From Nereocystis luetkeana (taxonomy: Eukaryota; Sar; Phaeophyceae; Laminariales; Laminariaceae), in NCBI GenBank assembly GCA_031213475.1, contig JARUPZ010000005.1, positions 7,560,988-7,624,987 of the forward strand: DNA of 64,000 bases. Reading direction: 5' to 3'. The first letter of the stretch is position 1. Each line of letters begins with the position of its first letter. Positions 1 to 64,000 of this stretch are shown here, in pieces. Below the pieces are notes generated by a model. That model did no database searches, was not told where the DNA came from, and saw only the letters and a program-made list of their open reading frames with translations. The translations under genes were made by a program, and so were the position numbers.

Positions 1-607
1 CCGTAGTGAGCGAACCCGGAACCAAATGATTTGACGCATATATAGTTCGGAGCAAACTCGGATTACGAGTACGTACTGACATTGGAGATCTTGTCATTTG
101 TCAAAGCTGAACTTTGCATTTCATATTGTGTAAAAACAGTTTGTGTTATGTATTTCTTTCTTCGTTTGTCCTGCTTTCCAAAGCATTTTCTAGTATTTTA
201 ATGCATTCAAATGTATTTGAAAACATAAAACGATACCTAGTACCTGGTGCCATCGCCTTTTTCCAAGCGGTTTCCGAGGGAAAAGGCAGCAATCGTGTTC
301 TAATTTACGTTTGGTTTCAGAAAGCGCCCAATTATCAGGGCCAACATCGTTTTCAATAGGCAGAGGCGCTTCCGGCTCGTTCTCGAAGAAACGAACTCGA
401 TCGTACATCGCAGTACATCGTGTTCGCGATCACGATACGATACGATGTTCTGCTGGGGTCCGGGGCATGTGTTCGAGATGCCGGGCTGGACTCATGGCGG
501 TTCCAATCAAGATTACACCGTGATCGTAAAGCACCATACACAACCAAACTCGTAAAAACGCCTGACGAACACAACACAGCCCGCTAGTCCCCTAGCCCCC
601 TCGGCCC
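1..607. other. Non-coding left edge
   Basis: No gene is supported here. Short open frames exist on both strands, but they overlap each other and have no recognisable domain or coding character. A near-match to the dispersed TACCWGGTA motif (TACCTGGTG) lies around 240. The edge may contain regulatory sequence or exons of a gene outside the window, but nothing in the sequence shows it. Confidence 0.4.
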
Positions 608-690
608 GTGCGTGCATCCATGCAGCCTCCGCACTCACCAGTTCAGCTCGGCCGTAGCGGCTGCCGCAGGGTCAGCAGCGTCGGCGGCGG

Positions 691-766
691 GGGAAGCGGG
701 GATAGCCGGAGCGGGGGTAGCGGGGATAGCCGAAGCGGGGGTAGCGGGGGCGGGGGCGGGGGCGGT
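691..766. repeat. GC-rich 24-bp minisatellite
   Basis: Two 24-bp units (starting GCGGGGATAGCC, near 696 and 720) run into a GGGGGC-type hexamer tract ending near 766. Read in one forward frame the tract gives alternating Ala/Gly/Val residues, and in another Gly/Ser. Either could be low-complexity coding, but there is no independent support for a gene around it. Confidence 0.7.
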
Positions 767-1194
767 GGCAGAGGGTGTCGATGGGCGGTACCCCGACGAG
801 TTGACCGCAGTTCCCTGCACACAGGAGTGGCGTGTAGGAGCAACAGCGACGAAAAAGAGGACAAGAGAAAGGGTCAGAGAGAGAGAGTCGAGACGACGGG
901 GGGGTGGGGTGTGCAAATCGTAAACACGCTTATCGCGGCGAGTCTACCGTTAGTTTTCACGGAATGGTCGTCTCCAACAAGGAGGTCGAGGAAAATCCGC
1001 GTAACCCGATGATCGTGTTAGCATCGCCGTCATGCCACTCGCCCGTACACAACACACAGTACGGCAACGAAGGGCGAGGCAAAGCAGGGCAAGAGGTTAC
1101 ATACGCAAACCTCACGCCCGTACGTCACACGACACTCATTAAATCCCTGGTCGCGAGCTCTCATGCAATTCCAAAACTGGCTACGCGACCGCGT

Positions 1195-3102
1195 CTACTT
1201 CGCGTTTCTTACTGTAGAGGGCTCCAACCACACGTAACTCCAACCACGTCGCTTCATCCTCCTCCCCTCCCCCCCTTCTCCCCTTCCTCCCCACCCCCTC
1301 TTTCCTCTTCCCCCCCCCCCCCCCCCCCCACCCACCTGGACCGGATTTCCGGCCATAGCAGCTCCACCGCCGGGGAACCGATCTTCATGCATGCTGAGGA
1401 CGGTCACGACTAGCTCCTGGTGGCACGTGAACCAAGCGGTCTTGGTTTTAAGAAAAGCCATGACTCGCAGCCTTTCCTCCTCCTTCTCTCTCTCCTTCTT
1501 GGCCGCGACCTCGGCTGCCATTCTCTGGGCCAGATCTTTCTGGGCGTTCATATCACGAGAAAACATGGCTCTGAGAGCTCCCTCCGTCTCGCCCACGGCT
1601 TGAACGTGGCGGAGAACGAACGCTTTGTGATCCTCGCGGGCTTTCGTCGCTTCCGCTTCCGCCTTCGCCGTCGCGCGTTCCGCACCCGCGATTCTCAAGG
1701 CTGCCGCCACCGCCGCCTCCCCCGCCGCCGTCGCTGCCTCTGCCTCGAAGTCTTTCTTCGCCGCCGCCACTTCTGCCTCCACTACCGCTGCGGCTTCCTC
1801 CGCTGTCGCGGCTGCTGTCGCTTGCGCTTGAGCCGAAGCGTCCGAAATAATTTTCCGTGCCTTCTCAGTAGCCGCGGCCACGATTTTTTCGGCATCTGCT
1901 CTACTCGCCGCCTGGAGCTCCTCCGCCTCAGCGGCCGCTCTTGACTTGGTCGCCGACTTCTCCATCACCGCTGCTCCCACTCTGGCGTCCAACACCGCTG
2001 CCAAAGCGACACGCCCCCACCTGGCAAAGGCCACGGACTTTCCTCGGTGGAACCCCCGGCGCACCGCCTCTCCGAGCATACGGCAGGCGCGAGCGCGCTG
2101 CTCGTCTTTCTTGACTGCTTGGATGGCCCTATTCGCCGCTTTCTTCGCTGCTTCTATCGCTGTCGCAGACGCCGCCTGGGTCGCCGCCCCTACTCTCTCC
2201 TCTAAATATTGCGCTTCAGTCGCCACTCCCTCCTGAGACGCCGCTACCGCTTCTGCTGCGGCCATTGCCGCCGCTCTTGCTTGCGCTGCAGCCACCGCCG
2301 CTGCCTCTGCCGCCGCTCCCGCCGCCACCGCTGCCGCTGCCGCCGCCGCCCCCCCGCGCTCAAAGCGCCCGTCGAATGGAGCACACGCGTGTGCTGTTTC
2401 GGTCGCCCCATCGATCTGCGCCGAGACTGGGACGGGCAATCCCCCCGCCTCCTCCTTTTCCTTCTCGTACGTCTTCTCCTTGTCCATCTTCTTAGCCTTG
2501 AGTGTGTTGAGCACTGTTCCCAACGAGTCAGCCTGTACCCTGCACGAGCCAATGTTCGCCCCGAGGGCTCGAAGCTTCTCCTCAACGTCAGCCAGGGTGG
2601 GGTGGGCCTCCTCTTCCCTTTCACCGTCAGCTAGATCCGCCATGGTTGTAACTGTCTCTAGCCCTGACAGGATCCCGCCACCCTCGTCGCCTTTTTCAAT
2701 TTCCGCCGCGATTCCGGTGCTCGCCACCCTCCCAGCTGTTCCCCCCCCCGCACACCCCGCGGTTGATCCCGGAGTACCCCCCGGCTTGACGTTCGCCGCA
2801 ATCCCCGCCTTGCCCTCCGCATTGGACTCTGTGTTGGTAGCTGCGTTGTATTCGACCCTAGCACTCCCGACAATAGCCTTCGCCTTGGACTTGGCAGCGG
2901 ACTCCGCATCCCTAGCCGCCGCCGCCGCCGCCGCTCGGGCGGCAATGGTGGAAGCGAATTCATGCAGGTAGTAAGCCCGGACTTCCTCAGAGAGCGTGAA
3001 CTCGCCGTCGTCATCGCCCAGGTCAAGCGAAAACAAGTCGTCCATGTCTTCCAGGGCGTCGCTGTCGATAGGATCGTCGATTAATTCCTGATCCAGGACC
3101 AT
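1195..3102 (-). CDS. Alanine-rich coiled-coil protein, unknown function
   Basis: Open minus-strand frame of 635 codons from the ATG at 3100-3102. I chose this start because it opens directly into a coherent acidic segment (residues about 3-35, many Asp/Glu/Leu). The frame stays open upstream to 3438, where an ATG (3274-3276) begins a hydrophobic stretch with polypyrimidine tracts ending in CAG, so an intron or a longer N-terminus is possible. After the acidic part the protein is extremely Ala-rich. Its second half has long Ala/Glu/Lys/Arg runs typical of a continuous alpha-helical coiled coil, ending with basic-acidic heptads and a short hydrophobic segment. A motif of the form FHRGKSVAFARW resembles the F..W pattern of SFI1/centrin-binding helices, but this is weak. 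The final Gly-rich and basic tail is encoded by a C-homopolymer tract on the forward strand and may be non-coding. Function and cellular location cannot be assigned. Confidence 0.6.
   Translation of the reverse strand: MVLDQELIDDPIDSDALEDMDDLFSLDLGDDDGEFTLSEEVRAYYLHEFASTIAARAAAAAAARDAESAAKSKAKAIVGSARVEYNAATNTESNAEGKAGIAANVKPGGTPGSTAGCAGGGTAGRVASTGIAAEIEKGDEGGGILSGLETVTTMADLADGEREEEAHPTLADVEEKLRALGANIGSCRVQADSLGTVLNTLKAKKMDKEKTYEKEKEEAGGLPVPVSAQIDGATETAHACAPFDGRFERGGAAAAAAAVAAGAAAEAAAVAAAQARAAAMAAAEAVAASQEGVATEAQYLEERVGAATQAASATAIEAAKKAANRAIQAVKKDEQRARACRMLGEAVRRGFHRGKSVAFARWGRVALAAVLDARVGAAVMEKSATKSRAAAEAEELQAASRADAEKIVAAATEKARKIISDASAQAQATAAATAEEAAAVVEAEVAAAKKDFEAEAATAAGEAAVAAALRIAGAERATAKAEAEATKAREDHKAFVLRHVQAVGETEGALRAMFSRDMNAQKDLAQRMAAEVAAKKEREKEEERLRVMAFLKTKTAWFTCHQELVVTVLSMHEDRFPGGGAAMAGNPVQVGGGGGGGGRGKRGWGGRGEGGEGRRMKRRGWSYVWLEPSTVRNAK
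1310..1329. repeat. C20 homopolymer
   Basis: Uninterrupted run of 20 cytosines on the + strand, within the 3' part of the minus-strand Ala-rich frame, where it would encode polyglycine. Similar runs recur at 5100, 6156, 7048, 7991, 20495, 20543 and 54757. Confidence 0.9.
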
Positions 3103-3438
3103 TTCGCACAGGTCTATGTCGCTTATCTTTGTAGCACGGGGCGGTAAGACGAGCGGAGGGGGGGGAGTGGACGCAACGTGCGGGACTAGGCAGGGGAACA
3201 GGAAGGATCGAAATAAGGCTGAAAGAAACACGGAAATACGACGTAAAAAGCGTGGAAAGAAGAACAAGAACTGCATTTTTTGTTGTGTGTCCCAAGCACG
3301 TGCAGCACATGCAAGGGGACGCTTGCTAATAATTGTACGCCGGGTACGGGGCTCTCGGCATCCTTTGAGCATTTTGCACATGTCGGTGTTTACAATCACT
3401 GCGTGTTTGTTTTGGGGGTGGGCCGTAATGAATCGCAC

Positions 3439-4465
3439 ACCGTTGCACTAGCTCTGAAACATTCCCCCACATCTAAGAACACTATCGGGGTAAATTCCTA
3501 TTTCGCGTTGGGAGGAATTGTGGTGTGCAGAGGTATGAGTATCTGCCCTGGTTGCATTTAAGCATCACGCTGGATGAAGGGGGGCTACGACCTCAAATTT
3601 TGGGGCGTGATGCTCTACCATTAACAATAACTACTGAACCGTTTTCAGCCTAATGTCGGCGTATTTCCATGCTCAGCAAGGGCGATGCAAACGCCTAGCA
3701 AGGGCAAAACAACGTTTATTTATGTATACCACCGCTTGAACCGAAACCGAGGGCGTAGATCATCAGTCCGCGGATCACTAAACACAGCGAGCGCGGTTCC
3801 ACCGGAAGGGAGTAAGTCCCTTGAGTATGCTTCAAGGCCAGGTAAAAGGGCAAGGGGTCCCTAAGTACACCCCATAGAATGCACACAAGAACTGGGGGGA
3901 TGAGGAGAAAGCAGCAACTTTGATTTGACCAGAATGGTATCCTTACACGGGGGTGTGTGTGTCTGGACGATAAATCGGCGACGGTCGTACTTTTTGTCGT
4001 GGGCGGAAATCATTAAGGCCTGCTCGTGCGACGAAGTAGCGACGTCTTCGCGAAAAATCTGTTAGCATCACAGATACAATAACAGCGCTTGTTTGTAATG
4101 ACGGAAAACGTACACTAATCAGCAAACAAAGTACTGTACTTGTACGTACGGCAGAATGGGCCCGCCACGGTTCGAAGTCGTTTTGTGCCCGCCCGCCAAA
4201 AAACCCAACCGGAGGCCATCGTGAGAGGTTTCCAGCCTACCAGGTATGATATATTCACAATCACTCCAAGCCGAAGCTGTAAAGTTTGCGCATCAACAAC
4301 GGTAACGTCTTACAATACCCAAGAGTTTTGGTGGGTGGACAGGTGGTAAACCCGCTAGAAAGCAAATTCGAGACGTGGGGAGTTAACTCGCCCGCTGCTT
4401 TTTTCATTATCGCGTTTCCCATCGGGCGATGCGTATCATACATTACGAAGGTATTTACCCACAAC
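3439..4465. other. Intergenic, no gene seen
   Basis: No convincing coding region. It contains one TACCAGGTA motif at 4238-4246 and ends at the nested MITE. Short overlapping open frames on both strands look random. Confidence 0.4.
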
Positions 4466-4467
4466 TA

Positions 4468-4668
4468 TTACGGGGGACCATAACTAGTAGGACCAAATAG
4501 TGTTATTACGGGGGGCCATAGTTAATAGGACCTATGGTATACATAAAAACCTCTATATTTAACCGTTTTCACTAACAATATTTGGTCCTATTAACTATGG
4601 CCCCCCGTAATAGTAAAAATGGTTGAATATCTATAGGTGTTTATGTATACCATAGGCGTCCCCCGTAA
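4468..4668 (-). mobile_element. 105-bp TA MITE (family 1), outer copy split by a second copy
   Basis: The left arm starts TTACGGGGGACCATA after TA (4466-4467). It runs to 4505, is interrupted by another member of the same family, and resumes at 4613 with the complementary arm, ending CCCCCGTAA before TA (4669-4670). The orientation is opposite to that of the inner copy. The right terminal repeat has lost about 15 bases compared with the other copies. It is non-coding and non-autonomous; the transposase source is not in the window. Confidence 0.85.
4506..4610 (+). mobile_element. 105-bp TA MITE (family 1), inner copy
   Basis: A complete 105-bp element with terminal inverted repeats of about 30 bp beginning TTACGGGGGGCC. 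It is flanked by TA at 4504-4505 and 4611-4612. It sits at a TA inside the outer family member, where other copies read TGTTAGTAAAA without interruption. This shows insertion with a TA target duplication, the hallmark of the Tc1/mariner (Stowaway-like) group. Confidence 0.92.
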
Positions 4669-6155
4669 TAGCCACGCAGAGAGGGTGGTGGAAAAGCACA
4701 GCGAAGAAATGGTGGGATACGGTGAAGGGCAAGAGGGACAGGAGGAGGAGAACGCGCCAATAGCTGACGCAAGGTTTTACACCGTGAAGAAAAACTATGT
4801 CTTCAATTTTTTTCTTTTCTTGCTTTTTTTTTGCTTTGTCATGCCAATGTTGTTATATTCAAGATGTCGGTTTCGTACCGATTTTTACTGTACCTGGTAT
4901 GAAAAACAAACTGGCTTTCACCGTGAAAAGTCCTAGGAAGAATAATGAACAATGGCGTTTTCGTGTCGTTCTCGGCCTCATCTAGTTGAGGCTCATGCTT
5001 GCAGAAACCTATGTCATTAACAAAAACGCGAAGAAGAGGAAAATAAAAAACAGAGGTCCGCATCTGATACAGTTGGGGCTAGATTTAGAAACGTGATCAC
5101 CCCCCCCCCCCCCGCGTGCGCGCGCTCCATCCCCCGAAAACAAATCCGGCAGAAATAAAAAACCAGGATGTGCGAAAGGTGTAGCGGGTGTTCGTACAGA
5201 TGTAGCGATTGATTACCCGGGTGTTACAATATTGATCAGGTGTTCCCTGCATCCGGGTGTGCTTTCGAAAAATACTAAGGTAGATAAAATACATACACGC
5301 TTCCTCTCGCACATATGTCCCACGCTGTGTCTTTCCGTGTTTTCGTATCGTTTCGTCCGGTTGCCCTGCCTTTTGTGTCCCGTTCTGTTCACCCCCCCCA
5401 CCCACGCGGGACTAAGGGCAATTATTATCGGAGGCCTTTTCCCCATAATAGCCATATTTTGTTCGCGCTATTTTCGTAGTCTTCCAGATTTTCCTGGTTC
5501 GTTTTTCCAAATATGTGAAATTCAACTTTCCTGGTTTTCTTGCTTGTGGAGAGTTTCACAAATTGGGACAGAACACCTCCCTATCTTGATGCATATCTCC
5601 AATTAATTCCAAACTTTGGAAATTCTGGGCGAAAAAACTCTCCTAGGCTCAAAATGAGCGTGAGCAGTTTTAATTTCTAATAGTGCGCCATGTTTCCTTA
5701 TTCTGGGGGGCATCGACGAGTCGGTGGCCTGCCCACCCGAAGAGAGGATACGGACGAGGCCGGTGTTCCCATCGGTATGGATGACGACACAATCGATCGC
5801 ATTCACGCTGCTGTCTGGAGCATCCCGGGCTGCACACCTCCCCAACATTTGTCTTCGCTCTAAGTAGCGGCCGACAGGAGCGCGGAGCGCCTCCTAAACG
5901 CGCCAAACTCAGCGGTCCCAGCTACCGCTAGTACCGGAACGATCATGCTGGTCTGGGATGGTTCACACCCCGCGAACTCGCTCGATAGTGCCATACGTAG
6001 TCCATGTCTACGATACCATATGTATACCTCGTCTCCGTCTCTCTCTCTTCTTCGGTCGGACATATGATCGACTCGTCCACGTATGTTAGGTTCAGGTCCT
6101 TGCTGTATAGATCGAAGTCAATTGGTTCCGCGTGCCGGGGGGTAGTGTGTGTGGC

Positions 6156-6175
6156 GGGGGGGGGGGGGGGGGGGG
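6156..6175. repeat. G20 homopolymer
   Basis: Twenty consecutive guanines on the + strand; a strong candidate for G-quadruplex formation and for sequencing or replication slippage. Confidence 0.9.
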
Positions 6176-8946
6176 ATGGAAAACGAGGGGGGGCGCACGG
6201 AACGTGGCAAGGTAAAGCAACGGCAAGCAACAAAACTAAACACGAAGTGTCGCGTGAAAAAAAGCCCGGAGAAGACAGCAACAAATATTTACTGCAATGT
6301 TCATCTCTACTTCGGTTTCTTCGAAGCTCCTCGGGTGCGGCGGACGCATTTGAAGATTATTAATTCCACCATATCGGGTACATGTGCACATGTTTATATA
6401 TTCTCCACTCCGTTTGCACCTTCGCACGCGCTGGTGTTGGTGTCTGCCTACGACATATCTGTTTCTTCGGGGCGTGGTAGCAGGTACGTATACAGATGAA
6501 CTTCGTGAAAACCCAACCTAAACCGGAACCCTAAAGCCCTCTCCAACACTAAAAAACATTGTTGTATTTGCAATTGAGCTTCACCCAGGGTTAAGAGGGG
6601 CTGAGAGATGCAACATGTAGCCTTGGGGTGTCCTCCGCCCTGATAACAAAGCATACCCCACAACACAAAAAAGGTGCCGCCGAGCAATCAACATTAAACG
6701 TTTGTAATCAGCATACATCAGTGCAGTGCTAAATTATATCGTGCAGATAAATTAGTTCGAAACCGACGGCGTACATAACCGCTGCTGGTATTGTTCTTGC
6801 CGCTGCTGTGTCTTCTACTATGTAGTGTCTGATAATGCTTCATAGAGGGCTTTAACGTTGATCACCCGTAAGCATTCACATTCCCAAAAAGAGGAAGAAC
6901 AACCAAGGGAAAAGAAAACGAAACAGCGAAACTAACGCATGCACGATGTCTAACTCGCTTCTGTACGTACCCAGTCCGTCTCGAAATATTTGTTGTTCTG
7001 CCGAGAAGTACCATCAGGCACAGCGAGAGTAGTTACCGTTGCCGCCGCCCCCCCCCCCCCCCCCAAAAAAAAATCTCTTCGCACTCAGCCACGCCTCATT
7101 GCTGTTTTACCGTGAGGCGCGCAAGCGTGAAGCTCGAGCCAATTTTTTTTTTCCCGCTGGAATGCGAACGAATTTATGAGTTACACGACGCCCCCCCCAA
7201 AAATGGGACTCCTTCCAAGATGGACGAAACAGACATTGCTTCATTATGTTTGGATTCTCGGCCGCCGAATTCCCTACCTGGTACTCTCCTCGCACTTGAT
7301 TTCGACCACCAGATTTCATTCCGTGCTTGACCTTAAAGGGATGATGATACGACCGCCTATAGAAATTAACGAAACAGGGACCTGCGTCTTACGTTGCGTT
7401 TGCCATCGACAATGTGCGCCATGGATAAGCTCGGAAATCGATCACCGCTATAAAATTTCCCAGAAAACCGAAGAAAACCAAGGTAAACCAAGGAAAGAAG
7501 CCCGCCTGAACGTTGTCTTAACACTCCATTGTAAGGCTACACCCAGCTTAACATCGATCCAACACATTTTTTGTTGACGATACTGCGTACCAGGGTAACA
7601 GTGAAAAAAAAACCGGTAGGCGCAGCAACAGGGCAGGACCATCGTGACGGGAGGGGCGGGGGGGGGTGCTACTTTTCTTTCCTCGGCTTACCTCGTACAC
7701 GGCGGCGGCCATCTCGCCAGTCTCCTCGGCCGGTGGTGTCGTCTTTCCCGGGTTACTAGCTGTCGGTGAAGTCCCTGTTGAAGACACGCAGCTATTTGTT
7801 CTGGACCCCCTTGTCCGTGAGAGGTCTGCTATATCCAAGCAGCAAGGAGAGTCGTCATCTGAAACGGATCCGTCGCGAGGAAGAAGCGGAGGCGGGAAGG
7901 GAGGTCCTCATATATATGCTGATAGCAAGTACGGGGATTTTATTGATGTTCTTGTCATTCGGGCATTTTTTAGCATAACTATTTTAGTTGCCCCCCCCCC
8001 CCCCCCACCCCCCGGCTCCGTCTCGAAAGGGATGCGTGAGCAATGGTCAAATGACCAAGGCACGCTACAAGTAAGTACCGCCCCCGCCCGCCCCCGCCCG
8101 GCAATGTCCAGCTCAGATCTCGATGCCTCATAAGCCAGTGGGGAAGAAAAACAAAACGCTTACCAGGTATCTGCTTTGTCAGGATTATCACGTTGTTCTT
8201 GTCGGCGGATGATGTGTCCAGGATATCGATCATTCCTCCCGTTCGCATGCATGCGCAATACAGCTGTGTACTTCCTGCGATTCATCACTGTCCTCAATTC
8301 TGATCGCCACGTGTTACGCATCACGTTGCATGCCATTCGACAGCAACAACAGCAGCAAGAAGCTTGCACGAAATAAAATACATCGATCAACCGGCGGCAA
8401 ACATTAAGTAAGTGTACATTAGTAGGATGCGCAGTGCTAACATTGAGGGCAGTGGGGGGGGAAAGGGGTGGGGGGTGGGTGCGATCAGGCGCTGGCCAAT
8501 CAGAAGGAAGACCAGGAAGCCTTTTCCTTAGTGCAATATTTCGTGTGCCCATCAATGGCTCAAAAGGCGTATGAACCTCTTTTTTTGCGTTCTCCCTAGG
8601 TTGTTGGTATGGCCTCCTTGTTTTTTAATTTTTAGTTTCTTGTTTCCTGTTGTTGTTGTTGTGTTTTCTCTTTTCTTCCTAAGTAACTATCGACTATCAT
8701 ATCATACGATAAGAGGGATGGAGGTTTTAATTGGAACCTGCTTTCGGCAGAGACACGAACGTAATACTGCTGCTGCAGTATCATATCGTACGGAGTATCA
8801 ACCAGGTAGTAACTACGAGCGAGCGAAGCACGAGAATGTGATTAACACGACCACCTACAATCAATTTAGCGGCCCTTTTTTGCCGCGGAGGGCAGAGATT
8901 TTAGATTTTGCCACTTAATTATTCGAAAAACTGGTTGTGGGTCATT

Positions 8947-9006
8947 GTAATAATAATAGTACTACTACTGTTTGTATTAATACTACTACTATTAATACTG
9001 CTGCTT
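8947..9006. repeat. TAA/TAC/TGC trinucleotide tract
   Basis: Imperfect trinucleotide array (TAATAATAATAG, then TACTACTAC repeats, then CTGCTGC). It includes the ACTATTAATA motif seen at other sites in the window. Non-coding microsatellite. Confidence 0.7.
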
Positions 9007-9569
9007 GCAGCTGTGTACGAGGCGAACATGAGCAAAGCTGTGAACCCAGCCCTGCGATATAATAAGCCGATTGCACACACACATACACACATACATACAT
9101 GCTCAATCAACCATTGCTTAGCACTGTTAGCCCCCTTGTCTATTATTGTCTCGTACCAGGTATCAGGTAGGTATCAGACACAGCAGCAAGCCGTGAGAGT
9201 GGTGGTGTGCGCCAACACTACTTGTTTATATACCAGGTATATTATGTTCGTGTGTGCCAGCCATGTTTGTTTGTGTGTGCCAACTATTATTATTAATGCG
9301 AGTAGTATTTTTGAAAATTGACGATAAAAAAGGAAACAATTTCAGCAACAACGGGCAACAACTGCGTGATTGGTGATTGGGGGGACGATAAGATATAACT
9401 TGGCGTCCGACTAACGGCAAGGCAAGTATTAACAGGAGTCAGTCGTATCCGTTATCCGTGCTTCTGGGCGCTCATGCTGCTCATAGATGGTTGAAAACTC
9501 CAAATTTGTACACACGTAACTCGTTGTATTGGTCGTTTTCTCGAGGCCCCAACGCCCTATTATTCTGCC

Positions 9570-9608
9570 TACCAGGTACCCTGGTATAACAATACCTGGT
9601 ACCTGGTA
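9570..9608. repeat. Cluster of chained TACCWGGTA motifs
   Basis: Within 39 bp: TACCAGGTA (9570), the variant TACCCTGGTA overlapping it by TA (9577), then two chained TACCTGGTA units (9593 and 9600) sharing a TA. Such chains fit repeated insertion of a 7-bp unit at the TA that a previous unit supplied. Confidence 0.85.
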
Positions 9609-9835
9609 GTTTATATGAATAGTACGTATTAGTTAATACACGCGTACTCCTTTTTTAACCCGAGTGAAGTCCATGGTCCCATTATTGCTTGTACGAGTAT
9701 ACGTACGTAGATACCTCGAAGCCGGAGGGCAAGGAAATCCGCACCGTCCAACCGAGAACCTCTTTGCTTCGAAGTATATTATGCGTTGTTCTTTGTTGCA
9801 ACACCTCCCACCAGCGCGCACGCACACAGCAGATA

Positions 9836-9861
9836 CTACTGCTGCTGCTGCTGCTGCTGCT
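9836..9861. repeat. (CTG)n microsatellite
   Basis: Eight consecutive CTG triplets on the + strand after TACTA. No surrounding coding evidence. Confidence 0.85.
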
Positions 9862-10306
9862 CACGACGATTCCAATGAGTTCGAAATAACATCAGATATC
9901 CACCAGCGTCGCGATTCCCATTATTAGTAAGAACGCGAGATGAGACGTGCCCTACTTTGAGCTACAGATTAAAAATAGTTGTCTTCAGTCACTACCTACC
10001 CTGGTACCAGTACTAAATAAAAAGTTGTACGTACCTGGTATGGCGTACCAGTATGATATACCTGGTAAGCTCTACTGCCCACAGCAAGGATTCTCGGAAG
10101 AATGAGAGAACGTGAGTTTTGTACGTACGTAAGAAGTTTAGCCAATCAGATGAATGCGATGTTTCACGATAGCATGAATCGTAGCCCTTGGTAAATCATG
10201 AAATACACCTTGTCTGGTACGTAGCCGCAACCTACACGCAACAGCGCCGTGAAGCAGAGGCAACGCTACAGGTCCAAGGCGTGATACAGACTAGTTTGAG
10301 TTCGGG

Positions 10307-10498
10307 ATGCCCGACGAGAGCAGGTCGCCGGAGGCCGAGGCCAACGCGGCTACTTCGGCGCGAGGTGTCCAGGCTGCGTTGTTTGCTGCGCAAACACAAG
10401 CGAAGGCGAATGCTCATGCTGCTGTAACTACAACTGCTGTGCAAGCGGAGGTCGACGAACGCCGTGCTGGACGAACCGAAGCCGAGGCTCACCATTAA
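10307..10498 (+). CDS. Possible small Ala/Glu-rich ORF
   Basis: Open frame of 63 codons starting ATGCCCGACGAG and ending at a TAA. The composition (Ala, Glu, Arg, Thr) is more protein-like than in the surrounding frames and recalls the Ala-rich gene at the left end. It has no recognised domain and could be an exon or chance. No neighbouring exon was identified. Confidence 0.2.
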   Translation: MPDESRSPEAEANAATSARGVQAALFAAQTQAKANAHAAVTTTAVQAEVDERRAGRTEAEAHH

Positions 10499-10650
10499 TC
10501 GTGGTATTTAATAGTATGCCCGTTTGAGCCGAGAGTTAAGATCCAGTACGTCGTATCTGCTTGAAGAACAATGTGCAAAACTCCATGCGCAAGAACAAGT
10601 TTCAAATCCCATACGTACGTACCGATACGTGCCTGGTACCAGGTACCGTG

Positions 10651-11890
10651 GGTTGTTGTTCTCGCATTAACTCTCTGACGAAGGAGTCCGTGGTCACACA
10701 AAGGTGCTGGAGCCCTAGGAAGATCCGAAAAACAAAAAAAAACGAAAATTCGGCTGCCTCAAAATACACGAGACGGAAAAAGCGCACACAAGATAAAACC
10801 AATGTGCAAAACTGAACTATAATAACATGGCCGCGGGTATATCCTCTCAACTATAATATAGAAGAGTACCCCCGTTCCCACCACTAACCAACTCGTGGCT
10901 GCTGACTACAGCGGATGCTGTCTGAAGTGCTGCCTGCACCGTACGAAACGCACGGTAGTCGTGAAAACGAAAGAGGAACACACCTGCCTGCTATCTGGAG
11001 TGCTGTCAGAGTGAAGACTCGCGGATATGCAGTGAAAAAAGGAGCAATCGAACCTTACTGCCACACGAATATCAACGATCGCCATCTCTTCCTGGACTGT
11101 CTGACACAAAAAGGTGCAGCACAGTTATGATACCACGTCCCTGATAGTTGCGTAGGTTATTCCCCATGAAGGGTATACAACTCGTTAAACTACAAAAACC
11201 AGTGACGAGTACCGGTAGATACTATTCTGCCTCGTGAAAAACAAAACCAGGAAAAAACTAACTATGACTGCTTCTCTCGTGATGATAGTGTGCGCGCAAA
11301 TCATGGGTCTCCATGCACCGTCTTCCTGCCGCTCTTCATGGCCGCATCATCGCCTTGGCCCAATCCACCCGCTCCTTTGCGCGTGCACTCGTTGCCATTC
11401 CCTTCCAGTCGTTTCCCTTTCTCCGTCATCCTGAAAAACAAAATGCTCCTCGCACTTGCGGTTCTGATCTGGGAAATAAAAATTCTCGCGCAGGGGGAGG
11501 TCAATCCGTCTCTTCCCCGCACGTCGACGCTCAGTCTCCCTCCTCCCTCGTCGTCGAATCCAGCCTCCTACCGGCGCAATAGACTGTGCCGTAGTGTGGC
11601 CTGTGGTGGCGCCTGCCTCCGCGCATGGACACCCCGATTGAGCATTGCTGCTCTGCCGCAGCTGCCTAAAAAGACGCGCGAATCGTAGGTCTCCGTGCCT
11701 GACGCACCACGTACGACCCAACTCTACTGCCGCCTGAGCCTCGCGGCCACAGGCAGCAGCAAGAAGGTATCACTCCTTGAGGGTGAGTCCGGCCTTACAC
11801 CCGCCAGAAAGACCTACCCCACTCGCTATTAGCCTGATAGGGCATGCCTCGCAGCATTCCTTGCCGAGGCAGCGAGGGGAACGGAAGTAT
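10651..11890 (-). mobile_element. 1.24-kb retroposon (R1), copy a
   Basis: Inverted relative of 23704-24943; similarity can be followed along the whole length (for example the segment around GAGTCCGGCCTTACACCC at 11788 and its complement near 23800). Read on the minus strand, the last ~60 bases (GAGTTAATGCGAGAACAACA) resemble the 3' end of the LINE at 12.9 kb, including the short AAC tail. This suggests a non-autonomous or truncated element that uses the LINE machinery. Stops are frequent in all frames of both copies, so no protein is expected. Target duplications could not be identified for this copy. Confidence 0.65.
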
Positions 11891-12888
11891 GGTATTATTG
11901 TACCCAGGGTATTTATTTATTAGACTGTTTCGTGCTGGCGAAAAAACGAAAACAAAATCTTTCTGTGGTGGCGGCGGGTGCTGTGTGCTGTATGTTATGC
12001 TGTATGTGATGTTGTATAATAGTGATGATGATCGCTCGATTACGATGCTGCTGCTGCTGCTGCTGATGGGACATCGATCGCCACTCCAGGTACTGGTATA
12101 CGTGTACGGTGATCGTAGCACCAGTCGATCTCCAGCAGTATCTATCTACTTTACTTGTAATCATATTTATTTATAAAAATAAAAATACCTGGTACCAGGT
12201 ACATGGTACCACAGGCATTGTACCGACATGTACCTGGAGTCGTGGCGGTCAGCGGCCCGTTGTTACAACACAGGCTCCAACGACCAACAGCACGCGACGA
12301 TCACAACACCAGGGTACCATGACACCACGTGTATATGATACGGCGGTACCGGCATGTCTTCATAGTAATAGTGACTACTATTAATATACTTCGAAGTATA
12401 CACGTACTCGTACAACTGGTACAGACGATGATGGCGTGCTTCTTTGAGGTAGAATGAATCGTCACAGGCTTCAGCCAAGCTTCTCGACTAAAAAATAAAC
12501 CTCAAAAAGTGGCAGTTGTTACAAAACGTCGGCCAATCAAATTGCCCCCGCCCAGGCCTGTTGCGTGCCTCGTGACTCGACCTGTCAAAGTATTTGCAGT
12601 CTCTCTTGCATCGTGGGGCAGACAGCAGTGTGACTGCGTGCAGTTCTTTCGGAGGGCATGTTTGATGACCCAGGGGCAAGGAAGGGAAGGGGGGAGAGCC
12701 CCGGATTTGCACGGCGGCAAGTAAGTGTGATCCGATTGCCGCGGACCAGCTCGAGGGAAGAGCTCTGGCAGGCCCGCTCGCGATCGCGGATGAAGATACT
12801 ACACCTCGTGCCCACGCGAGGGCAAAACTGGCTTGTTGAGACTGTGCTGTTTTGTCGTGAATTTTCGACGGTTCGTGGAGCATCGTTT
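11891..12888. other. Intergenic between R1 copy a and the LINE
   Basis: Non-coding. It includes a (CTG)n tract at about 12046-12064, a chained TACCTGGTACCAGGTA at 12186-12201 followed by the degraded unit TACATGGTA, and further partial motifs to 12.32 kb. No gene is supported. Confidence 0.4.
12186..12201. repeat. Chained TACCWGGTA pair
   Basis: TACCTGGTA and TACCAGGTA share one TA; a degraded third unit, TACATGGTA, shares the next TA. The two central bases (T then A) are opposite, giving a larger inverted symmetry. Confidence 0.85.
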
Positions 12889-13389
12889 CACATGTGTTGT
12901 TTGTTGTTGTTGTTGTTCTCACATTAACTCACAATTCAATGCAGTCCGTGGTCGCAGGACAGGCTCCAATAACTCTGGAGTGGAAGAAATACCTCAAGTA
13001 AAAACAGAGGCAAAAAAAAAAAAAAAAAAACAGGCGTACGCACTCCACCACTGCGGACACCAGGGAAGCAAAAAGGAGACTATTAATAGCAGACAAAAAC
13101 CTAAAAAAAGAAGATGAAGCTAAGCAAAACAAAAACAAAAACAAAACTAAAACAGACGCAGATAGCAAAACGCGAAAAAAAAGGCAAGGCAAAACGGACC
13201 ATACTAACAAAGACACAAAGAGGTACAAACGGGAATGAAAGAAAAATGAAAACAAAGAAGGGACAAAAAAGCGATAATCACGGGCGGGGGGGAAAGAAAA
13301 TACCAAAGGCAGGCACTGGGGCATACAGACACGCAAAGTTGCCCAGATGGCACCATGCTAGTTACTTGGGTCCCAAAGAAAGGAGTGCA

Positions 13390-16300
13390 TCATGACGATG
13401 ATGGCCATAACCAGGCTTCAGTCTGTTGGGCAGACCGCCTCCCCTCCCCCCCCCCGCCATTCCCCCTCGTCCCCCTTTCGCCCCCCCCCTCTTCCCTGTC
13501 ATTCTGCACACTCGCGTTGGCGTCAACGGCTGTGGTCGTGGTCGCAGCTATTCTATGCCGTTCTGCCGATGCCTCCTTCTCATCTGTATGCCATTTCCGC
13601 ATGAAGGCCTCCGCCCCTTCCTCGACCCGTTGGAACCATCTGCCGGCTTTCTGTGCTGTCTCGCGCCACCCTTCGAGCTTGATGCCGAACTCCTTGAGGT
13701 CCTCCTCAAGGTACCTCATCCAGTCCCACTCCTGTCCTCCGGAGTAACCCTTACCCCCAACCATCTCCCCAAACATTACCCTCCTCGGCAGACGCTCCTC
13801 TCCCATTCGTGTCACAAAGCCCGCAAACAAGAGCCTACGTCTGCGTACCGTCGTCTCAACGCTTTCAGATGTTGTCCTGAGAAGCGCGCTAGCATAGGAT
13901 AGAATGTGGTCTTCGCGCTTTCGTTTTCGCCACCCGATGCATCGGAGGAGCATCTTGTGGTGGACCTCCCGTAGCCTACCGTAATCAGTCTTGCTCGGGC
14001 TCCAAGTAACGCAACCGTAGAGCAACGTTTCGATCACCTCGGCTCTCAGCATTCGCACCTTCAGGCGTAGGCGCACACCCGGGCGGTCATAAATTTCCAT
14101 CTTATACCGTCCGAAGCATGCCCATGCCCTCTGGAGTCGACGCGTTACCTCGACACTTCTGCCCGTCCAATCTGCGCTGATAGCCCCGCCCAGATACACA
14201 AACTCGGTCGTTTGTTTGTACACTTGGCCGGCGGCGGTGACGGTGAACGGCACGTTCCCCCCATCTTTCGTTTGCAGACACATTATCTCCGTCTTGGCCT
14301 CCGAGACCGTCAGGCCGAAAGCGGCACATGCAGACACGATCACCGTCATCATCCTCTCCAGGCCGTTGGGTGATCTCGATACTATGCCTGCATCGTCGGC
14401 ATAGAGCATAGCCCACAGTGTCTGGGCCTCTTTATCATTCCCCTGTCCGTCGGCGTGCCCGACCCGTGCCTTCCCCCTCTTCTTTTTCTTCTTCTCCTGC
14501 TTTTGTTGGAGTTGCACCAAGCTGTCCGTGATGGCTTTATCAGCAGCGAAACGTTTCTCCGCCACACGCAGCACCGCTGTAAAAAACATGTTGAACAACA
14601 ATGGCGCGAGCACACACCCTTGCCGTAGGCCCTGTTTCACGTCGAACATATCTGAGCACTCGCCGTCATCCAGCCGCACGCATGCTCGCATGCCGTCGTG
14701 GAATTGGCGGATAACGGTGAGCATTCTAGGTGGCACCCCAAAGCGAGCCAAGACAGCCCACAGGAGGGTTCGGTCGACGGAGTCGTAGGCTTTGGTGAGG
14801 TCGACAAAGCACATGAAGAGCGGAGTGTCCTTCTTCCTTGCCAATTCCTGCAAGCGTCGCACCACGAACATCATGTCGACCGTCGATCGTTCGGGCCTAA
14901 AGCCACACTGCTCCTCCGGCAGGATGCCTTCCCGTTCGCAATAGTCGCTGAGTCGGCGCGCGATGACTTTGAGGAGCACTTTGCCGGCATGCGCGACTAG
15001 GGAAATGCCACGATAGTTACCACACTCCGTCCTGTCTTTCTTCTTGTGCAGCACCTTAATCGTTGCATCCTTCCATTGCTGCGGCACGACCCCTCCCCTC
15101 CACACAGCGACGATAATCTCGTAGAAGCTTCCCAAGGTGTCCGAGTCTCCCTCGTCGGCCAGGACCTTCAGAAGTTCAGCTGGGAGACCATCAGGCCCAA
15201 CCGCCTTGCGGTTCGCCATCGCCCTGATCGCGTCTTCCACCTCGTATCTAGACGGGACGTCGTCCAGCGGACTGCACGAGGGCCAGACCTTGAGCTCATC
15301 GACGATAGTCGGATCGAGGGTCGATGACCTTGTGTTTAGCAGCTTATGGAACCACCTTACCCATCGTTCCCGGATGAGGCCTACGTCTCGTAGTAATCTA
15401 CCTTCCTCGTCCCTGATGTACTGCGAATGGAAAGTCCTCTTTCCTTCCACATTCATCCCCTTAAGGTGCTTGTAGAACCCAAACTGATCACCTTCTTGGA
15501 TACGCCTTTCGAGTTGACGGACGTATTCCTCGAAGAACTTCTGCACTCCGTCCGTCCTCGCACGTTTGAGCTGTTTAGTGGCAATCTTCACAGCTTTTCG
15601 CAGATTTTTGTCTTCCGGGTTAGCACGTAGTTGCGTCCTCGCATTTTCCTTCTCCTGCCATCGTGAGTGCACCTCTGCTTTTACCTCTTCGGGCGTACAC
15701 CAGCCCAGCGGCCCTTGTTTTCGACTGGTATGAGGTGCTAGTTTAGCAGCAGTCGACAGCACGGTCTCCACTAGAGCAGTTGCCTTATCATCGACACTCC
15801 CAATTGTACCAGGCGGTGGGGGGGTAAGTTTGGTTATCTCCCTATTGAGGTCCGCTCGGAGACCGGGGTCTGCCATCAACCGTTGTAGATTAATAGCTCG
15901 TTTTCCGCTGCCTGCTTTTACCCTCCGATTCGGCGCGAACCGACCCAAGAGGCGAATATTGCAGACCACGAGGTTGTGGTCAGATTCATGCCGATCCTCT
16001 GGGGGTTTCCGTACTGTCATGTTGCGGACCAGGCGTCGATCAACTTGCCGAGTAAGGATGTAGTCTAGCCTACACTGACCCTTCCCGGAGTTTGGAGACT
16101 GGAAAGTGTACGACACTCCGCGAGTAGGTGTGGCAAAGAACGTGTTGAGGAGCGCAAGCCTGTTGTCATCTGCAAGGAGGAGTAGTCGCTCTCCGTTGTT
16201 GTTCAATTCATCGCGCCCGTATTTACCCATCACCTTACTGCCGGCACATCCGCTCTCTCGCTTGCCGGTGCGAGCATTTGCATCCAAGAGTACAAGTAGG

Positions 16301-17169
16301 TGATCCCCACTTGGGACCCCCGAGACGACTTTGTTCAGTTCGTTCCAGAATTGATCTTTCTCGCGAACGGGTGCATCCAGTATCGGCGCATAGCCGACAA
16401 CAAAAGAAACAGCATTTGATTTGCCCTCAAGTTGAATGCGAACTTTCATCAGTCTGGCACTAACGCACTCCACCTCGAGACCATCCTTGCCCACACCTGC
16501 CACAATAGACTCCCTGACAGCTAGTCCTACACCATGGGTGCCCTTCCTCTCGTATTTGCTGCCGTCTGCTCCAGAGCAAAAAATCGTGTATCCAGCTGCT
16601 GTGAACGTGCTATGCCCGTCTCGCCTAGTCTCTTGGAGACCTACGACATCGCATCCTAGTTCCTGGCATACCTTCATGATGACCTCGCTGTGGCCGATGC
16701 CATTTTTGCCGTTGAAGGCGAGTGTGCGAACATTGAACGTACCCACGACGAGTTCCCCAGCTCTGTACCTAGCCCTAGCATCTGAGCGTAACCTTCGAGC
16801 TTCTCTGCGACCTTTCCGACCTTGCCTCCTCTTCTTCCGTGCAGCGTGTTTTTTCTCCTCTACCCTCTGCTTTTCCCAGGCGGTGGGTTTCTTCCGTTCC
16901 GTGTTTTTTCGCCCGGCCCGGTTCGTGCCGAGGTTCCGACGTGCTGGGGGCAGCAATCCCAACGCGCCTCGACGCCCATCATCTCCTAGATGACGTCGAA
17001 TGGGGTGCTTACTCACGTGGATCCTAGCCTCTCTTCTCCGTTCGCTACGAGTTCCACGCTTTCCGCGACGGTGATACGACACGGCTACCGCAGGCAATAC
17101 TGCCGCGTGGAAAAAATCCGCGAGAAAATTTTCCGCCATATCGCTGGCCATCACCGCCGGCTCGACCAT
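13390..17169 (-). CDS. LINE ORF: AP endonuclease-like plus reverse transcriptase
   Basis: Single 1259-residue ORF. Residues 1-135 are basic (Arg/Lys-rich), probably for RNA binding. Residues about 140-405 form an exonuclease-endonuclease-phosphatase domain that would nick the target: GTFNVRT at 143-149, GLQET at 177-181 (metal-binding Glu), LDANAR at 295-300, RLDYIL at 367-372 and the catalytic SDH at 396-398. Residues about 640-1000 are the reverse transcriptase: GPDGLPAELLK at 658-668, VDLTKAYDSVDR at 789-800, GLRQGCVLAPLLFN at 847-860 and the active-site YADD at 923-926. A Lys-rich loop separates the last two motifs. The C-terminal part has the usual conserved segment after RT; no RNase H is seen. 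All key residues are present and there is no interruption, so the copy may be functional. Start: the most upstream ATG of the frame (17169); a start farther in is possible. Clade not assigned. Confidence 0.93.
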   Translation of the reverse strand: MVEPAVMASDMAENFLADFFHAAVLPAVAVSYHRRGKRGTRSERRREARIHVSKHPIRRHLGDDGRRGALGLLPPARRNLGTNRAGRKNTERKKPTAWEKQRVEEKKHAARKKRRQGRKGRREARRLRSDARARYRAGELVVGTFNVRTLAFNGKNGIGHSEVIMKVCQELGCDVVGLQETRRDGHSTFTAAGYTIFCSGADGSKYERKGTHGVGLAVRESIVAGVGKDGLEVECVSARLMKVRIQLEGKSNAVSFVVGYAPILDAPVREKDQFWNELNKVVSGVPSGDHLLVLLDANARTGKRESGCAGSKVMGKYGRDELNNNGERLLLLADDNRLALLNTFFATPTRGVSYTFQSPNSGKGQCRLDYILTRQVDRRLVRNMTVRKPPEDRHESDHNLVVCNIRLLGRFAPNRRVKAGSGKRAINLQRLMADPGLRADLNREITKLTPPPPGTIGSVDDKATALVETVLSTAAKLAPHTSRKQGPLGWCTPEEVKAEVHSRWQEKENARTQLRANPEDKNLRKAVKIATKQLKRARTDGVQKFFEEYVRQLERRIQEGDQFGFYKHLKGMNVEGKRTFHSQYIRDEEGRLLRDVGLIRERWVRWFHKLLNTRSSTLDPTIVDELKVWPSCSPLDDVPSRYEVEDAIRAMANRKAVGPDGLPAELLKVLADEGDSDTLGSFYEIIVAVWRGGVVPQQWKDATIKVLHKKKDRTECGNYRGISLVAHAGKVLLKVIARRLSDYCEREGILPEEQCGFRPERSTVDMMFVVRRLQELARKKDTPLFMCFVDLTKAYDSVDRTLLWAVLARFGVPPRMLTVIRQFHDGMRACVRLDDGECSDMFDVKQGLRQGCVLAPLLFNMFFTAVLRVAEKRFAADKAITDSLVQLQQKQEKKKKKRGKARVGHADGQGNDKEAQTLWAMLYADDAGIVSRSPNGLERMMTVIVSACAAFGLTVSEAKTEIMCLQTKDGGNVPFTVTAAGQVYKQTTEFVYLGGAISADWTGRSVEVTRRLQRAWACFGRYKMEIYDRPGVRLRLKVRMLRAEVIETLLYGCVTWSPSKTDYGRLREVHHKMLLRCIGWRKRKREDHILSYASALLRTTSESVETTVRRRRLLFAGFVTRMGEERLPRRVMFGEMVGGKGYSGGQEWDWMRYLEEDLKEFGIKLEGWRETAQKAGRWFQRVEEGAEAFMRKWHTDEKEASAERHRIAATTTTAVDANASVQNDREEGGGERGTRGNGGGGEGRRSAQQTEAWLWPSSS

Positions 17170-17319
17170 GCTCGAACGCTAGTTAGACGCGCAAGCAAGG
17201 TCAAGGCCGCGCTCCACTGGGAGCTCTAGCACGTGTTGGGGAAGCCGCAGGCCGGAGCTCCACCCCGGCCGGGGAGCAGCCGAGGGAGGAATACCTGGTA
17301 GTGTGTGTGTGTGTGGTTG

Positions 17320-17778
17320 AGTGTAAAAAGAAGGATCGTGTTGCCTCATTTTTTAGTTTCGTTGCCCTCTTCTTACAAAACAGAAAATGAGCAGAGCGCT
17401 GTTGATCATCATGTTTTATCAAGAAGAGGGGAAGAGAGGTGTACGCCGCCTGCTATTATTGTATCTGCGGCATAGGGAAAAAGGGTTCGTGTAAGCTCTT
17501 GCGCGGGCCTGCGAAGAAGCAGGGCGTGTCTCGGACTGCGCAGGTCGAGGGAGAGTAAGAAGGATCGTGTTGCCTTATTTTTTGTTTAGTTTCGTTGCCC
17601 TCTTACAAAACAGAAAATGAGCAGAGCGCTGTTGATCCTCATGTTTAATCAAGAGGGAAGAGAGGTGTACGCCGCCTGATATATTGTATCTGCGGCAAAG
17701 GAAAAAAGGCTTCGTATAGGCTCTTGCGCGGGTCCGCGAGGGAGTAGGGCCTGCCTCAGACTGCGCAGGTCGAGGGAC
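17320..17778 (-). repeat. Two tandem ~229-bp units upstream of the LINE ORF
   Basis: Two adjacent units (about 17320-17550 and 17551-17778) match over nearly their whole length. Shared landmarks are AAGGATCGTGTTGCCT, the segment around GAGCAGAGCGCTGTTGAT, and the end GACTGCGCAGGTCGAGGGA. On the minus strand they lie just 5' of the LINE ORF, like the tandem promoter monomers of some LINE 5' UTRs. A weaker repeated pair continues at about 17780-18000 and 18020-18280 (shared CCGAGCACAT and ACCGAATCTATCG). Confidence 0.8.
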
Positions 17779-18019
17779 ACTCTTGCGCCGAGCACATCAT
17801 GAGTGCTCTCCAAAACTCGCACATCGCGAAAAAAGAAACACGCTCCCGCGCGACCGGTTCACAACTTCGGCCGCAACTGAGAGCGAGAGAAAGAGAATGC
17901 ATCGTTCGCGGACTACAACACACAGCGCATGTGTGCGGCTCGCGCGGCAAATTGTGAAGCCTCACTGCCTATAGGCCTAGGACCGAATCTATCGCCGTGT
18001 GGCCACATGTTTCAATCCT

Positions 18020-18480
18020 TGCCGAGCACATGGTGTGCTCCTCGCTAAATATCACAACGCAGTCGCCGAGCTGCAACGAGCAGAAGGAACAAGCCTTTTT
18101 CTCCTATTAATAGCGGTCGGCTCGCAAGTTCGGCAACAACAGCAGAGAGCAAAGGCGTCATCGCCATCAGCGGGCAACGAACGGCGCACAGCGCACGCAT
18201 GCATGCATGAGTGCATGTGACTCACCTTCCAATGGTGGGACCCTATTGCCTGGGTCCAGCACCGAATCTATCGGCATCGCCATCTCGGCTCTTGGACGAA
18301 GATCAGCGTGTGTTTGATGCCTCTGTACAAACCATGCACTCTTTTCGGTGTGTCAAGCGCGAGATCTTTTTTTTTTTTCCAGCAATATCGTTTCATCTCA
18401 ACTGCCAAAATATTATTGGAAACCCAGGCGTATGATAGACATCAATTTCGCCCCTGTAATATTATTTTAGGGGGTATCAT
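18020..18480. other. Non-coding, tandem-related to 17.78-18.0 kb
   Basis: About 18023-18278 is an imperfect copy of 17783-18000. It contains the 10-bp palindrome CTATTAATAG (about 18105) and a GCATGCATGCATG run (about 18195). No gene is supported. Confidence 0.45.
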
Positions 18481-18484
18481 ACTA

Positions 18485-18589
18485 TTACGGGGGACCATAG
18501 TTAACAGGACCTATGGTATACATAAAAACCTATATGTTTAACCATTTTTACTAACAATATTTGGTCCTGTTAACTATGGCCCCCCGCAA
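18485..18589 (+). mobile_element. 105-bp TA MITE (family 1)
   Basis: Complete copy, TTACGGGGGACCATAG to CCCCCCGCAA, flanked by TA at 18483-18484 and 18590-18591. Same length and internal sequence as the copies at 4506, 21385 and 40104. Confidence 0.92.
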
Positions 18590-18591
18590 TA

Positions 18592-20690
18592 CAGTATCAA
18601 AGGCACTGCTGCTGTGTACTCAATGGGTTTCCTCCCTACTTTCTTCGCGAACAAGTGCTCGCCTGTGCAATCTATGGTACAGCAGCAGTACCGACGCGAG
18701 TGGGCGAGGGGGAAGAAAGGGCTGAGGTCTTCTCGCGTTACGAATGCAAGGTACGAACCCTGAGTGCAGAGGGGGGAGGAGAGCCTGCTATGTGACCCTG
18801 GATCTGTGTCACGACTACAGTTAGTAGGAGGGAGAGAGAAAAGAAGGGGCGAAGGTGGTCAATGATAAGAAGGAAAGAAAATTCAGCACCGATGTGACCA
18901 ACCGACCTGCGACCACATGAGACAAGGAAGGGGTCTAGCAAGAGGGGAGAAACGAAGACCAGACACTGTACTACTACTGTAGTAAGTATGATAGCATGCC
19001 GCGGCGGGGATGCCTCAAAACAAATGCCTTACCGACACCCCCCACCCCCGCCCCCCGATGTCCCGTCTCGGCATTGTAGGGACGCCCCCTCCCCCAGGGG
19101 GGGGGGCGAAACACATACCTGGTACCTGGCACCAGGTACATATTTTCCTTTCTGATGGTCCTTGTTGTGGACACGCTTGGACAAGATTTTGCCCAATGCT
19201 TTCTTCTTGTGCTTCGTTCGATACAGCTACATAACGCAACGTTGCGTGTTTCTAGCCGACTGTGATTACTGATTGGTCGTGATTCAGACAAACAAACACT
19301 TAATTTACAACACCGTGGCGTGTGACACCGTGCGATATACTCTGTCTGATAAGTCGTAAGCCAGCGAGAGGCACAGTCCGTAGGCAGATGGGGTTGTTGC
19401 CTCTGACTTTTCTGGCGAAACACGCGTACACTCTTGGGCTCCACTGTCAATGGGGGCAGTGTTGTGTACCCAGGGTCCTGCAGCATTCTTCGAAGTAAAA
19501 AACTCCAATAAAGTCGTCGTGTCTCCCGGAGCCACAGCCTTGTCTTGATAGACCAACAATGGTTATTTATGAAGTGAAATATCCGGGAAGACAGATTGTT
19601 TCTACTTCGTACGATCATACTGTATTTCAGTATGGTGGGCTACGTACCCGATATACGGTAACGTCGGGAAGGTCCAAGGAAACTCCCCCGTAGGGAATGG
19701 ATACTTATGTCATACGTTATCCCCGGGGGCTTCCACTCCAATATATGGAGGCGTTTTCGTACTGGGGATAGAGGACACGAATCGTCACGGAATCATTTCC
19801 AGTTTGGTTCAGGGACAACGGTCAAACCATTGAGGATTCGGCTCGACCAGCCACCATCTGGATTGACCGATCTTCTGCAGAACGTGACAACACGATGCGT
19901 GCGTGTTGTACAACTCCTTGCAGTGCACTACAGTCTTTTGGTAATATCAGCAAATGTATCACCCCCCCCCCTCATCCTTGCAGCGCCAGGTTGCTATACG
20001 CATGGCGGACGGTTGTCACATGTACGTTTGGCGGACGCTGCAACCAACCGTCTTTCTCTATCCTTATCATCACCTCTGATTTTCCATGAAGGTGGACAGG
20101 GCCCTACTACTGGCATTCTAATACGTCCGAGGAGTGACTTGGTTTTAGTCTGCGTCGATCCCTCCATCAAAATGTAGTTAAAAAAATCGCAACCACCCAT
20201 CTTTGCATCCATTTGTTCTTTCGAAGAGAACAACAAATCCAACGCTTGTTTAGTTGACCGGCAGGTTAATATTGATACAGTAAATTTATATTTTTGCGCG
20301 TGACTTAGGACCCCTCACATCGCCAGGCTGGACTCATCGAATGGTGTTGTAGCTCTTAGACCCCCCCCCCCGAAATTCTGCCTGGTCGGTGAAAACCCGA
20401 CATGCTCCGTCCCGGCATTGTAGGGATGCGAGGGTCTATGATCACACGACTACGGCCATGCATGAGAGCGAGTACATCTCTCTTATCGAGTACACCCCCC
20501 CCCCCCCCCCCCCGAAACTACAGCGGTGCATGGCACTGAATACCCCCCCCCCCCCCCCCCCCCGGTGCCCCGCCACCCTAACCTACCCCATACCCCACCC
20601 CACCCCTGTTAGCTATAGAGGGTTTTCCGTTCTCCGGGCATCGAAAATATTCAATACCGTAATCAAGGCCGTCAAACTTGAACCAGCCTA
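18592..20690. other. Intergenic with C-runs
   Basis: No gene supported. It contains the chain TACCTGGTACCTGGCACCAGGTA starting at 19116, polyC runs (C19 at 20495, C21 at 20543), and two copies of a short phrase with GGCATTGTAGGGA (near 19070 and 20412). Several short frames overlap on both strands and have no coding character. Confidence 0.4.
20495..20563. repeat. Two long C homopolymers (C19 and C21)
   Basis: C-runs at 20495-20513 and 20543-20563, separated by 29 bases that resemble each other only partly. The longest homopolymers in the window. Confidence 0.9.
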
Positions 20691-21010
20691 GAGCCAGTCC
20701 TGGCTCCAGTCCAAGTCCCAGCCTCATCTAGGCCCCTGCTCCGGATCCAACCCCGCTCCTGCCCCCTGCTCCAGTGCAAGCCGCAGCCCTAGTCCCGGAA
20801 CCGGTCCTGCCGGCATCCCCGACCCAAGCCCCACTCTCAGCCCCAGCTACGACCCAGGTCGCAACTCCATTTTGAGCCCCATATACAGCCTCGATGCAAG
20901 CCCCAGCTTCAGTCCAAGCCCCAGCCCTAACCCCAGCTCCGGCGGCAGCCCCGCCTCAGCCCAAGCCACAGCCACAACCCCGGCCTTAGCCCTAGCCCTA
21001 GACCCAGCCG
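20690..21010. repeat. Degenerate hexamer minisatellite (CCCAGC/CCAAGT type), unit 1
   Basis: About 320 bp built from variants of a six-base unit (AGCCCC, AGTCCA, AGCCTC). The same class of sequence recurs at 35870-36180, followed in both places by related flanking sequence, so it belongs to the duplicated block. One frame would read Pro/Ser/Ala repeats, but stops and copy divergence argue against coding. Confidence 0.75.
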
Positions 21011-21119
21011 AAGTCTCAGCCCCAATCCTATGAGCAGCTCGAAGCACTAGCAGACGAAACCCGCCCACCCCGAACATTCGCTCAGGTATCTAGAGTTTTT
21101 CTTAACTAACGCGGTACTC

Positions 21120-22420
21120 GATCTCAGCACTCCCAATCGCCACGCACGGCAACACCGAATGCCCTCAGCGTCTTCCTGGCGTGCTTGCCGACTATTAATA
21201 GGTGTCTGGCTACCATGCCCGGGTCATCCCCCCCGGCCGTGAGGCTGGACGACTTCCGAGCCAATGCGCTGCGCAAGAAAACATCGAAACGCCGCACACA
21301 ATGCGGGGAAGATGGAAGGTGAAGGCTGTAAACATCCGAAAACATTAGATGGGAGGTGCGCTCTGGTGCTACCCTTTTGTCGTATTACGGGGGAACATAG
21401 TTACCAGGACCTGTGGTATACATAAAAACCTATATATTTAACCATTTCTATCAACAATATTTGGTCCTATCAACTATGGTCCCCCGTAATAGCTGGTTCC
21501 TGATTCTTAAAGGCAAAGGCGAAGGAGTACACGTAGCATCTCCGTGCAATACACGGATTGCATAGATACACCGACGGTGTCGGGTGTCTGGCGCCGCAAG
21601 AACATCAGAGCTATCCATACAGGACTACAGCTGTGTGCTACTGTATATCATACACTACTGGAACCTTGTGAATTACTCAATGTGAGGCGAGGTGGCACTC
21701 TCAAAAGTACCAGTACACTAATATCAAATACCAGTAGTTTTTAGAAGAGGCATTCATTGGGAACCTGCGCGGTCAATGAACTGGCGCAGCAGCGAGGACA
21801 GCAGAAGGCAGCCTTGCAAGGGATTCTGTGAATTGATCGGCGCCCTTCGCAGCCGTCCACAACCTCGGCTGCACCGAGGGAAATGTCATGGTCAGTGCGA
21901 TCGAAAATAGTATTCCATGAGTGGGCCAGACCGCTCTTGGAGACTCGCTCTTGGAGACTTCATATGTCTATCGGCAAGGTAACCGTCCTGAACACGGTCA
22001 ATAATCAAAGAAGTGGGACAGCTCATGCAGCTTTCCGCTATTGGCGCCTTCCCCTTCACTTGACTTGACATACCCCAGGTTCAAAGGTCACACTGCAGCA
22101 GTAGACTATACCCACACCGGGTGTTCACAATTCCTTGGGACGGTTGGGATTCCACGTCGGGAAGCCGGTCTGCTTCCGCCACCACCTCCCCCTTCTCCTC
22201 GTGGTCGCCCAACTGAGCATCACCTGTTTATGAAGCACGAGTCAACTATGCTGCAAACTGACCTTTCCACGCCGCTGCAGAAGCTCTCGGCTCCCGGCGT
22301 TTCCAGTGTCCCACATTCCAAGCACGAACTGCTGGTGGTCGGCAGCAGAAGGCCCGCTTTGTTGTTGCTGTGAAAGGAAAAAGGGAAAGTCAGGAGGGGG
22401 GGGCGTTGTTCTGGAAAGTT
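21120..22420. repeat. Duplicated block, unit 1, distal part
   Basis: Paralogous to 36300-37990. Shared landmarks: AATGCCCTCA near 21160 and 36353; GAGTGGGCCAGACCGCTCTTGG at 21918 versus GAGTGGGCTAGACCACTCTTGG at 37373; the stretch around GCAGCTTTCCGCTATTGGCGCC; and AGGCACGAGTCAA-like sequence. It is interrupted by a family-1 MITE at 21385. Non-coding. Confidence 0.65.
21385..21489 (+). mobile_element. 105-bp TA MITE (family 1)
   Basis: Complete copy from TTACGGGGGAAC to TCCCCCGTAA, flanked by TA at 21383-21384 and 21490-21491. It lies inside the duplicated block, and the related unit-2 sequence near 36.5 kb has no such element. Confidence 0.92.
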
Positions 22421-22749
22421 AAGCTTTCGACAGGACGATACCAAGTCGACTTTTTCGGAGGGGACAGGTCGGGAGAGTTGACCCCCCCCCACCACATTCG
22501 GGCCCTTCGGCGATTTTTTATCCATTCGCAACTAACTATCGTTCACTGACTTGTAGATTCATTCCTTGATCCCCATCCGGGTTTTACCCTGGTTCTGTTC
22601 GTTTATCCGTTTTCGATTGCACGACAAGGCACGTGTTGGACTCAGTGAGCCGCAGGACAGAAGATTTAAAAAAAAAAAAACGAGCTACTGCTGTGGCGAG
22701 AATGCAATTCAACCTAACTATCAAGGGGCTATTTAACCTTGCAGTACAA

Positions 22750-23690
22750 CCGAAGAATCGCACGTGTTGTGGAATCCCGAGAACGTGCACAGTAGACCAC
22801 ACAGACATCCCACTTACGCTCGTCTCAAGTCAAGAATTGTTCGGGTCCGCCTGTGCCGGGCAGTAACTGGCTGCCAGCTCGCACTTGGTGTGCGACCATC
22901 ACCACTACTTTCGCATCGCAAAAGGATACGAATGCCGACTAACCTCGCGTCAGTTAACAGCACACTCTCGACCTGTCCCAGCGACCGACTAACCTCGCGT
23001 CAGTTAACAGCACACTCTCGACCTGTCCCAGCGACCGAGCCCTCTCTCAAGCGCCGTTCGGTCCAAGCTCGGCAAACCCTCGCCTTCGCCTGTCGAAACG
23101 CGCAACGTCCAAGGGAAAGGAAGATGGTAAATCCGTTCACATCAGGAGACCGCCTCGTTTTACCTGGTATGCAGATAACATCCTAATTTTTCACCAGCCC
23201 CGCTGCCGCAGTACGCTCTCTCGTCCTATCCCGCGCTGTACGTATTGCCCCCGTGCTATGCACTCGCATTACCTCTACAAATAGCTCCCGCCAGAAAGGG
23301 ATAACGAGGTGCGGGTGAAAGATCAGCGAGACACGGTTATGCGCCGTCATGACAGAGGGGCTACTTAAAGGGCGCAGCATACGTACTCCACAGAGGTCTG
23401 CTCTGTGACCTCTGTAACGTGTGTTGTTTGTTACGGTTCACATGCAAATAGATACCAACTCATAGAACAGTCGTCCGGATGCAGAAACAGTCGAAAATAA
23501 ATCGGTTTTGGGGGAGCTTTCCGATCTTACGAAGTTGCATTCGCGGGAGACGCGAAAAACAAGTCAGGGCTTTGCCTAACCATACTCTGCATACTCTGTA
23601 TAATACTACAGTCCATCGATTACCTCGATCTATCGCATCAGGATATCAACCGTGTCCCTTCTTTGCGTAGTTTGTTTCTATCGATGAGTA
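22750..23690. repeat. Duplicated block, unit 1, middle part
   Basis: Paralogous to 38700-39860 and 54300-55580. Shared phrases: CCGCCTGTGCCGGGC / CGGCCTGTGCCGGGC; the segment CTCTCTCG...CGCGCTGTAC; AGAGGGGCTA; and GCATCAGGATATCAACCGT. All three copies are diverged and non-coding. In this unit it is broken by the R1 retroposon at 23704. Confidence 0.7.
22935..23038. repeat. Perfect 50-bp tandem duplication
   Basis: Two identical 50-bp units (22935-22984 and 22985-23034, starting CCGACTAACCTCGCG), with the first bases of a third. No mismatch is seen, in contrast to the diverged surroundings, so the duplication is recent. Confidence 0.93.
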
Positions 23691-23703
23691 TGGCGCAATG
23701 TAC

Positions 23704-24943
23704 TTACTCTTTGTGCCCTCGCCAACGCGACAAGTCATGCTGCGAGGCATGCCCTATCAGGCTGACAGCGAGTGGGGTAGGTCTTTCTGGCGGGTGTAAG
23801 GCCGGACTCACCCTCAAGGAGTGATACCTTCTTGCTGCGGCATGTGGCCGCGAGGCTTATGCGTGGCAGTAGAGTCGGGCCGTAGGTGGTGCGTCAGACA
23901 CAAACACCTACGATTTGCGCGTCTGTTTCAGGCAGCGGCCGAGTAGCAATGCGCAATTAAAATGTCCGTACGCGGAGGCCGGCGCCATCACGAGCCAAAA
24001 TACGGCACAGTCCAACTGCACCGACAGGAGGCTGCATTCGACGACGAAGGAGGAGGGAGACTGGGCGCGGGCGAGCGGGGAAGAGACGGAATGAACTCAC
24101 TCTGCGCGACAACTTTTGTTTTACAGGTCAGTACCGCAAGCTGCGAGGATCGTTTAGTTTTCGGGAAGAGGGAGAACGGGAACCGACCGGAAGGGGGTGG
24201 CAACGAGAGCACGTGCGAACGAGCGGGCTGAATGGGTTAAGGCGATGAGGAGCCCAAGGAAAACGGCAGCAGGACGGCACACGGAGACCCGCGACCACGA
24301 CAGGCGCGTACACCACCACGAGAGCAGCAATCATCGCTTGTTTCTGGATTTTTCCAGGAGGAAGTTCGTAGTGCCTGCTGTTTACGTCACTGGTCTTTGT
24401 AGTGTTGGCAGGGTTGTACACCCTTCATGCGGAACGACCCCCCGCAATGCTCAGGGACGTGGTATGGTAGCTGTGCTGCACCTTGTCAGACAGTCGGGAA
24501 AGACGTGGCGACCGTTGACATTCGAAATTTGGTTTTCGGTTCTATTCCTCTTTTTTTACTGCACGTTCGAGGGTCGTCACTCTGGCAGCGCCCTAGACAG
24601 CAGGCGTGTTCCTCTGTGTTCAAGACTACCCGCATGTTTCGTACGTTGCAGGCAGCACTCCAGACAGCAACCACTGCAGTCAGTAGCCACGAGCTGGTTA
24701 GTTGCGGGAACAGAGGGAAGTTTATGTTGTAGTCGGGTGGATACCCGCGGCCACGTTAGTTCGGTTTGCACAATGATTTCATGTCATTGTGCGCCATCTC
24801 CGTCTTGTGTGTTTTTAGGTGGGGAAGCGTCGTAAATCCCAGACGAATTTTTGGTTTTTTTCATTATTTTTCGGATCTTCCTCCTGAACTCCAGCACCTT
24901 CGTGTGACCACGCACTCCTTCCTTTTGAGAGTTAAACAACAAA
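23704..24943 (+). mobile_element. 1.24-kb retroposon (R1), copy b, with 7-bp target duplication
   Basis: The boundaries come from comparison with the empty paralogous sites in units 2 and 3. AATGTAC is present at 23697-23703 and again at 24944-24950, and the unit-2 sequence near 39840-39860 runs through without the insert. The + strand 3' end reads GAGTTAAACAACAAAAA, an A/AAC-rich tail. Inverted relative of 10651-11890. No ORF is conserved between the two copies, so it is non-autonomous; the related 3' end points to LINE machinery. Confidence 0.8.
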
Positions 24944-24944
24944 A

Positions 24945-25915
24945 ATGTACGTTTTTCGCCATTCACGCCCCAGCAAAGGGCATGTTTTTGCCGGACTTTT
25001 GCTTGAGGGTGCGCCGTACGGACTGTAAGACCCACCCACCAACCCGCATACGAGAGCGATAGCACCGTTTTCACTCACTTCCGGCCACCGATTTCAGCGC
25101 AGGTATCCTTCCACACATATGTCATCATGTAAGCGACCGTGCCCGATTTTACGGACGCGGGGTTCTATTTTGGCGCTAATAAAGTGGTCCACTACAGTAC
25201 TGCTGTGGTCTCGGGGTCGTTTTGGGGGTCGTTATCGCAGGCTCCCACTGTACGCGACACCCAGAGCTCCCTCAACACATGCCCGTTTTCACACCCGGAA
25301 CCGCGATATGTCCCTCGTATCGCCAAGTCCACGAGAGTGAACACGATTGGTAAAAAAATATGCCTGGTTTGTCGACCGCACAAACGTGTGTGGCTCGAAA
25401 GAGGAGGGTCTGCAGAGCCTATGAGTACACATTGTTGAAAGAAACTGGGTACAGGGCAGCATAGGGTAAAAACAATTTGCGATTTCACTCAAGAAACGCC
25501 GCGCGCACGGCATTGTCGAAGTTACCAATATGGCAACAGGCAGTAGACGGACGCCTATATCCTACGTTGATACGGCACTTCGCATTTTCTTTGGACACAG
25601 CTCGAGCGTTGTGGGCATCAAGGGCGCTCATGTACTCATGCATAACTTCTTGCAAGCTTTCCGACTTGGATATTTTCTGGCATCGGCCTCCAACACGCCC
25701 ACAAATATAGTATACCTCCGATGCCATCCTGCCAAATCTTCGGCCATCTTGGTTATCTCTGCTCTCGTCCATTCTCCAGCTTTCCTTCCGGCATGTCCCC
25801 GTGGGCAGCGATATCCCCTGCGGCGTTGGCCAGTGCGCAGAAATCAGCGCGAAAACAATGTGAAGCTCCAGAATGTGCGTGCTTTGAGGGATACAGTTCC
25901 AAACGAGCTCTAAGC
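24945..25915. repeat. Duplicated block, unit 1, proximal part
   Basis: Paralogous to 39865-41310 and 56040-56990. Shared landmarks: CCAGCAAAGGG at the start (units 1 and 2), TTCCGGCCACCGATTTCAGCGCA, GCCTCCAACACGCCCAC, and TCCAGAATGTGCGTG at the end. Non-coding; the open frames differ between copies. Confidence 0.7.
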
Positions 25916-26145
25916 CTACTTGTTGCTGTTCTCACATAAACTCACAGTACAATCAGTCCGTGGTCGCAGGACAGGCTCCAATAACTCTGGAGTGGAGAAA
26001 ATACCTCGGTAGTAAAACAGAGGCAAAAACAAAAAACAAGCATACGGACTCCACCACTGCGGACGCCAGGGAAGCAAAAAGGAGACTATTCATAGCAGAC
26101 CGAAACCTAAAAAAGAAGATGCAGCGAAGCAAAAAAAAGCAAACT
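25915..26145 (-). mobile_element. 5'-truncated LINE 3' end (R2b)
   Basis: About 230 bp closely matching 12905-13130, the 3' UTR of the LINE (for example GGACAGGCTCCAATAACTCTG at 25970 and 12960, both followed by ACTCCACCACTGCGGAC). Read on the minus strand it ends at the same AAC-type tail. Units 2 and 3 have no insert at this place, so it arrived after the duplication. A typical dead-on-arrival truncated copy. Confidence 0.8.
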
Positions 26146-26159
26146 ATAAATAGTGTAGT

Positions 26160-27355
26160 ACCTCGTACATCGTATACATATTAACAGGAGAACGCGCGAA
26201 CGCGGGACACCGAACACGGTATGACCAACCAGTTCCTTCACCAGATCGATGAGATCCAGTCTGAACGAACAGTTATTTTCTTGAAAAGATAAGATTCGGA
26301 TAGGCCCGTCAATGTGCTCAAGCCCATCCACTCCAATCCTTCTGCGTTTCCTCGCTTCCTGCTGTTGTTGCAGTCCTGTTGTAGTTGTTGGAAATACAAC
26401 GGTACGTTGCTGATGTACAGTTCGCTCGCAGAACGGGTGTCATTCTCGGTAATACTGCTGTACAGCTGTGCCAGGTACCTGGTATGGTACAGCAGAACCC
26501 GTTTACCCACTCAGCACAACACTGAGCGCACAGCAGCAGTGGTACAGCAGCTGTCAGTTTTTCGCGTATTGTCGCCTTTCAACCCCTCTCGACCCTCGCC
26601 ACCCGTACAGGGCCACGAGTACTTCGGACTGAAAGAGGACCACTTTATAATATGGCTCGATACAAATGGCATCACAGATGCAGCAGGCCAAGCGGCACGC
26701 AGCACTGGTTGATGTGCTGCATCCTGCCGTTGGGTTGTGTCCCACGAGTACGAGGTACATGGCTGCCAGCAGGTTATTGGGAACCAGGTATCTCCGACGC
26801 AACCAGTGCCCCATCTTGATACTGCTGCAGTTCGAATCCCTGATTTATTGCAAACCAGAGTGCATTGCTCACCCAGCAGATGCAAGATTGCGGAGAAGCC
26901 TATAGAATCAAATCGTGAGCGTGTCCATAATGTCCAGGGCATTGAGGCCCAGGGGAGTGGGACGTGGACTCGCAAGTCGCAGAATCCCTGTTTTGGTGAA
27001 ATCTCTCGTAAGAAGGGGTTTCAACTACTGTGGTTCTTGAGGCGTTACGGTTCAATAGTTTTTGACAGCTTTCTTATTAAATCTCCGACGCAACCAGTGC
27101 CCCATTGGGTTCCTTTTCTTCAGAGACGTTCAAGGCTTTCGATAGGTTCTAGAGGCGCTCGCTTTCGCTTTCGAGAGATCGTCCAGTTTTCGTTTTTTGT
27201 CGGAGGAGTGTGGGGCAGATGCTTGCATCCGACAAGGCAAAGAGGAAAGGGCATATAATTATTGCTCGTGGCCCATTCCTTGTGCGGTTTCCAACACGGC
27301 TTGCTGCCCAAATTTCAACTATTATAATAGCCTTCAACAAGACACACCGCACCCC
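26160..27355. repeat. Upstream region of BTB/TLDc gene 1 (duplicated)
   Basis: Non-coding. Related to 43680-44575 and 59985-60671: AACCCCTCTCGACCCTCGCC versus CATCCCTCTCGACCCTGGCC; TGTGTCCCACGAG; the GGCGTTACGGTT phrase; and CAACTATTATAAT just before the gene (gene 3 has CAACTATTATATTAATA followed by a CCCTGGTA unit). It presumably contains the gene's promoter, but no defined element could be recognised. Confidence 0.6.
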
Positions 27356-29089
27356 ATGAATAGGCGGTTCCTGAGCAATAGGGATGCATTCCCGCAGTCG
27401 GCGGAGGGGCACGCTCAGCAGTTGGTGCGACATCTACAGCACAGAAGGGCGGGGCTGGACATGGCGTGGGCAAAGCTCGAAGAAGGATGGAAAGAAACCA
27501 ACGAACGCATGATCACCCTTGGGGTCAGGCCTCGAACCGCCGAGGAGGGCATGGTCAAGCTGAACGTCGGCGGCTCGATCGTTAACGCGCGGTGGCACCT
27601 CCTCGCGGAGACTAAGGGGTTCGAGGATTCAATCCTGGGCGCCTTGCTTGAGGGAGTTTGGGGCGAGGGGCGGGTTCCCCGAGACGCAGACGGCCGCATC
27701 GTGCTTGACGAGTCTCCTGCGTGCATCAAACACATCGTTCACGCGATGCTTTCTGGCCGTGCGACTTCAGTAGCGGTGGGGATGCCAGAAAGTGCGGCGC
27801 TCTCGGCGGTGGCTGTTGACGAGGTACCGTGCTTTATCTACACCGCACATGTAATGGGACTGCCGCGGTCTGTGCCGGCGCATGGTAGGTACTTGAAGAT
27901 GAATAATAGTAGTACCGTATTGGAGCCGTTTGAAGTCGCTCCTCTTGGTGCGAAGATTCGAGAGTGGGTTGGGAGCTCCACAGAACAAATGACACTCATC
28001 TACCGCGGGACGCGGGACGGTTTCGACGCTCGACCAATCGATCCTACATGCAGCGAGGACAGGCCTTACACGGTCTCCCTTGTTCGGGTGTCCTCGGGCC
28101 AGGGAGACGACGACAGCATTGTTGGGGGGTATTCGGTCCTTCCTTGGGGTAGGGGTGACAGGAGCAAGCAAACCATTACCGCAGAGACGTTTGTGTTCAT
28201 GCTCAAGGACGGTGGTGCCACCCGAGAGAGTCCAAGCAAACCCACCAAGTGGAGCGTCTACCTTAATTGTGTCGGCCAAGTTTTCACGGTCAAGAGGAAA
28301 GGTGGTGCCTGCATCGGCGGGAAAGACTTATGTACATCGCTCGACGCGGCAACGGGGGGTTGCACCTTGCTTACTGGACGGGAGCTGTTTACGGTCGAGA
28401 AGGATTCCCCGTTCTTGGCATTGAGAGGGAAAAAAGTCGTGGATATGGAAGTATACCGCTCCTCGACGCTAGGCCCATCCACGACGACCGCGCCCAGCAC
28501 TCCCAAACTGGATGGCGATGTCCTCACAGACGCGGAAGCCCACGACATCCGGTCGTTCGGCGAGTCGATCGCGAATTCGCTCATGGACGAGCGGATGGTC
28601 CTCGACCGTGCCGTAGAGGAGATGGAAGTGGCAGGTGCAAGGGTATCCGCTGCTGTTGGAGCCCTCGAAACCGTGTACGGTCCAAGCGTGGCGGCGGGCG
28701 AACAGGATGCCGTCGTGGAGCTTAACGTACGTGGGGTGAGGATGACAACGCTGCGCTCCACTCTGCAGGCTTGCCCGTGCTCCGCCCTTGCCGCCATGTT
28801 CGACGAAGAAAGATGGCCAGCCACCGACAAAGATAAGGACGAGCACGGGGGACGGTTGATCGACTGTGACCCGACCTGTTTCTCCAAGATCCTCGACGTG
28901 CTGCGGATAAGGAAACGCGCTTGGTGGAGTCAGGGTGTGAAAGGGGAGCGACAGCAGGAGGATAGCAGCGTCGCTCTGCCGGGCGGCATTCTCATCAAGG
29001 AAGCCGACGCGGAGGCCTTCGGTGCAGCCGTCAACATGTACTTTCCAGGGTGCGAGAACTTCATCATGGGCCTGGTGCAGGGGGTGTAA
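27356..29089 (+). CDS. T1/KCTD-type BTB - TLDc - T1 protein, gene 1
   Basis: 577 residues; the start at 27356 was chosen because the paralogs at 44576 and 60672 begin at the matching position. Residues about 65-170 form a T1 (potassium-channel tetramerisation, KCTD-like BTB) domain opening VKLNVGG at 67-73. Residues about 200-370 are a TLDc domain: LIYRGTRDGF at 214-223, IVGGYS at 255-260 and CIGGKDL at 319-325. Residues about 385-448 form a helical linker. A second T1 domain opens VVELNVRG at 453-460 and continues through RLIDCDPTCFSKILDVLR at 500-517. T1/BTB domains oligomerise and often recruit cullin-3 ligases; TLDc domains are linked to oxidative-stress resistance and V-ATPase binding in other eukaryotes. 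Whether this protein does either is inference. No membrane segment, so probably a soluble scaffold or adaptor and not a channel. Single exon as read. Confidence 0.88.
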   Translation: MNRRFLSNRDAFPQSAEGHAQQLVRHLQHRRAGLDMAWAKLEEGWKETNERMITLGVRPRTAEEGMVKLNVGGSIVNARWHLLAETKGFEDSILGALLEGVWGEGRVPRDADGRIVLDESPACIKHIVHAMLSGRATSVAVGMPESAALSAVAVDEVPCFIYTAHVMGLPRSVPAHGRYLKMNNSSTVLEPFEVAPLGAKIREWVGSSTEQMTLIYRGTRDGFDARPIDPTCSEDRPYTVSLVRVSSGQGDDDSIVGGYSVLPWGRGDRSKQTITAETFVFMLKDGGATRESPSKPTKWSVYLNCVGQVFTVKRKGGACIGGKDLCTSLDAATGGCTLLTGRELFTVEKDSPFLALRGKKVVDMEVYRSSTLGPSTTTAPSTPKLDGDVLTDAEAHDIRSFGESIANSLMDERMVLDRAVEEMEVAGARVSAAVGALETVYGPSVAAGEQDAVVELNVRGVRMTTLRSTLQACPCSALAAMFDEERWPATDKDKDEHGGRLIDCDPTCFSKILDVLRIRKRAWWSQGVKGERQQEDSSVALPGGILIKEADAEAFGAAVNMYFPGCENFIMGLVQGV

Positions 29090-32000
29090 CTCGACTTGGA
29101 CATCCCGGCACCCTGGCGAGTTCCTTGTGTGAGGGTTTGCCGTTCAGCGAATGGTGGGCTTGTCTGAGCTTTTATTTAATGGCTTGTTAGTTGTGCACCA
29201 GACAAGCCGAAGAGGCCCATCTGACGTTTTATTTTCCCAATACAGAGCTGATGTTTTGGTTGTACGACACCCGTACCACTGCTGCTCTTGATTCTCCTAG
29301 CACCGGTTTCTCGCTGGGTCTCTCTCGTGGGCCAGGAGAAGCGCAATGCCGCGTATAGGTGACCCAGTAAGCGAGCGCTGTGACTATTGGTTGTGTCCTA
29401 TCGTATACTTGGGACAGGAGTCAGCATTGCTCAAAATCCGATTATCGAGAAGAAAAAGGACACAGGCGGCTCCTCACGCCCCTTAGAGGCATTTTCGGGG
29501 CTACCCCCTTGCTTCCTCGAAATTTAGGGTCGTGACTGCCGTTGTTTTTTTTTTTAGATTATCCGAACTCTGTGCATTGTCTCCTGTCGTACCAAGCCAG
29601 CTTGCCGTGTTCTTTGTCATTGCTGTGCTGCGTTTTGGTATAGTGTCCACGCGATCGCCGTCATTTTTCCGTGATAATCGTCATATTACCACAGCAACTG
29701 TCGTGCTTCCGCGATTGTTCCGCTGCGATAATCGTCATGCAGCAGTACCGGCCCTCCAACATGAAACCCAGCTACTGTCCCAGGCTAGGGTCCTTACCTT
29801 GAGAAGGGATACGTTCCGAACTAACTTCGGAATAACCAGTCGATGTTCTCTTGTATCCCCTAGAATCTCAGGCTGACTTTTTTGTTTCGTGGAACTCTTT
29901 TCATGGGAGGGTCGGTAGTGTGCGCACTACCGTGAATTACCGCGATCTCCGCCATAATATCATCGACATTACCGTCGTTTGACTGCGTTGCGTTTTTTAT
30001 TCCCGTCGGACTGTCCATACTGACTACATATATCGAGGTGTCTCGTCGCCGAACAATTTCCCCAGGTATCTCGTTTCCGCGCAAGTAAAAAAAAAAAACA
30101 GCGGGCGCCTTGCATTACAGTCCTGACTATTTTCGAGGTGTCTCGTTACCGAGCACACGAAAGAAACGTTGCCCATCTTTCGTTACTGACCCTTTAAGTA
30201 CCGTCTTGAAAGTCTCTAGCATCCCTCGGTATTGCAGTATATGTATATAGACGTTGAGTCCTCACAGAGACAGCACTAGTGATTTCTTTTGGCGTGAAAC
30301 TGGCAAGATGTAGCTCAAGTGTGATTTTATGAGAAACAGAAAACCAGGCGCCGACTAACTCAAGTGCTTTTTTTGGGTGATATCTCCCGCAACATAACGT
30401 GCTACCAGCTACTGACCGGTACGTTCTACCCGACCAGGTTAGTTGGTGCCCGCCCGCTTTCTTTGTAAGGCGGCTGTGTCGGAGCAGGAAAGTGCCGAGG
30501 CGTGTTTGTGGGAAGTTCCTCCGATTTTGAAGTTGATGATCGAGTCGCGGCTTTCCAGAATAGGCTTTGGTGACAGTCCCGCGCACAGGCGCGGTCGAAC
30601 AGGGAGCTCGCGTTTTTTTTTTTCTCATTTCAGGCCTTATCAGAAGCGACGTCCGAGGCATCGAGTAAAACTTGCATGCTCCAGGTTTGACCAAAACGTG
30701 AAACCGATGTCAAGCATCATCACACCAACCGACAAATCTTCCTGCCGGCTGGTCTGTACGAGCTGCAGGTCTCTTGAACGGTGCTTAACTATCACTAAAA
30801 ACATTGTTGGGGCTGATTTCGGCTCTCTCACAAGAAACAATCCCAACCACTACATGCCAAAACAGCGATTGGGCCAGAAATGCCTGCCGACGACAAACTA
30901 AGCTCTACACTCCTCTGACACACCATGTCATGGATGGCGGTGCTCGACTTCGCGTATTTTAGTCGCTGTTGTGACTACGGGGTAAGCCTTCCGTGGCATG
31001 ACCTCAGGTCGTTTTCGAGCAGGGCTGTAATTTTTGTTCCGTTTTAGTCGTCTTTTCGTTTTGTCAAGCATACCAACCTCGGGTCACACAGCGCTCTCAC
31101 TAGTTGGCGACTAGTAGCATGCGGGGAGAAACTCCCGTACGTCCCATGGACTAAAGTATTCCGTACTGAACCTGGTCACACCTTGACGCGCGGGTTTTTG
31201 CTTAACGAAACACAAGACCGCCGTATTCTTGTCGCTACAAAAATTAAACCTTGAGAACATTATCGGGGGTCGGAAGAAAGTAAACTACTCTAGAACGCGC
31301 CACGTGCATTACAACGAAACACAAAAAGAGAGAAGATGGGGACAAAACTCCAACCCGCAGCCTTCACTACCGTGTTATAAATAGGGCATTATTTGGAATT
31401 TCGAAGCCCTTGACGTATATTACAGGATACTGTGTACGTACAGTAGTGCGTACCTGGTAGTGACGTTTCGGCACGTGACATGTCAAGCTGTAGACTATAT
31501 GTTTATACTTAGTTCGAGTGTTTATTGGCCAAGAAACAAAACGTCAGCCATCGACTAACTCACCTACTCACATTTTTTTTCAGCCGATATCTCTCAACAA
31601 AACATGCTAGCAGGTACCGATATGCTCTAACCGACGGAGTTAATTACCAGGTATACCCGAGGTAAACCTAGGGAATTGCCGACTTTTTCATGAGCAGCGC
31701 TTCAATTATCTTGTACAGTAGGATTCCCCCCCCCCCTGTTTTGTTTTCGCATGTTAGCGATGAATCTCAAGTACCAGTACACCACTTTCCATCAACATGA
31801 CACAAAACTTGCTTGATTCTGCACGCGAAACACTTTTGTTTTTTTTTTCGGGCGCAGGGTGTATTTTCCGTACGATTTGTCGGTGTACGGCAACAGTAGT
31901 GGTCGGTAGCCATCAGCACATTTACCACAAAGCCTTTGCCACCGTTTACCATTGCAGTTACTCGGTCTACTGCAGCCCTCCACCACTGTCCAGATTTTGG

Positions 32001-32740
32001 TGAAATTGCTAATACCATGGAACGAGAAACCCTTCGATTTTTTCCCACGGTCGAGAACCCCCCCTCCCCCCCCTTTGATTTTTTCATGTGTCGAGGACAA
32101 AGCTTGGGCTTATGAAAACAAACCCTGATATTTGTTCCGTTTGGTACCCCACTGCTGCCTTCCTGCGTGCCTACCTGCCTGTCCCTTGCTTGCTTGCTAC
32201 GGACAGAGGTCGCCAACACGCTGCTCTTGAATTGATATCAAGAGCCGCCAAAAGGTACCCTCCGCCGCAGCTGTTTTATGTCGGGGGGGGGGGGCGTGAG
32301 GTGCCACTGCAGGTACAGGCCTTAGACTCCCCTCGCTGTGTTCTGAAAAAGTACTGTAGTATGCGTTGTACCTGGTATAGTAAACTATGAGTAACGAATA
32401 ACGTCCGGTCTTACCCACGGAATGAAAGAGAGTTGTCGTATTCACAGCTCGAAGGCACAATTGGCAGAGTATGTAGAGTAGCACTGAGCCGGCGGTGATG
32501 GGACGAAGTGCTTGAGATGTTCCACAACGTCTAGCACGAGAGCGCCCGAGCTCGCCTTTCGCCCGCCAGCTCCTCTGTGAGTGTGAAACGACTGCAAATA
32601 CAGCAAGCTAGTGAGCTGCCTTAAAAGGGGCTTGTATCAAACGATTTAGACAAAACATTCTTAGCCGGTCAGACGCTGGTGGCTACTGCCCAATTGTTAG
32701 TCGCCATGTAGGAGGTACTGCAACGAAGACGCAGCACACA
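29090..32740. other. Intergenic, start of unit 2
   Basis: No gene supported. About 32.1-32.5 kb is paralogous to 49.55-49.95 kb (shared TGCCTGCCTGATTGTTCC-like and TCCTTGCTTGCTTG phrases, and GAGTTGTCG...CAGCTC). Contains TACCWGGTA motifs at 31451, 31645 and 32369. The first part, after the gene, does not resemble the 3' flanks of genes 2 and 3. Confidence 0.4.
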
Positions 32741-32749
32741 TTTTGGTGT

Positions 32750-33290
32750 ATGGTAGGCAGGATCAGGCATTCCACCGCCTTGTTCAGTAGGCAGGACGGA
32801 TCAATCCTTCACTTGAACCCTTTTATTTTGTTGTGCAGCGGTGGAATGCGCCTATAGGATAAGTGAGGTAACAGTTCTGTAGAAGAAGGACGGGGACGGA
32901 TGTAACCCTCGATTATACGTTCAAAAAACAATCGGTAGGGAGGACGGATCAACCCTTCATCCGCTCAGTTTTGTTTTTGTAGTGATGGAGTATGCATGTA
33001 GGATGAAGAGGTAAGGCTTTTTCAGTAGGTAGGAAGGGCGGGGGCGGGTCACACCTTCACTTATTCCGGGGGACCATAGTAAATACCTGGTAGGACCTAT
33101 GGTATACATAAAAACCTACCTGGTATATAATTAACCATTCTTACTAAGAATGTGTTGTCCTATTAACTATGGCACCCCGTAATAGTAGTATATTAATAAA
33201 AAGTTCAGTCGGGAGGACGGATCGAATCTTCACTTGTGATCAATTCTGTTTTGCACCGGTGGGGTATGCCCGTAGGATAGGGCGTGAATA
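32750..33290. repeat. Degenerate tandem repeat, broken by a MITE
   Basis: Three diverged units can be recognised by AGGCAGGACGGATCAATCC (about 32787), GGAGGACGGATCAACCC (about 32938) and GGAGGACGGATCGAATC (about 33211). Each is followed by CAGTTTTGTTTTTG-like sequence and a GGTGG.ATGC phrase. The family-1 MITE at 33064 sits between the second and third units. Confidence 0.65.
33064..33182 (+). mobile_element. Family-1 MITE, 119 bp, carrying two 7-bp CCTGGTA insertions
   Basis: Flanked by TA at 33062-33063 and 33183-33184. It aligns to the 105-bp siblings without other length change except for two extra CCTGGTA units, each following a TA: at 33086-33092 (siblings read TA then GGACC) and at 33119-33125 (siblings read AAAACCTATAT). 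105 + 14 = 119. This is the clearest evidence that TACCTGGTA arises by insertion at TA. Confidence 0.93.
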
Positions 33291-33530
33291 TGGATGGGGA
33301 CACAAACAGTGCCCACCATTGATTTGGGTAATTCCACCGAAGGAGGGCGGTGATTTTTACGACCCGCCTTTGAATGTAGTCTGTAGGTTCCTTCTGTGTG
33401 GTCAATTCCGGCGTGCAGACCGGGTTGGATCGTTGCGCGACCGGTGTTGTTGAGGACATCTGAGAGTTTCGCGCGAGTGTAGCAGCCAAGACATAACCCT
33501 TCCCGCTACTCGCGAAGACAGGCGTTGAGA

Positions 33531-33652
33531 GATAGCCTATTAATAGTATGATATTTTTTCGTCATGAGAACACGCGCTTCGTTGCAGATAGATAGCCTAT
33601 TAATAGTATGATATTTTTTCGTCATGAGAACACGCGCTTCGTTGCAGATAGA
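33531..33652. repeat. Perfect 60-bp tandem duplication
   Basis: Two identical 60-bp units (33531-33590, 33591-33650) starting GATAGCCTATTAATAG. Each includes one CTATTAATAG palindrome. No mismatches, hence recent. Confidence 0.95.
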
Positions 33653-33659
33653 AGGGGCC

Positions 33660-35860
33660 ATCACGTGTACGCCGTGTTATCATGAGTATGCTAAAGTAGT
33701 GGTACAATCTCCGTAACAGCTGGGCTCTACACAGTGCATACTTGTCGCAGTAAGCGGGGGGCGGGGGGGGGGTTCAGACCTGGCCGCGTGCTAGAAAACG
33801 TACCGGGGAGATACGAGTCCGTCTACCGTAATATTTGTCGCGCCGGGACGCTATATACCGGGGTACGTACCATAGACTGGTGTAAACCCACTGGCATACC
33901 GCTTTTATGGCGTTGTTTTAGGCCGATGGTTTCGGAGTTTCCGCCAAGATCCTTCAGCACGTAAACCTACGGGAGTTGCGCAATATGTTTTGCTGCCGTT
34001 ATACCGCCAGTTGTGATCAGCCCCCTCGTCTCATTTGGCCTCGGTGATGCCCCATGCCCATCGAGGACGTACTGCACGATGAGCGGAATGGGTAGTTGGA
34101 GTGACGTGAATAAGTGCGTCAAGCTCAATGATAAACCCTACAGGCTGGTTCGAGCAAAACGCCCTAAAATGCGTCACCCACGAAGCCGCATGCAGTTCAG
34201 CTGCACCCGAACGTCGCATCATATTGACCGCCACGATCAGCGAGAGAACGTGATCTGTAGCCCGTTTTTTTTTGTTCGGGGAGAGGGCTGGCGCTAGCGG
34301 CGAAATTGTGGCCCGACCAACCACCGACGTTCACAAAGGTCAACAATAGCTACAAAGAGGCGTTCCCGTAGGGAGAACCCATTTTTTTCCCATGTTTTTT
34401 TTTCCGGAACGAATCGGTTCCAGGTACTCCCGAGGCATGCCAATGAAACGTTGCACGCAAATGTTCCGAAGACCTGACTGCGTAGGACCAACATCAAGTC
34501 ATATATATCACCGAGAGTTGGTCCTGCAATGAAACTACAACAAGCGACCATGAGGCAACACCTACAATTCGCAGTTTTACCGCACAAGGTTCAAATTTCC
34601 ACGCCGTTTTTGAAACGCAGTCCCGTTTTGGGGACAACCTCTCAAATTTCAAGTAGTTTGTCCCCAAAACGGGACTGCGGTCCTAAAGGGGTTAAGAGAC
34701 AGATAGATCTTCAAGCTTTGCACAGGGGTCCTGTGAGCCCCATTCGAACTTTCGACCCGTTAAGAAACAGGCGTTTTTTGTTTTGTTTTCGTGGGAATTT
34801 GGGATTCCTTGCGGCCCAAACACGTACCTAGTACCTGGTACCAGGTATCGAAGAAACAAAAAGAACATCAAATACGTATCTGGAGAGGATTTTTTTTTTT
34901 TTCATTGGATTCAGTTTGAACCAACTCTCGTACATGCACGCGTTCAGGAAAATACCCCGAAAATATGCAAACCTTTGACCACGTACCAGCACTTAGTTGC
35001 TGATGGGGTGCTGCAACCTTTGGTCGGCAGCAAAGAAAAAGTACGCCGTCGAGGGGGAACGCAGAGGGCGACTCCCCTCCACTGCTGCCATACCAGGTAC
35101 GTGGTTTGGTCCAGCTAGTCAACAGAAAAACAAATACCTGGTACTTCCGAGCGGGCTTGGTTGCGCCCGATGCCAGTTGCCAACCGACTATAGGTCAGGG
35201 CCTTCTCGAGCGGAAACGAAGGCAGAAACTGTACTAAATATGACGCCGGGACATCATCGCGGACCATGCTAAATGAAAGACGCACGAAAAAGGGAGTGGT
35301 GGCGATGGGCATACCACGGTCGCCGCGAGACGCGAAAGACACTTCCTTCAAGCTTGCATACCCTTGGCCGTGGGTACCTCCAGCCGCTCCCTAGCTCCCG
35401 TCAAATACGATCCCCCGATGCCCCCCTTCGACTCATCTGAAGCCCCGTCCCCCTCATTGGGGTCTGTCTGACGAACCGATACAAGAACGGGGCTGCGATC
35501 CGTTTCACCTTTATGACACCGTCCTCTTTCCCACGCCACGTCCACCATGCTGCCCTGGGCTCCAGTACCCCCCCCCCCCGCTCCCAACTTCTGTGGGACC
35601 TGTTCCACACCCTACAATATTGGTTTCGAGTGAACGCCCTCGTAAATATAACGGCCCCATCGTGAGACTGCCGGGAAAAACTGGCACGGTCATTGCTATG
35701 TTTGGGCTTTGTCATTCTCCCGTGGGTGGGTGGGCGGCACATATATCAAATATACATCTGGTTACATATGACAAAATCACACTTTCGCGCATGCGGAGGA
35801 GGCATTCCCATCCGGGAACTTCTCCCTTCAACTTCCAATGCCCCGACAGCTCAGCCCCTG
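33660..35860. other. Intergenic within unit 2
   Basis: No gene supported with confidence. It contains a family-2 MITE at 34603, a chained motif TACCTGGTACCAGGTA at 34832-34847 and single motifs at 35091 and 35135. A minus-strand frame at 35348-35608 (86 codons, Gly/Glu/Ser-rich) has protein-like composition but no recognisable domain. Confidence 0.35.
34603..34691. mobile_element. Family-2 MITE (TTAA type)
   Basis: Inverted-repeat arms around CAGTCCCGTTTTGGGGACAA and its complement, ending CCTAAAGGGG followed by TTAA (34692-34695). The left tip and left TTAA have mutated. Confidence 0.8.
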
Positions 35861-35869
35861 CCCATACCT

Positions 35870-36180
35870 ACGGGTCCTCGGAGCGGGACTGGTTCAGGCA
35901 GTCACACAACGCCATATTTAAATCCCTGTCCCCGCTTCAGCCCAAGCCTCAGCCCTAGCCCCAGCCTAGAACCAAGCCCCAGTCACTGACACGGACCCGG
36001 TCTGAGCCCCGCCCGCGACCCAAGTCCCAGCTCCAGTTCGATTCCCAGCGCTAGCCCCGGGCACAGGCCCCAAGTCCACTCCAAGCCTCAGCCCGAGGTG
36101 GCAGACCCAACCCAAGCACTAGCTCAAGTCCAAGTCTATACCCAAGCCCTAGCCCCAGCTCCTGTCCTGTCAGGAGCCGG
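35870..36180. repeat. Degenerate hexamer minisatellite, unit 2
   Basis: Same class as 20690-21010: variants of a six-base AGCCCC/AGTCCA unit over about 300 bp. It lies at the matching position in the second copy of the duplicated block and ends near a CTATTAATAG palindrome (36191). Confidence 0.7.
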
Positions 36181-36900
36181 AGGAAACACTACTATTAATA
36201 GTGGTTCAAGCGGTTGAAAAATCCCTGCAACTGACAACAGCTGCAGGGCTAGCCGAAGCACCCGGAAATTACTGTTGTCATGAGCAGACTGCTTTCTTAA
36301 CGACATGTTAGATCTCAGCAAGAGCAAGAATCGGCAAGCATTGCACTGCGCCCAATGCCCTCAAGCGACTTTCCTGGCGTACGTGTGTGTTGAATATTGC
36401 TATCGACAGACGTGGTTCATGCCCGGTACATCCGCCCTGACATGGAGTTCGACGACCTCTGTGCGGAGGTTCTGTGAAAGATCAACGCATTGAATGAAAC
36501 GGGACGCACACGAGACGGGGTAGAAAGAGGGTGTAGCCTGTTGTGAATGCTCAGATATTCTTCAATGGCTCGATCAAGCGCTGCGCTTCGGGATGTTGAT
36601 ACCTGGGTCCTGATCCTTACGGCGATAAAGGCGCCTCTTCTTATTTAGTACCGCCGCTCTAGTCTTACGACCCACACGGGCATGTCAGCGGTGTCGTGTA
36701 TCTGGACACCGGGACAACGTTGGACTCAGAGGACTCCGTTTGCTGTGGATTCCATCTGCCGTATATAGGGTACTCGGCCCACGCGAGGGGAGGTGACGCT
36801 CTCGGCAGCAATACACAATGCCAAAAAGGGTTCGACATCAACCTCCGCGGTCCACGGGTAATGGCATAACACGGGTTGAGCACAGCGAGGGCGAGCTTCA

Positions 36901-36996
36901 CCCTTTCAGAACTAAGCGCAGTCCCGTTTTGGGAACAAAACACTCATAAAATAAGTAGTGCGTCCTCAAAACGGGACTGCAGTTTTCCCTAAAAGG
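36901..36996. mobile_element. Family-2 MITE, degraded
   Basis: Arms CAGTCCCGTTTTGGGAACAAAA and CTCAAAACGGGACTGCAG with partly mutated tips; neither flanking TTAA is preserved. Confidence 0.75.
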
Positions 36997-37006
36997 CCGA
37001 AAGGCA

Positions 37007-37185
37007 GGCTTGTTTACTGGTCAGGTCAAACCTCGCGGGTCAGGTCGGGTCGAGGCTTGTTTACTGGTCAGGTCAAACCTCGCGGGTCAGGTCGGGTCGG
37101 TTCGGGTCGGGCAAGGGTGACCCGACCCCATCTGCGAAAGTTTGAGTATCTCCTGACGCGATCCGACCCGACCCGACCCGTGAAT
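37007..37185. repeat. 47-bp tandem duplication plus GGGTC/GACCC hairpin
   Basis: Two copies of a 47-bp unit starting GGCTTGTTTACTGGTC (37007 and 37054) run into repeated CGGGTC pentamers (to about 37108). About 50 bases later come four GACCC/CGACCC repeats on the opposite sense, so the region could fold into a long GC-rich stem. Confidence 0.85.
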
Positions 37186-37402
37186 TCCGAAAAAAATCTG
37201 ACCCGGCCCGCGGGTGGGGTCATGACTCATGAAGAGCTCTGGTAAAAATGGGAAAACGTGAATCGTTCGTCTACCTTGTTTTCCGTCCACGAGCTTAGCC
37301 GCTGCACCTACTGTAGCCTATTGCCGAAAATACCGTGGCCAAGCGATGCGGGTCGAAAGTGTTTTTTTCTGTGAGTGGGCTAGACCACTCTTGGGTGCTT
37401 AA

Positions 37403-37492
37403 CCCTTTTAGGACCCCAGTCCCGTTTTGGGGGCAAACTACTTACAATTGGAGTGCTTTGCCCCCACACATGGGAGTGCGGTGCTAAAGGGG
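37403..37492. mobile_element. Family-2 MITE (TTAA type), complete
   Basis: 90 bp from CCCTTTTAGGACCCCAG to GTGCTAAAGGGG, flanked by TTAA at 37399-37402 and 37493-37496. The corresponding place in unit 1 (about 21940) has no element. Confidence 0.9.
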
Positions 37493-38206
37493 TTAAGGTC
37501 CATTTTCACCATTCCCCCTGAGGATAGTACAAAAACAGATAAAAACTTTCGGGGCTTGGTGTGCCTCGTATCGGTACCGTGAAACCGTCCTCAACACGGT
37601 CGGTGCCAAAGTACGGGGAATCACGCATGCAGCCTTCCGCTAATGGCGCCGTTCCTACCGCTCTTCATACTCGGGGCTCAGAGTGGCATGCAGCAGTGTG
37701 CCCGCACGAAGTGTTTACCATTCGATGCGATGTTGGGATCTACTTCAGAGAACGCTGCGCACCTGGCTGTTTCCACCACCCCCCTTCCTCCTCCTCCTCC
37801 TCCTCCTCCTTCTATGCCCTTGAGGCACGAGTCAAGCCCCTGACGAAGCCCTCCGATCTCTGATTTGCCGACTTTTTCCACCTTCCAGGCACGACCGCTG
37901 GTAGCCAAGAGCAAAAGCCCCCCCTTGTCTTGCTGCCGCGAAAAGGTGAAACGTCGTTCAGGAGGGGAGTGTTCTCGCAGATAAGATGACTGACACCACG
38001 AGGTGTTTTGTGTTTCTTATCGCACAACCAAGTACCAGGCACAGGAACCGGTAAGTTGACTGCCCACCTGATGTGCTGTTCCTCGGGATTCTTGCCGGCA
38101 ACTCGTGTCGATCGCTCGCTGGTATAGCACGCGCATTGTTTCCTTTTTTACTTTCGATACTATTGCTAAGATATCCTTGTATTTGTGCTCGTTCACGATT
38201 TTGCAA

Positions 38207-38284
38207 TGAGGTGTGAAGGTGTTACCTACTGAGCTATAGGGGGTACAAGATCGATCGGTTTCCCAGCCCAGGGAATCCTTGTAA
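38207..38284 (-). ncRNA. tRNA-derived SINE fragment (A box only)
   Basis: On the minus strand it reads TATAGCTCAGTAGGTAACACC, a good pol III A box, with the same upstream flank as the copy at 38438-38555 (CCCTGGGCTGGG and ATCGATC). The B-box half is missing, so it is a 3'-truncated relative. Confidence 0.55.
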
Positions 38285-38437
38285 CACTCTCTCCCCCTCG
38301 GAACGGCGGGATATTTGGGGCATCGGTACCGTACACGGCCGAACGCTGACCTACCCGCTTCGTTTCAATACCTGGGGGGAACCTACAGGAGATATATGTG
38401 TTCCGGGACGCACGCGCAGGCTCTTCGATAAAAGCAA

Positions 38438-38555
38438 CGGTCGAAGTGAGATTCGAACCCGTGTCCTCGACGACGTCAAATGTGAAGGTGTTACTTACTG
38501 AGCTACAAGGTGAAAATATCGATCGACTACCCAGCCCAGTGTAGTCCTTATAACA
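38438..38555 (-). ncRNA. tRNA-like SINE with A and B boxes
   Basis: The minus strand holds TAGCTCAGTAAGTA (A box) and, about 45 bases on, GGGTTCGAATCTC (B box), at the spacing of a tRNA. The D-stem does not pair and the anticodon arm is irregular, so a functional tRNA is unlikely. A half copy with the same 5' flank lies 230 bp away in the same orientation, which indicates a small dispersed family. Confidence 0.6.
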
Positions 38556-38699
38556 GAGGCATCTTTTGACAGTTGTGAACCAGGGTGGAGTATTTCGCCA
38601 AACAGGTGGACTGTGAATAGCTATGTTACACAAGTCAAACCGATTTTTCTGTTGTACCAGGTAGCTCTCAAGGGGCTTGTAGCATAACATAACTACAGT

Positions 38700-39860
38700 C
38701 GAAGAACGCACGCATGTGCGATGGCGATACGTGCTTCTCCAGCCCCGCAGTGTCCGGTTCGGCCTAGGTCGGGGCACAAAGTGTCTGCACCAGCTTGTCT
38801 GCTCGAGCCTAAAACGGAGGGCGACCATCACACGCGAACACGCATCGAAATACGGAGTATCGGTACTGACTTCATTGCCAGCAGAGTATTCTGCCGTGTG
38901 CGGTGTACGTTCGCGGTTTAACCTGTACATACGGTAGCGGTGAGTTTGAAATGTCTCGTACCTTGTATTGCTGATCATGGGTCCACTCTGTAGCATCTTC
39001 CATCTACAGTGACCTCGACTTGTCCCCTGCGCTCTTCGGTCCGAGCTCGGTCTGCTTCCAGGGCCCCTCGCTCGGCCTGTCCACGTGACCAATGCCCAAG
39101 GGAAAGACAAAGGCGGGGTACAACATTTTCGTCCAGCCAACCGGAAGGGTTGCCAGAGAGAAGATCTGGACAGGAGGGTGTGCACAAACCTACTGTAAAA
39201 CCAGAGTAAGCACAAGAAAGAAACATGCGGTTTGTTCATAAACCCCACCCCACTCGTTTCTTTTCTCATCCGGACATGGGGGTGGAGTGTGGAATCGTTC
39301 TCTCTTCCACTGCAGTCGTGCACCCTGGCCAGTGGGATCCTCTCACCCGTTCCGCTTGCCGCACCAGGCTCTCTCGGTCAGCCGCCCGATCTCGCGCTGT
39401 ACCTATCGCCGCCTATGTACGTCCCTCGCATGACCTCTAGTTTTCGCCTGCAGCGATATTGAGATTAGCGCGGACGGCAAATAAAAGACGGTGACGAGCC
39501 GTCAACGCGAAGGGGCTACTCTAAAGATCGCGGTCTACTCCACAGGAGATTTTTCTCACAGGAACGGTTATTTAGCGCTACCGTTCGTGAAAAAACGATT
39601 TACCTATTTCCATGAAACCGCCTATTCGATGCAGAGGTGTTCGAAAAAACTACCTGGTAGCATTTGGTAAGCTTTACGGGTTTTTTAAGATGGAGTCGCA
39701 GGGAATCTCGAAGTAAGACTGGGACGGTTTTAAAACCAGAACCCAGCCAGCGTTCATCGAACACACCAATCTTCTGCATCAGGATACCAACAACCATCAC
39801 GCTTCTTCGCATCGTTTGGTCTCTAGGCATTGCGCATTGTTGCTCGGTTTTTCGTGATCC
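38700..39860. repeat. Duplicated block, unit 2, middle part
   Basis: Paralogous to 22750-23690 and 54300-55580. It lacks the R1 retroposon found in unit 1, so it gives the empty site (near 39840-39860). A TACCTGGTA at 39651 falls where unit 3 has no such motif, although the alignment there is loose. Confidence 0.65.
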
Positions 39861-39960
39861 GCGCTCCAGCAAAGGGTAGTTTTTTTTTTTCCCTGAACCT
39901 TTCGGAGAAAGCGCCGCACGGACTAGATTATTCTACCGCGTCCCGGCCATTTCCGGCCAC

Positions 39961-40032
39961 GGGTTTCACCAAGACGGTATTGGGTTTCACCTAGACGGTA
40001 TTCGGTTTCACTTGGACCGTATTCGATTTCAC
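39961..40032. repeat. 21-bp minisatellite, 3.5 units
   Basis: Units start GGGTTTCACC / GGGTTTCACC / CGGTTTCACT / CGATTTCACT at 39961, 39982, 40003 and 40024, each followed by a ..GACGGTATT-like segment. Units 1 and 3 of the block have only one such unit. Confidence 0.85.
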
Positions 40033-40103
40033 TATGCTGACGCGATGGGTGGTCTACTACTATTGTGTCAGATCATTTTCGGGCCGTTATCATGGTTTCA
40101 GTA

Positions 40104-40208
40104 TTACCGGGGGCCATAGTAAATAGGACCAAATATTGTTAGTAAAGGTTGGGCAATATGTGGGTTTTTGTTTGTACCGTAGGTCCTATTTAATATGGTC
40201 CCCCATAA
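40104..40208 (-). mobile_element. 105-bp TA MITE (family 1)
   Basis: Complete 105-bp copy flanked by TA at 40102-40103 and 40209-40210. It lies inside the duplicated block; units 1 (about 25.23 kb) and 3 (about 56.2 kb) have uninterrupted sequence there, so it inserted after the duplication. Confidence 0.92.
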
Positions 40209-41309
40209 TAGTATACCGGTAAGCCACACCCGGACTTTCTTCGACAATATCCGTGTTCACACCCGCAACGGGCCATCTCCGAAGTCTACGACATGGCAGA
40301 CCAACCCAAGTCTGTGCCTGGACAGTCGAACGCACCGACTTAAATCTCCGGCTAAGAAATGAGGTTATGTCGAGATTCCGCATCGTTTGAAAAAAGCAGG
40401 GCATACGCAGTGTAAGCAACGAACGGGTAGCGCACTTGCAAAAATTGGTTACCGCTTCGCTCAAGAAATACCCCGCACAGGGCCGTGTTGGATGCCCCGA
40501 AAATATCAACAGACCAGAAAACGCGCGGGTGTCTTGTGTGATCCGGCATGTCGCACTCTAGCTATAACCACATACCTGGCGGAGCTTTGTGGTTATCGAG
40601 GGCACTCGTATAAAATTAATACCGGGTATTAATTCGCCCTCCGACAATTGCACATTCCGACTTGAATCCAATACACCGCAGTAGTATTAATGGCCCCTCT
40701 GCTATCACTCTGAGCCAAATTGATATCGTTTTCCCCTTTTTGAGCGCTCCTACTTGCGCCTTTCTCTTTTCGCCAACCCTTGCTTACCCTACTCCTCGTC
40801 ACCGTTCCACCCCCACAGTGGTTCGATACCTTCCCTCCTTTTCCTAGCAGCCAGCATGAGATAGCGTTTTCCGACGTCATTTTTCCCCGACTCGCGGCTT
40901 TCCGACCTGCGTTTTTCTGGCTTCGGCCTCCAACACGCCCACCGATAAATGAAAATCAGATTACACCTCGTGGCGATTTTCCGGCGTGGCGTTTTTTTCT
41001 GCCATCCATCGGCCTCCCACATGCCCACGAATGACAATCATACCTGCTGACGTCATCCTGCCCCATCCTTCATGCCTTCCTTGTTGGTGTTTGCTGTCGC
41101 CCTGTTCTCCTGATTCCCTTTCGCGTGACGAGGTGCTCCTTTTTTGCGGATACGATTTTTTGTAGCTTCCATCTTGGCACATATTTCGTCACTACTGTCA
41201 TGATATGACGCGACACTCCAGAATGTGCGTAACTCGAGCTTGACGAAGTTTTCCAAATGAGCGGCATGTCTGCTATTACTACAGTAGGATGACACCCGAG
41301 CACGGGACA

Positions 41310-43590
41310 CCGCCGGTTCCCGCACCGCTGCTGAGTCGAAACGCACGAAGGGACAAGGCGGCCAAGGCGGTCTCCGTGAGCGAGCCTGTGTGCAAATAGA
41401 ACACTGCTGTATGCCTTCTTGTACGTACCAGGTACCAGGTATATACAAAATATTTTGTACACAATGTTTCATTACATCGGTCTACCTTTTCAAATCAGCC
41501 AGCGCGATAATTTGAAGAGTACTGCTGTACATTTCGATCTACCTTTCAAACCAGCCAGCCGTTACGTGAAGACTAAACGACCATGTCTGAAACAGGCAGT
41601 CGGTAGAGCAGTGCCTGGCAAGTAGTTGGTCACCAAGGGTATACGCTTTTAGTGGCCGTCGTTCGTCGCATAGCCATCACAGAAGTACAACAGCAGAATG
41701 TAGCATCGTCGAGGGCGCGAGAGCGCGAAAAGGCAAACTCCGATAAAAACCAACGGCCGATGGGAATGCTTGGTCCTCTCGAGATACAAATCAAAGCACG
41801 AGTGCCGAGGGAGAAAACGGAGGACACCTTCCACTACGCCTTGTCCAGAACACCTGTGTTGCATCTTGCACTGCACACACAATACCCAATTCCTAGGGCA
41901 GCGAGTCGGCGCGCGACTGAAGTCACGAACGACAGCAGTAGTTATTAGTCGGGGTTTATAGGAAGTTAGTCGTTCCCAACAGGTGCCGACTATCCGACTC
42001 GTTGGGCTTCCATACTACGATATCAATAGTACAAAAGATAGTTCAACGCGAGTATTCGTGTTTCAGGCGGGCGGGTGCCCTCGGCCAGAGAGGACTGGTT
42101 GGGCTCGCTTCGCTCACCTGACCCAAGTCGGCCAATCGGCTGGCCTCGCCAGCCGACTCGCCGACTAAAGTCAGTTACTTGGCTACAACGTCACCCGCCG
42201 ATTAGTCAACGTAATACCCTCTGCGAACGCCACCGGGGGCGCCTACACTTTTTGGGGGGGGAAAAGAACACCCCAGGGCGTTCTCGGAGGTAGGGGGGTA
42301 ATCTCTCCAAGAAACAAAATCGGGCGAAAATTCCACGGGGTGTTGGTCTCTTTTTTCTGCACGAACACACAAACATAAACTTTGCCGCGGACCCGGCGCT
42401 GGAACCCACGATGTCGGAGGGCCTTAAGGGCCCATCTTAACGGGGAATTTACTTTTTTTCAATTTGATTTTTTTTTTTTTTTTTTCTAATTTAATTTGCA
42501 TCTGATTGGCCGAAGAGTGAACGACCAAGCAGGCACATTAGAAACTTTGAACTTGAGTGAAAAGGTCTTTTGGGACTTTTTCGTGTGAGTTTTTTTGTTT
42601 CAATTTGGAATTTGTGAGTTCCTCGGTCTTGACGTAGCATGTTCATGGTGGGTGGGTCAACACCCTCGGTGGAGTCTGGGGCGATTCTTGGCTGCTTCGG
42701 TGACCACGATGGAGGCGATAAAACGCGAACCTCAACGGGAAGTGACTGGAGCAATAGCCGCGCCCACCCCCACACACCATAGCACATCGTACCCCGGCGG
42801 TGGCGCCTCAAAAGTAATCATGGCGGCCGCAATCCCAAAATTTCGGCCTGCTCGATCGGCAAACAATCGCGAAAAGCGAGCGAACGAGCAAAAAAACGGA
42901 GGATACGCTCGAGACCTCGATAGCTGCATCACCGCTGCTGTTACTCACGTGGCGCCTGAGGGCTTTCTCCCCCCCCCCCAAGACACCCTGAGAGTGATAG
43001 CTTCGTATCCTGCGCGACCAAAAAGAAAAAGAGGCTGGCGGCGGCGCGATCGCGGCAGCGCAAACCTTCGCTCTCGTCTACGCGCGTCGCGGTTGATCGG
43101 TTGGGCGTAGTGTGATGCGGCGCGTTGTTCCAGAATTAATTTTCGATTGACAACTACTAATAGTACCCCTTTCCCCGCCAAACACGTTTTTTTTTCGAAA
43201 TCGAATTAAAATTCATCGAAATTATTTTTTTACTTCCATATAGCGTTCCCCGATAAGATGGGCCCTAACCAACATCTGCGAGAAAGCTTTGAAAAAGCCG
43301 AAGAAAGGCGGTTGGGGAAGCTTGCGCCGTTCGCCGCCGGGGGAGGATGCGCCCTCCGGCACCCCCCTCCGACGCAATCTCTGTCTCTCTGGTTATGCGT
43401 TGTTTTGAAATGCCATACTCGTACGTACCTGTGGGAGGTCTTTCTTGTGCTTTCTGGCACAACAAGATTCAACGGCGGTTTACGTAATCAGCCTCGTCGC
43501 TTTTATTGAAAACGTGGTTCCTGGAGATTGATTTTTTGCTGTTTATGTAACCAAGTACGTATACACCAGGTATGTACCCCGTAGTACTGC
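41310..43590. other. Intergenic in unit 2
   Basis: No gene supported. Chained TACCAGGTACCAGGTA at 41426-41441. A forward frame at 42595-43110 is open for 171 codons, but its reverse strand is also open and neither shows a domain. T-runs lie near 42450-42485. Confidence 0.4.
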
Positions 43591-43595
43591 TGTTG

Positions 43596-43618
43596 TACCA
43601 GGTACCTGGTACCTGGTA
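43596..43618. repeat. Three chained TACCWGGTA motifs
   Basis: TACCAGGTA, TACCTGGTA and TACCTGGTA at 43596, 43603 and 43610, each sharing a TA with the next: a perfect 7-bp ladder of three. Confidence 0.93.
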
Positions 43619-43679
43619 GGTACGAACGCGTTGTTACTGCTGCACTGTACGAGTAGAAGGCCCAAGTTCATACTCATTC

Positions 43680-44575
43680 TACGGTAGTACTGGTGTCACC
43701 ATCTCAGTCCTCCCGTCTCATCCCTCTCGACCCTGGCCCATCGCTCTACGTTAGACGGGAAAAGCTGACGGCTCTAGAAGGTGCCAGCTATAGACGAAGA
43801 GAACCGAAAACACAGGCACCGCACGCCACACAGCACCGCGGTGTGTCGCTGACTGCTGCTGGTGTGCTGTGTCCCACGAGAACATAGTCAATCTCCAATC
43901 TCCAAGATGAACATCAGCAGTGCGAGACACGAACAAGCAGCACGACTACCCAACCAACAACTCCTTGCTCTATGGGAAATCAGGGCGCAAGGTTAATCAC
44001 GCTGCTGCAAGGGTATGGGACAACCCAAGCACTCACATCCTGCCCTTCCCCGATAACTCCACACAGCTGAAATCCAAGAGAAGTGAACCCCTGCAGCCGA
44101 TGGTAATGGCTATAGTCATTCCCATCGGCCTGCAGTTGGAAAAAGTTATCATGAAACTTGAAAACTCTATTGCAGGGTTTCGATTGGTTCTGCCGGCGTT
44201 ACGGTTTCACTGTGACCGATTGTTTTACCTCACAAGAAAAAGGGCCATGTGACAGGTTGGCCCCGTATGTACATCGTCGTCTCGTCATCTCCTCGTGGTT
44301 CGTACGGGCGGTGCTGGAGTATTTAACGGACAACGCAAAGAGGAAAGATAGTATTACTCACGGCCCCACTCGCTGCCAAAGGGTTGGAGTCGTGGTTATC
44401 ACTTTCTGACGACGTTGTGCATCAAAGGCTTGGATTTGTTGTTGGGGTCAAATACTCTTGTCGCGAGGGCGTGGTTTGGTTGTCCAGCGGCTTAATGCCT
44501 AAACTGCGACGAGCTTGAAACAAAACGAAGAACACACACAAGCAACAAACAGCTCCGGTACAAGGACACCCAACC
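43680..44575. repeat. Upstream region of BTB/TLDc gene 2 (duplicated)
   Basis: Paralogous to 26470-27355 and 59985-60671; landmarks include TCCCTCTCGACCCTGGCCC, GCTGCTGCAAGG, CACTCACATCCTG, and CAGGGTTTCGATTGGTTCT with GGCGTTACGGTTTCAC. Closer to unit 3 than to unit 1. Presumed promoter region; no exact element is recognised. Confidence 0.6.
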
Positions 44576-46357
44576 ATGCATCGGCGGTTGAACGCGAGGG
44601 ATGCTTTCCCGAAGTCGACGGACGAGTACGCCCAGCAGGTGGCGCAGCTCCTACAGCACAGAAGGGCAGAACTGAACGCGGCGTGGGAAGAGCTCGAGGA
44701 AGGGTGGACTGCAAACAACGAGCGCATGGCAGAGTCTGGTCTCAGCCCCCGAAACAGCGACGAGGGCGGCGTGGTAAAGCTGAATGTCGGCGGCTCAAAC
44801 GTTGGGGTGTGTTGGCACCTCTTCGCAGAGGTGGAGGGCTTCGAGGATTCAGTCCTGGGCGCCTTTCTCGAGGGGGTCTGGGGCGAGGGCCGGGTTCCCC
44901 GAGATACCGACGGGCGCATCGTACTCGACGAGTCCCCGTCATGCATCAAACACATCACCCACGCGATGCTTCGAGCTACGAGCAATGGCCGATCGAGTTC
45001 CTCGGTAACGGAAGGACTGCAGGAAAGTGCAGCGAGCTCGGCGAGCTGGCTGCTGGCTGCCGACGAGACACCCTGCCTTGTTTACACCGCTCACGTGATG
45101 GGGCTGCCAGGGTGTGTGCCGACCAATCCTACATACGTAAAGATGAACGGAGGCAGCACTATTATGGAGCCGTTTGAGATTGCTCCGTTTAGCGCGACAA
45201 TTCGGGAGTGGGTTGGGGGCTCGACGGATACAATTACCCTCATCTACCGCGCGACGCGGGACGGGTTCGACAGTGAAGCGTTCGAAGCTAGATGCAACGA
45301 GGACAGTCCCCATACGATCTCTCTTGTTCGGGTGAGCCCGGACCCAGGGAGCGAAGACGGCGACAGCGTTGTTGGGGGCTATGCTGTTTACCCTTGGAGC
45401 GGCACTGTTGGGCGCGAGCTGCTCATCACCAGAGAGATGTTTGTATTCATGCTCAAGGACGGCTGCGCCGCCCGAAAGAACCTCTTCACACCCATCAAGA
45501 TGGACCAAAACCCTCTCTACTTGGAGAGGGTGCTCGCAACGCCCCAGCCCGGGGGTCTCTGCTTCGGCGGAGGCGACTTGGCCACGATCTTCGACCAAAA
45601 GTCGGGGGGTTGCACCCTACAGGCTTCACATAACCCGTTTTACTTTCAGATCGGCCTCAGCACCCCGTTTTTGGCACTGGACGAAAAAAGGGTTGTTGAT
45701 ATTGAGGTATATCAATACTCGACGACAGCTCCTCCGGCCACCACCACGCCCATCATCAGCAAACCGGGTGGCGATGTCTTGACCGATGCGGAAGCTCATG
45801 ACATCCATTCGTTCGGCAATTCGATCGCCAGGTCGCTCATGGGGGAGCGGGTAGTACTTGATCGTGCCGCAAAGGAGATGGAGGCAGCAGGGGAAAGGGT
45901 GTCCGCTGCTGTTGACGCCCTCGAAACCGTGTACGGTCCAAGCGTGGCGGCGGGCGAACAAGAAACCGTCGTGGAGCTCAACGTACGTGGAGTGAGGATG
46001 ACAACGCTGCGCTCTACTCTGCAGGCTTGCCCGCGCTCCGCCCTAGCCACCATGTTCGAAGACAGGTGGCCAGCCACCGACAAAGACAAGGACGAACACG
46101 GCAGGCGGTTGATAGACTGTGACCCGACCTGCTTCTCCAAGATCCTCGACGTGCTGCGGATGAGAAAGCGCGCGTCGTGGAGTCGAGGCGTTACACCGGA
46201 GAAGCAGGAAGGGAGCCTCGGAAAGTGCCCGGGTGCAATCGCTGTCAAGAAAGCTGATCTAAAGACCTTCCGCGCTGCCGTCCAGATGTATTTCCCGGGG
46301 TGCGAGAGCTTCATCATGGGGCTGTCCAGCGTACATACCACCCCGTCAGCTGGGTGA
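44576..46357 (+). CDS. T1/KCTD-type BTB - TLDc - T1 protein, gene 2
   Basis: 593 residues, start at 44576 in the context AACCATGC. Domains: N-terminal helix 1-60; first T1/BTB about 66-185, opening VVKLNVGG at 66-73; TLDc about 205-378, with TLIYRATRDGF at 221-231, VVGGYA at 265-270 and CFGGGDLATIFD at 329-340; linker with a helix at 400-455; second T1 from VVELNVRG at 465-472 through RLIDCDPTCFSKILDVLR at 511-528. The C-terminal FPGCESFIMGL is conserved in all three copies. The 5' and 3' parts match gene 1 closely, while the TLDc loop (about 296-325) varies. This is the longest intact member. Role inferred as an oligomeric adaptor with a TLDc domain; the biological process is unknown. The stop TGA lies inside a GGGTGAGT sequence resembling a splice donor, so a spliced 3' extension cannot be excluded. 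Confidence 0.88.
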   Translation: MHRRLNARDAFPKSTDEYAQQVAQLLQHRRAELNAAWEELEEGWTANNERMAESGLSPRNSDEGGVVKLNVGGSNVGVCWHLFAEVEGFEDSVLGAFLEGVWGEGRVPRDTDGRIVLDESPSCIKHITHAMLRATSNGRSSSSVTEGLQESAASSASWLLAADETPCLVYTAHVMGLPGCVPTNPTYVKMNGGSTIMEPFEIAPFSATIREWVGGSTDTITLIYRATRDGFDSEAFEARCNEDSPHTISLVRVSPDPGSEDGDSVVGGYAVYPWSGTVGRELLITREMFVFMLKDGCAARKNLFTPIKMDQNPLYLERVLATPQPGGLCFGGGDLATIFDQKSGGCTLQASHNPFYFQIGLSTPFLALDEKRVVDIEVYQYSTTAPPATTTPIISKPGGDVLTDAEAHDIHSFGNSIARSLMGERVVLDRAAKEMEAAGERVSAAVDALETVYGPSVAAGEQETVVELNVRGVRMTTLRSTLQACPRSALATMFEDRWPATDKDKDEHGRRLIDCDPTCFSKILDVLRMRKRASWSRGVTPEKQEGSLGKCPGAIAVKKADLKTFRAAVQMYFPGCESFIMGLSSVHTTPSAG

Positions 46358-48780
46358 GTTCGCCTAACGAGAGGTTGTTGTTATGCTTTGTCTGGGCATA
46401 TCGGTGCTACGTTGTGCAGCAGGCATGCCTCTGGATATTTTCGGGGCGGGCGCCATCACCCCTGCTAACCCTCGCGCAAGGGTAGCAGGCTTAGTGTCTC
46501 TCATGCATGACAGCGGACTATTTCGGGGGTGAACGCCCCCAAGCAGGCAGGCATGTAACACTCGACACCAACCGCTTTTCTTGGTTCACGTCAGCACCGA
46601 AATATTCAGACTACTACTACGAGTCAGCCTAAACCAACCATGGACAATATCATTCTACGAGTGTCGATGGCGCTCTAGAGCCCCGCTGCCCCTACGCAGA
46701 CATAACTCTCGTGTAGAATATCCGTCGACCTCGGAGAGAGGTCTGTTTGTCTTTTTCCGTATAGGGTTACGAGCTCGAGGAGCAAACAGCTCCATGTGGT
46801 TCTTGTGAAGGTTCTGGCCCTATTGATGTGCACTATCTACTCAATATTATGATAAATGCCCCGCGACACCTCTAGGTATCACTGTCGCATTTACCGGTAA
46901 GGGCATCGATTTTCCAACATCCTTGAATATTACGAGGCACGCGCGGAGCCCGCCGCGGCAACATTGTACATAAATTACGTCAATCACCGACCTGAAGCCA
47001 ACTATCAGTATGCACTAGGTACCGCTATCTAAAACTGAAGATATTTTTCAGCCTACCTATCGCAGCGAAAGCACCACAAAAAGTACATGTAGCAAAAACG
47101 CTTCCTCTCCGGTAGATGTCCAGCCAGGTACCGCGAGAGGGTTTTTTTATCCTTGCAGTCTTGTCTTTCGGCCTATGACGCAACCCACAAGCTACACGCT
47201 GCCGCTAAGAATGAACAAACGGACGAACTAACTAGCGGTGGCGATGGTGGTACATGCCGAATGCCGTGCTAGGGTCTGAATAGAATTTTGTCAGAAGGGT
47301 TTCACACGGTCACCACTGGCACGCAGTCCCGCGGCCATGATGAGGGAGAGGTACCGGATTGACACTCACTTTGGTACGGAATCCCCTTTGACAGGTCGTT
47401 TTTGCGTGCGAGAATTTAGTTCGCAGCTTTCAAATAGATACCAGCTTTCGTTTTTTTTTTTTCCTGCGCCAGAGCGGGAAAAGTGGGCCGGCTCTTCTCC
47501 GAACGACCCCTGCTACCCTCGGAGAGGTACCTACTGTAGGGGTATTCACAAGATTTTCCGACTGTAGCCTATTTGGAAGGATTGCGACAACAAACAAGTA
47601 CCTGTACGTAGCAAATGCGCCACGTCTTCGAATTCCATTGCAACTGCTGCGACCCTCAAGGAACGGTAAAACTGGCCAGGATACCTCTTCTCTTTGATGT
47701 TATTATTAATAGTAGTCAGGTTCGTTCCGTGAAAGACCGGCCATAATTCCTCTTTCCGGGGCAAAACAACAAAACTCGAAAAAAAAAAATGCCAGTTTTT
47801 TTCAATGCCAGAACGAACTCCTCGCATAATAAATGGCCTCTACAAATACTGTGGTCAGATTCATTCCGTGAAGAGCCGTCCCGATTTACTCACTTTCCGT
47901 TCCGGGAGGGGAACCACGAAGCTCGAACGTAAGTGAAAATGTTTTTTATTTCATCTCAGTTGGAACGCCTCGCATTCGAAACGGCCTCAGGCCAGAGTTT
48001 GCTCTTTGTCCGGTAGCGATATACTTCCATCTGCATACCTGTTTTGCAAGAGGAAAGAAGTATAAGTACGAGAGCTTTGGTTTTGTGCGGCGGGGATGTA
48101 AGCCGCAGAGCCTTCATGCCACTTGAAACTGAACAAAAGTAGTTGGGGGGAAAAAAATAGTCGAAGAGAGTTGAGGTTGCTGTGGGCTCTTTTTTTCACG
48201 GGCTCGTTTCGCGATAAACGTAAGGTAGCCGCGCTTCCACCACGATATTTCAACGTCGTGGGCGTCCTGGGCAGTACGTTTAGGGGTCGGTATGTGCGGT
48301 GAGGCGTGAGAGCTGGGTCTCGAGTTCCGCACGCTGACGAGCAGATGGCTTGAACTGGGGGCGCAACCCTTTCCATACTGCGCTGACGGTACATCCACCT
48401 AAGTGTGACTCTGATTCCATGTGTTTTTGTCCCCCATGACGGGAGTTCAGTCCTCAAGGGGTGCAAGGCATTGCTGTGTGGCGCACGCGCCTGTGCCGTC
48501 GGCGAGTGTGGCTACCGTATACGGTACATCTGCGAATGGGTACGTCATGCTTGTCAAAGGTACCTCGTCGATGACGGCCGTTTTGCGACTCGCCTCCTCT
48601 GTAGACAGAAGATCACACCCGCTATCGCTGCACGGTTACCTGTAGCTGCACGGCTTGAGGAGGAGTGTTGTTCGGCCACTGACTGCCGTGCCCCCGGGAC
48701 GCTGGGCTCAGTTTAAAGGCAACAGGCGCACGCACCACTTGGTTTTGTGTCTTGTGATCCATGGGCACCGCAACGGGCCA
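46358..48780. other. Downstream of gene 2, start of unit 3
   Basis: No gene supported. The first ~150 bp resemble the flank of gene 3 (GCGAGAGG, TTGTGCAGC.GGCA). At 47706-47990 there are two diverged ~115-bp direct repeats (each with TTCGTTCCGTGAA / TTCATTCCGTGAA, then CTCGCAT.A), and the second is paralogous to 62950-63100. Confidence 0.4.
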
Positions 48781-48791
48781 CCCCGTTTTAA

Positions 48792-48881
48792 CCCTTTTAG
48801 GACCGCATTCCCGTTTTGGGGACAAAACAGTCGAATTCTAAGTACTTTGTCCCCAAAAACGGGACTGCGGTCCTAAAAGGG
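48792..48881. mobile_element. Family-2 MITE (TTAA type), best-preserved copy
   Basis: 90 bp. The arms CCCTTTTAGGACCGCATTCC and the complementary end GGACTGCGGTCCTAAAAGGG match almost perfectly. Flanked by TTAA at 48788-48791 and 48882-48885. Confidence 0.93.
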
Positions 48882-48889
48882 TTAAAACG

Positions 48890-50440
48890 GGCAAGGTGCG
48901 CAGAAGTTGTCGCTGTGTATTGTAGCGTGGAAAGAAGGGGAATACAAAGACAGACGTACCGCTTTGTAACTGAAATATACGGACCATTTCCGTTCAATGT
49001 AAACAATTCGAACGCGGGCGAGATATGGAGATCGCGTGACCTTTTACCAAAACGCACGTATAGTTGTTTGACTACACTGCAGTATCTTCAGCTGCGTGCT
49101 GGTGCTGGTGGTGTTGATAGCGAGGCTCGTGTCCCGGGAAACGGCGGCAGAGACCGCTGTTAGCCATGGTACTTACTCACCGTGTATGGTGTCCAAGAGA
49201 GAGGTAGAGGGGATACCTCTACCTCCCACGACAACGACTGAAGGGGTCGCTTCGAGTACCGTGCTCTGTTGGAGATACATACCACTGTATACACGTGGGT
49301 TGCTCCCATGGTTGGCTAGGTTCACAAGCCACGGCACTGCAGAGAAAGGTGTGCGCGTGGTGATGACAGTCTTGAGTCGGAATTGTGCCCATAGCTCCCA
49401 AGGTTCCGTAGTGCACGTGAGCAATTTTGTTTCAAGGAACGCATCCCATCGCTCTCACGGCAGACCCTATCGCGCACTGCAGGAGTCTGATACACGAGGC
49501 TAAGCAGGCTCTAAAATCAGTCGCGAGTTTCCGCGGTCGAGGTTGGCATATTTTAGATTCCGCTGATCCTCTACCCCTGCGCCACCTGGTCGCTGCCTGC
49601 CTGATTGTTCCTTGCTTGCTTGGCACGGACAGGGATCTTCAACGCCGCCCTCAGGAGCACCAAAGTATACCCCCGTCTGCGGTTTCCTTGCGTTGAACCA
49701 TCTGGGGTCTGGGGTACTGCTGTATTCTGCACGCCTACCAGTGAATCGCGCGGCCTATAATATGAACTTTGGTGAAAATCGTGGTATATGATATGATGTG
49801 GTATGAGTAAAGTTCAGTGGGTAGCGTGGTTTAAAAATTGTGATTAAAATATTACTTTTAACGTATACGATATAACCCTGGTACAGCCCTACCTACAGGT
49901 TGAACGGGAGTTGTCGCCTTCGCAGCTCCGGTGTTTGGTGATCCTTTCGTAGGGTAGCGCTGGGCGAGTATTGGCGAGGGGGGGGGGTGTTTCAACTCGA
50001 GCGACGGCTATATCCGTACATAGTACAAGTGTATCGTGTTGTCTTCTCTCGTCGCCTTCTTTGTGCGGGGGACGATACGGCGGTATGAATACATCTGGCC
50101 AGCTGTATGAAAACGGTGCACCCATACAAGCGTTAACCCCGTTTATTAGTAGTAGCGCGCTCCGGCTGTGGGGACAAAGCACTAGGGATAAGTGTAGTAT
50201 TTAGGTTTCTGCAGATTGTGGCACTGAAAAGGGACAAGAGTGCAGATTTACACAAGGTATCTACGTGTTTACGAGTGCAGTAAAATAGAGAGCCGGCGAA
50301 GTTTGAACTTTGCAGGTGTGTATCATACATCTTCGTGTTGGATGCTTGTTGCTCTGCCACAGACGTCGAACGTGTACCGCAGCGACGCGGTGCTTTACCC
50401 TTTATCCCGGTGTGACTCTACTGTGAACAGGGACCAGAGC
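48890..50440. other. Intergenic in unit 3
   Basis: No gene supported. 49.55-49.95 kb is paralogous to 32.1-32.5 kb. Short frames overlap on both strands with no domain. Confidence 0.4.
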
Positions 50441-50445
50441 AAAAA

Positions 50446-50790
50446 CGCGTTCTACGATAGAGGTAGCACATTTATTGAATGACGAAGCTCCTTAACCCTT
50501 TTAGAACCGCAGTCCCGTTCTGGGGACAAACCAGTCAAATTTCAAGTATTTTTGTCCCCAGACGGGACTGCGGTTCTAAAGGGGTTAACCCAAAATCGTC
50601 GGAAGGCCAAGCATGCTTCGAAAAATGGCGTCATTGTAAACTTGGGTCATGGGAGTTTTCATCGGGATGCAGTTCTATTTTTGCTGATTTCAGTGTTCGG
50701 GTGAGGTGTGGAGCTCCTCAAGGGAGGAGGCTCAGAAAATTTTGAGTGCGAAACTTCTATCGTAAAACGCATCCTAACCCCTATTTTATT
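50446..50790. repeat. Duplicated segment, filled copy
   Basis: Paralogous to 53654-53905: GCGTTCTACGATAGAGGTAGCA at the start, CCCAAAATCGTCGGAA in the middle, and AGCTCCT.AAG.GAG.. at the end. It differs mainly by the family-2 MITE at 50496, so the pair gives the empty and filled states of one insertion. Confidence 0.88.
50496..50584. mobile_element. Family-2 MITE (TTAA type) with empty-site control
   Basis: 89 bp from CCCTTTTAGAACCGCAG to CTGCGGTTCTAAAGGGG, flanked by TTAA at 50492-50495 and 50585-50588. The paralog at about 53716 reads CCTTAACCCAAAATCG without the element, i.e. a single TTAA. This shows insertion at TTAA with its duplication. Confidence 0.95.
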
Positions 50791-50794
50791 CTCG

Positions 50795-53650
50795 AGGAGG
50801 GGTGGTCAAGCCCTGCTACCCGCTGTTTGTGACTGCAGCGGTGGAACTGTGTGCTGTAAGATACCGACGTCAAGTGTCGGGTAAGTGTCGAAAAAGGTGA
50901 GGGGCCAGTGTGGGATAAGGTTTTCGAGGGCCCGTTTTAGTTGGGCTTTTGTTGCACCAATCCGTGTTGTGAGCGGTATGAGCCACAGCCGACTGCAGCC
51001 GATAAAAAAAAAAACACGCGGTGTATGGTGGGGGCAAGCGTGGGGTGCATCATTGCGTTTCAAAGAATCGTGATAACTTAGCGCCAAGCTTTGTTCGGGC
51101 AGTCTTCCGCCAACGTTTTTCGCGGCGATCTGCAAATAAATCTGCAACGCATGTGGGTTCTATTTGCAGTGGCCACCCGCTTTACTTTAGAAGTACGTGG
51201 ACCGAATCGTTGCGAGCTGCCCGAATTTTTCTTGGCGGTCACCTGAAAGTTTCGTGCAGCAGAAGTCATGATAAATCTATCCCACCAGCTGCTTTTGTAG
51301 ATAGAGGGGGTGCGGTACCTATATGCTGTCATCAAGGCGTGCGCTCTTTACGAAAAAGAGGGGGTAAGTGTCTACGCGGTGGGTGTATTTTACAGAAATT
51401 TCCTGCCGTAGCAGCTGTGCACCACTTTGCTTGTTGCAGTAAGCGCGCACGCGCGAGGGGGGGTGTACCAAAGAGATGCATGACTGCAGTCATATGACCA
51501 TAGGGTGGGGGGGGGGGGTGCCGTAGTTGTATGAGCATAGACCCTCGCATCCTTACGATGCCGGCACGGAGCACGTCGAATTTTTACCGACCAGGTAGAT
51601 ATTGCTTACACCAAGCGCGAAGCGCTATGGGGTGTTAGGCGAGTTGCGTGAAGGGTGAGCTCCATCCTACTAAAAAGCGCCTGTGATGCGGATTTTCTTA
51701 CATGTGGATGACAGCGTCGATTAATTGAAGTATTTTCTGGTGTGGCTACTCCGAGAGACGGCAATGGGTTTACTCTGTAACTGCCTCGGGGGTGCCTTAC
51801 CATACAAAGACTGCGTGATATAGCCATCCCCCTTGTGCGGAGTCAAGGTTCTCCCCGCACTAAAAGGATCTAACTCGACCGCCAGCCGTGGTGACCTCAA
51901 AAAAAAAAACGGTACCCTGGTTGTCTAGCTCACGCAGTGAGAAACGTGTTATACACCGTCGTCGCCAACCGGCGCCAACCCAACCTATATTATACAAATA
52001 GGGGACAAAAAGCGGTCTTCGTGTCTGTATGTGCGTGGGTTTCTTTTTGTTCGTGGTATATTTCGTGTTCCACGTTTCACCGATCCTGTCGACTGCCCCT
52101 GGTTCAGAGCTCAGGAGGAGGTGCGTGCAGAGTCGCATCTACAAGTAGTAGCGTTTGTGCGATTCCCAATTCGGACGACACGATGCCAACAGCAGCCGAC
52201 TATAATATCGGTAACCACTACTACCAGGCACCAGGTAGTCCCGATAGGTGAAAAAAACTGACGCCAACCATTCCGTGCCGTAGGTAGTGTCGGAACAAGT
52301 CTGTTATTAATAGTTGGGGGGGGGGGGCAAGCGATGGAGAGCATATTGTATGAAGGACGTCCTGAGACTAAAAAAAAAAACTTGATTTGGATAATTCGCG
52401 TCATGAACACCCACAGCGGACAAAATCAAATGGCGTCCTCTAAAAGAAGCAGAAGCAACATGTGGAAGGTGCCAATCAAGATGGATCGTGAAGTAACACT
52501 ACCCCCCGGTGATATCTGCCGTAGCTTCCACGCGTCGTCTGTAACATCATTTTTTCTTTTCGGGGGTCATTGAGTAGATTAGATGGGTATTTCGTGACGA
52601 AGGCAACGTTTTTACTTTTGGTGACAAGCAAGTCACGACCCGTGACATTTGCATAATACTATAATAGTATACCCTGGTATGTATTTTTATGTTGATGACC
52701 CGCGATGAAATGCATTCGAGCGCTGTTCTCCGTGCGCATATATATTTTTTTTGTGTGCGAGTCGCAGATGGAGTTGGTGAGAGTGACGAGAGAGACCAGT
52801 CGGCACCGGCACCGGACGACACCCCAGCAGGCGGGGTTAGGCTCATACTGAGCGTCTGCGTGCCGGCTATCGGTACTGTTCGTGATCGTACAGGGCGGAG
52901 ATGGTATTCAATTTTTCGTTGTGGCTGTTTTGTTATTTTTTGTTTATGTACCGCGTGAAATGAACACAATTAATTGCGCATACAGCAATTCGATATGAGT
53001 CGACGAGGGAAGGTCGTGTCAGTTGCGGCTCTTGAACGGGGAACCTGATTTTAAAAGAAATCAATCACGTGCTCTTTTTTGGGGGGGTCTATCTCACTTT
53101 GACTTTCCAGATTGTGGACAAGCCGTGGTCGCATGTGTCGTCCCTTCTCCGCTATATTTTTATCGCCCAGACGGTTCAGCATTTCCGACTGCTCGTCGAT
53201 TTTCATCGAGTTTTGCGACTAACTAACCCTCTCAAACGAGAAAATGTCCTCAGGCTGGTGGAATCGTCCCCCTGCTTATAGTAGTTGCTAATAATATTCG
53301 CTCGATATCAGTCTTGCTTCGTTCTCATTTTTGTCGTGCCGTCTTATCGAAACTACTGCTGGGGAGACCATCTTGCAAAACTCTGACTTTTTCCCCAAGT
53401 ACACAGCTTGTTATAATCACGGTCCTATTCGATGATGTGACAGGACACCCCTGACTTGTCGTGCCGCATTGAATGAAGTTGGCGCAATTTATCATAGCCT
53501 ATTGGCTAAAAAAAACACGCCCACCGACCCCTCTCAAATGACGTTGCTAGGCGTCCCTAGCTACTGCGTTGGCCGTATTGTCATGGATGTGTTGTTGTTG
53601 TCGTCCTCAGCCTCGTCATATACTACAGTATTAACGAAAGATGTCCTGCC
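50795..53650. other. Intergenic in unit 3
   Basis: No gene supported. G-runs near 51507 and 52318, and a TACCCTGGTA variant near 52672. 53.1-53.28 kb is paralogous to 63.17-63.35 kb (GGACAAGCCGTGGTC versus GGACAAGCCGCGGTT, and CTGCTCGTCGATTTTCATCGA). Confidence 0.4.
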
Positions 53651-53653
53651 AGA

Positions 53654-53905
53654 CGCGTTCTACGATAGAGGTAGCAGATTTCCATTGAAATATTTTCTCA
53701 ATGACGGGGTTCCTTAACCCAAAATCGTCGGAATGACAATCTTGTTTTGAACAATGGCGTTTTAGCTTACTTGGGCCTTGGGATTATCCATCGGGAAGCA
53801 ATTTGGTTTCGGTTTGAAGTCAGTTTTCGGATGAGGTGTACGTAGAGCTCCTTAAGTGAGAATTCTCAGAAAAATAAGGATGAACCCCTCTCTTAGAACG
53901 CATCG
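53654..53905. repeat. Duplicated segment, empty copy
   Basis: Counterpart of 50446-50790 without the MITE; about 3.2 kb away in the same orientation. Non-coding. Confidence 0.88.
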
Positions 53906-54299
53906 CCAGCTGGGTCGGAACAAGCGGCAGGTGCTGCCGGCCGACAGAGACTCCGGGTACACAACCAAGCCAGGGACGACCCCGGGGACACAGGAACAAC
54001 ACTTACTTCGGTTTTAAATGTAGAAATGCTACCAGATGCAGCGCACCACAGCGGCGCGAGCACCTGCACCAGTACTACAGCATTGGGATCGATTTCATTG
54101 AGGCCATCGGTTGTGAAGAGCTAAATGCATGCGCGTCACAGCGCAGAATCCTTGTACGACTACTACAACTTTCCTGTCGGTCGCACGATAAAAAAAACGT
54201 ATACTTGGAATAAGGACGTGATCAAGTCTTGAGCAGGAAACGACATACCATACTTCAGAAGACCAAGTTTTGGGGCTTGTCGCGGGGTGGCCTTAGAAT

Positions 54300-55580
54300 G
54301 GGCTGCCACACCACCGCAACAGCACCCATGAGGCTCCAGCCCACAAGTGTCCGGCTCGGCCTGTGCCGGGCGCCTAAGCGGTGGGCGACGACCACAACTA
54401 CTCGCGCCCACGCAGCGCACTTCGGAGTATCAAACTGCAGTTTTTAAGGACCGTTTGTGCGGCGCGCTTATTGCTTCTACATGTATAGGGTAAAACTTGC
54501 CGGGCTGAGACTGGTAAGGTTTATTCATGCCGAGGCCTTGCTATACTAATCTTGGATCTCTAATAGCATATCCTCGAGCTTTCCCGGCGGCCGCGCTCTC
54601 CCTCCTGAACTCTTCGGTCTGGGCCCGGCCTGCTTCACCTCATCTTCGCCTGCTCAAACGCGCAACGTGCAAAGGCAGAGGAAGGCAGGGTATACTCAGC
54701 GCCCCTATTACCGAAGAGAGTTTTGGCCAATAGAATGTTCTTGATTTTCTTGGGGAGGGGGGGGGGGGGGGGGGGTCCTGTTTTTTTTTTTTTTTTTTTT
54801 CGATTCTACTGTTGTTTTTCCCCCTATAAATAGGAACGTTTCGTACGCATTCCTGGGTTTTTTAACTCTGTTAAACATCCTGATTTGTTTCGAAAGGTTT
54901 CCTCTTTTTCTCCTTTTTCGTAACGTTTTTTCAAGAAAAGAGGAACATCAGGGAAGAACTTCTTCGAGGTTACCGGCCCTCAGCCCACACCATCCGGAAG
55001 CTTGACAGCGAGCTCCTTCCCTCATCGCAACTGTATGTATCAATAGTATTCTGCTTTGTCACATGTCCCCGCTACCTCAGCACGCTCTCTCCCTTCAGCC
55101 GTCCGACCCTGCACTGCCCAAATTTTCGCCTATGCCCTCGCATGGCCTCTTTAGAAGCTTATGCCTGAGGCGATGATGAGGTTCAGGTCGGCGGTCAGTG
55201 ATAAAACGGTGGTGATCCGTCGTGGCAGAGGGGCTAATCATAGGCCACAACGCAGTTAAGTCTATTTTTGGTTACGGCTCGTAAAACATCGGTACCAGCA
55301 TTGAAGCCGCTTTTGAGCAGGCGTAAAGTCGAAAACACATGTAGGCAGATATTTTTTGGACGTTTTCGGGTATATACAGCACTTTCAAGGCAACTCTCAA
55401 ATAATCGCCAAAACAGGTCGGCGCCTTTTTCTCGTACCGGATTCAGTCGAACACCCCCATTCTGCCGCATCAGGATATCAACCGTCTTACTTCACGCCGA
55501 TTACTTCTAGGCAGGGCCCATTGCCTTAAGTTTCCGTGTTTCTCGCTTACGATCCATGTGGGAACCCCCTAGATAGCGGC
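54300..55580. repeat. Duplicated block, unit 3, middle part
   Basis: Paralogous to 22750-23690 and 38700-39860. It contains a unit-specific G19 run followed by TCCTG and T20 (54757-54800) and has no R1 insertion. Non-coding. Confidence 0.65.
54757..54800. repeat. G19 and T20 homopolymers in tandem
   Basis: G19 at 54757-54775, then TCCTG, then T20 at 54781-54800: an unusual back-to-back pair of long homopolymers. Confidence 0.92.
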
Positions 55581-55675
55581 GTAAACCAGGGTTGGCTACA
55601 TTGGTGTCATTTTCCGCCTACGAGCAGCGTGGGCGCCCAGCAGTAAGGGTAGGATCATTGCGTCCGTGCCGTACC

Positions 55676-55822
55676 ACATCGATTCGTGTTGAAACCTCGG
55701 ACATCGATTCGTGTTGAAACCTCGGACATCGATTCGTATGGAAACTCGGACATCGATTCGTATGCAAACTCGAACATCGATTCGTACTGAAACTCGAACA
55801 TTGATTCGCATTGCCCCCTATC
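55676..55822. repeat. 24/25-bp minisatellite, six units
   Basis: Units start ACATCGATTCGT at 55676, 55701, 55726, 55750 and 55774, with a diverged sixth at 55798. The first two units are identical; the later ones drift. Three frames stay open through it, which is expected for a stop-free tandem unit and is not evidence of coding. Confidence 0.92.
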
Positions 55823-55900
55823 GCCGCAGTGACTATTGCTGTCTTCGTCACTTTCGTTTCCGTCAATTTTTCCCTCCGAAGTCCCAAGAGGGTTACATAA

Positions 55901-55991
55901 CCCTTTTAGTACCGCAGTCCCGTTTTGGGGACAGACTTACTTGGATTTTGACTGGTTTGTCCCCCACAACGGGACTGCAGTCCTAAAAGGG
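55901..55991. mobile_element. Family-2 MITE
   Basis: 91 bp, CCCTTTTAGTACCGCAGTCC to CCTAAAAGGG. The flanking tetramers are ATAA and TCAA, each one change from TTAA. Confidence 0.88.
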
Positions 55992-56039
55992 TCAAGGATG
56001 CGCTGCAGGCAGGCATACAGACGACCACGCACCCACGCA

Positions 56040-56990
56040 AAGGAACGATTACACCGCTTCTATTTCGCTTCTGGCCGCCGATTTCAGCGCAAGTCTCCTG
56101 TCACACACCGTGCAGGCGGCCGTGCTCGAATTCGAGGCCGCGGGACCCCCTATCCTGGCGCGCGTGGCGTAGTCTACTACTGCTGTGGTCTCCGTTTTTG
56201 TTCTGGTCGTTGTCGCGCGCCATAGCTATAGGTCTGGCCCAGAGACTCTCCTTGCACACATGTCCGTTGTCACGCACGGGAACGCGCCATCTCACCGAGT
56301 TTACAACATTTACTTGTAAAACAGCGATTGAGTAATATTGAGGGCACCGACTTCTCCAGCTGAGAGAACGAGGGTCCGTACAATATGTGGGATATACCGT
56401 ATTGTTTGAGAAAAGAGGGGAAGAAAAAGTACACGAGCCGCACCCTTAACCTTTTTTTGGGCTGCAGTTCCGCTTTGGGGAAAAATCACTCAAATTCTCA
56501 ATAGCTTGTACCCAAAACGGGATTGCTGTGTTAGAAGGGTTAAAAGGGTTGCGGATTCGCCAAAAAACATCCCGCCCCTCACGGCCGTGTTGAGAGTACC
56601 TAACATAAACAACAGGAAGTATATACCCGTACTGTAGAGGGACGCGGATGTGGTGTGTAATATCGTACGTTGCGTTCTTCAGACTTAGCTCAAGCTCTGT
56701 ACCTGGCATCTACCAAGGGTGCTCATGTACTCACATCATGTCTCGTAGCCGTTTTCTAATGTGGTGTTCTGGCGTTTGCCTCCAACATGTCCACGCACGT
56801 CTAATATATCCCGACGTTATGTTTCCACTCCTTCGGTCATCGTGGGGCGCCTCTGCTTACGCCTATTCTCCAGGTGTCTTTTGCAGCGTGCCATGGCTCT
56901 CCGTAGCTGTAGGGATTTGCCAGAATTGACCTGTGCGTAGAAATCAGAGCGACAGCAGCAGTGTAACAATCCAGAATGCGTGTGCTTCTG
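56040..56990. repeat. Duplicated block, unit 3, proximal part
   Basis: Paralogous to 24945-25915 and 39865-41310 (TTCTGGCCGCCGATTTCAGCGCA, GCCTCCAACATGTCCAC, TCCAGAATGCGTGTGCTT). Carries a family-2 MITE at 56450. Non-coding. Confidence 0.68.
56450..56539. mobile_element. Family-2 MITE (TTAA type), diverged
   Basis: 90 bp with arms around GCAGTTCCGCTTTGGGG and CCAAAACGGGATTGC, flanked by TTAA at 56446-56449 and 56540-56543. Confidence 0.87.
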
Positions 56991-57140
56991 TGATCGGTAA
57001 AGATGGGAATGGGCTGCACCCCTACTGTTACTACTATCATAGGCGAACGCGCGAACACGGGGCCCCGCCGTTTCCCGCAATAAATACTGTACTTCGTATC
57101 AGCACTCCTGAAGGGGAAAGACGGTCAAGGTCATCGCTGT

Positions 57141-57257
57141 GGGGAAGGGTGGGCTGCAAATAACAAGCTCATGGTGAAGTTCGGACTTAGCGCTCGAACC
57201 AAGAACGAGAGGGCGTGGTGGAACTGGCTTTTGGCGGCTCGAACGTCAACTACAGAA
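57141..57257 (+). pseudogene. Fragment of a BTB/TLDc gene
   Basis: About 115 bp nearly identical to codons 41-78 of the gene at 60672: GGGTGGGCTGCAAATAACAA, ATGGTGAAGTTCGGACTTAGC, and GGCGGCTCGAACGTCA. Both ends stop abruptly and small insertions break the frame. No other part of the gene is found nearby. It lies just beyond the duplicated block of unit 3, suggesting a failed or rearranged extra copy. Confidence 0.85.
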
Positions 57258-57835
57258 GGAGAAGTAGTGGAAGAACAGGGAGCCATGCCATCTCTGAAAA
57301 GTCTGCCATTCGCATCTATCCTTCTGGTGCGTCCCAGGTACAACGTGGAAGACTACTGTAAGACTTCGGTCCACCTGTCCAACCAACCAGGGTTCCAGTA
57401 CAGCAGTTGAATACTGTTGTACTGCCTAATAATGAGACGCCCGAGAGCGAAGCGCGAGCCTTCTTTTCTTGGTTTTCCGAGGAAAAAAAGCCTCTTCATA
57501 ACGCATCGTACGAGAGCAGGGTGCCTCGTTCATAATTTGTTCGTAAGGGGGTGTGGGTGTGAGCCACGGTGTCATCTTGTGTGAGTCGACATTTGTTTCG
57601 CCCAAGTTTGTCTGCCACGCTCAACGCACACGGCACCAGTGCCAGTCCCCGCGGGCTCTGCGCACGCACGCACACAAACGAAACCTTATCGTGCTGGTGC
57701 GGTTGTAAGTCGTTCAGAGTTGGTTGAGCTGGGTGCGGCAACGAGTGTAGGCGTATACATGGCTGGGCCATGGTTTAGCAAAAACAAAAGCGTAAAATGT
57801 CAAACGGTTTTAGTTTTTTTCTGGTTCTATCTAAC

Positions 57836-58690
57836 GAAACCCAACTCTACAAGTACTCGTAGGCAGACTGTGCCTGTCTGTCGACAGCAACGTTCGGGGC
57901 GTGTCCCTAAGACGCGTTGCAGGTGGTGTTGCCAGGCCCACCCTTCTACTGATGAGGGAACGGAGAAACATACGAAGATCTGCTGTAGATGTCGTACAGC
58001 AGTAGCCGTGGTGGCACCAGTCATAACGGTTTTTGTTTTGTGAGGGCTGCCCAATGAAAGCTAACTCTACGAGCACTCGTAGGCAGCATGTGCCTGTCCA
58101 AAGCAACGTCCGGGCCGTGTCCCTAAGACAAGCTGCAGGTGGTTTTGTCAGGTCCACCCTCCGACTGATGGGGGGGGCGGAGAGGCAGGAGAAGATCTGC
58201 TGTAGATGTTGTTCGGCAGTAGTAGTGGTGGCACCTGCTACGAGAAGCTCTATTGGGCATGTCGGATTGCACCTTTTTCGTCTCCAAACTATGCCGAAAT
58301 CCGAGTTGGGAAGCAGGAAACACACAACAAAATCGCGTGCGTGTACAAAGGGTTCAAGGGCTAGACCGACAAGCCGAGCGCACAGCGTTGCTGGCCCTGG
58401 CCTCGTGTGCCCTACTTCTGCTGCTGCTGCTGCTGCTGTTGAAGAAGTTCTGCTGTAGATGTCGTACAGCAATAGTGGTGGTGGCACCTGCTACGAGAAG
58501 CTCTGTTGGACATATCAGGTTGTAGATTTTTCGTCTCCAAATTATGCCTAGTACCGGGTTGGGAAGCAGGAAACACACAACAAAAAGGAGTACGTGTACA
58601 AAGGATTCAAGGGCTAGGACGACAAGCCGAGCGTATAGCGACGCCGACCCTGGCCTCGTGTGCCCGGTTGCTGCTGCTTCTGCTGCAGCT
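57836..58690. repeat. Complex tandem duplication, two unit types
   Basis: A ~215-bp unit (57836 and 58052, shared CTCGTAGGCAG and GTGTCCCTAAGAC) is followed by two ~250-bp units (58192 and 58444) that share AAGATCTGCTGTAGATGT-type starts, TTTTTCGTCTCCAAA, GGAAGCAGGAAACACACAAC and GGCCTCGTGTGCCC, each ending in a CTG run. Both strands stay open for long stretches: the minus strand has frames of 218 and 169 codons that repeat the same peptide block. This could be a repeated exon, but no domain is recognisable. Confidence 0.8.
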
Positions 58691-58699
58691 GCTGCCGCC

Positions 58700-59985
58700 G
58701 CCGCTGCTATCGTTGCCACGTCTGTTGCTGCTGCTGACGATTTTGGGTTTCTTGAAATTATGAACACAGACGTCACGGAAACGTCACGGATACACACTAC
58801 CACGTTCGTAGATGTTCTTTCGTGTTGGTTCCGCATAATCCGTATGCGCCCAGCATGATGCATCGCAGATATGACTACTGCAGGTACTGAGGTCGCGCCT
58901 TATTAGCACCAACTACTATTAATACAGTAGCACCTGGTATGAACACTGTACGTATACGCTACTGAAACCTAGCGACTATCGTACAACAGCATCTTTATAC
59001 TACTTGTGCCGCGAGCATATTTGAAAACAGGTACCTGGTACCAGCAGGTATCAGGTACGTACACACCTGGCTACGCCAACGGTAAGGTTTATCGTCACAT
59101 ATTCGTAACGCCAGAGTATAAACAGCAGCCGTATCACTGAGAGCGCGAGCACGTGGGATGGCAAAGTTAAACAAATTGCTTGAAAAATCAACGAGCAGTG
59201 GGATTGTGTGGGATACTGAACCATGTGCGCGATAAAAATCGTGCGTCGACGGGGACAATGGAAGCCACCTGTGACCAAGGCTTGCCCCCAGGAGATCGCC
59301 GACCAGGTATAAATAATGTCAGGTACAGCACTTACCCTGGTAACTATTAAATACTGGTGTACGACAGCCTTGCTACCTTTTATACTTCGACCGAAAAACA
59401 TGAACCTGGTACTCGTACAAGTTTTTAGTTTTATCAACCGTTCACGAGTAGTGTGAACGCCGAACAGTACGGATAGGACCATGCTGTGCCGTGTCGTATG
59501 TATGACCTGGTATGCGACCCCTGGCTTTAATAAAAAACTAAAAAGTACGTCAGCTGTGAGTTCAACCGATCGGCAGACCGGTCGATACTCAACTTTCCAA
59601 GCGGCGTGAACCATTCGCGCGTTTTCCGTTATTTTACTCCGCGATCGACTACTGGCCGGTGACTCCCCTGGCTGGGTGCTACGAAGGTCGACGAGACGGT
59701 GATTCTTGCCAGATACAGGCTTCGTAGTTCGGACAAAAACTTGTATCATCCCCCCAATCGTCACTTTTTGTCTCATTTTCCCTCTCTCACGTCCCAAAAA
59801 GGTACATGTGCCGTCGTTCCCTCACAGAACAGGCGTACCTGGTACCAAGTACCAGGTACGTCGTATGTCGTCATAGATCCTGACAAACTGACCCAACATC
59901 ATACCCGTAAACCTACCTACCCTGGTACTATACCTACCTATCCTACTATTAATAGACCAGGATCGACTTTTTTGGTTACGTAGTC
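58700..59985. other. Intergenic in unit 3
   Basis: No gene supported. Rich in TACCWGGTA and variants (59032, 59335, 59836, 59850, 59920) and in CTATTAATA-type palindromes (58913, 59943). A long minus-strand frame at 59051-59797 (248 codons) has no recognisable domain and unremarkable composition. Confidence 0.4.
59836..59858. repeat. TACCTGGTA and TACCAGGTA flanking TACCAAG
   Basis: Two exact motifs at 59836 and 59850, with the decayed unit TACCAAGTA between them sharing both TAs: an original chain of three. Confidence 0.88.
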
Positions 59986-60671
59986 TCACCTTCCCACCCC
60001 TCTTGACCTTCGCCATGAACACCACCCCATTGTACCGGCAAACCGGACGCAAACATGATCCGTCCTCGCTGCTCCTTGCTGCTTGCTGCTGCTGTTTGTT
60101 CCTCAACGAGAACGTGTCATACGTACCAATCTCCGATGCAGTGACATATGAAGCCCTCTAGCTCTACGCATTGGAACTCCGGATGCGTTGTTCTCATCCA
60201 ACTGCTGCAAGGTTACGGGTCAGCCTAGAGACTCACATCCTGAAATTTCCCGATAGATCCGCAGTGCTGAAACCCTGGAGAAATGAGGTGCTTGCGCTTG
60301 CTCGATGCGATGCGGTACGTATGATGTTTCAATTTCACAGGGTTTCGATTAGTTCTAAAGGCGTTACGGTTTCACACATGAGCATGCATAGTCCTTGACC
60401 GACATCTTTCGTCTGCGCTCTTACATTCGGTGCCGGCACGAAGAAAGGATAGCGTATTGATCCTGCCCCTGTTGGCTACCAGAGGCTTGGGGTTGGGGTT
60501 GAGGTTGGGGTTGGGATTGGAGTCGGGGCATTCCTCTCTCGGGCGCAGTTCCCAAACACGGCGGCCCGCTGCCCAAACGTCAACAAATCTTCAACTATTA
60601 TATTAATACCCTGGTATTAGGCTCTGGGCAAACCCCCACCAGAACCAACCCCATACTGCTGTTGTACCGCC
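59985..60671. repeat. Upstream region of BTB/TLDc gene 3 (duplicated)
   Basis: Paralogous to 43680-44575 and 26470-27355. At 60608-60617 a TACCCTGGTA unit lies about 55 bp before the start codon, where gene 1 has CAACTATTATAATAG with no such unit. Presumed promoter region; no specific element assigned. Confidence 0.6.
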
Positions 60672-62414
60672 ATGCATCGGCGTTTGAAGCTGAGGCATGC
60701 GTTCCCGAAGTCGGCGGACGAGTACACCAAGCCGGTGGAGCAGCTTCTACAGCTCCGAAGGGCAGACATGGACGAGGAGTGGGGAAATCTTGAGAAAGGG
60801 TGGGCTGCAAACAACGAGCGCATGGTGAAGTTCGGACTCAGCGCTCGAACCGACAACGAGGGCGTGGTGGAACTGAATGTCGGCGGCTCGGACGTTACCG
60901 TGTCCTGGCACCTCCTCTCCGAGGCCGAGGGGTTCAAGGATTCGGTCCTGGGCGCCTTGCTCGAGGGTGTCTGGGACTCGGAGTGGGTTCCCCGAAACGC
61001 CGACGGCCGCATGGTGCTCGATGAGTCCCCTTCATGCATCAAACACATAATCAATGCGGTGCTTACTGGCCGTGCGGACGCGGGAGCGGTGGGGATGCCG
61101 GAAAGCGCGGAGAGCTCGGCGGTGGCTATTGATGAGGCACCGTGCCATATGCAGACCGCATACGTGATGGGGCTGCCGGGGTCTATGCCGACGCATCGCA
61201 ACTACGTGAAAATCAATGGAGGCAGCACCGTGATGGAGCCGTTTGAAATTGCTCCGTTCAGTGCGAAGATTCGGGAGTGGGTTGGGGACTTTGTGGACGA
61301 AATGACGCTCATCTACCGCGCGACGCGGGACGGGTTCGACAACAAATCATTCTCGTCCAGGTGCGACCATCGTAGCCCCAAAACCATCTCCCTTATACGG
61401 GTGAGTTTGGGTCAGGGAAATGGGGACGACGACGACAGCATTGTCGGGGTCTATTCGCCTAGTGTTTTCGGCAGACAAGTCGGGAGCCGGCCAAACCTTC
61501 CAGACGGGATGTTTGTGTTCATGCTCAAGAAGGGCGACAGTGCTACTTGAGAGGTCAACACGCCCACCAAGATGCGCTGGTCTGGCAGAAGGGACTTCTT
61601 AGTGCCTCAAGGCGTTGGTCCTTTCTTCGGCCAAGTCGACCTGGTCACACTCTTCGACGAGGAATCGGGGAGTTGCAAGCTACGGACTGAAGAGGGCCGT
61701 TTTCGGATCGGCAATTGCCCTCCGTTCTTGGCATTGAAGGGCAATAATGTCGTTGATATTGAGGCCTATCACTACTCGAACACTCCTCCACCCCCGACCG
61801 CGCCCAGCACCCTCGACCTGGATGACGATCCCCTGGCCGACGATGAAGCCCCTGACATCCGTTCCTTCGGCCAGTCGATCGCAAGCTCGCTCATGGAGGA
61901 GCGGGTGGTCCTCGATCGTGCCGTTAAGGAGATGCAGGCAGCAGGGGAAAGGATATCCGCTGCTGTTGGCGCCCTCGAAACCGTGTACGGTCCAAGCGTG
62001 GCGGCGGGCTAACAGGATGCGGTCGTGGAGGTCAACGTACGCGGGACGAGGATGACAACACTGCGCTCCACACTGCAGGCTTGCCCGCGCTCCGCCCTCG
62101 CCGCCATGTTCAATGAAGACAGATGGCCAGCCACCGACAAAGACAAGGACCCGGATGGAGGGCGGTTGATCGACTGTAACCCCACCTGTTTCGCCAAGAT
62201 CATCGACGTTCTTCGGATGAGGAAACGCGCTTCGTGGACTCAAGGCGCGACACCCGAGAAGCAGGAGGGGCTCGGCGGCAAGTGCCCGGGTGCAATCATT
62301 TTCTACAAAGCTGATCTGAAGACCTTACGCGCTGCCGTCCAGATGTACTTCCCGGGGTGCGAGAGCTTCATCATGGGGCTGTGCCGCGTGCACAACACCC
62401 CGTCGGGTTGGTGA
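60672..62414 (+). pseudogene. T1/KCTD-type BTB - TLDc - T1 gene 3, two in-frame stops
   Basis: 581 codons collinear with genes 1 and 2 and in one frame throughout. It is interrupted by TGA at 61548-61550 (codon 293) and TAA at 62010-62012 (codon 447). At the first, gene 1 has CGA (Arg), so a single C-to-T change at a CpG explains it. At the second, genes 1 and 2 have GAA, so one G-to-T change does. The segment before the first stop encodes the first T1 domain and about half of TLDc; the last segment encodes the second T1. There are no frameshifts, and domain motifs are kept on both sides (VVELNVGG, LIYRATRDGF, FFGQVDL, RLIDCNPTCF). It is either a young pseudogene, a gene read through its stops, or a source of truncated T1 proteins. 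Like gene 2, its final stop overlaps a GGTGAGT donor-like sequence. Confidence 0.85.
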
Positions 62415-63128
62415 GTGTTTTTTTTCGCGAGAGGCTGCTGTTTAACTATTGTTGGGCGTGTCAGGGTTACATTGTGCAGCGGGCAGGCCAGACCAGGGGG
62501 GAGGGGGAGCGTCTGTGATGTTTTCGGGAGTGGAGGTGTTCACCCTTCTTGGTACTCGCGGGAGGTGTTCGCGGGAGGGGTGGCTGATTTTGCCTCTCTC
62601 GTACATATGAATACGTGTTCGTCGAAAGAAGCAGGCTGCCCCCCGTTGATGAGCCAAAGTTCAGCGCCCGTATGACTTAATAATCTAATTATACTGTATT
62701 CGGTCTACAAATAAATGGAGGCACTGTAAAATAATGTATAATGGGCTATGTGTACGCTGTACAAGGTCCCCCTCCCCCTAGATCGTACCGCCTCAATACG
62801 CACAACTTCAAGGTCACCCAAGGTCTGGCATTTCCGTTCGGTGTCGACCCGAGGCACCGACCCACGTCGGTGTGTTCTCCACACCGCTACTGCACCTGAG
62901 CGAACCTGCAAGGGAGACTGCCCCACGCTGGCGTCGTCGGTAGCTGTGGCCTTTTCCCTGGGAAACTCTCGGAGTGGGGACGGACTCAATCCGGGAAGAG
63001 CCGGCCCGATTTTCTTACTTTCCAGTGGAAAAAGGAACTTGAAGTAAAAAAAATGCGTCTTTTGAAACCTCGTAATGAAAATCTCGCATGAAGATCGGCC
63101 TGATACCATATATTCGTTACCCTTCTAT

Positions 63129-63165
63129 GATATATATATATATATATACCAGGTATATATTATTT
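63129..63165. repeat. (TA)n microsatellite interrupted by CCAGG
   Basis: About ten TA repeats, then CCAGG, then TATATAT. Insertion of CCAGG plus a TA into a pure TA tract is the simplest reading. Confidence 0.85.
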
Positions 63166-63395
63166 CGTCATCACTTTTTCTTTCCAGCTTCTGGACAAGC
63201 CGCGGTTACTTATGTCGCCCCTTCTCCCCCCCCCCCCCCGGTACGTTCCTTCATATTTATCCCGCATAGGGTCCAGCGTTCCCACTGCTCGTCGAGTTTC
63301 ATCGAATGTTGCAAACTCACGCTCTCGCGCTTTCCGCTACCTGGTAGTCAATTTGCATGCAAGAAAAAGCCCCTACGAGTACGTATATGCACTCG

Positions 63396-63462
63396 GTGAG
63401 ACTTAAACCCGCGTCATTGATTTTTGTAGGCACGAAGGTCACCTGCCAAGCCACGGGGGACG
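63396..63462 (-). ncRNA. Possible tRNA-like SINE remnant
   Basis: The minus strand has TGGCTTGGCAGGTGACCTTC, A-box-like, and about 40 bases on GCGGGTTTAAGTCTCACC, a degenerate B box. Some similarity to the copy at 38438 (ACCTTC, CGGGTT.AA.TCTCAC). Weak. Confidence 0.3.
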
Positions 63463-64000
63463 CCGGCACACCGGCGCCTGGTAGTGATATATATACACCG
63501 CCGGTTTACGGGAGAGCTCCGAATCGGTGTTACGCTAGAGGGCTATCTTTACCTGTTCTGTAGAACATTATAGTACGGCATTATCCCGCCGGCAAGCCTT
63601 AAGAGATATTATTGTGACACAATCCTCGAACAATCCTTGCGCATAGGCTACTTGCTGTAAACGGAGTAGCAGTTAGTGTGGTGCTCGCGGCTGAGCACAC
63701 TTTCCTGTTCCAATTTTCTTTGCGCCTCCCCCCCCCGAAACGAAAACAAACAAACAAGAAAAATCGAGCCTCACGTTCGTAGCATGAGGTTGCCATTTGC
63801 TCGTTCGTGGACCTACGTGCACTGTATGTAAGAGAATTTTGTTTCCCCCGGCGGGGATGCAAGTCCACCAGAAAATTGCGCGTGCAAAATAACATTTTTT
63901 TTCGCTTTTGACGCTGGATGTAGAGCCAAAACCGGAAGAAATGGTCGAAGAGAGGGTTAATATGTCGTCGCGGCCAGGTTTTGTCTCTCAGGGCCATCTC

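Follow-up and report, generated by a model that had tools for sequence, protein, structure and literature searches.

The word TACCWGGTA is scattered through the genome of Nereocystis luetkeana, which protein matches also show to be a brown alga, and the comparison of repeat copies suggests that its sites arose by insertion of 7 bp into TA. We consider them to be probable footprints of excision, left by a cut-and-paste transposon that targets TA and leaves five nucleotides behind. The window analysed here, a stretch of 64,000 nucleotides, holds 39 exact copies between positions 4238 and 63346, a recount that agrees with the preliminary description, while dinucleotide shuffles of the window (n=100) hold 0.27 on average and 2 at most. 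Markov models expect 0.32 to 0.64 copies at orders 1 to 3 and 1.65 at order 4, although models of order above 3 already include most of the word. Depending on the model, the excess is roughly 24- to 145-fold, and the earlier estimate of about 80 times is a fair one. The genome-wide count proposed as a check also bears out the excess, with 182,395 copies in 465 Mb against 1,744 of the reversed word. Spot samples (25 of 10 kb, from ten contigs) contained at least one copy in 23 cases and 80 in total. The density in the window (0.61 per kb) is above the genome average (0.39 per kb). Among 1,172 TA-N5-TA sites in 314 kb, CCWGG is the core in 119 and the next commonest core in 19. A literature search for the motif strings gave no title on algae or transposons among the matches listed.

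The copies in the window have flanks unrelated to one another. Exact single matches to TACCAGGTA lie at 4238-4246, 8161-8169, 31645-31653 and 35091-35099, and to TACCTGGTA at 4891-4899, 7275-7283, 10032-10040, 10059-10067, 17292-17300, 23161-23169, 31451-31459, 32369-32377, 35135-35143, 39651-39659 and 59032-59040. Further TACCAGGTA sites are found in a TATA context (9231-9239), in a (TA)n tract (63147-63155), and beside units that are one letter off, namely TATCAGGTA at 9161 for the site at 9154-9162 and TGCCTGGTA at 10630, just before the site at 10637-10645. A one-letter-off unit at 26469 likewise precedes the TACCTGGTA site at 26476-26484. Two of the 39 copies fall inside long frames: the TACCAGGTA site at 38655-38663 in a putative frame of 365 aa, and the TACCTGGTA site at 19116-19124, with one-letter-off units after it (19123, 19130), in a putative frame of 214 aa. 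The central base is A in 16 copies and T in 23, and the same word with C or G in the centre occurs 0 and 1 times. The argument that the A/T centre noted previously reflects repair of mismatched overhangs carries little weight, because CCAGG and CCTGG are reverse complements and both forms are one word on opposite strands.

Evidence for insertion comes from repeat copies in which the site is empty. For 5 of 24 CCWGG sites, compared with 7 of 285 sites with other TA-N5-TA cores (p=0.001), a homolog has a single TA where the filled copy reads TA-CCWGG-TA, and these empty sites stem from few repeat families. When the homolog need not read TA the counts are 7 of 24 and 9 of 285 (p=5e-5), and it is the stricter demand for TA that lowers the first from 7 to 5, two of the seven having no scored homolog that reads TA. 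An extended form of the site with six nucleotides between the TAs behaves similarly, with TA-only homologs at 2 of 5 sites and at 6 of 308 controls (p=0.0055). The TA-only and filled copies differ in length by 7 or 8 bp, not by 300. In an indel survey made with no prior motif, CCWGG outnumbered every other TA-flanked insertion, with 7 of 29 sites, and made up 7 of the 10 in the 7-bp class. Other cores gave less: CAGCAG was empty at 0 of 7 sites, CGAG at 1 of 11 (p=0.49), and CAG at 2 of 36 against 1 of 263 (p=0.039), a result that is not firm with both sites in one L014 repeat.

Two sites in the window lie in one copy of the repeat MITE-A (33060-33187). At 33084-33092 the 7 bp are absent from 14 of 16 homologs (8 read TA, 5 CA and 1 TG; 2 are unclear), and at position 3009 of L040 they are absent from 14 of 14. 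Because nearly all compared copies lack the 7 bp at these two sites, the insertion is the derived state. The second MITE-A site (33117-33125) is empty in 11 of 17 homologs (10 TA, 1 TC), filled in 1 and unclear in 5. A TACCTGGTA site at 63338-63346 lies in a copy of a SINE-like repeat (about 63188-63467); here the 7 bp are missing from 2 of 4 homologs, L027 and L014, which read CA and not TA, and L022 is aligned as TA. Homologs were available for 22 arrays; in 6 of these every comparable copy is filled, and 9 are unclear.

The surroundings of the sites resemble a transposon target. Left and right flanks, taken separately, give the same mirrored, AT-alternating logo (218 flanks). With decayed neighbouring units removed (170 of the 218 flanks kept), the sequence before the TA is W-A-N-T-A-T-A, with T at only 7% at position -1. 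This logo is similar to ATATATAT, the target of the Tc1/mariner elements Sleeping Beauty and ZB (PMC7913693). The sites thus share with Tc1/mariner both an insertion into TA that duplicates it and the AT-alternating palindromic target. Length is where they differ: Tc1/mariner footprints are reported as 2-4 nt (PMC7913693), whereas here the spacer is 5 nt in 182,395 cases and 6 nt in 11,422, with 7 nt found at most 1,596 times (four bases summed). The 6-nt form is about 6% of the two, and the single length of the remaining 94% or so is unusually uniform beside the often mixed footprints of Tc1/mariner.

The 6-nt form is also polar. Genome-wide, the 11,422 cases read TACCAGGGTA, against 1,578 for TACCTGGGTA, and from this polarity we predict an element end CCAGGG. 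The variants TACCCTGGTA and TACCAGGGTA, mentioned earlier beside the main word, are real and number 7 in the window. One lies on the forward strand at 7588-7597, and five are on the reverse strand (reading TACCCTGGTA on the forward one) at 9997-10006, 52670-52679, 59333-59342, 59918-59927 and 60607-60616. The seventh (9577-9586) belongs to a compound array at 9570-9608, where it overlaps a 5-nt unit at 9570-9578 and is followed by a same-orientation dimer at 9593-9608.

The mechanism that we propose begins with a cut-and-paste DNA transposon that would insert at TA and duplicate it. On excision, a cut with a 5-nt stagger would leave the first five nucleotides of the element end at the donor site (CCAGG, or CCAGGG in about 6% of cases). 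The overhangs could then anneal, since four of the five positions of CCAGG are self-complementary, and repair of the middle mismatch would give TA-CCWGG-TA. Later insertions would favour AT-alternating TA sites as well as the TAs in earlier footprints, and 7-bp tandem arrays would result. If end joining closes the breaks, each hop would leave one scar, and neutral scars would build up at the hop rate while the copy number of the element need not rise. Since scars could accumulate in this way without growth in copy number, an element that is rare or lost could have left 180,000 of them.

The TA-flanked 5-nt footprint suggested in the preliminary description has therefore gained in weight from the TA-only sites in sister copies, the mirrored Tc1-like flanks and the polar 6-nt form, but an element with CCAGG or CCTGG ends and a TA target did not appear in the searches made. 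Inspection by eye and an inverted-repeat search of 276 kb gave no element ending in TA-CCAGG or TA-CCTGG. The 122 TACCWGG words without a following TA showed no common extension by eye, and among 686 candidate inverted-repeat pairs none with such ends stands out (the best matches at 13 of 20 letters). Genome-wide, the pattern TACCAGGG...CCCTGGTA gave 19 and 33 matches in two length ranges, with about 30 expected by chance, and TACCAGGV...BCCTGGTA gave 145 in one length range, with about 137 expected. A peak at 243-248 bp (10 of the 33 matches) was considered as a MITE and dropped, the totals of 33 and 145 being near chance. Controls with reversed patterns (349 and 333) exceed the matches and were set aside, because the reversed word itself sits in a MITE.

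For the transposase, a motif scan of 326 kb with one regular expression had no match. Profile searches gave 0 matches for DDE_3 (PF13358) and 0 for Transposase_1 (PF01359), the latter a weak result as its controls were silent too, and 28 matches in the genome for DDE_1 (PF03184). Five DDE_1 stretches, each about 4.4-5 kb long and together holding 6 of the 28 matches, have no CCWGG ends, although a longer element could extend beyond them. TACCAGGG is absent from three of them (L039-L041), and L042 and L043 have no TACCWGG whatever. L042 is a long palindrome containing two of the DDE_1 matches.

Several known systems are comparable. Stowaway MITEs and Osmar5 in grasses likewise leave TA-flanked remnants of terminal inverted repeats at empty sites; their scars keep 1-4 bp of the repeat beside each TA and are varied and described at few loci, whereas here the sites are uniform across the whole genome, and our searches turned up no MITE with such ends. 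Internal eliminated sequences of Paramecium are excised at TA boundaries on a genome scale, restoring a single TA without extra nucleotides, while here five nucleotides stay. Sleeping Beauty and ZB also leave a short scar from the element end between two TAs at an AT-alternating palindromic target, with 3 nt for Sleeping Beauty and 0-3 for ZB (PMC7827188, PMC7913693); in our case the scar is longer, has a very large copy number in a natural genome and is known without its element. The pogo-like Passer has its TA target inside the palindromic consensus AAGTACTT and footprints of 0-4 bp (PMC9976928). Pogo-type DDE_1 domains are present in this genome too, and the DDE_1 stretches read lack CCWGG ends. 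In Ectocarpus, also a brown alga, the TA-targeting Mariner-Tc1 superfamily has 17 families with 11,912 copies, mostly non-autonomous, and the words footprint and excision are absent from the main text of that report (PMC12477816).

Excision scars have usually been studied singly, in reporter assays or at individual loci. If our reading is true, about 180,000 near-identical, orientable and decaying scars would make it possible to measure how often a transposon hops, which targets it chooses, how its breaks are repaired and how old it is, all without the transposon itself. The genome would then hold a countable record of past jumps although the jumping gene was not found, and copy number could understate transposon activity by orders of magnitude. 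Spectra of TA-N5-TA sites could likewise expose unseen elements in other genomes.

A different reading is that the 7 bp CCWGGTA are themselves the inserted product, added as a fixed sequence when an enzyme cuts TA, by templated repair or as a very small mobile unit, and that a long element never existed. The highly uniform length of the product and the searches without a donor element agree with this. No enzyme is known to us that adds a constant 7-bp sequence, however, and the polar CCAGGG extension is what would be expected from a longer end. The target logo is furthermore that of Tc1-like integration (PMC7913693). Against it also speaks TATTAATA, likely a second scar in this genome, which matches the ends of a MITE that is present here. 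Sites with TATTAATA have TA-only homologs in 4 of 15 cases against 19 of 381 (p=0.0077), or 5 of 15 when the homolog need not read TA. We therefore regard the insertion of a ready-made 7-bp product as rather unlikely.

An extension of the excision reading is that the host genome removes elements routinely. The element's own transposase or a domesticated one would cut new insertions at their TA-CCAGG borders in each generation or life phase (for example a haploid one, where there is no homologous template), so that a 7-bp scar would be all that persists of an insertion. In that case the scars would record nearly every jump over a long time, and the responsible enzyme, with its 5-nt stagger, would lie outside the described families. 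This we put forward as speculative and unlikely.

It is quite improbable that an abundant, unrecognised repeat has this motif as its terminus and has spread it, as the unrelated flanks in the window and the length difference of only 7 or 8 bp at TA-only sites argue. A dispersed repeat does carry the motif on a small scale. On contig C1, TACCAGGTACCTGGTA, a dimer of two units in opposite orientations, lies 294-307 bp from a 6-nt site in fixed relative orientation at 9 of the 95 6-nt sites listed, and these fixed-distance pairs indicate one dispersed repeat, about 304-317 bp long, in which both occur; examples are C1:239145-239461, 1475098-1475411 and 2622152-2622463. Some 6-nt sites and dimers in the totals thus stem from a single repeat and are not independent: it accounts for 9 of the 38 opposite dimers among those listed, about a quarter. 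Extrapolated to the genome, it would number about 600 copies, few beside the 182,395 sites. With the motif at both of its ends, this repeat of about 310 bp could itself be a candidate for the sought element. The interval 59025-59342 of the window was considered as a further copy and set aside; a truncated SINE-like repeat makes up its interior, and the resemblance may be due to chance.

A binding site for a protein, maintained or amplified by selection, would fit a near-palindrome that is abundant genome-wide and unevenly spread (one bin of 8 kb in the window holds 11 copies, another 0), but we find it very improbable, because the sites lie in MITE and SINE-like copies and are absent from sister copies, and because they visibly decay (252 one-mismatch words against 121 expected, with 108 transitions among them against 43).

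Microsatellite-like slippage of the unit TACCWGG is hardly credible and already mostly refuted, since the 15,917 overlapping dimers TACCWGGTACCWGGTA in the genome (2 for the control) and the excess of the same orientation (40 of 59 among dimers listed) are set against single units in 86 of 93 arrays, TA-only sites that are single insertions, and 4,522 of the 15,917 dimers being of the opposite-orientation form, which slippage alone cannot build, even if about a quarter come from the C1 repeat. The arrays are accordingly not mostly multi-copy, head-to-tail and in one orientation, as tandem repeats would be. In the window, opposite-orientation dimers (T, A) lie at 12186-12201 and 34832-34847, a same-orientation dimer at 41426-41441 and a trimer with centres A, T and T at 43596-43618, and the array at 59836-59858 has units at 59836 and 59850 with a one-letter-off unit at 59843. 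The overlapping dimer is also seen in 9 stretches of viral contigs.

The over-representation of TACCWGGTA, a 5-nt core of CCWGG between two TA dinucleotides, is real and very strong. The preliminary description had counted 39 copies in the 64-kb window, and our recount gave exactly this number, against a mean of 0.27 and a maximum of 2 in 100 dinucleotide shuffles, 0.32 to 0.64 expected from Markov models of order 1 to 3, and 1.65 at order 4. It had also proposed a genome-wide count, and in the 465-Mb assembly that contains the window (1,987 contigs) the motif is found 182,395 times, compared with 1,744 for the reversed word. Spot samples of 10 kb, 25 in number, contain 80 copies between them, and 23 of the 25 have at least one. 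Window and spot samples together (314 kb) hold 1,172 TA-N5-TA sites, and the core is CCWGG in 119 of these, compared with 19 for the next core. The reading of the motif as the excision footprint of a TA-targeting transposon is, in our view, the best explanation and a likely one, although our searches returned no element with matching ends.

Insertion into TA can be seen at empty sites, homologous repeat copies with the same flanks around a single TA. In an all-against-all comparison, a MITE copy of ~110 bp at window 33060-33187 carries two motifs where its sister copies have TA only. We then surveyed every insertion of 4-14 bp in good alignments without using the motif, and found 29 of 166 insertion sites flanked by TA; CCWGG is the commonest core of these (7 of 29) and accounts for 7 of the 10 insertions with a length of 7 bp. 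A stricter test called for a homolog of at least 70% identity over 30 letters, fitting better than the filled model and with TA present. Empty sites were found for 5 of 24 CCWGG sites and 7 of 285 sites with other 5-nt cores (one-sided Fisher p=0.001). Where TA was not required in the homolog the figures are 7/24 and 9/285 (p=5e-5), and at the two extra, loosely scored sites (window 63338 and position 9581 of stretch L026 of the same genome) CA or GA stands in the homologs that were scored. For the 6-nt core CCAGGG/CCCTGG there are empty sites in 2 of 5 cases vs 6 of 308 (p=0.0055), one of them letter-perfect (L013 668, compared with L025). At window 33084 the 7 bp are absent from 14 of 16 homologs, 8 of these reading TA, and at L040 3009 from 14 of 14, 10 reading TA; at both, the insertion is the derived state. 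The compared homologs all belong to one MITE family, and a single MITE copy holds two of the five strict sites, so the raw counts overstate the amount of independent evidence. Nor are all motif sites young, since 6 of the 22 arrays with homologs are filled in all comparable copies (9 are unclear).

The flanks of the motif point to a target preference, which has the same mirrored form when the left and right flanks of 109 arrays are scored separately. Decayed neighbouring units contribute to the signal at 7 bp: 35 of 218 flanks agree with the unit in 5 or 6 of its 7 letters, against 5.5 expected. Removing the 48 flanks with at least 4 matches to the unit leaves 170, and against a background of 28,451 flanks these show W at -7 (80%), A at -6 (38%), T at -4 (39%), A at -3 (42%), T at -2 (41%) and A at -1 (50%, T only 7%). 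The target preference around TA is thus an AT-alternating palindrome, and because A and T are separated position by position, mere AT-richness does not explain it.

A 6-nt form of the scar, TACCAGGGTA, occurs 11,422 times genome-wide (control 409) and accounts for 14 of the 23 TA-CCNNGG-TA sites in the sample. The mirror alternative TACCTGGGTA is found 1,578 times (control 362), and TACCAGGGNTA, all four bases summed, 1,596 times (control 383). CCAGG and CCTGG are one word read on opposite strands, so both 6-nt forms would be expected if G or C had slipped at random in older scars; the 7-fold excess of one means that the scar is directional, CCAGG and then G. The element end would begin CCAGGG, with the cut or trimming usually after its fifth letter and sometimes after its sixth. 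Some 6-nt copies have multiplied within larger repeats (on contig C1, 9 of the 95 listed sites are parts of a ~310-bp repeat and a few lie in a 528-bp tandem array), but they are too few for the 7-fold excess. The positions of listed matches show TACCAGGGTA recurring every 528 bp at C1:1305185-1308362, which is probably a tandem array with one scar per unit.

The TACCWGGTA scar works like a Tc1/mariner footprint. CCAGG self-pairs at 4 of 5 positions, just as CAG, the overhang letters of Sleeping Beauty, self-pairs at 2 of 3. Passages in the literature give the Sleeping Beauty overhang as 3-nt (PMC7827188), place the cut of Tc1/mariner elements in general two to three nt within the element (PMC2170065) and put their footprints at 2-4 bp (PMC7913693), whereas the scar here has 5 nt. 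Because its length lies outside this range and its element was not found, we do not class it as a Tc1/mariner footprint. For Ectocarpus, 17 families of Mariner-Tc1 with 11,912 copies are described (PMC12477816), in an account whose main text contains neither "footprint" nor "excision". Among the open-access papers listed in our literature searches, none was seen to report a comparable scar population.

A second excision scar is probably TATTAATA, which agrees with the joined ends of a MITE family of ~109 bp whose ends read TATTACGGGGGACC..., in many cases with a C in front (window 4503-4615, 18483-18591, 21383-21492, 33060-33187 and 40102-40211). The MITE has 27 end matches in 264 kb, 17 with the preceding C, and a C...G setting is found in 11 of 53 copies of TATTAATA. 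The word is over-represented (62 in 314 kb; 15 in the window; on both strands of 264 kb, 106 vs 22.5 expected), and TA-only sites are found for 4/15 testable copies vs 19/381 (p=0.0077). As an internal control for the persistence and visibility of excision scars in this genome, it is the best available. In the 264-kb sample, for instance at window 63374, TA-CAG-TA and TA-CGAG-TA are also over-represented (TACAGTA 97 vs 37, TACGAGTA 37 vs 10); they resemble 3-nt and 4-nt Tc1-type scars, with an empty-site test that is weak or not significant. Another short inverted-repeat family, of ~77-105 bp with ends TAACCCTTTTAGAACCGCAGTCCCG..., is found at window 37400, 48789-48884, 50493-50578 and 55898.

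The motif also forms arrays, with 15,917 overlapping dimers genome-wide, and these might have arisen by slippage. Slippage could not make dimers of opposite orientation, yet 4,522 of the 15,917 are of this kind (TACCAGGTACCTGGTA), a point that stands even though 9 of the 38 opposite dimers listed on C1 are parts of one repeat. Among 59 plus-strand dimers listed, 40 have the same orientation and 19 the opposite, and this excess leaves some room for slippage, and likewise for an orientation bias. Under the excision reading, existing scars may be good targets for new insertion: in a scar of CCAGG orientation, the right TA is preceded by A at -3 and G at -1, which nearly fits the target preference.

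Words one letter off the motif (centre excluded, both strands counted) number 252 vs 121 expected, beside 238 exact words; transitions contribute 108 vs 43 expected and transversions 144 vs 78. If all of this excess is decay, mean scar divergence is about 6-7% per site, so the formation of scars spans a long period. If end joining closes the breaks, every hop leaves one scar and no added element copy, and neutral scars then build up at a rate equal to that of hops per genome and generation. By this argument, which is not a measurement, 180,000 scars would be compatible with few intact elements.

The preliminary description had suggested looking for a transposon with CCAGG or CCTGG ends, and none was found in 276 kb or, above chance, genome-wide at lengths of 77-137 and 197-257 bp. 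Within the 276 kb, the 122 TACCWGG words that lack a following TA share no extension, and no inverted-repeat pair with motif ends is outstanding. Pairs of TACCAGGG...CCCTGGTA occur 19 times at a length of 77-137 bp and 33 times at 197-257 bp (chance ~30); their reversed-pattern controls (349 and 333) are inflated because the reversed word lies in the MITE. For TACCAGGV...BCCTGGTA at 197-257 bp there are 145 hits vs ~137 by chance. Genome-wide there are no matches to DDE_3 (control positive in 3 of 14 genomes) or to Transposase_1, where the controls were also silent and the result is therefore weak. DDE_1 has 28 matches; 6 of these lie in the five stretches that were read, each 4.4-5 kb long, and none of the stretches has CCWGG ends. 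In one stretch (L042, contig C34:4444700-4449100) two oppositely oriented DDE_1 matches lie within a palindrome of ~4.4 kb. For 9 of the 95 6-nt sites listed on C1, TACCAGGTACCTGGTA lies 294-307 bp away, always in the same relative orientation, and the 9 are spread over 6.5 Mb. The positions of these matches outline a dispersed repeat, 304-317 bp long, whose two ends are TACCAGGTACCTGGTA and TACCCTGGTA (C1: 239145, 1475098, 2622152, 3790996, 4417578, 4664595, 5031850, 5928757 and 6517423), with some 600 copies genome-wide if C1 is typical. It may be the non-autonomous source element; alternatively, two scars may have formed within an ordinary repeat.

Three plus-strand frames of the window have TLD and/or BTB domains (27197-29089, 44576-46357 and 60672-61550), the TLD of the first and third being below the curated cut-off. 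The second encodes a BTB/TLD protein of 593 aa with 79 matching proteins, itself included, and those labelled with an organism are from brown algae. The best match (66%) has a label without organism; among the closest are also Laminaria digitata (64%) and one whose label was read as Undaria (60%). These matches suggest that the sequence comes from a brown alga close to the kelps, and they carry no finer placement, as the family is large, with numerous relatives in Laminaria. On the minus strand, a frame of 1259 aa at 13390-17169 has the endonuclease and reverse transcriptase domains of a LINE-type retrotransposon. ARAGORN found no tRNA gene in the window. A SINE-like repeat of ~330 bp with an A-rich tail, whose head looks tRNA-like by eye, is found at window 63188-63467, 53112-53233, 41741-41850 and 59184-59302 and in stretches L014, L018, L022, L027 and L028; ~350 kb of sequence hold over a dozen copies, fragments included.
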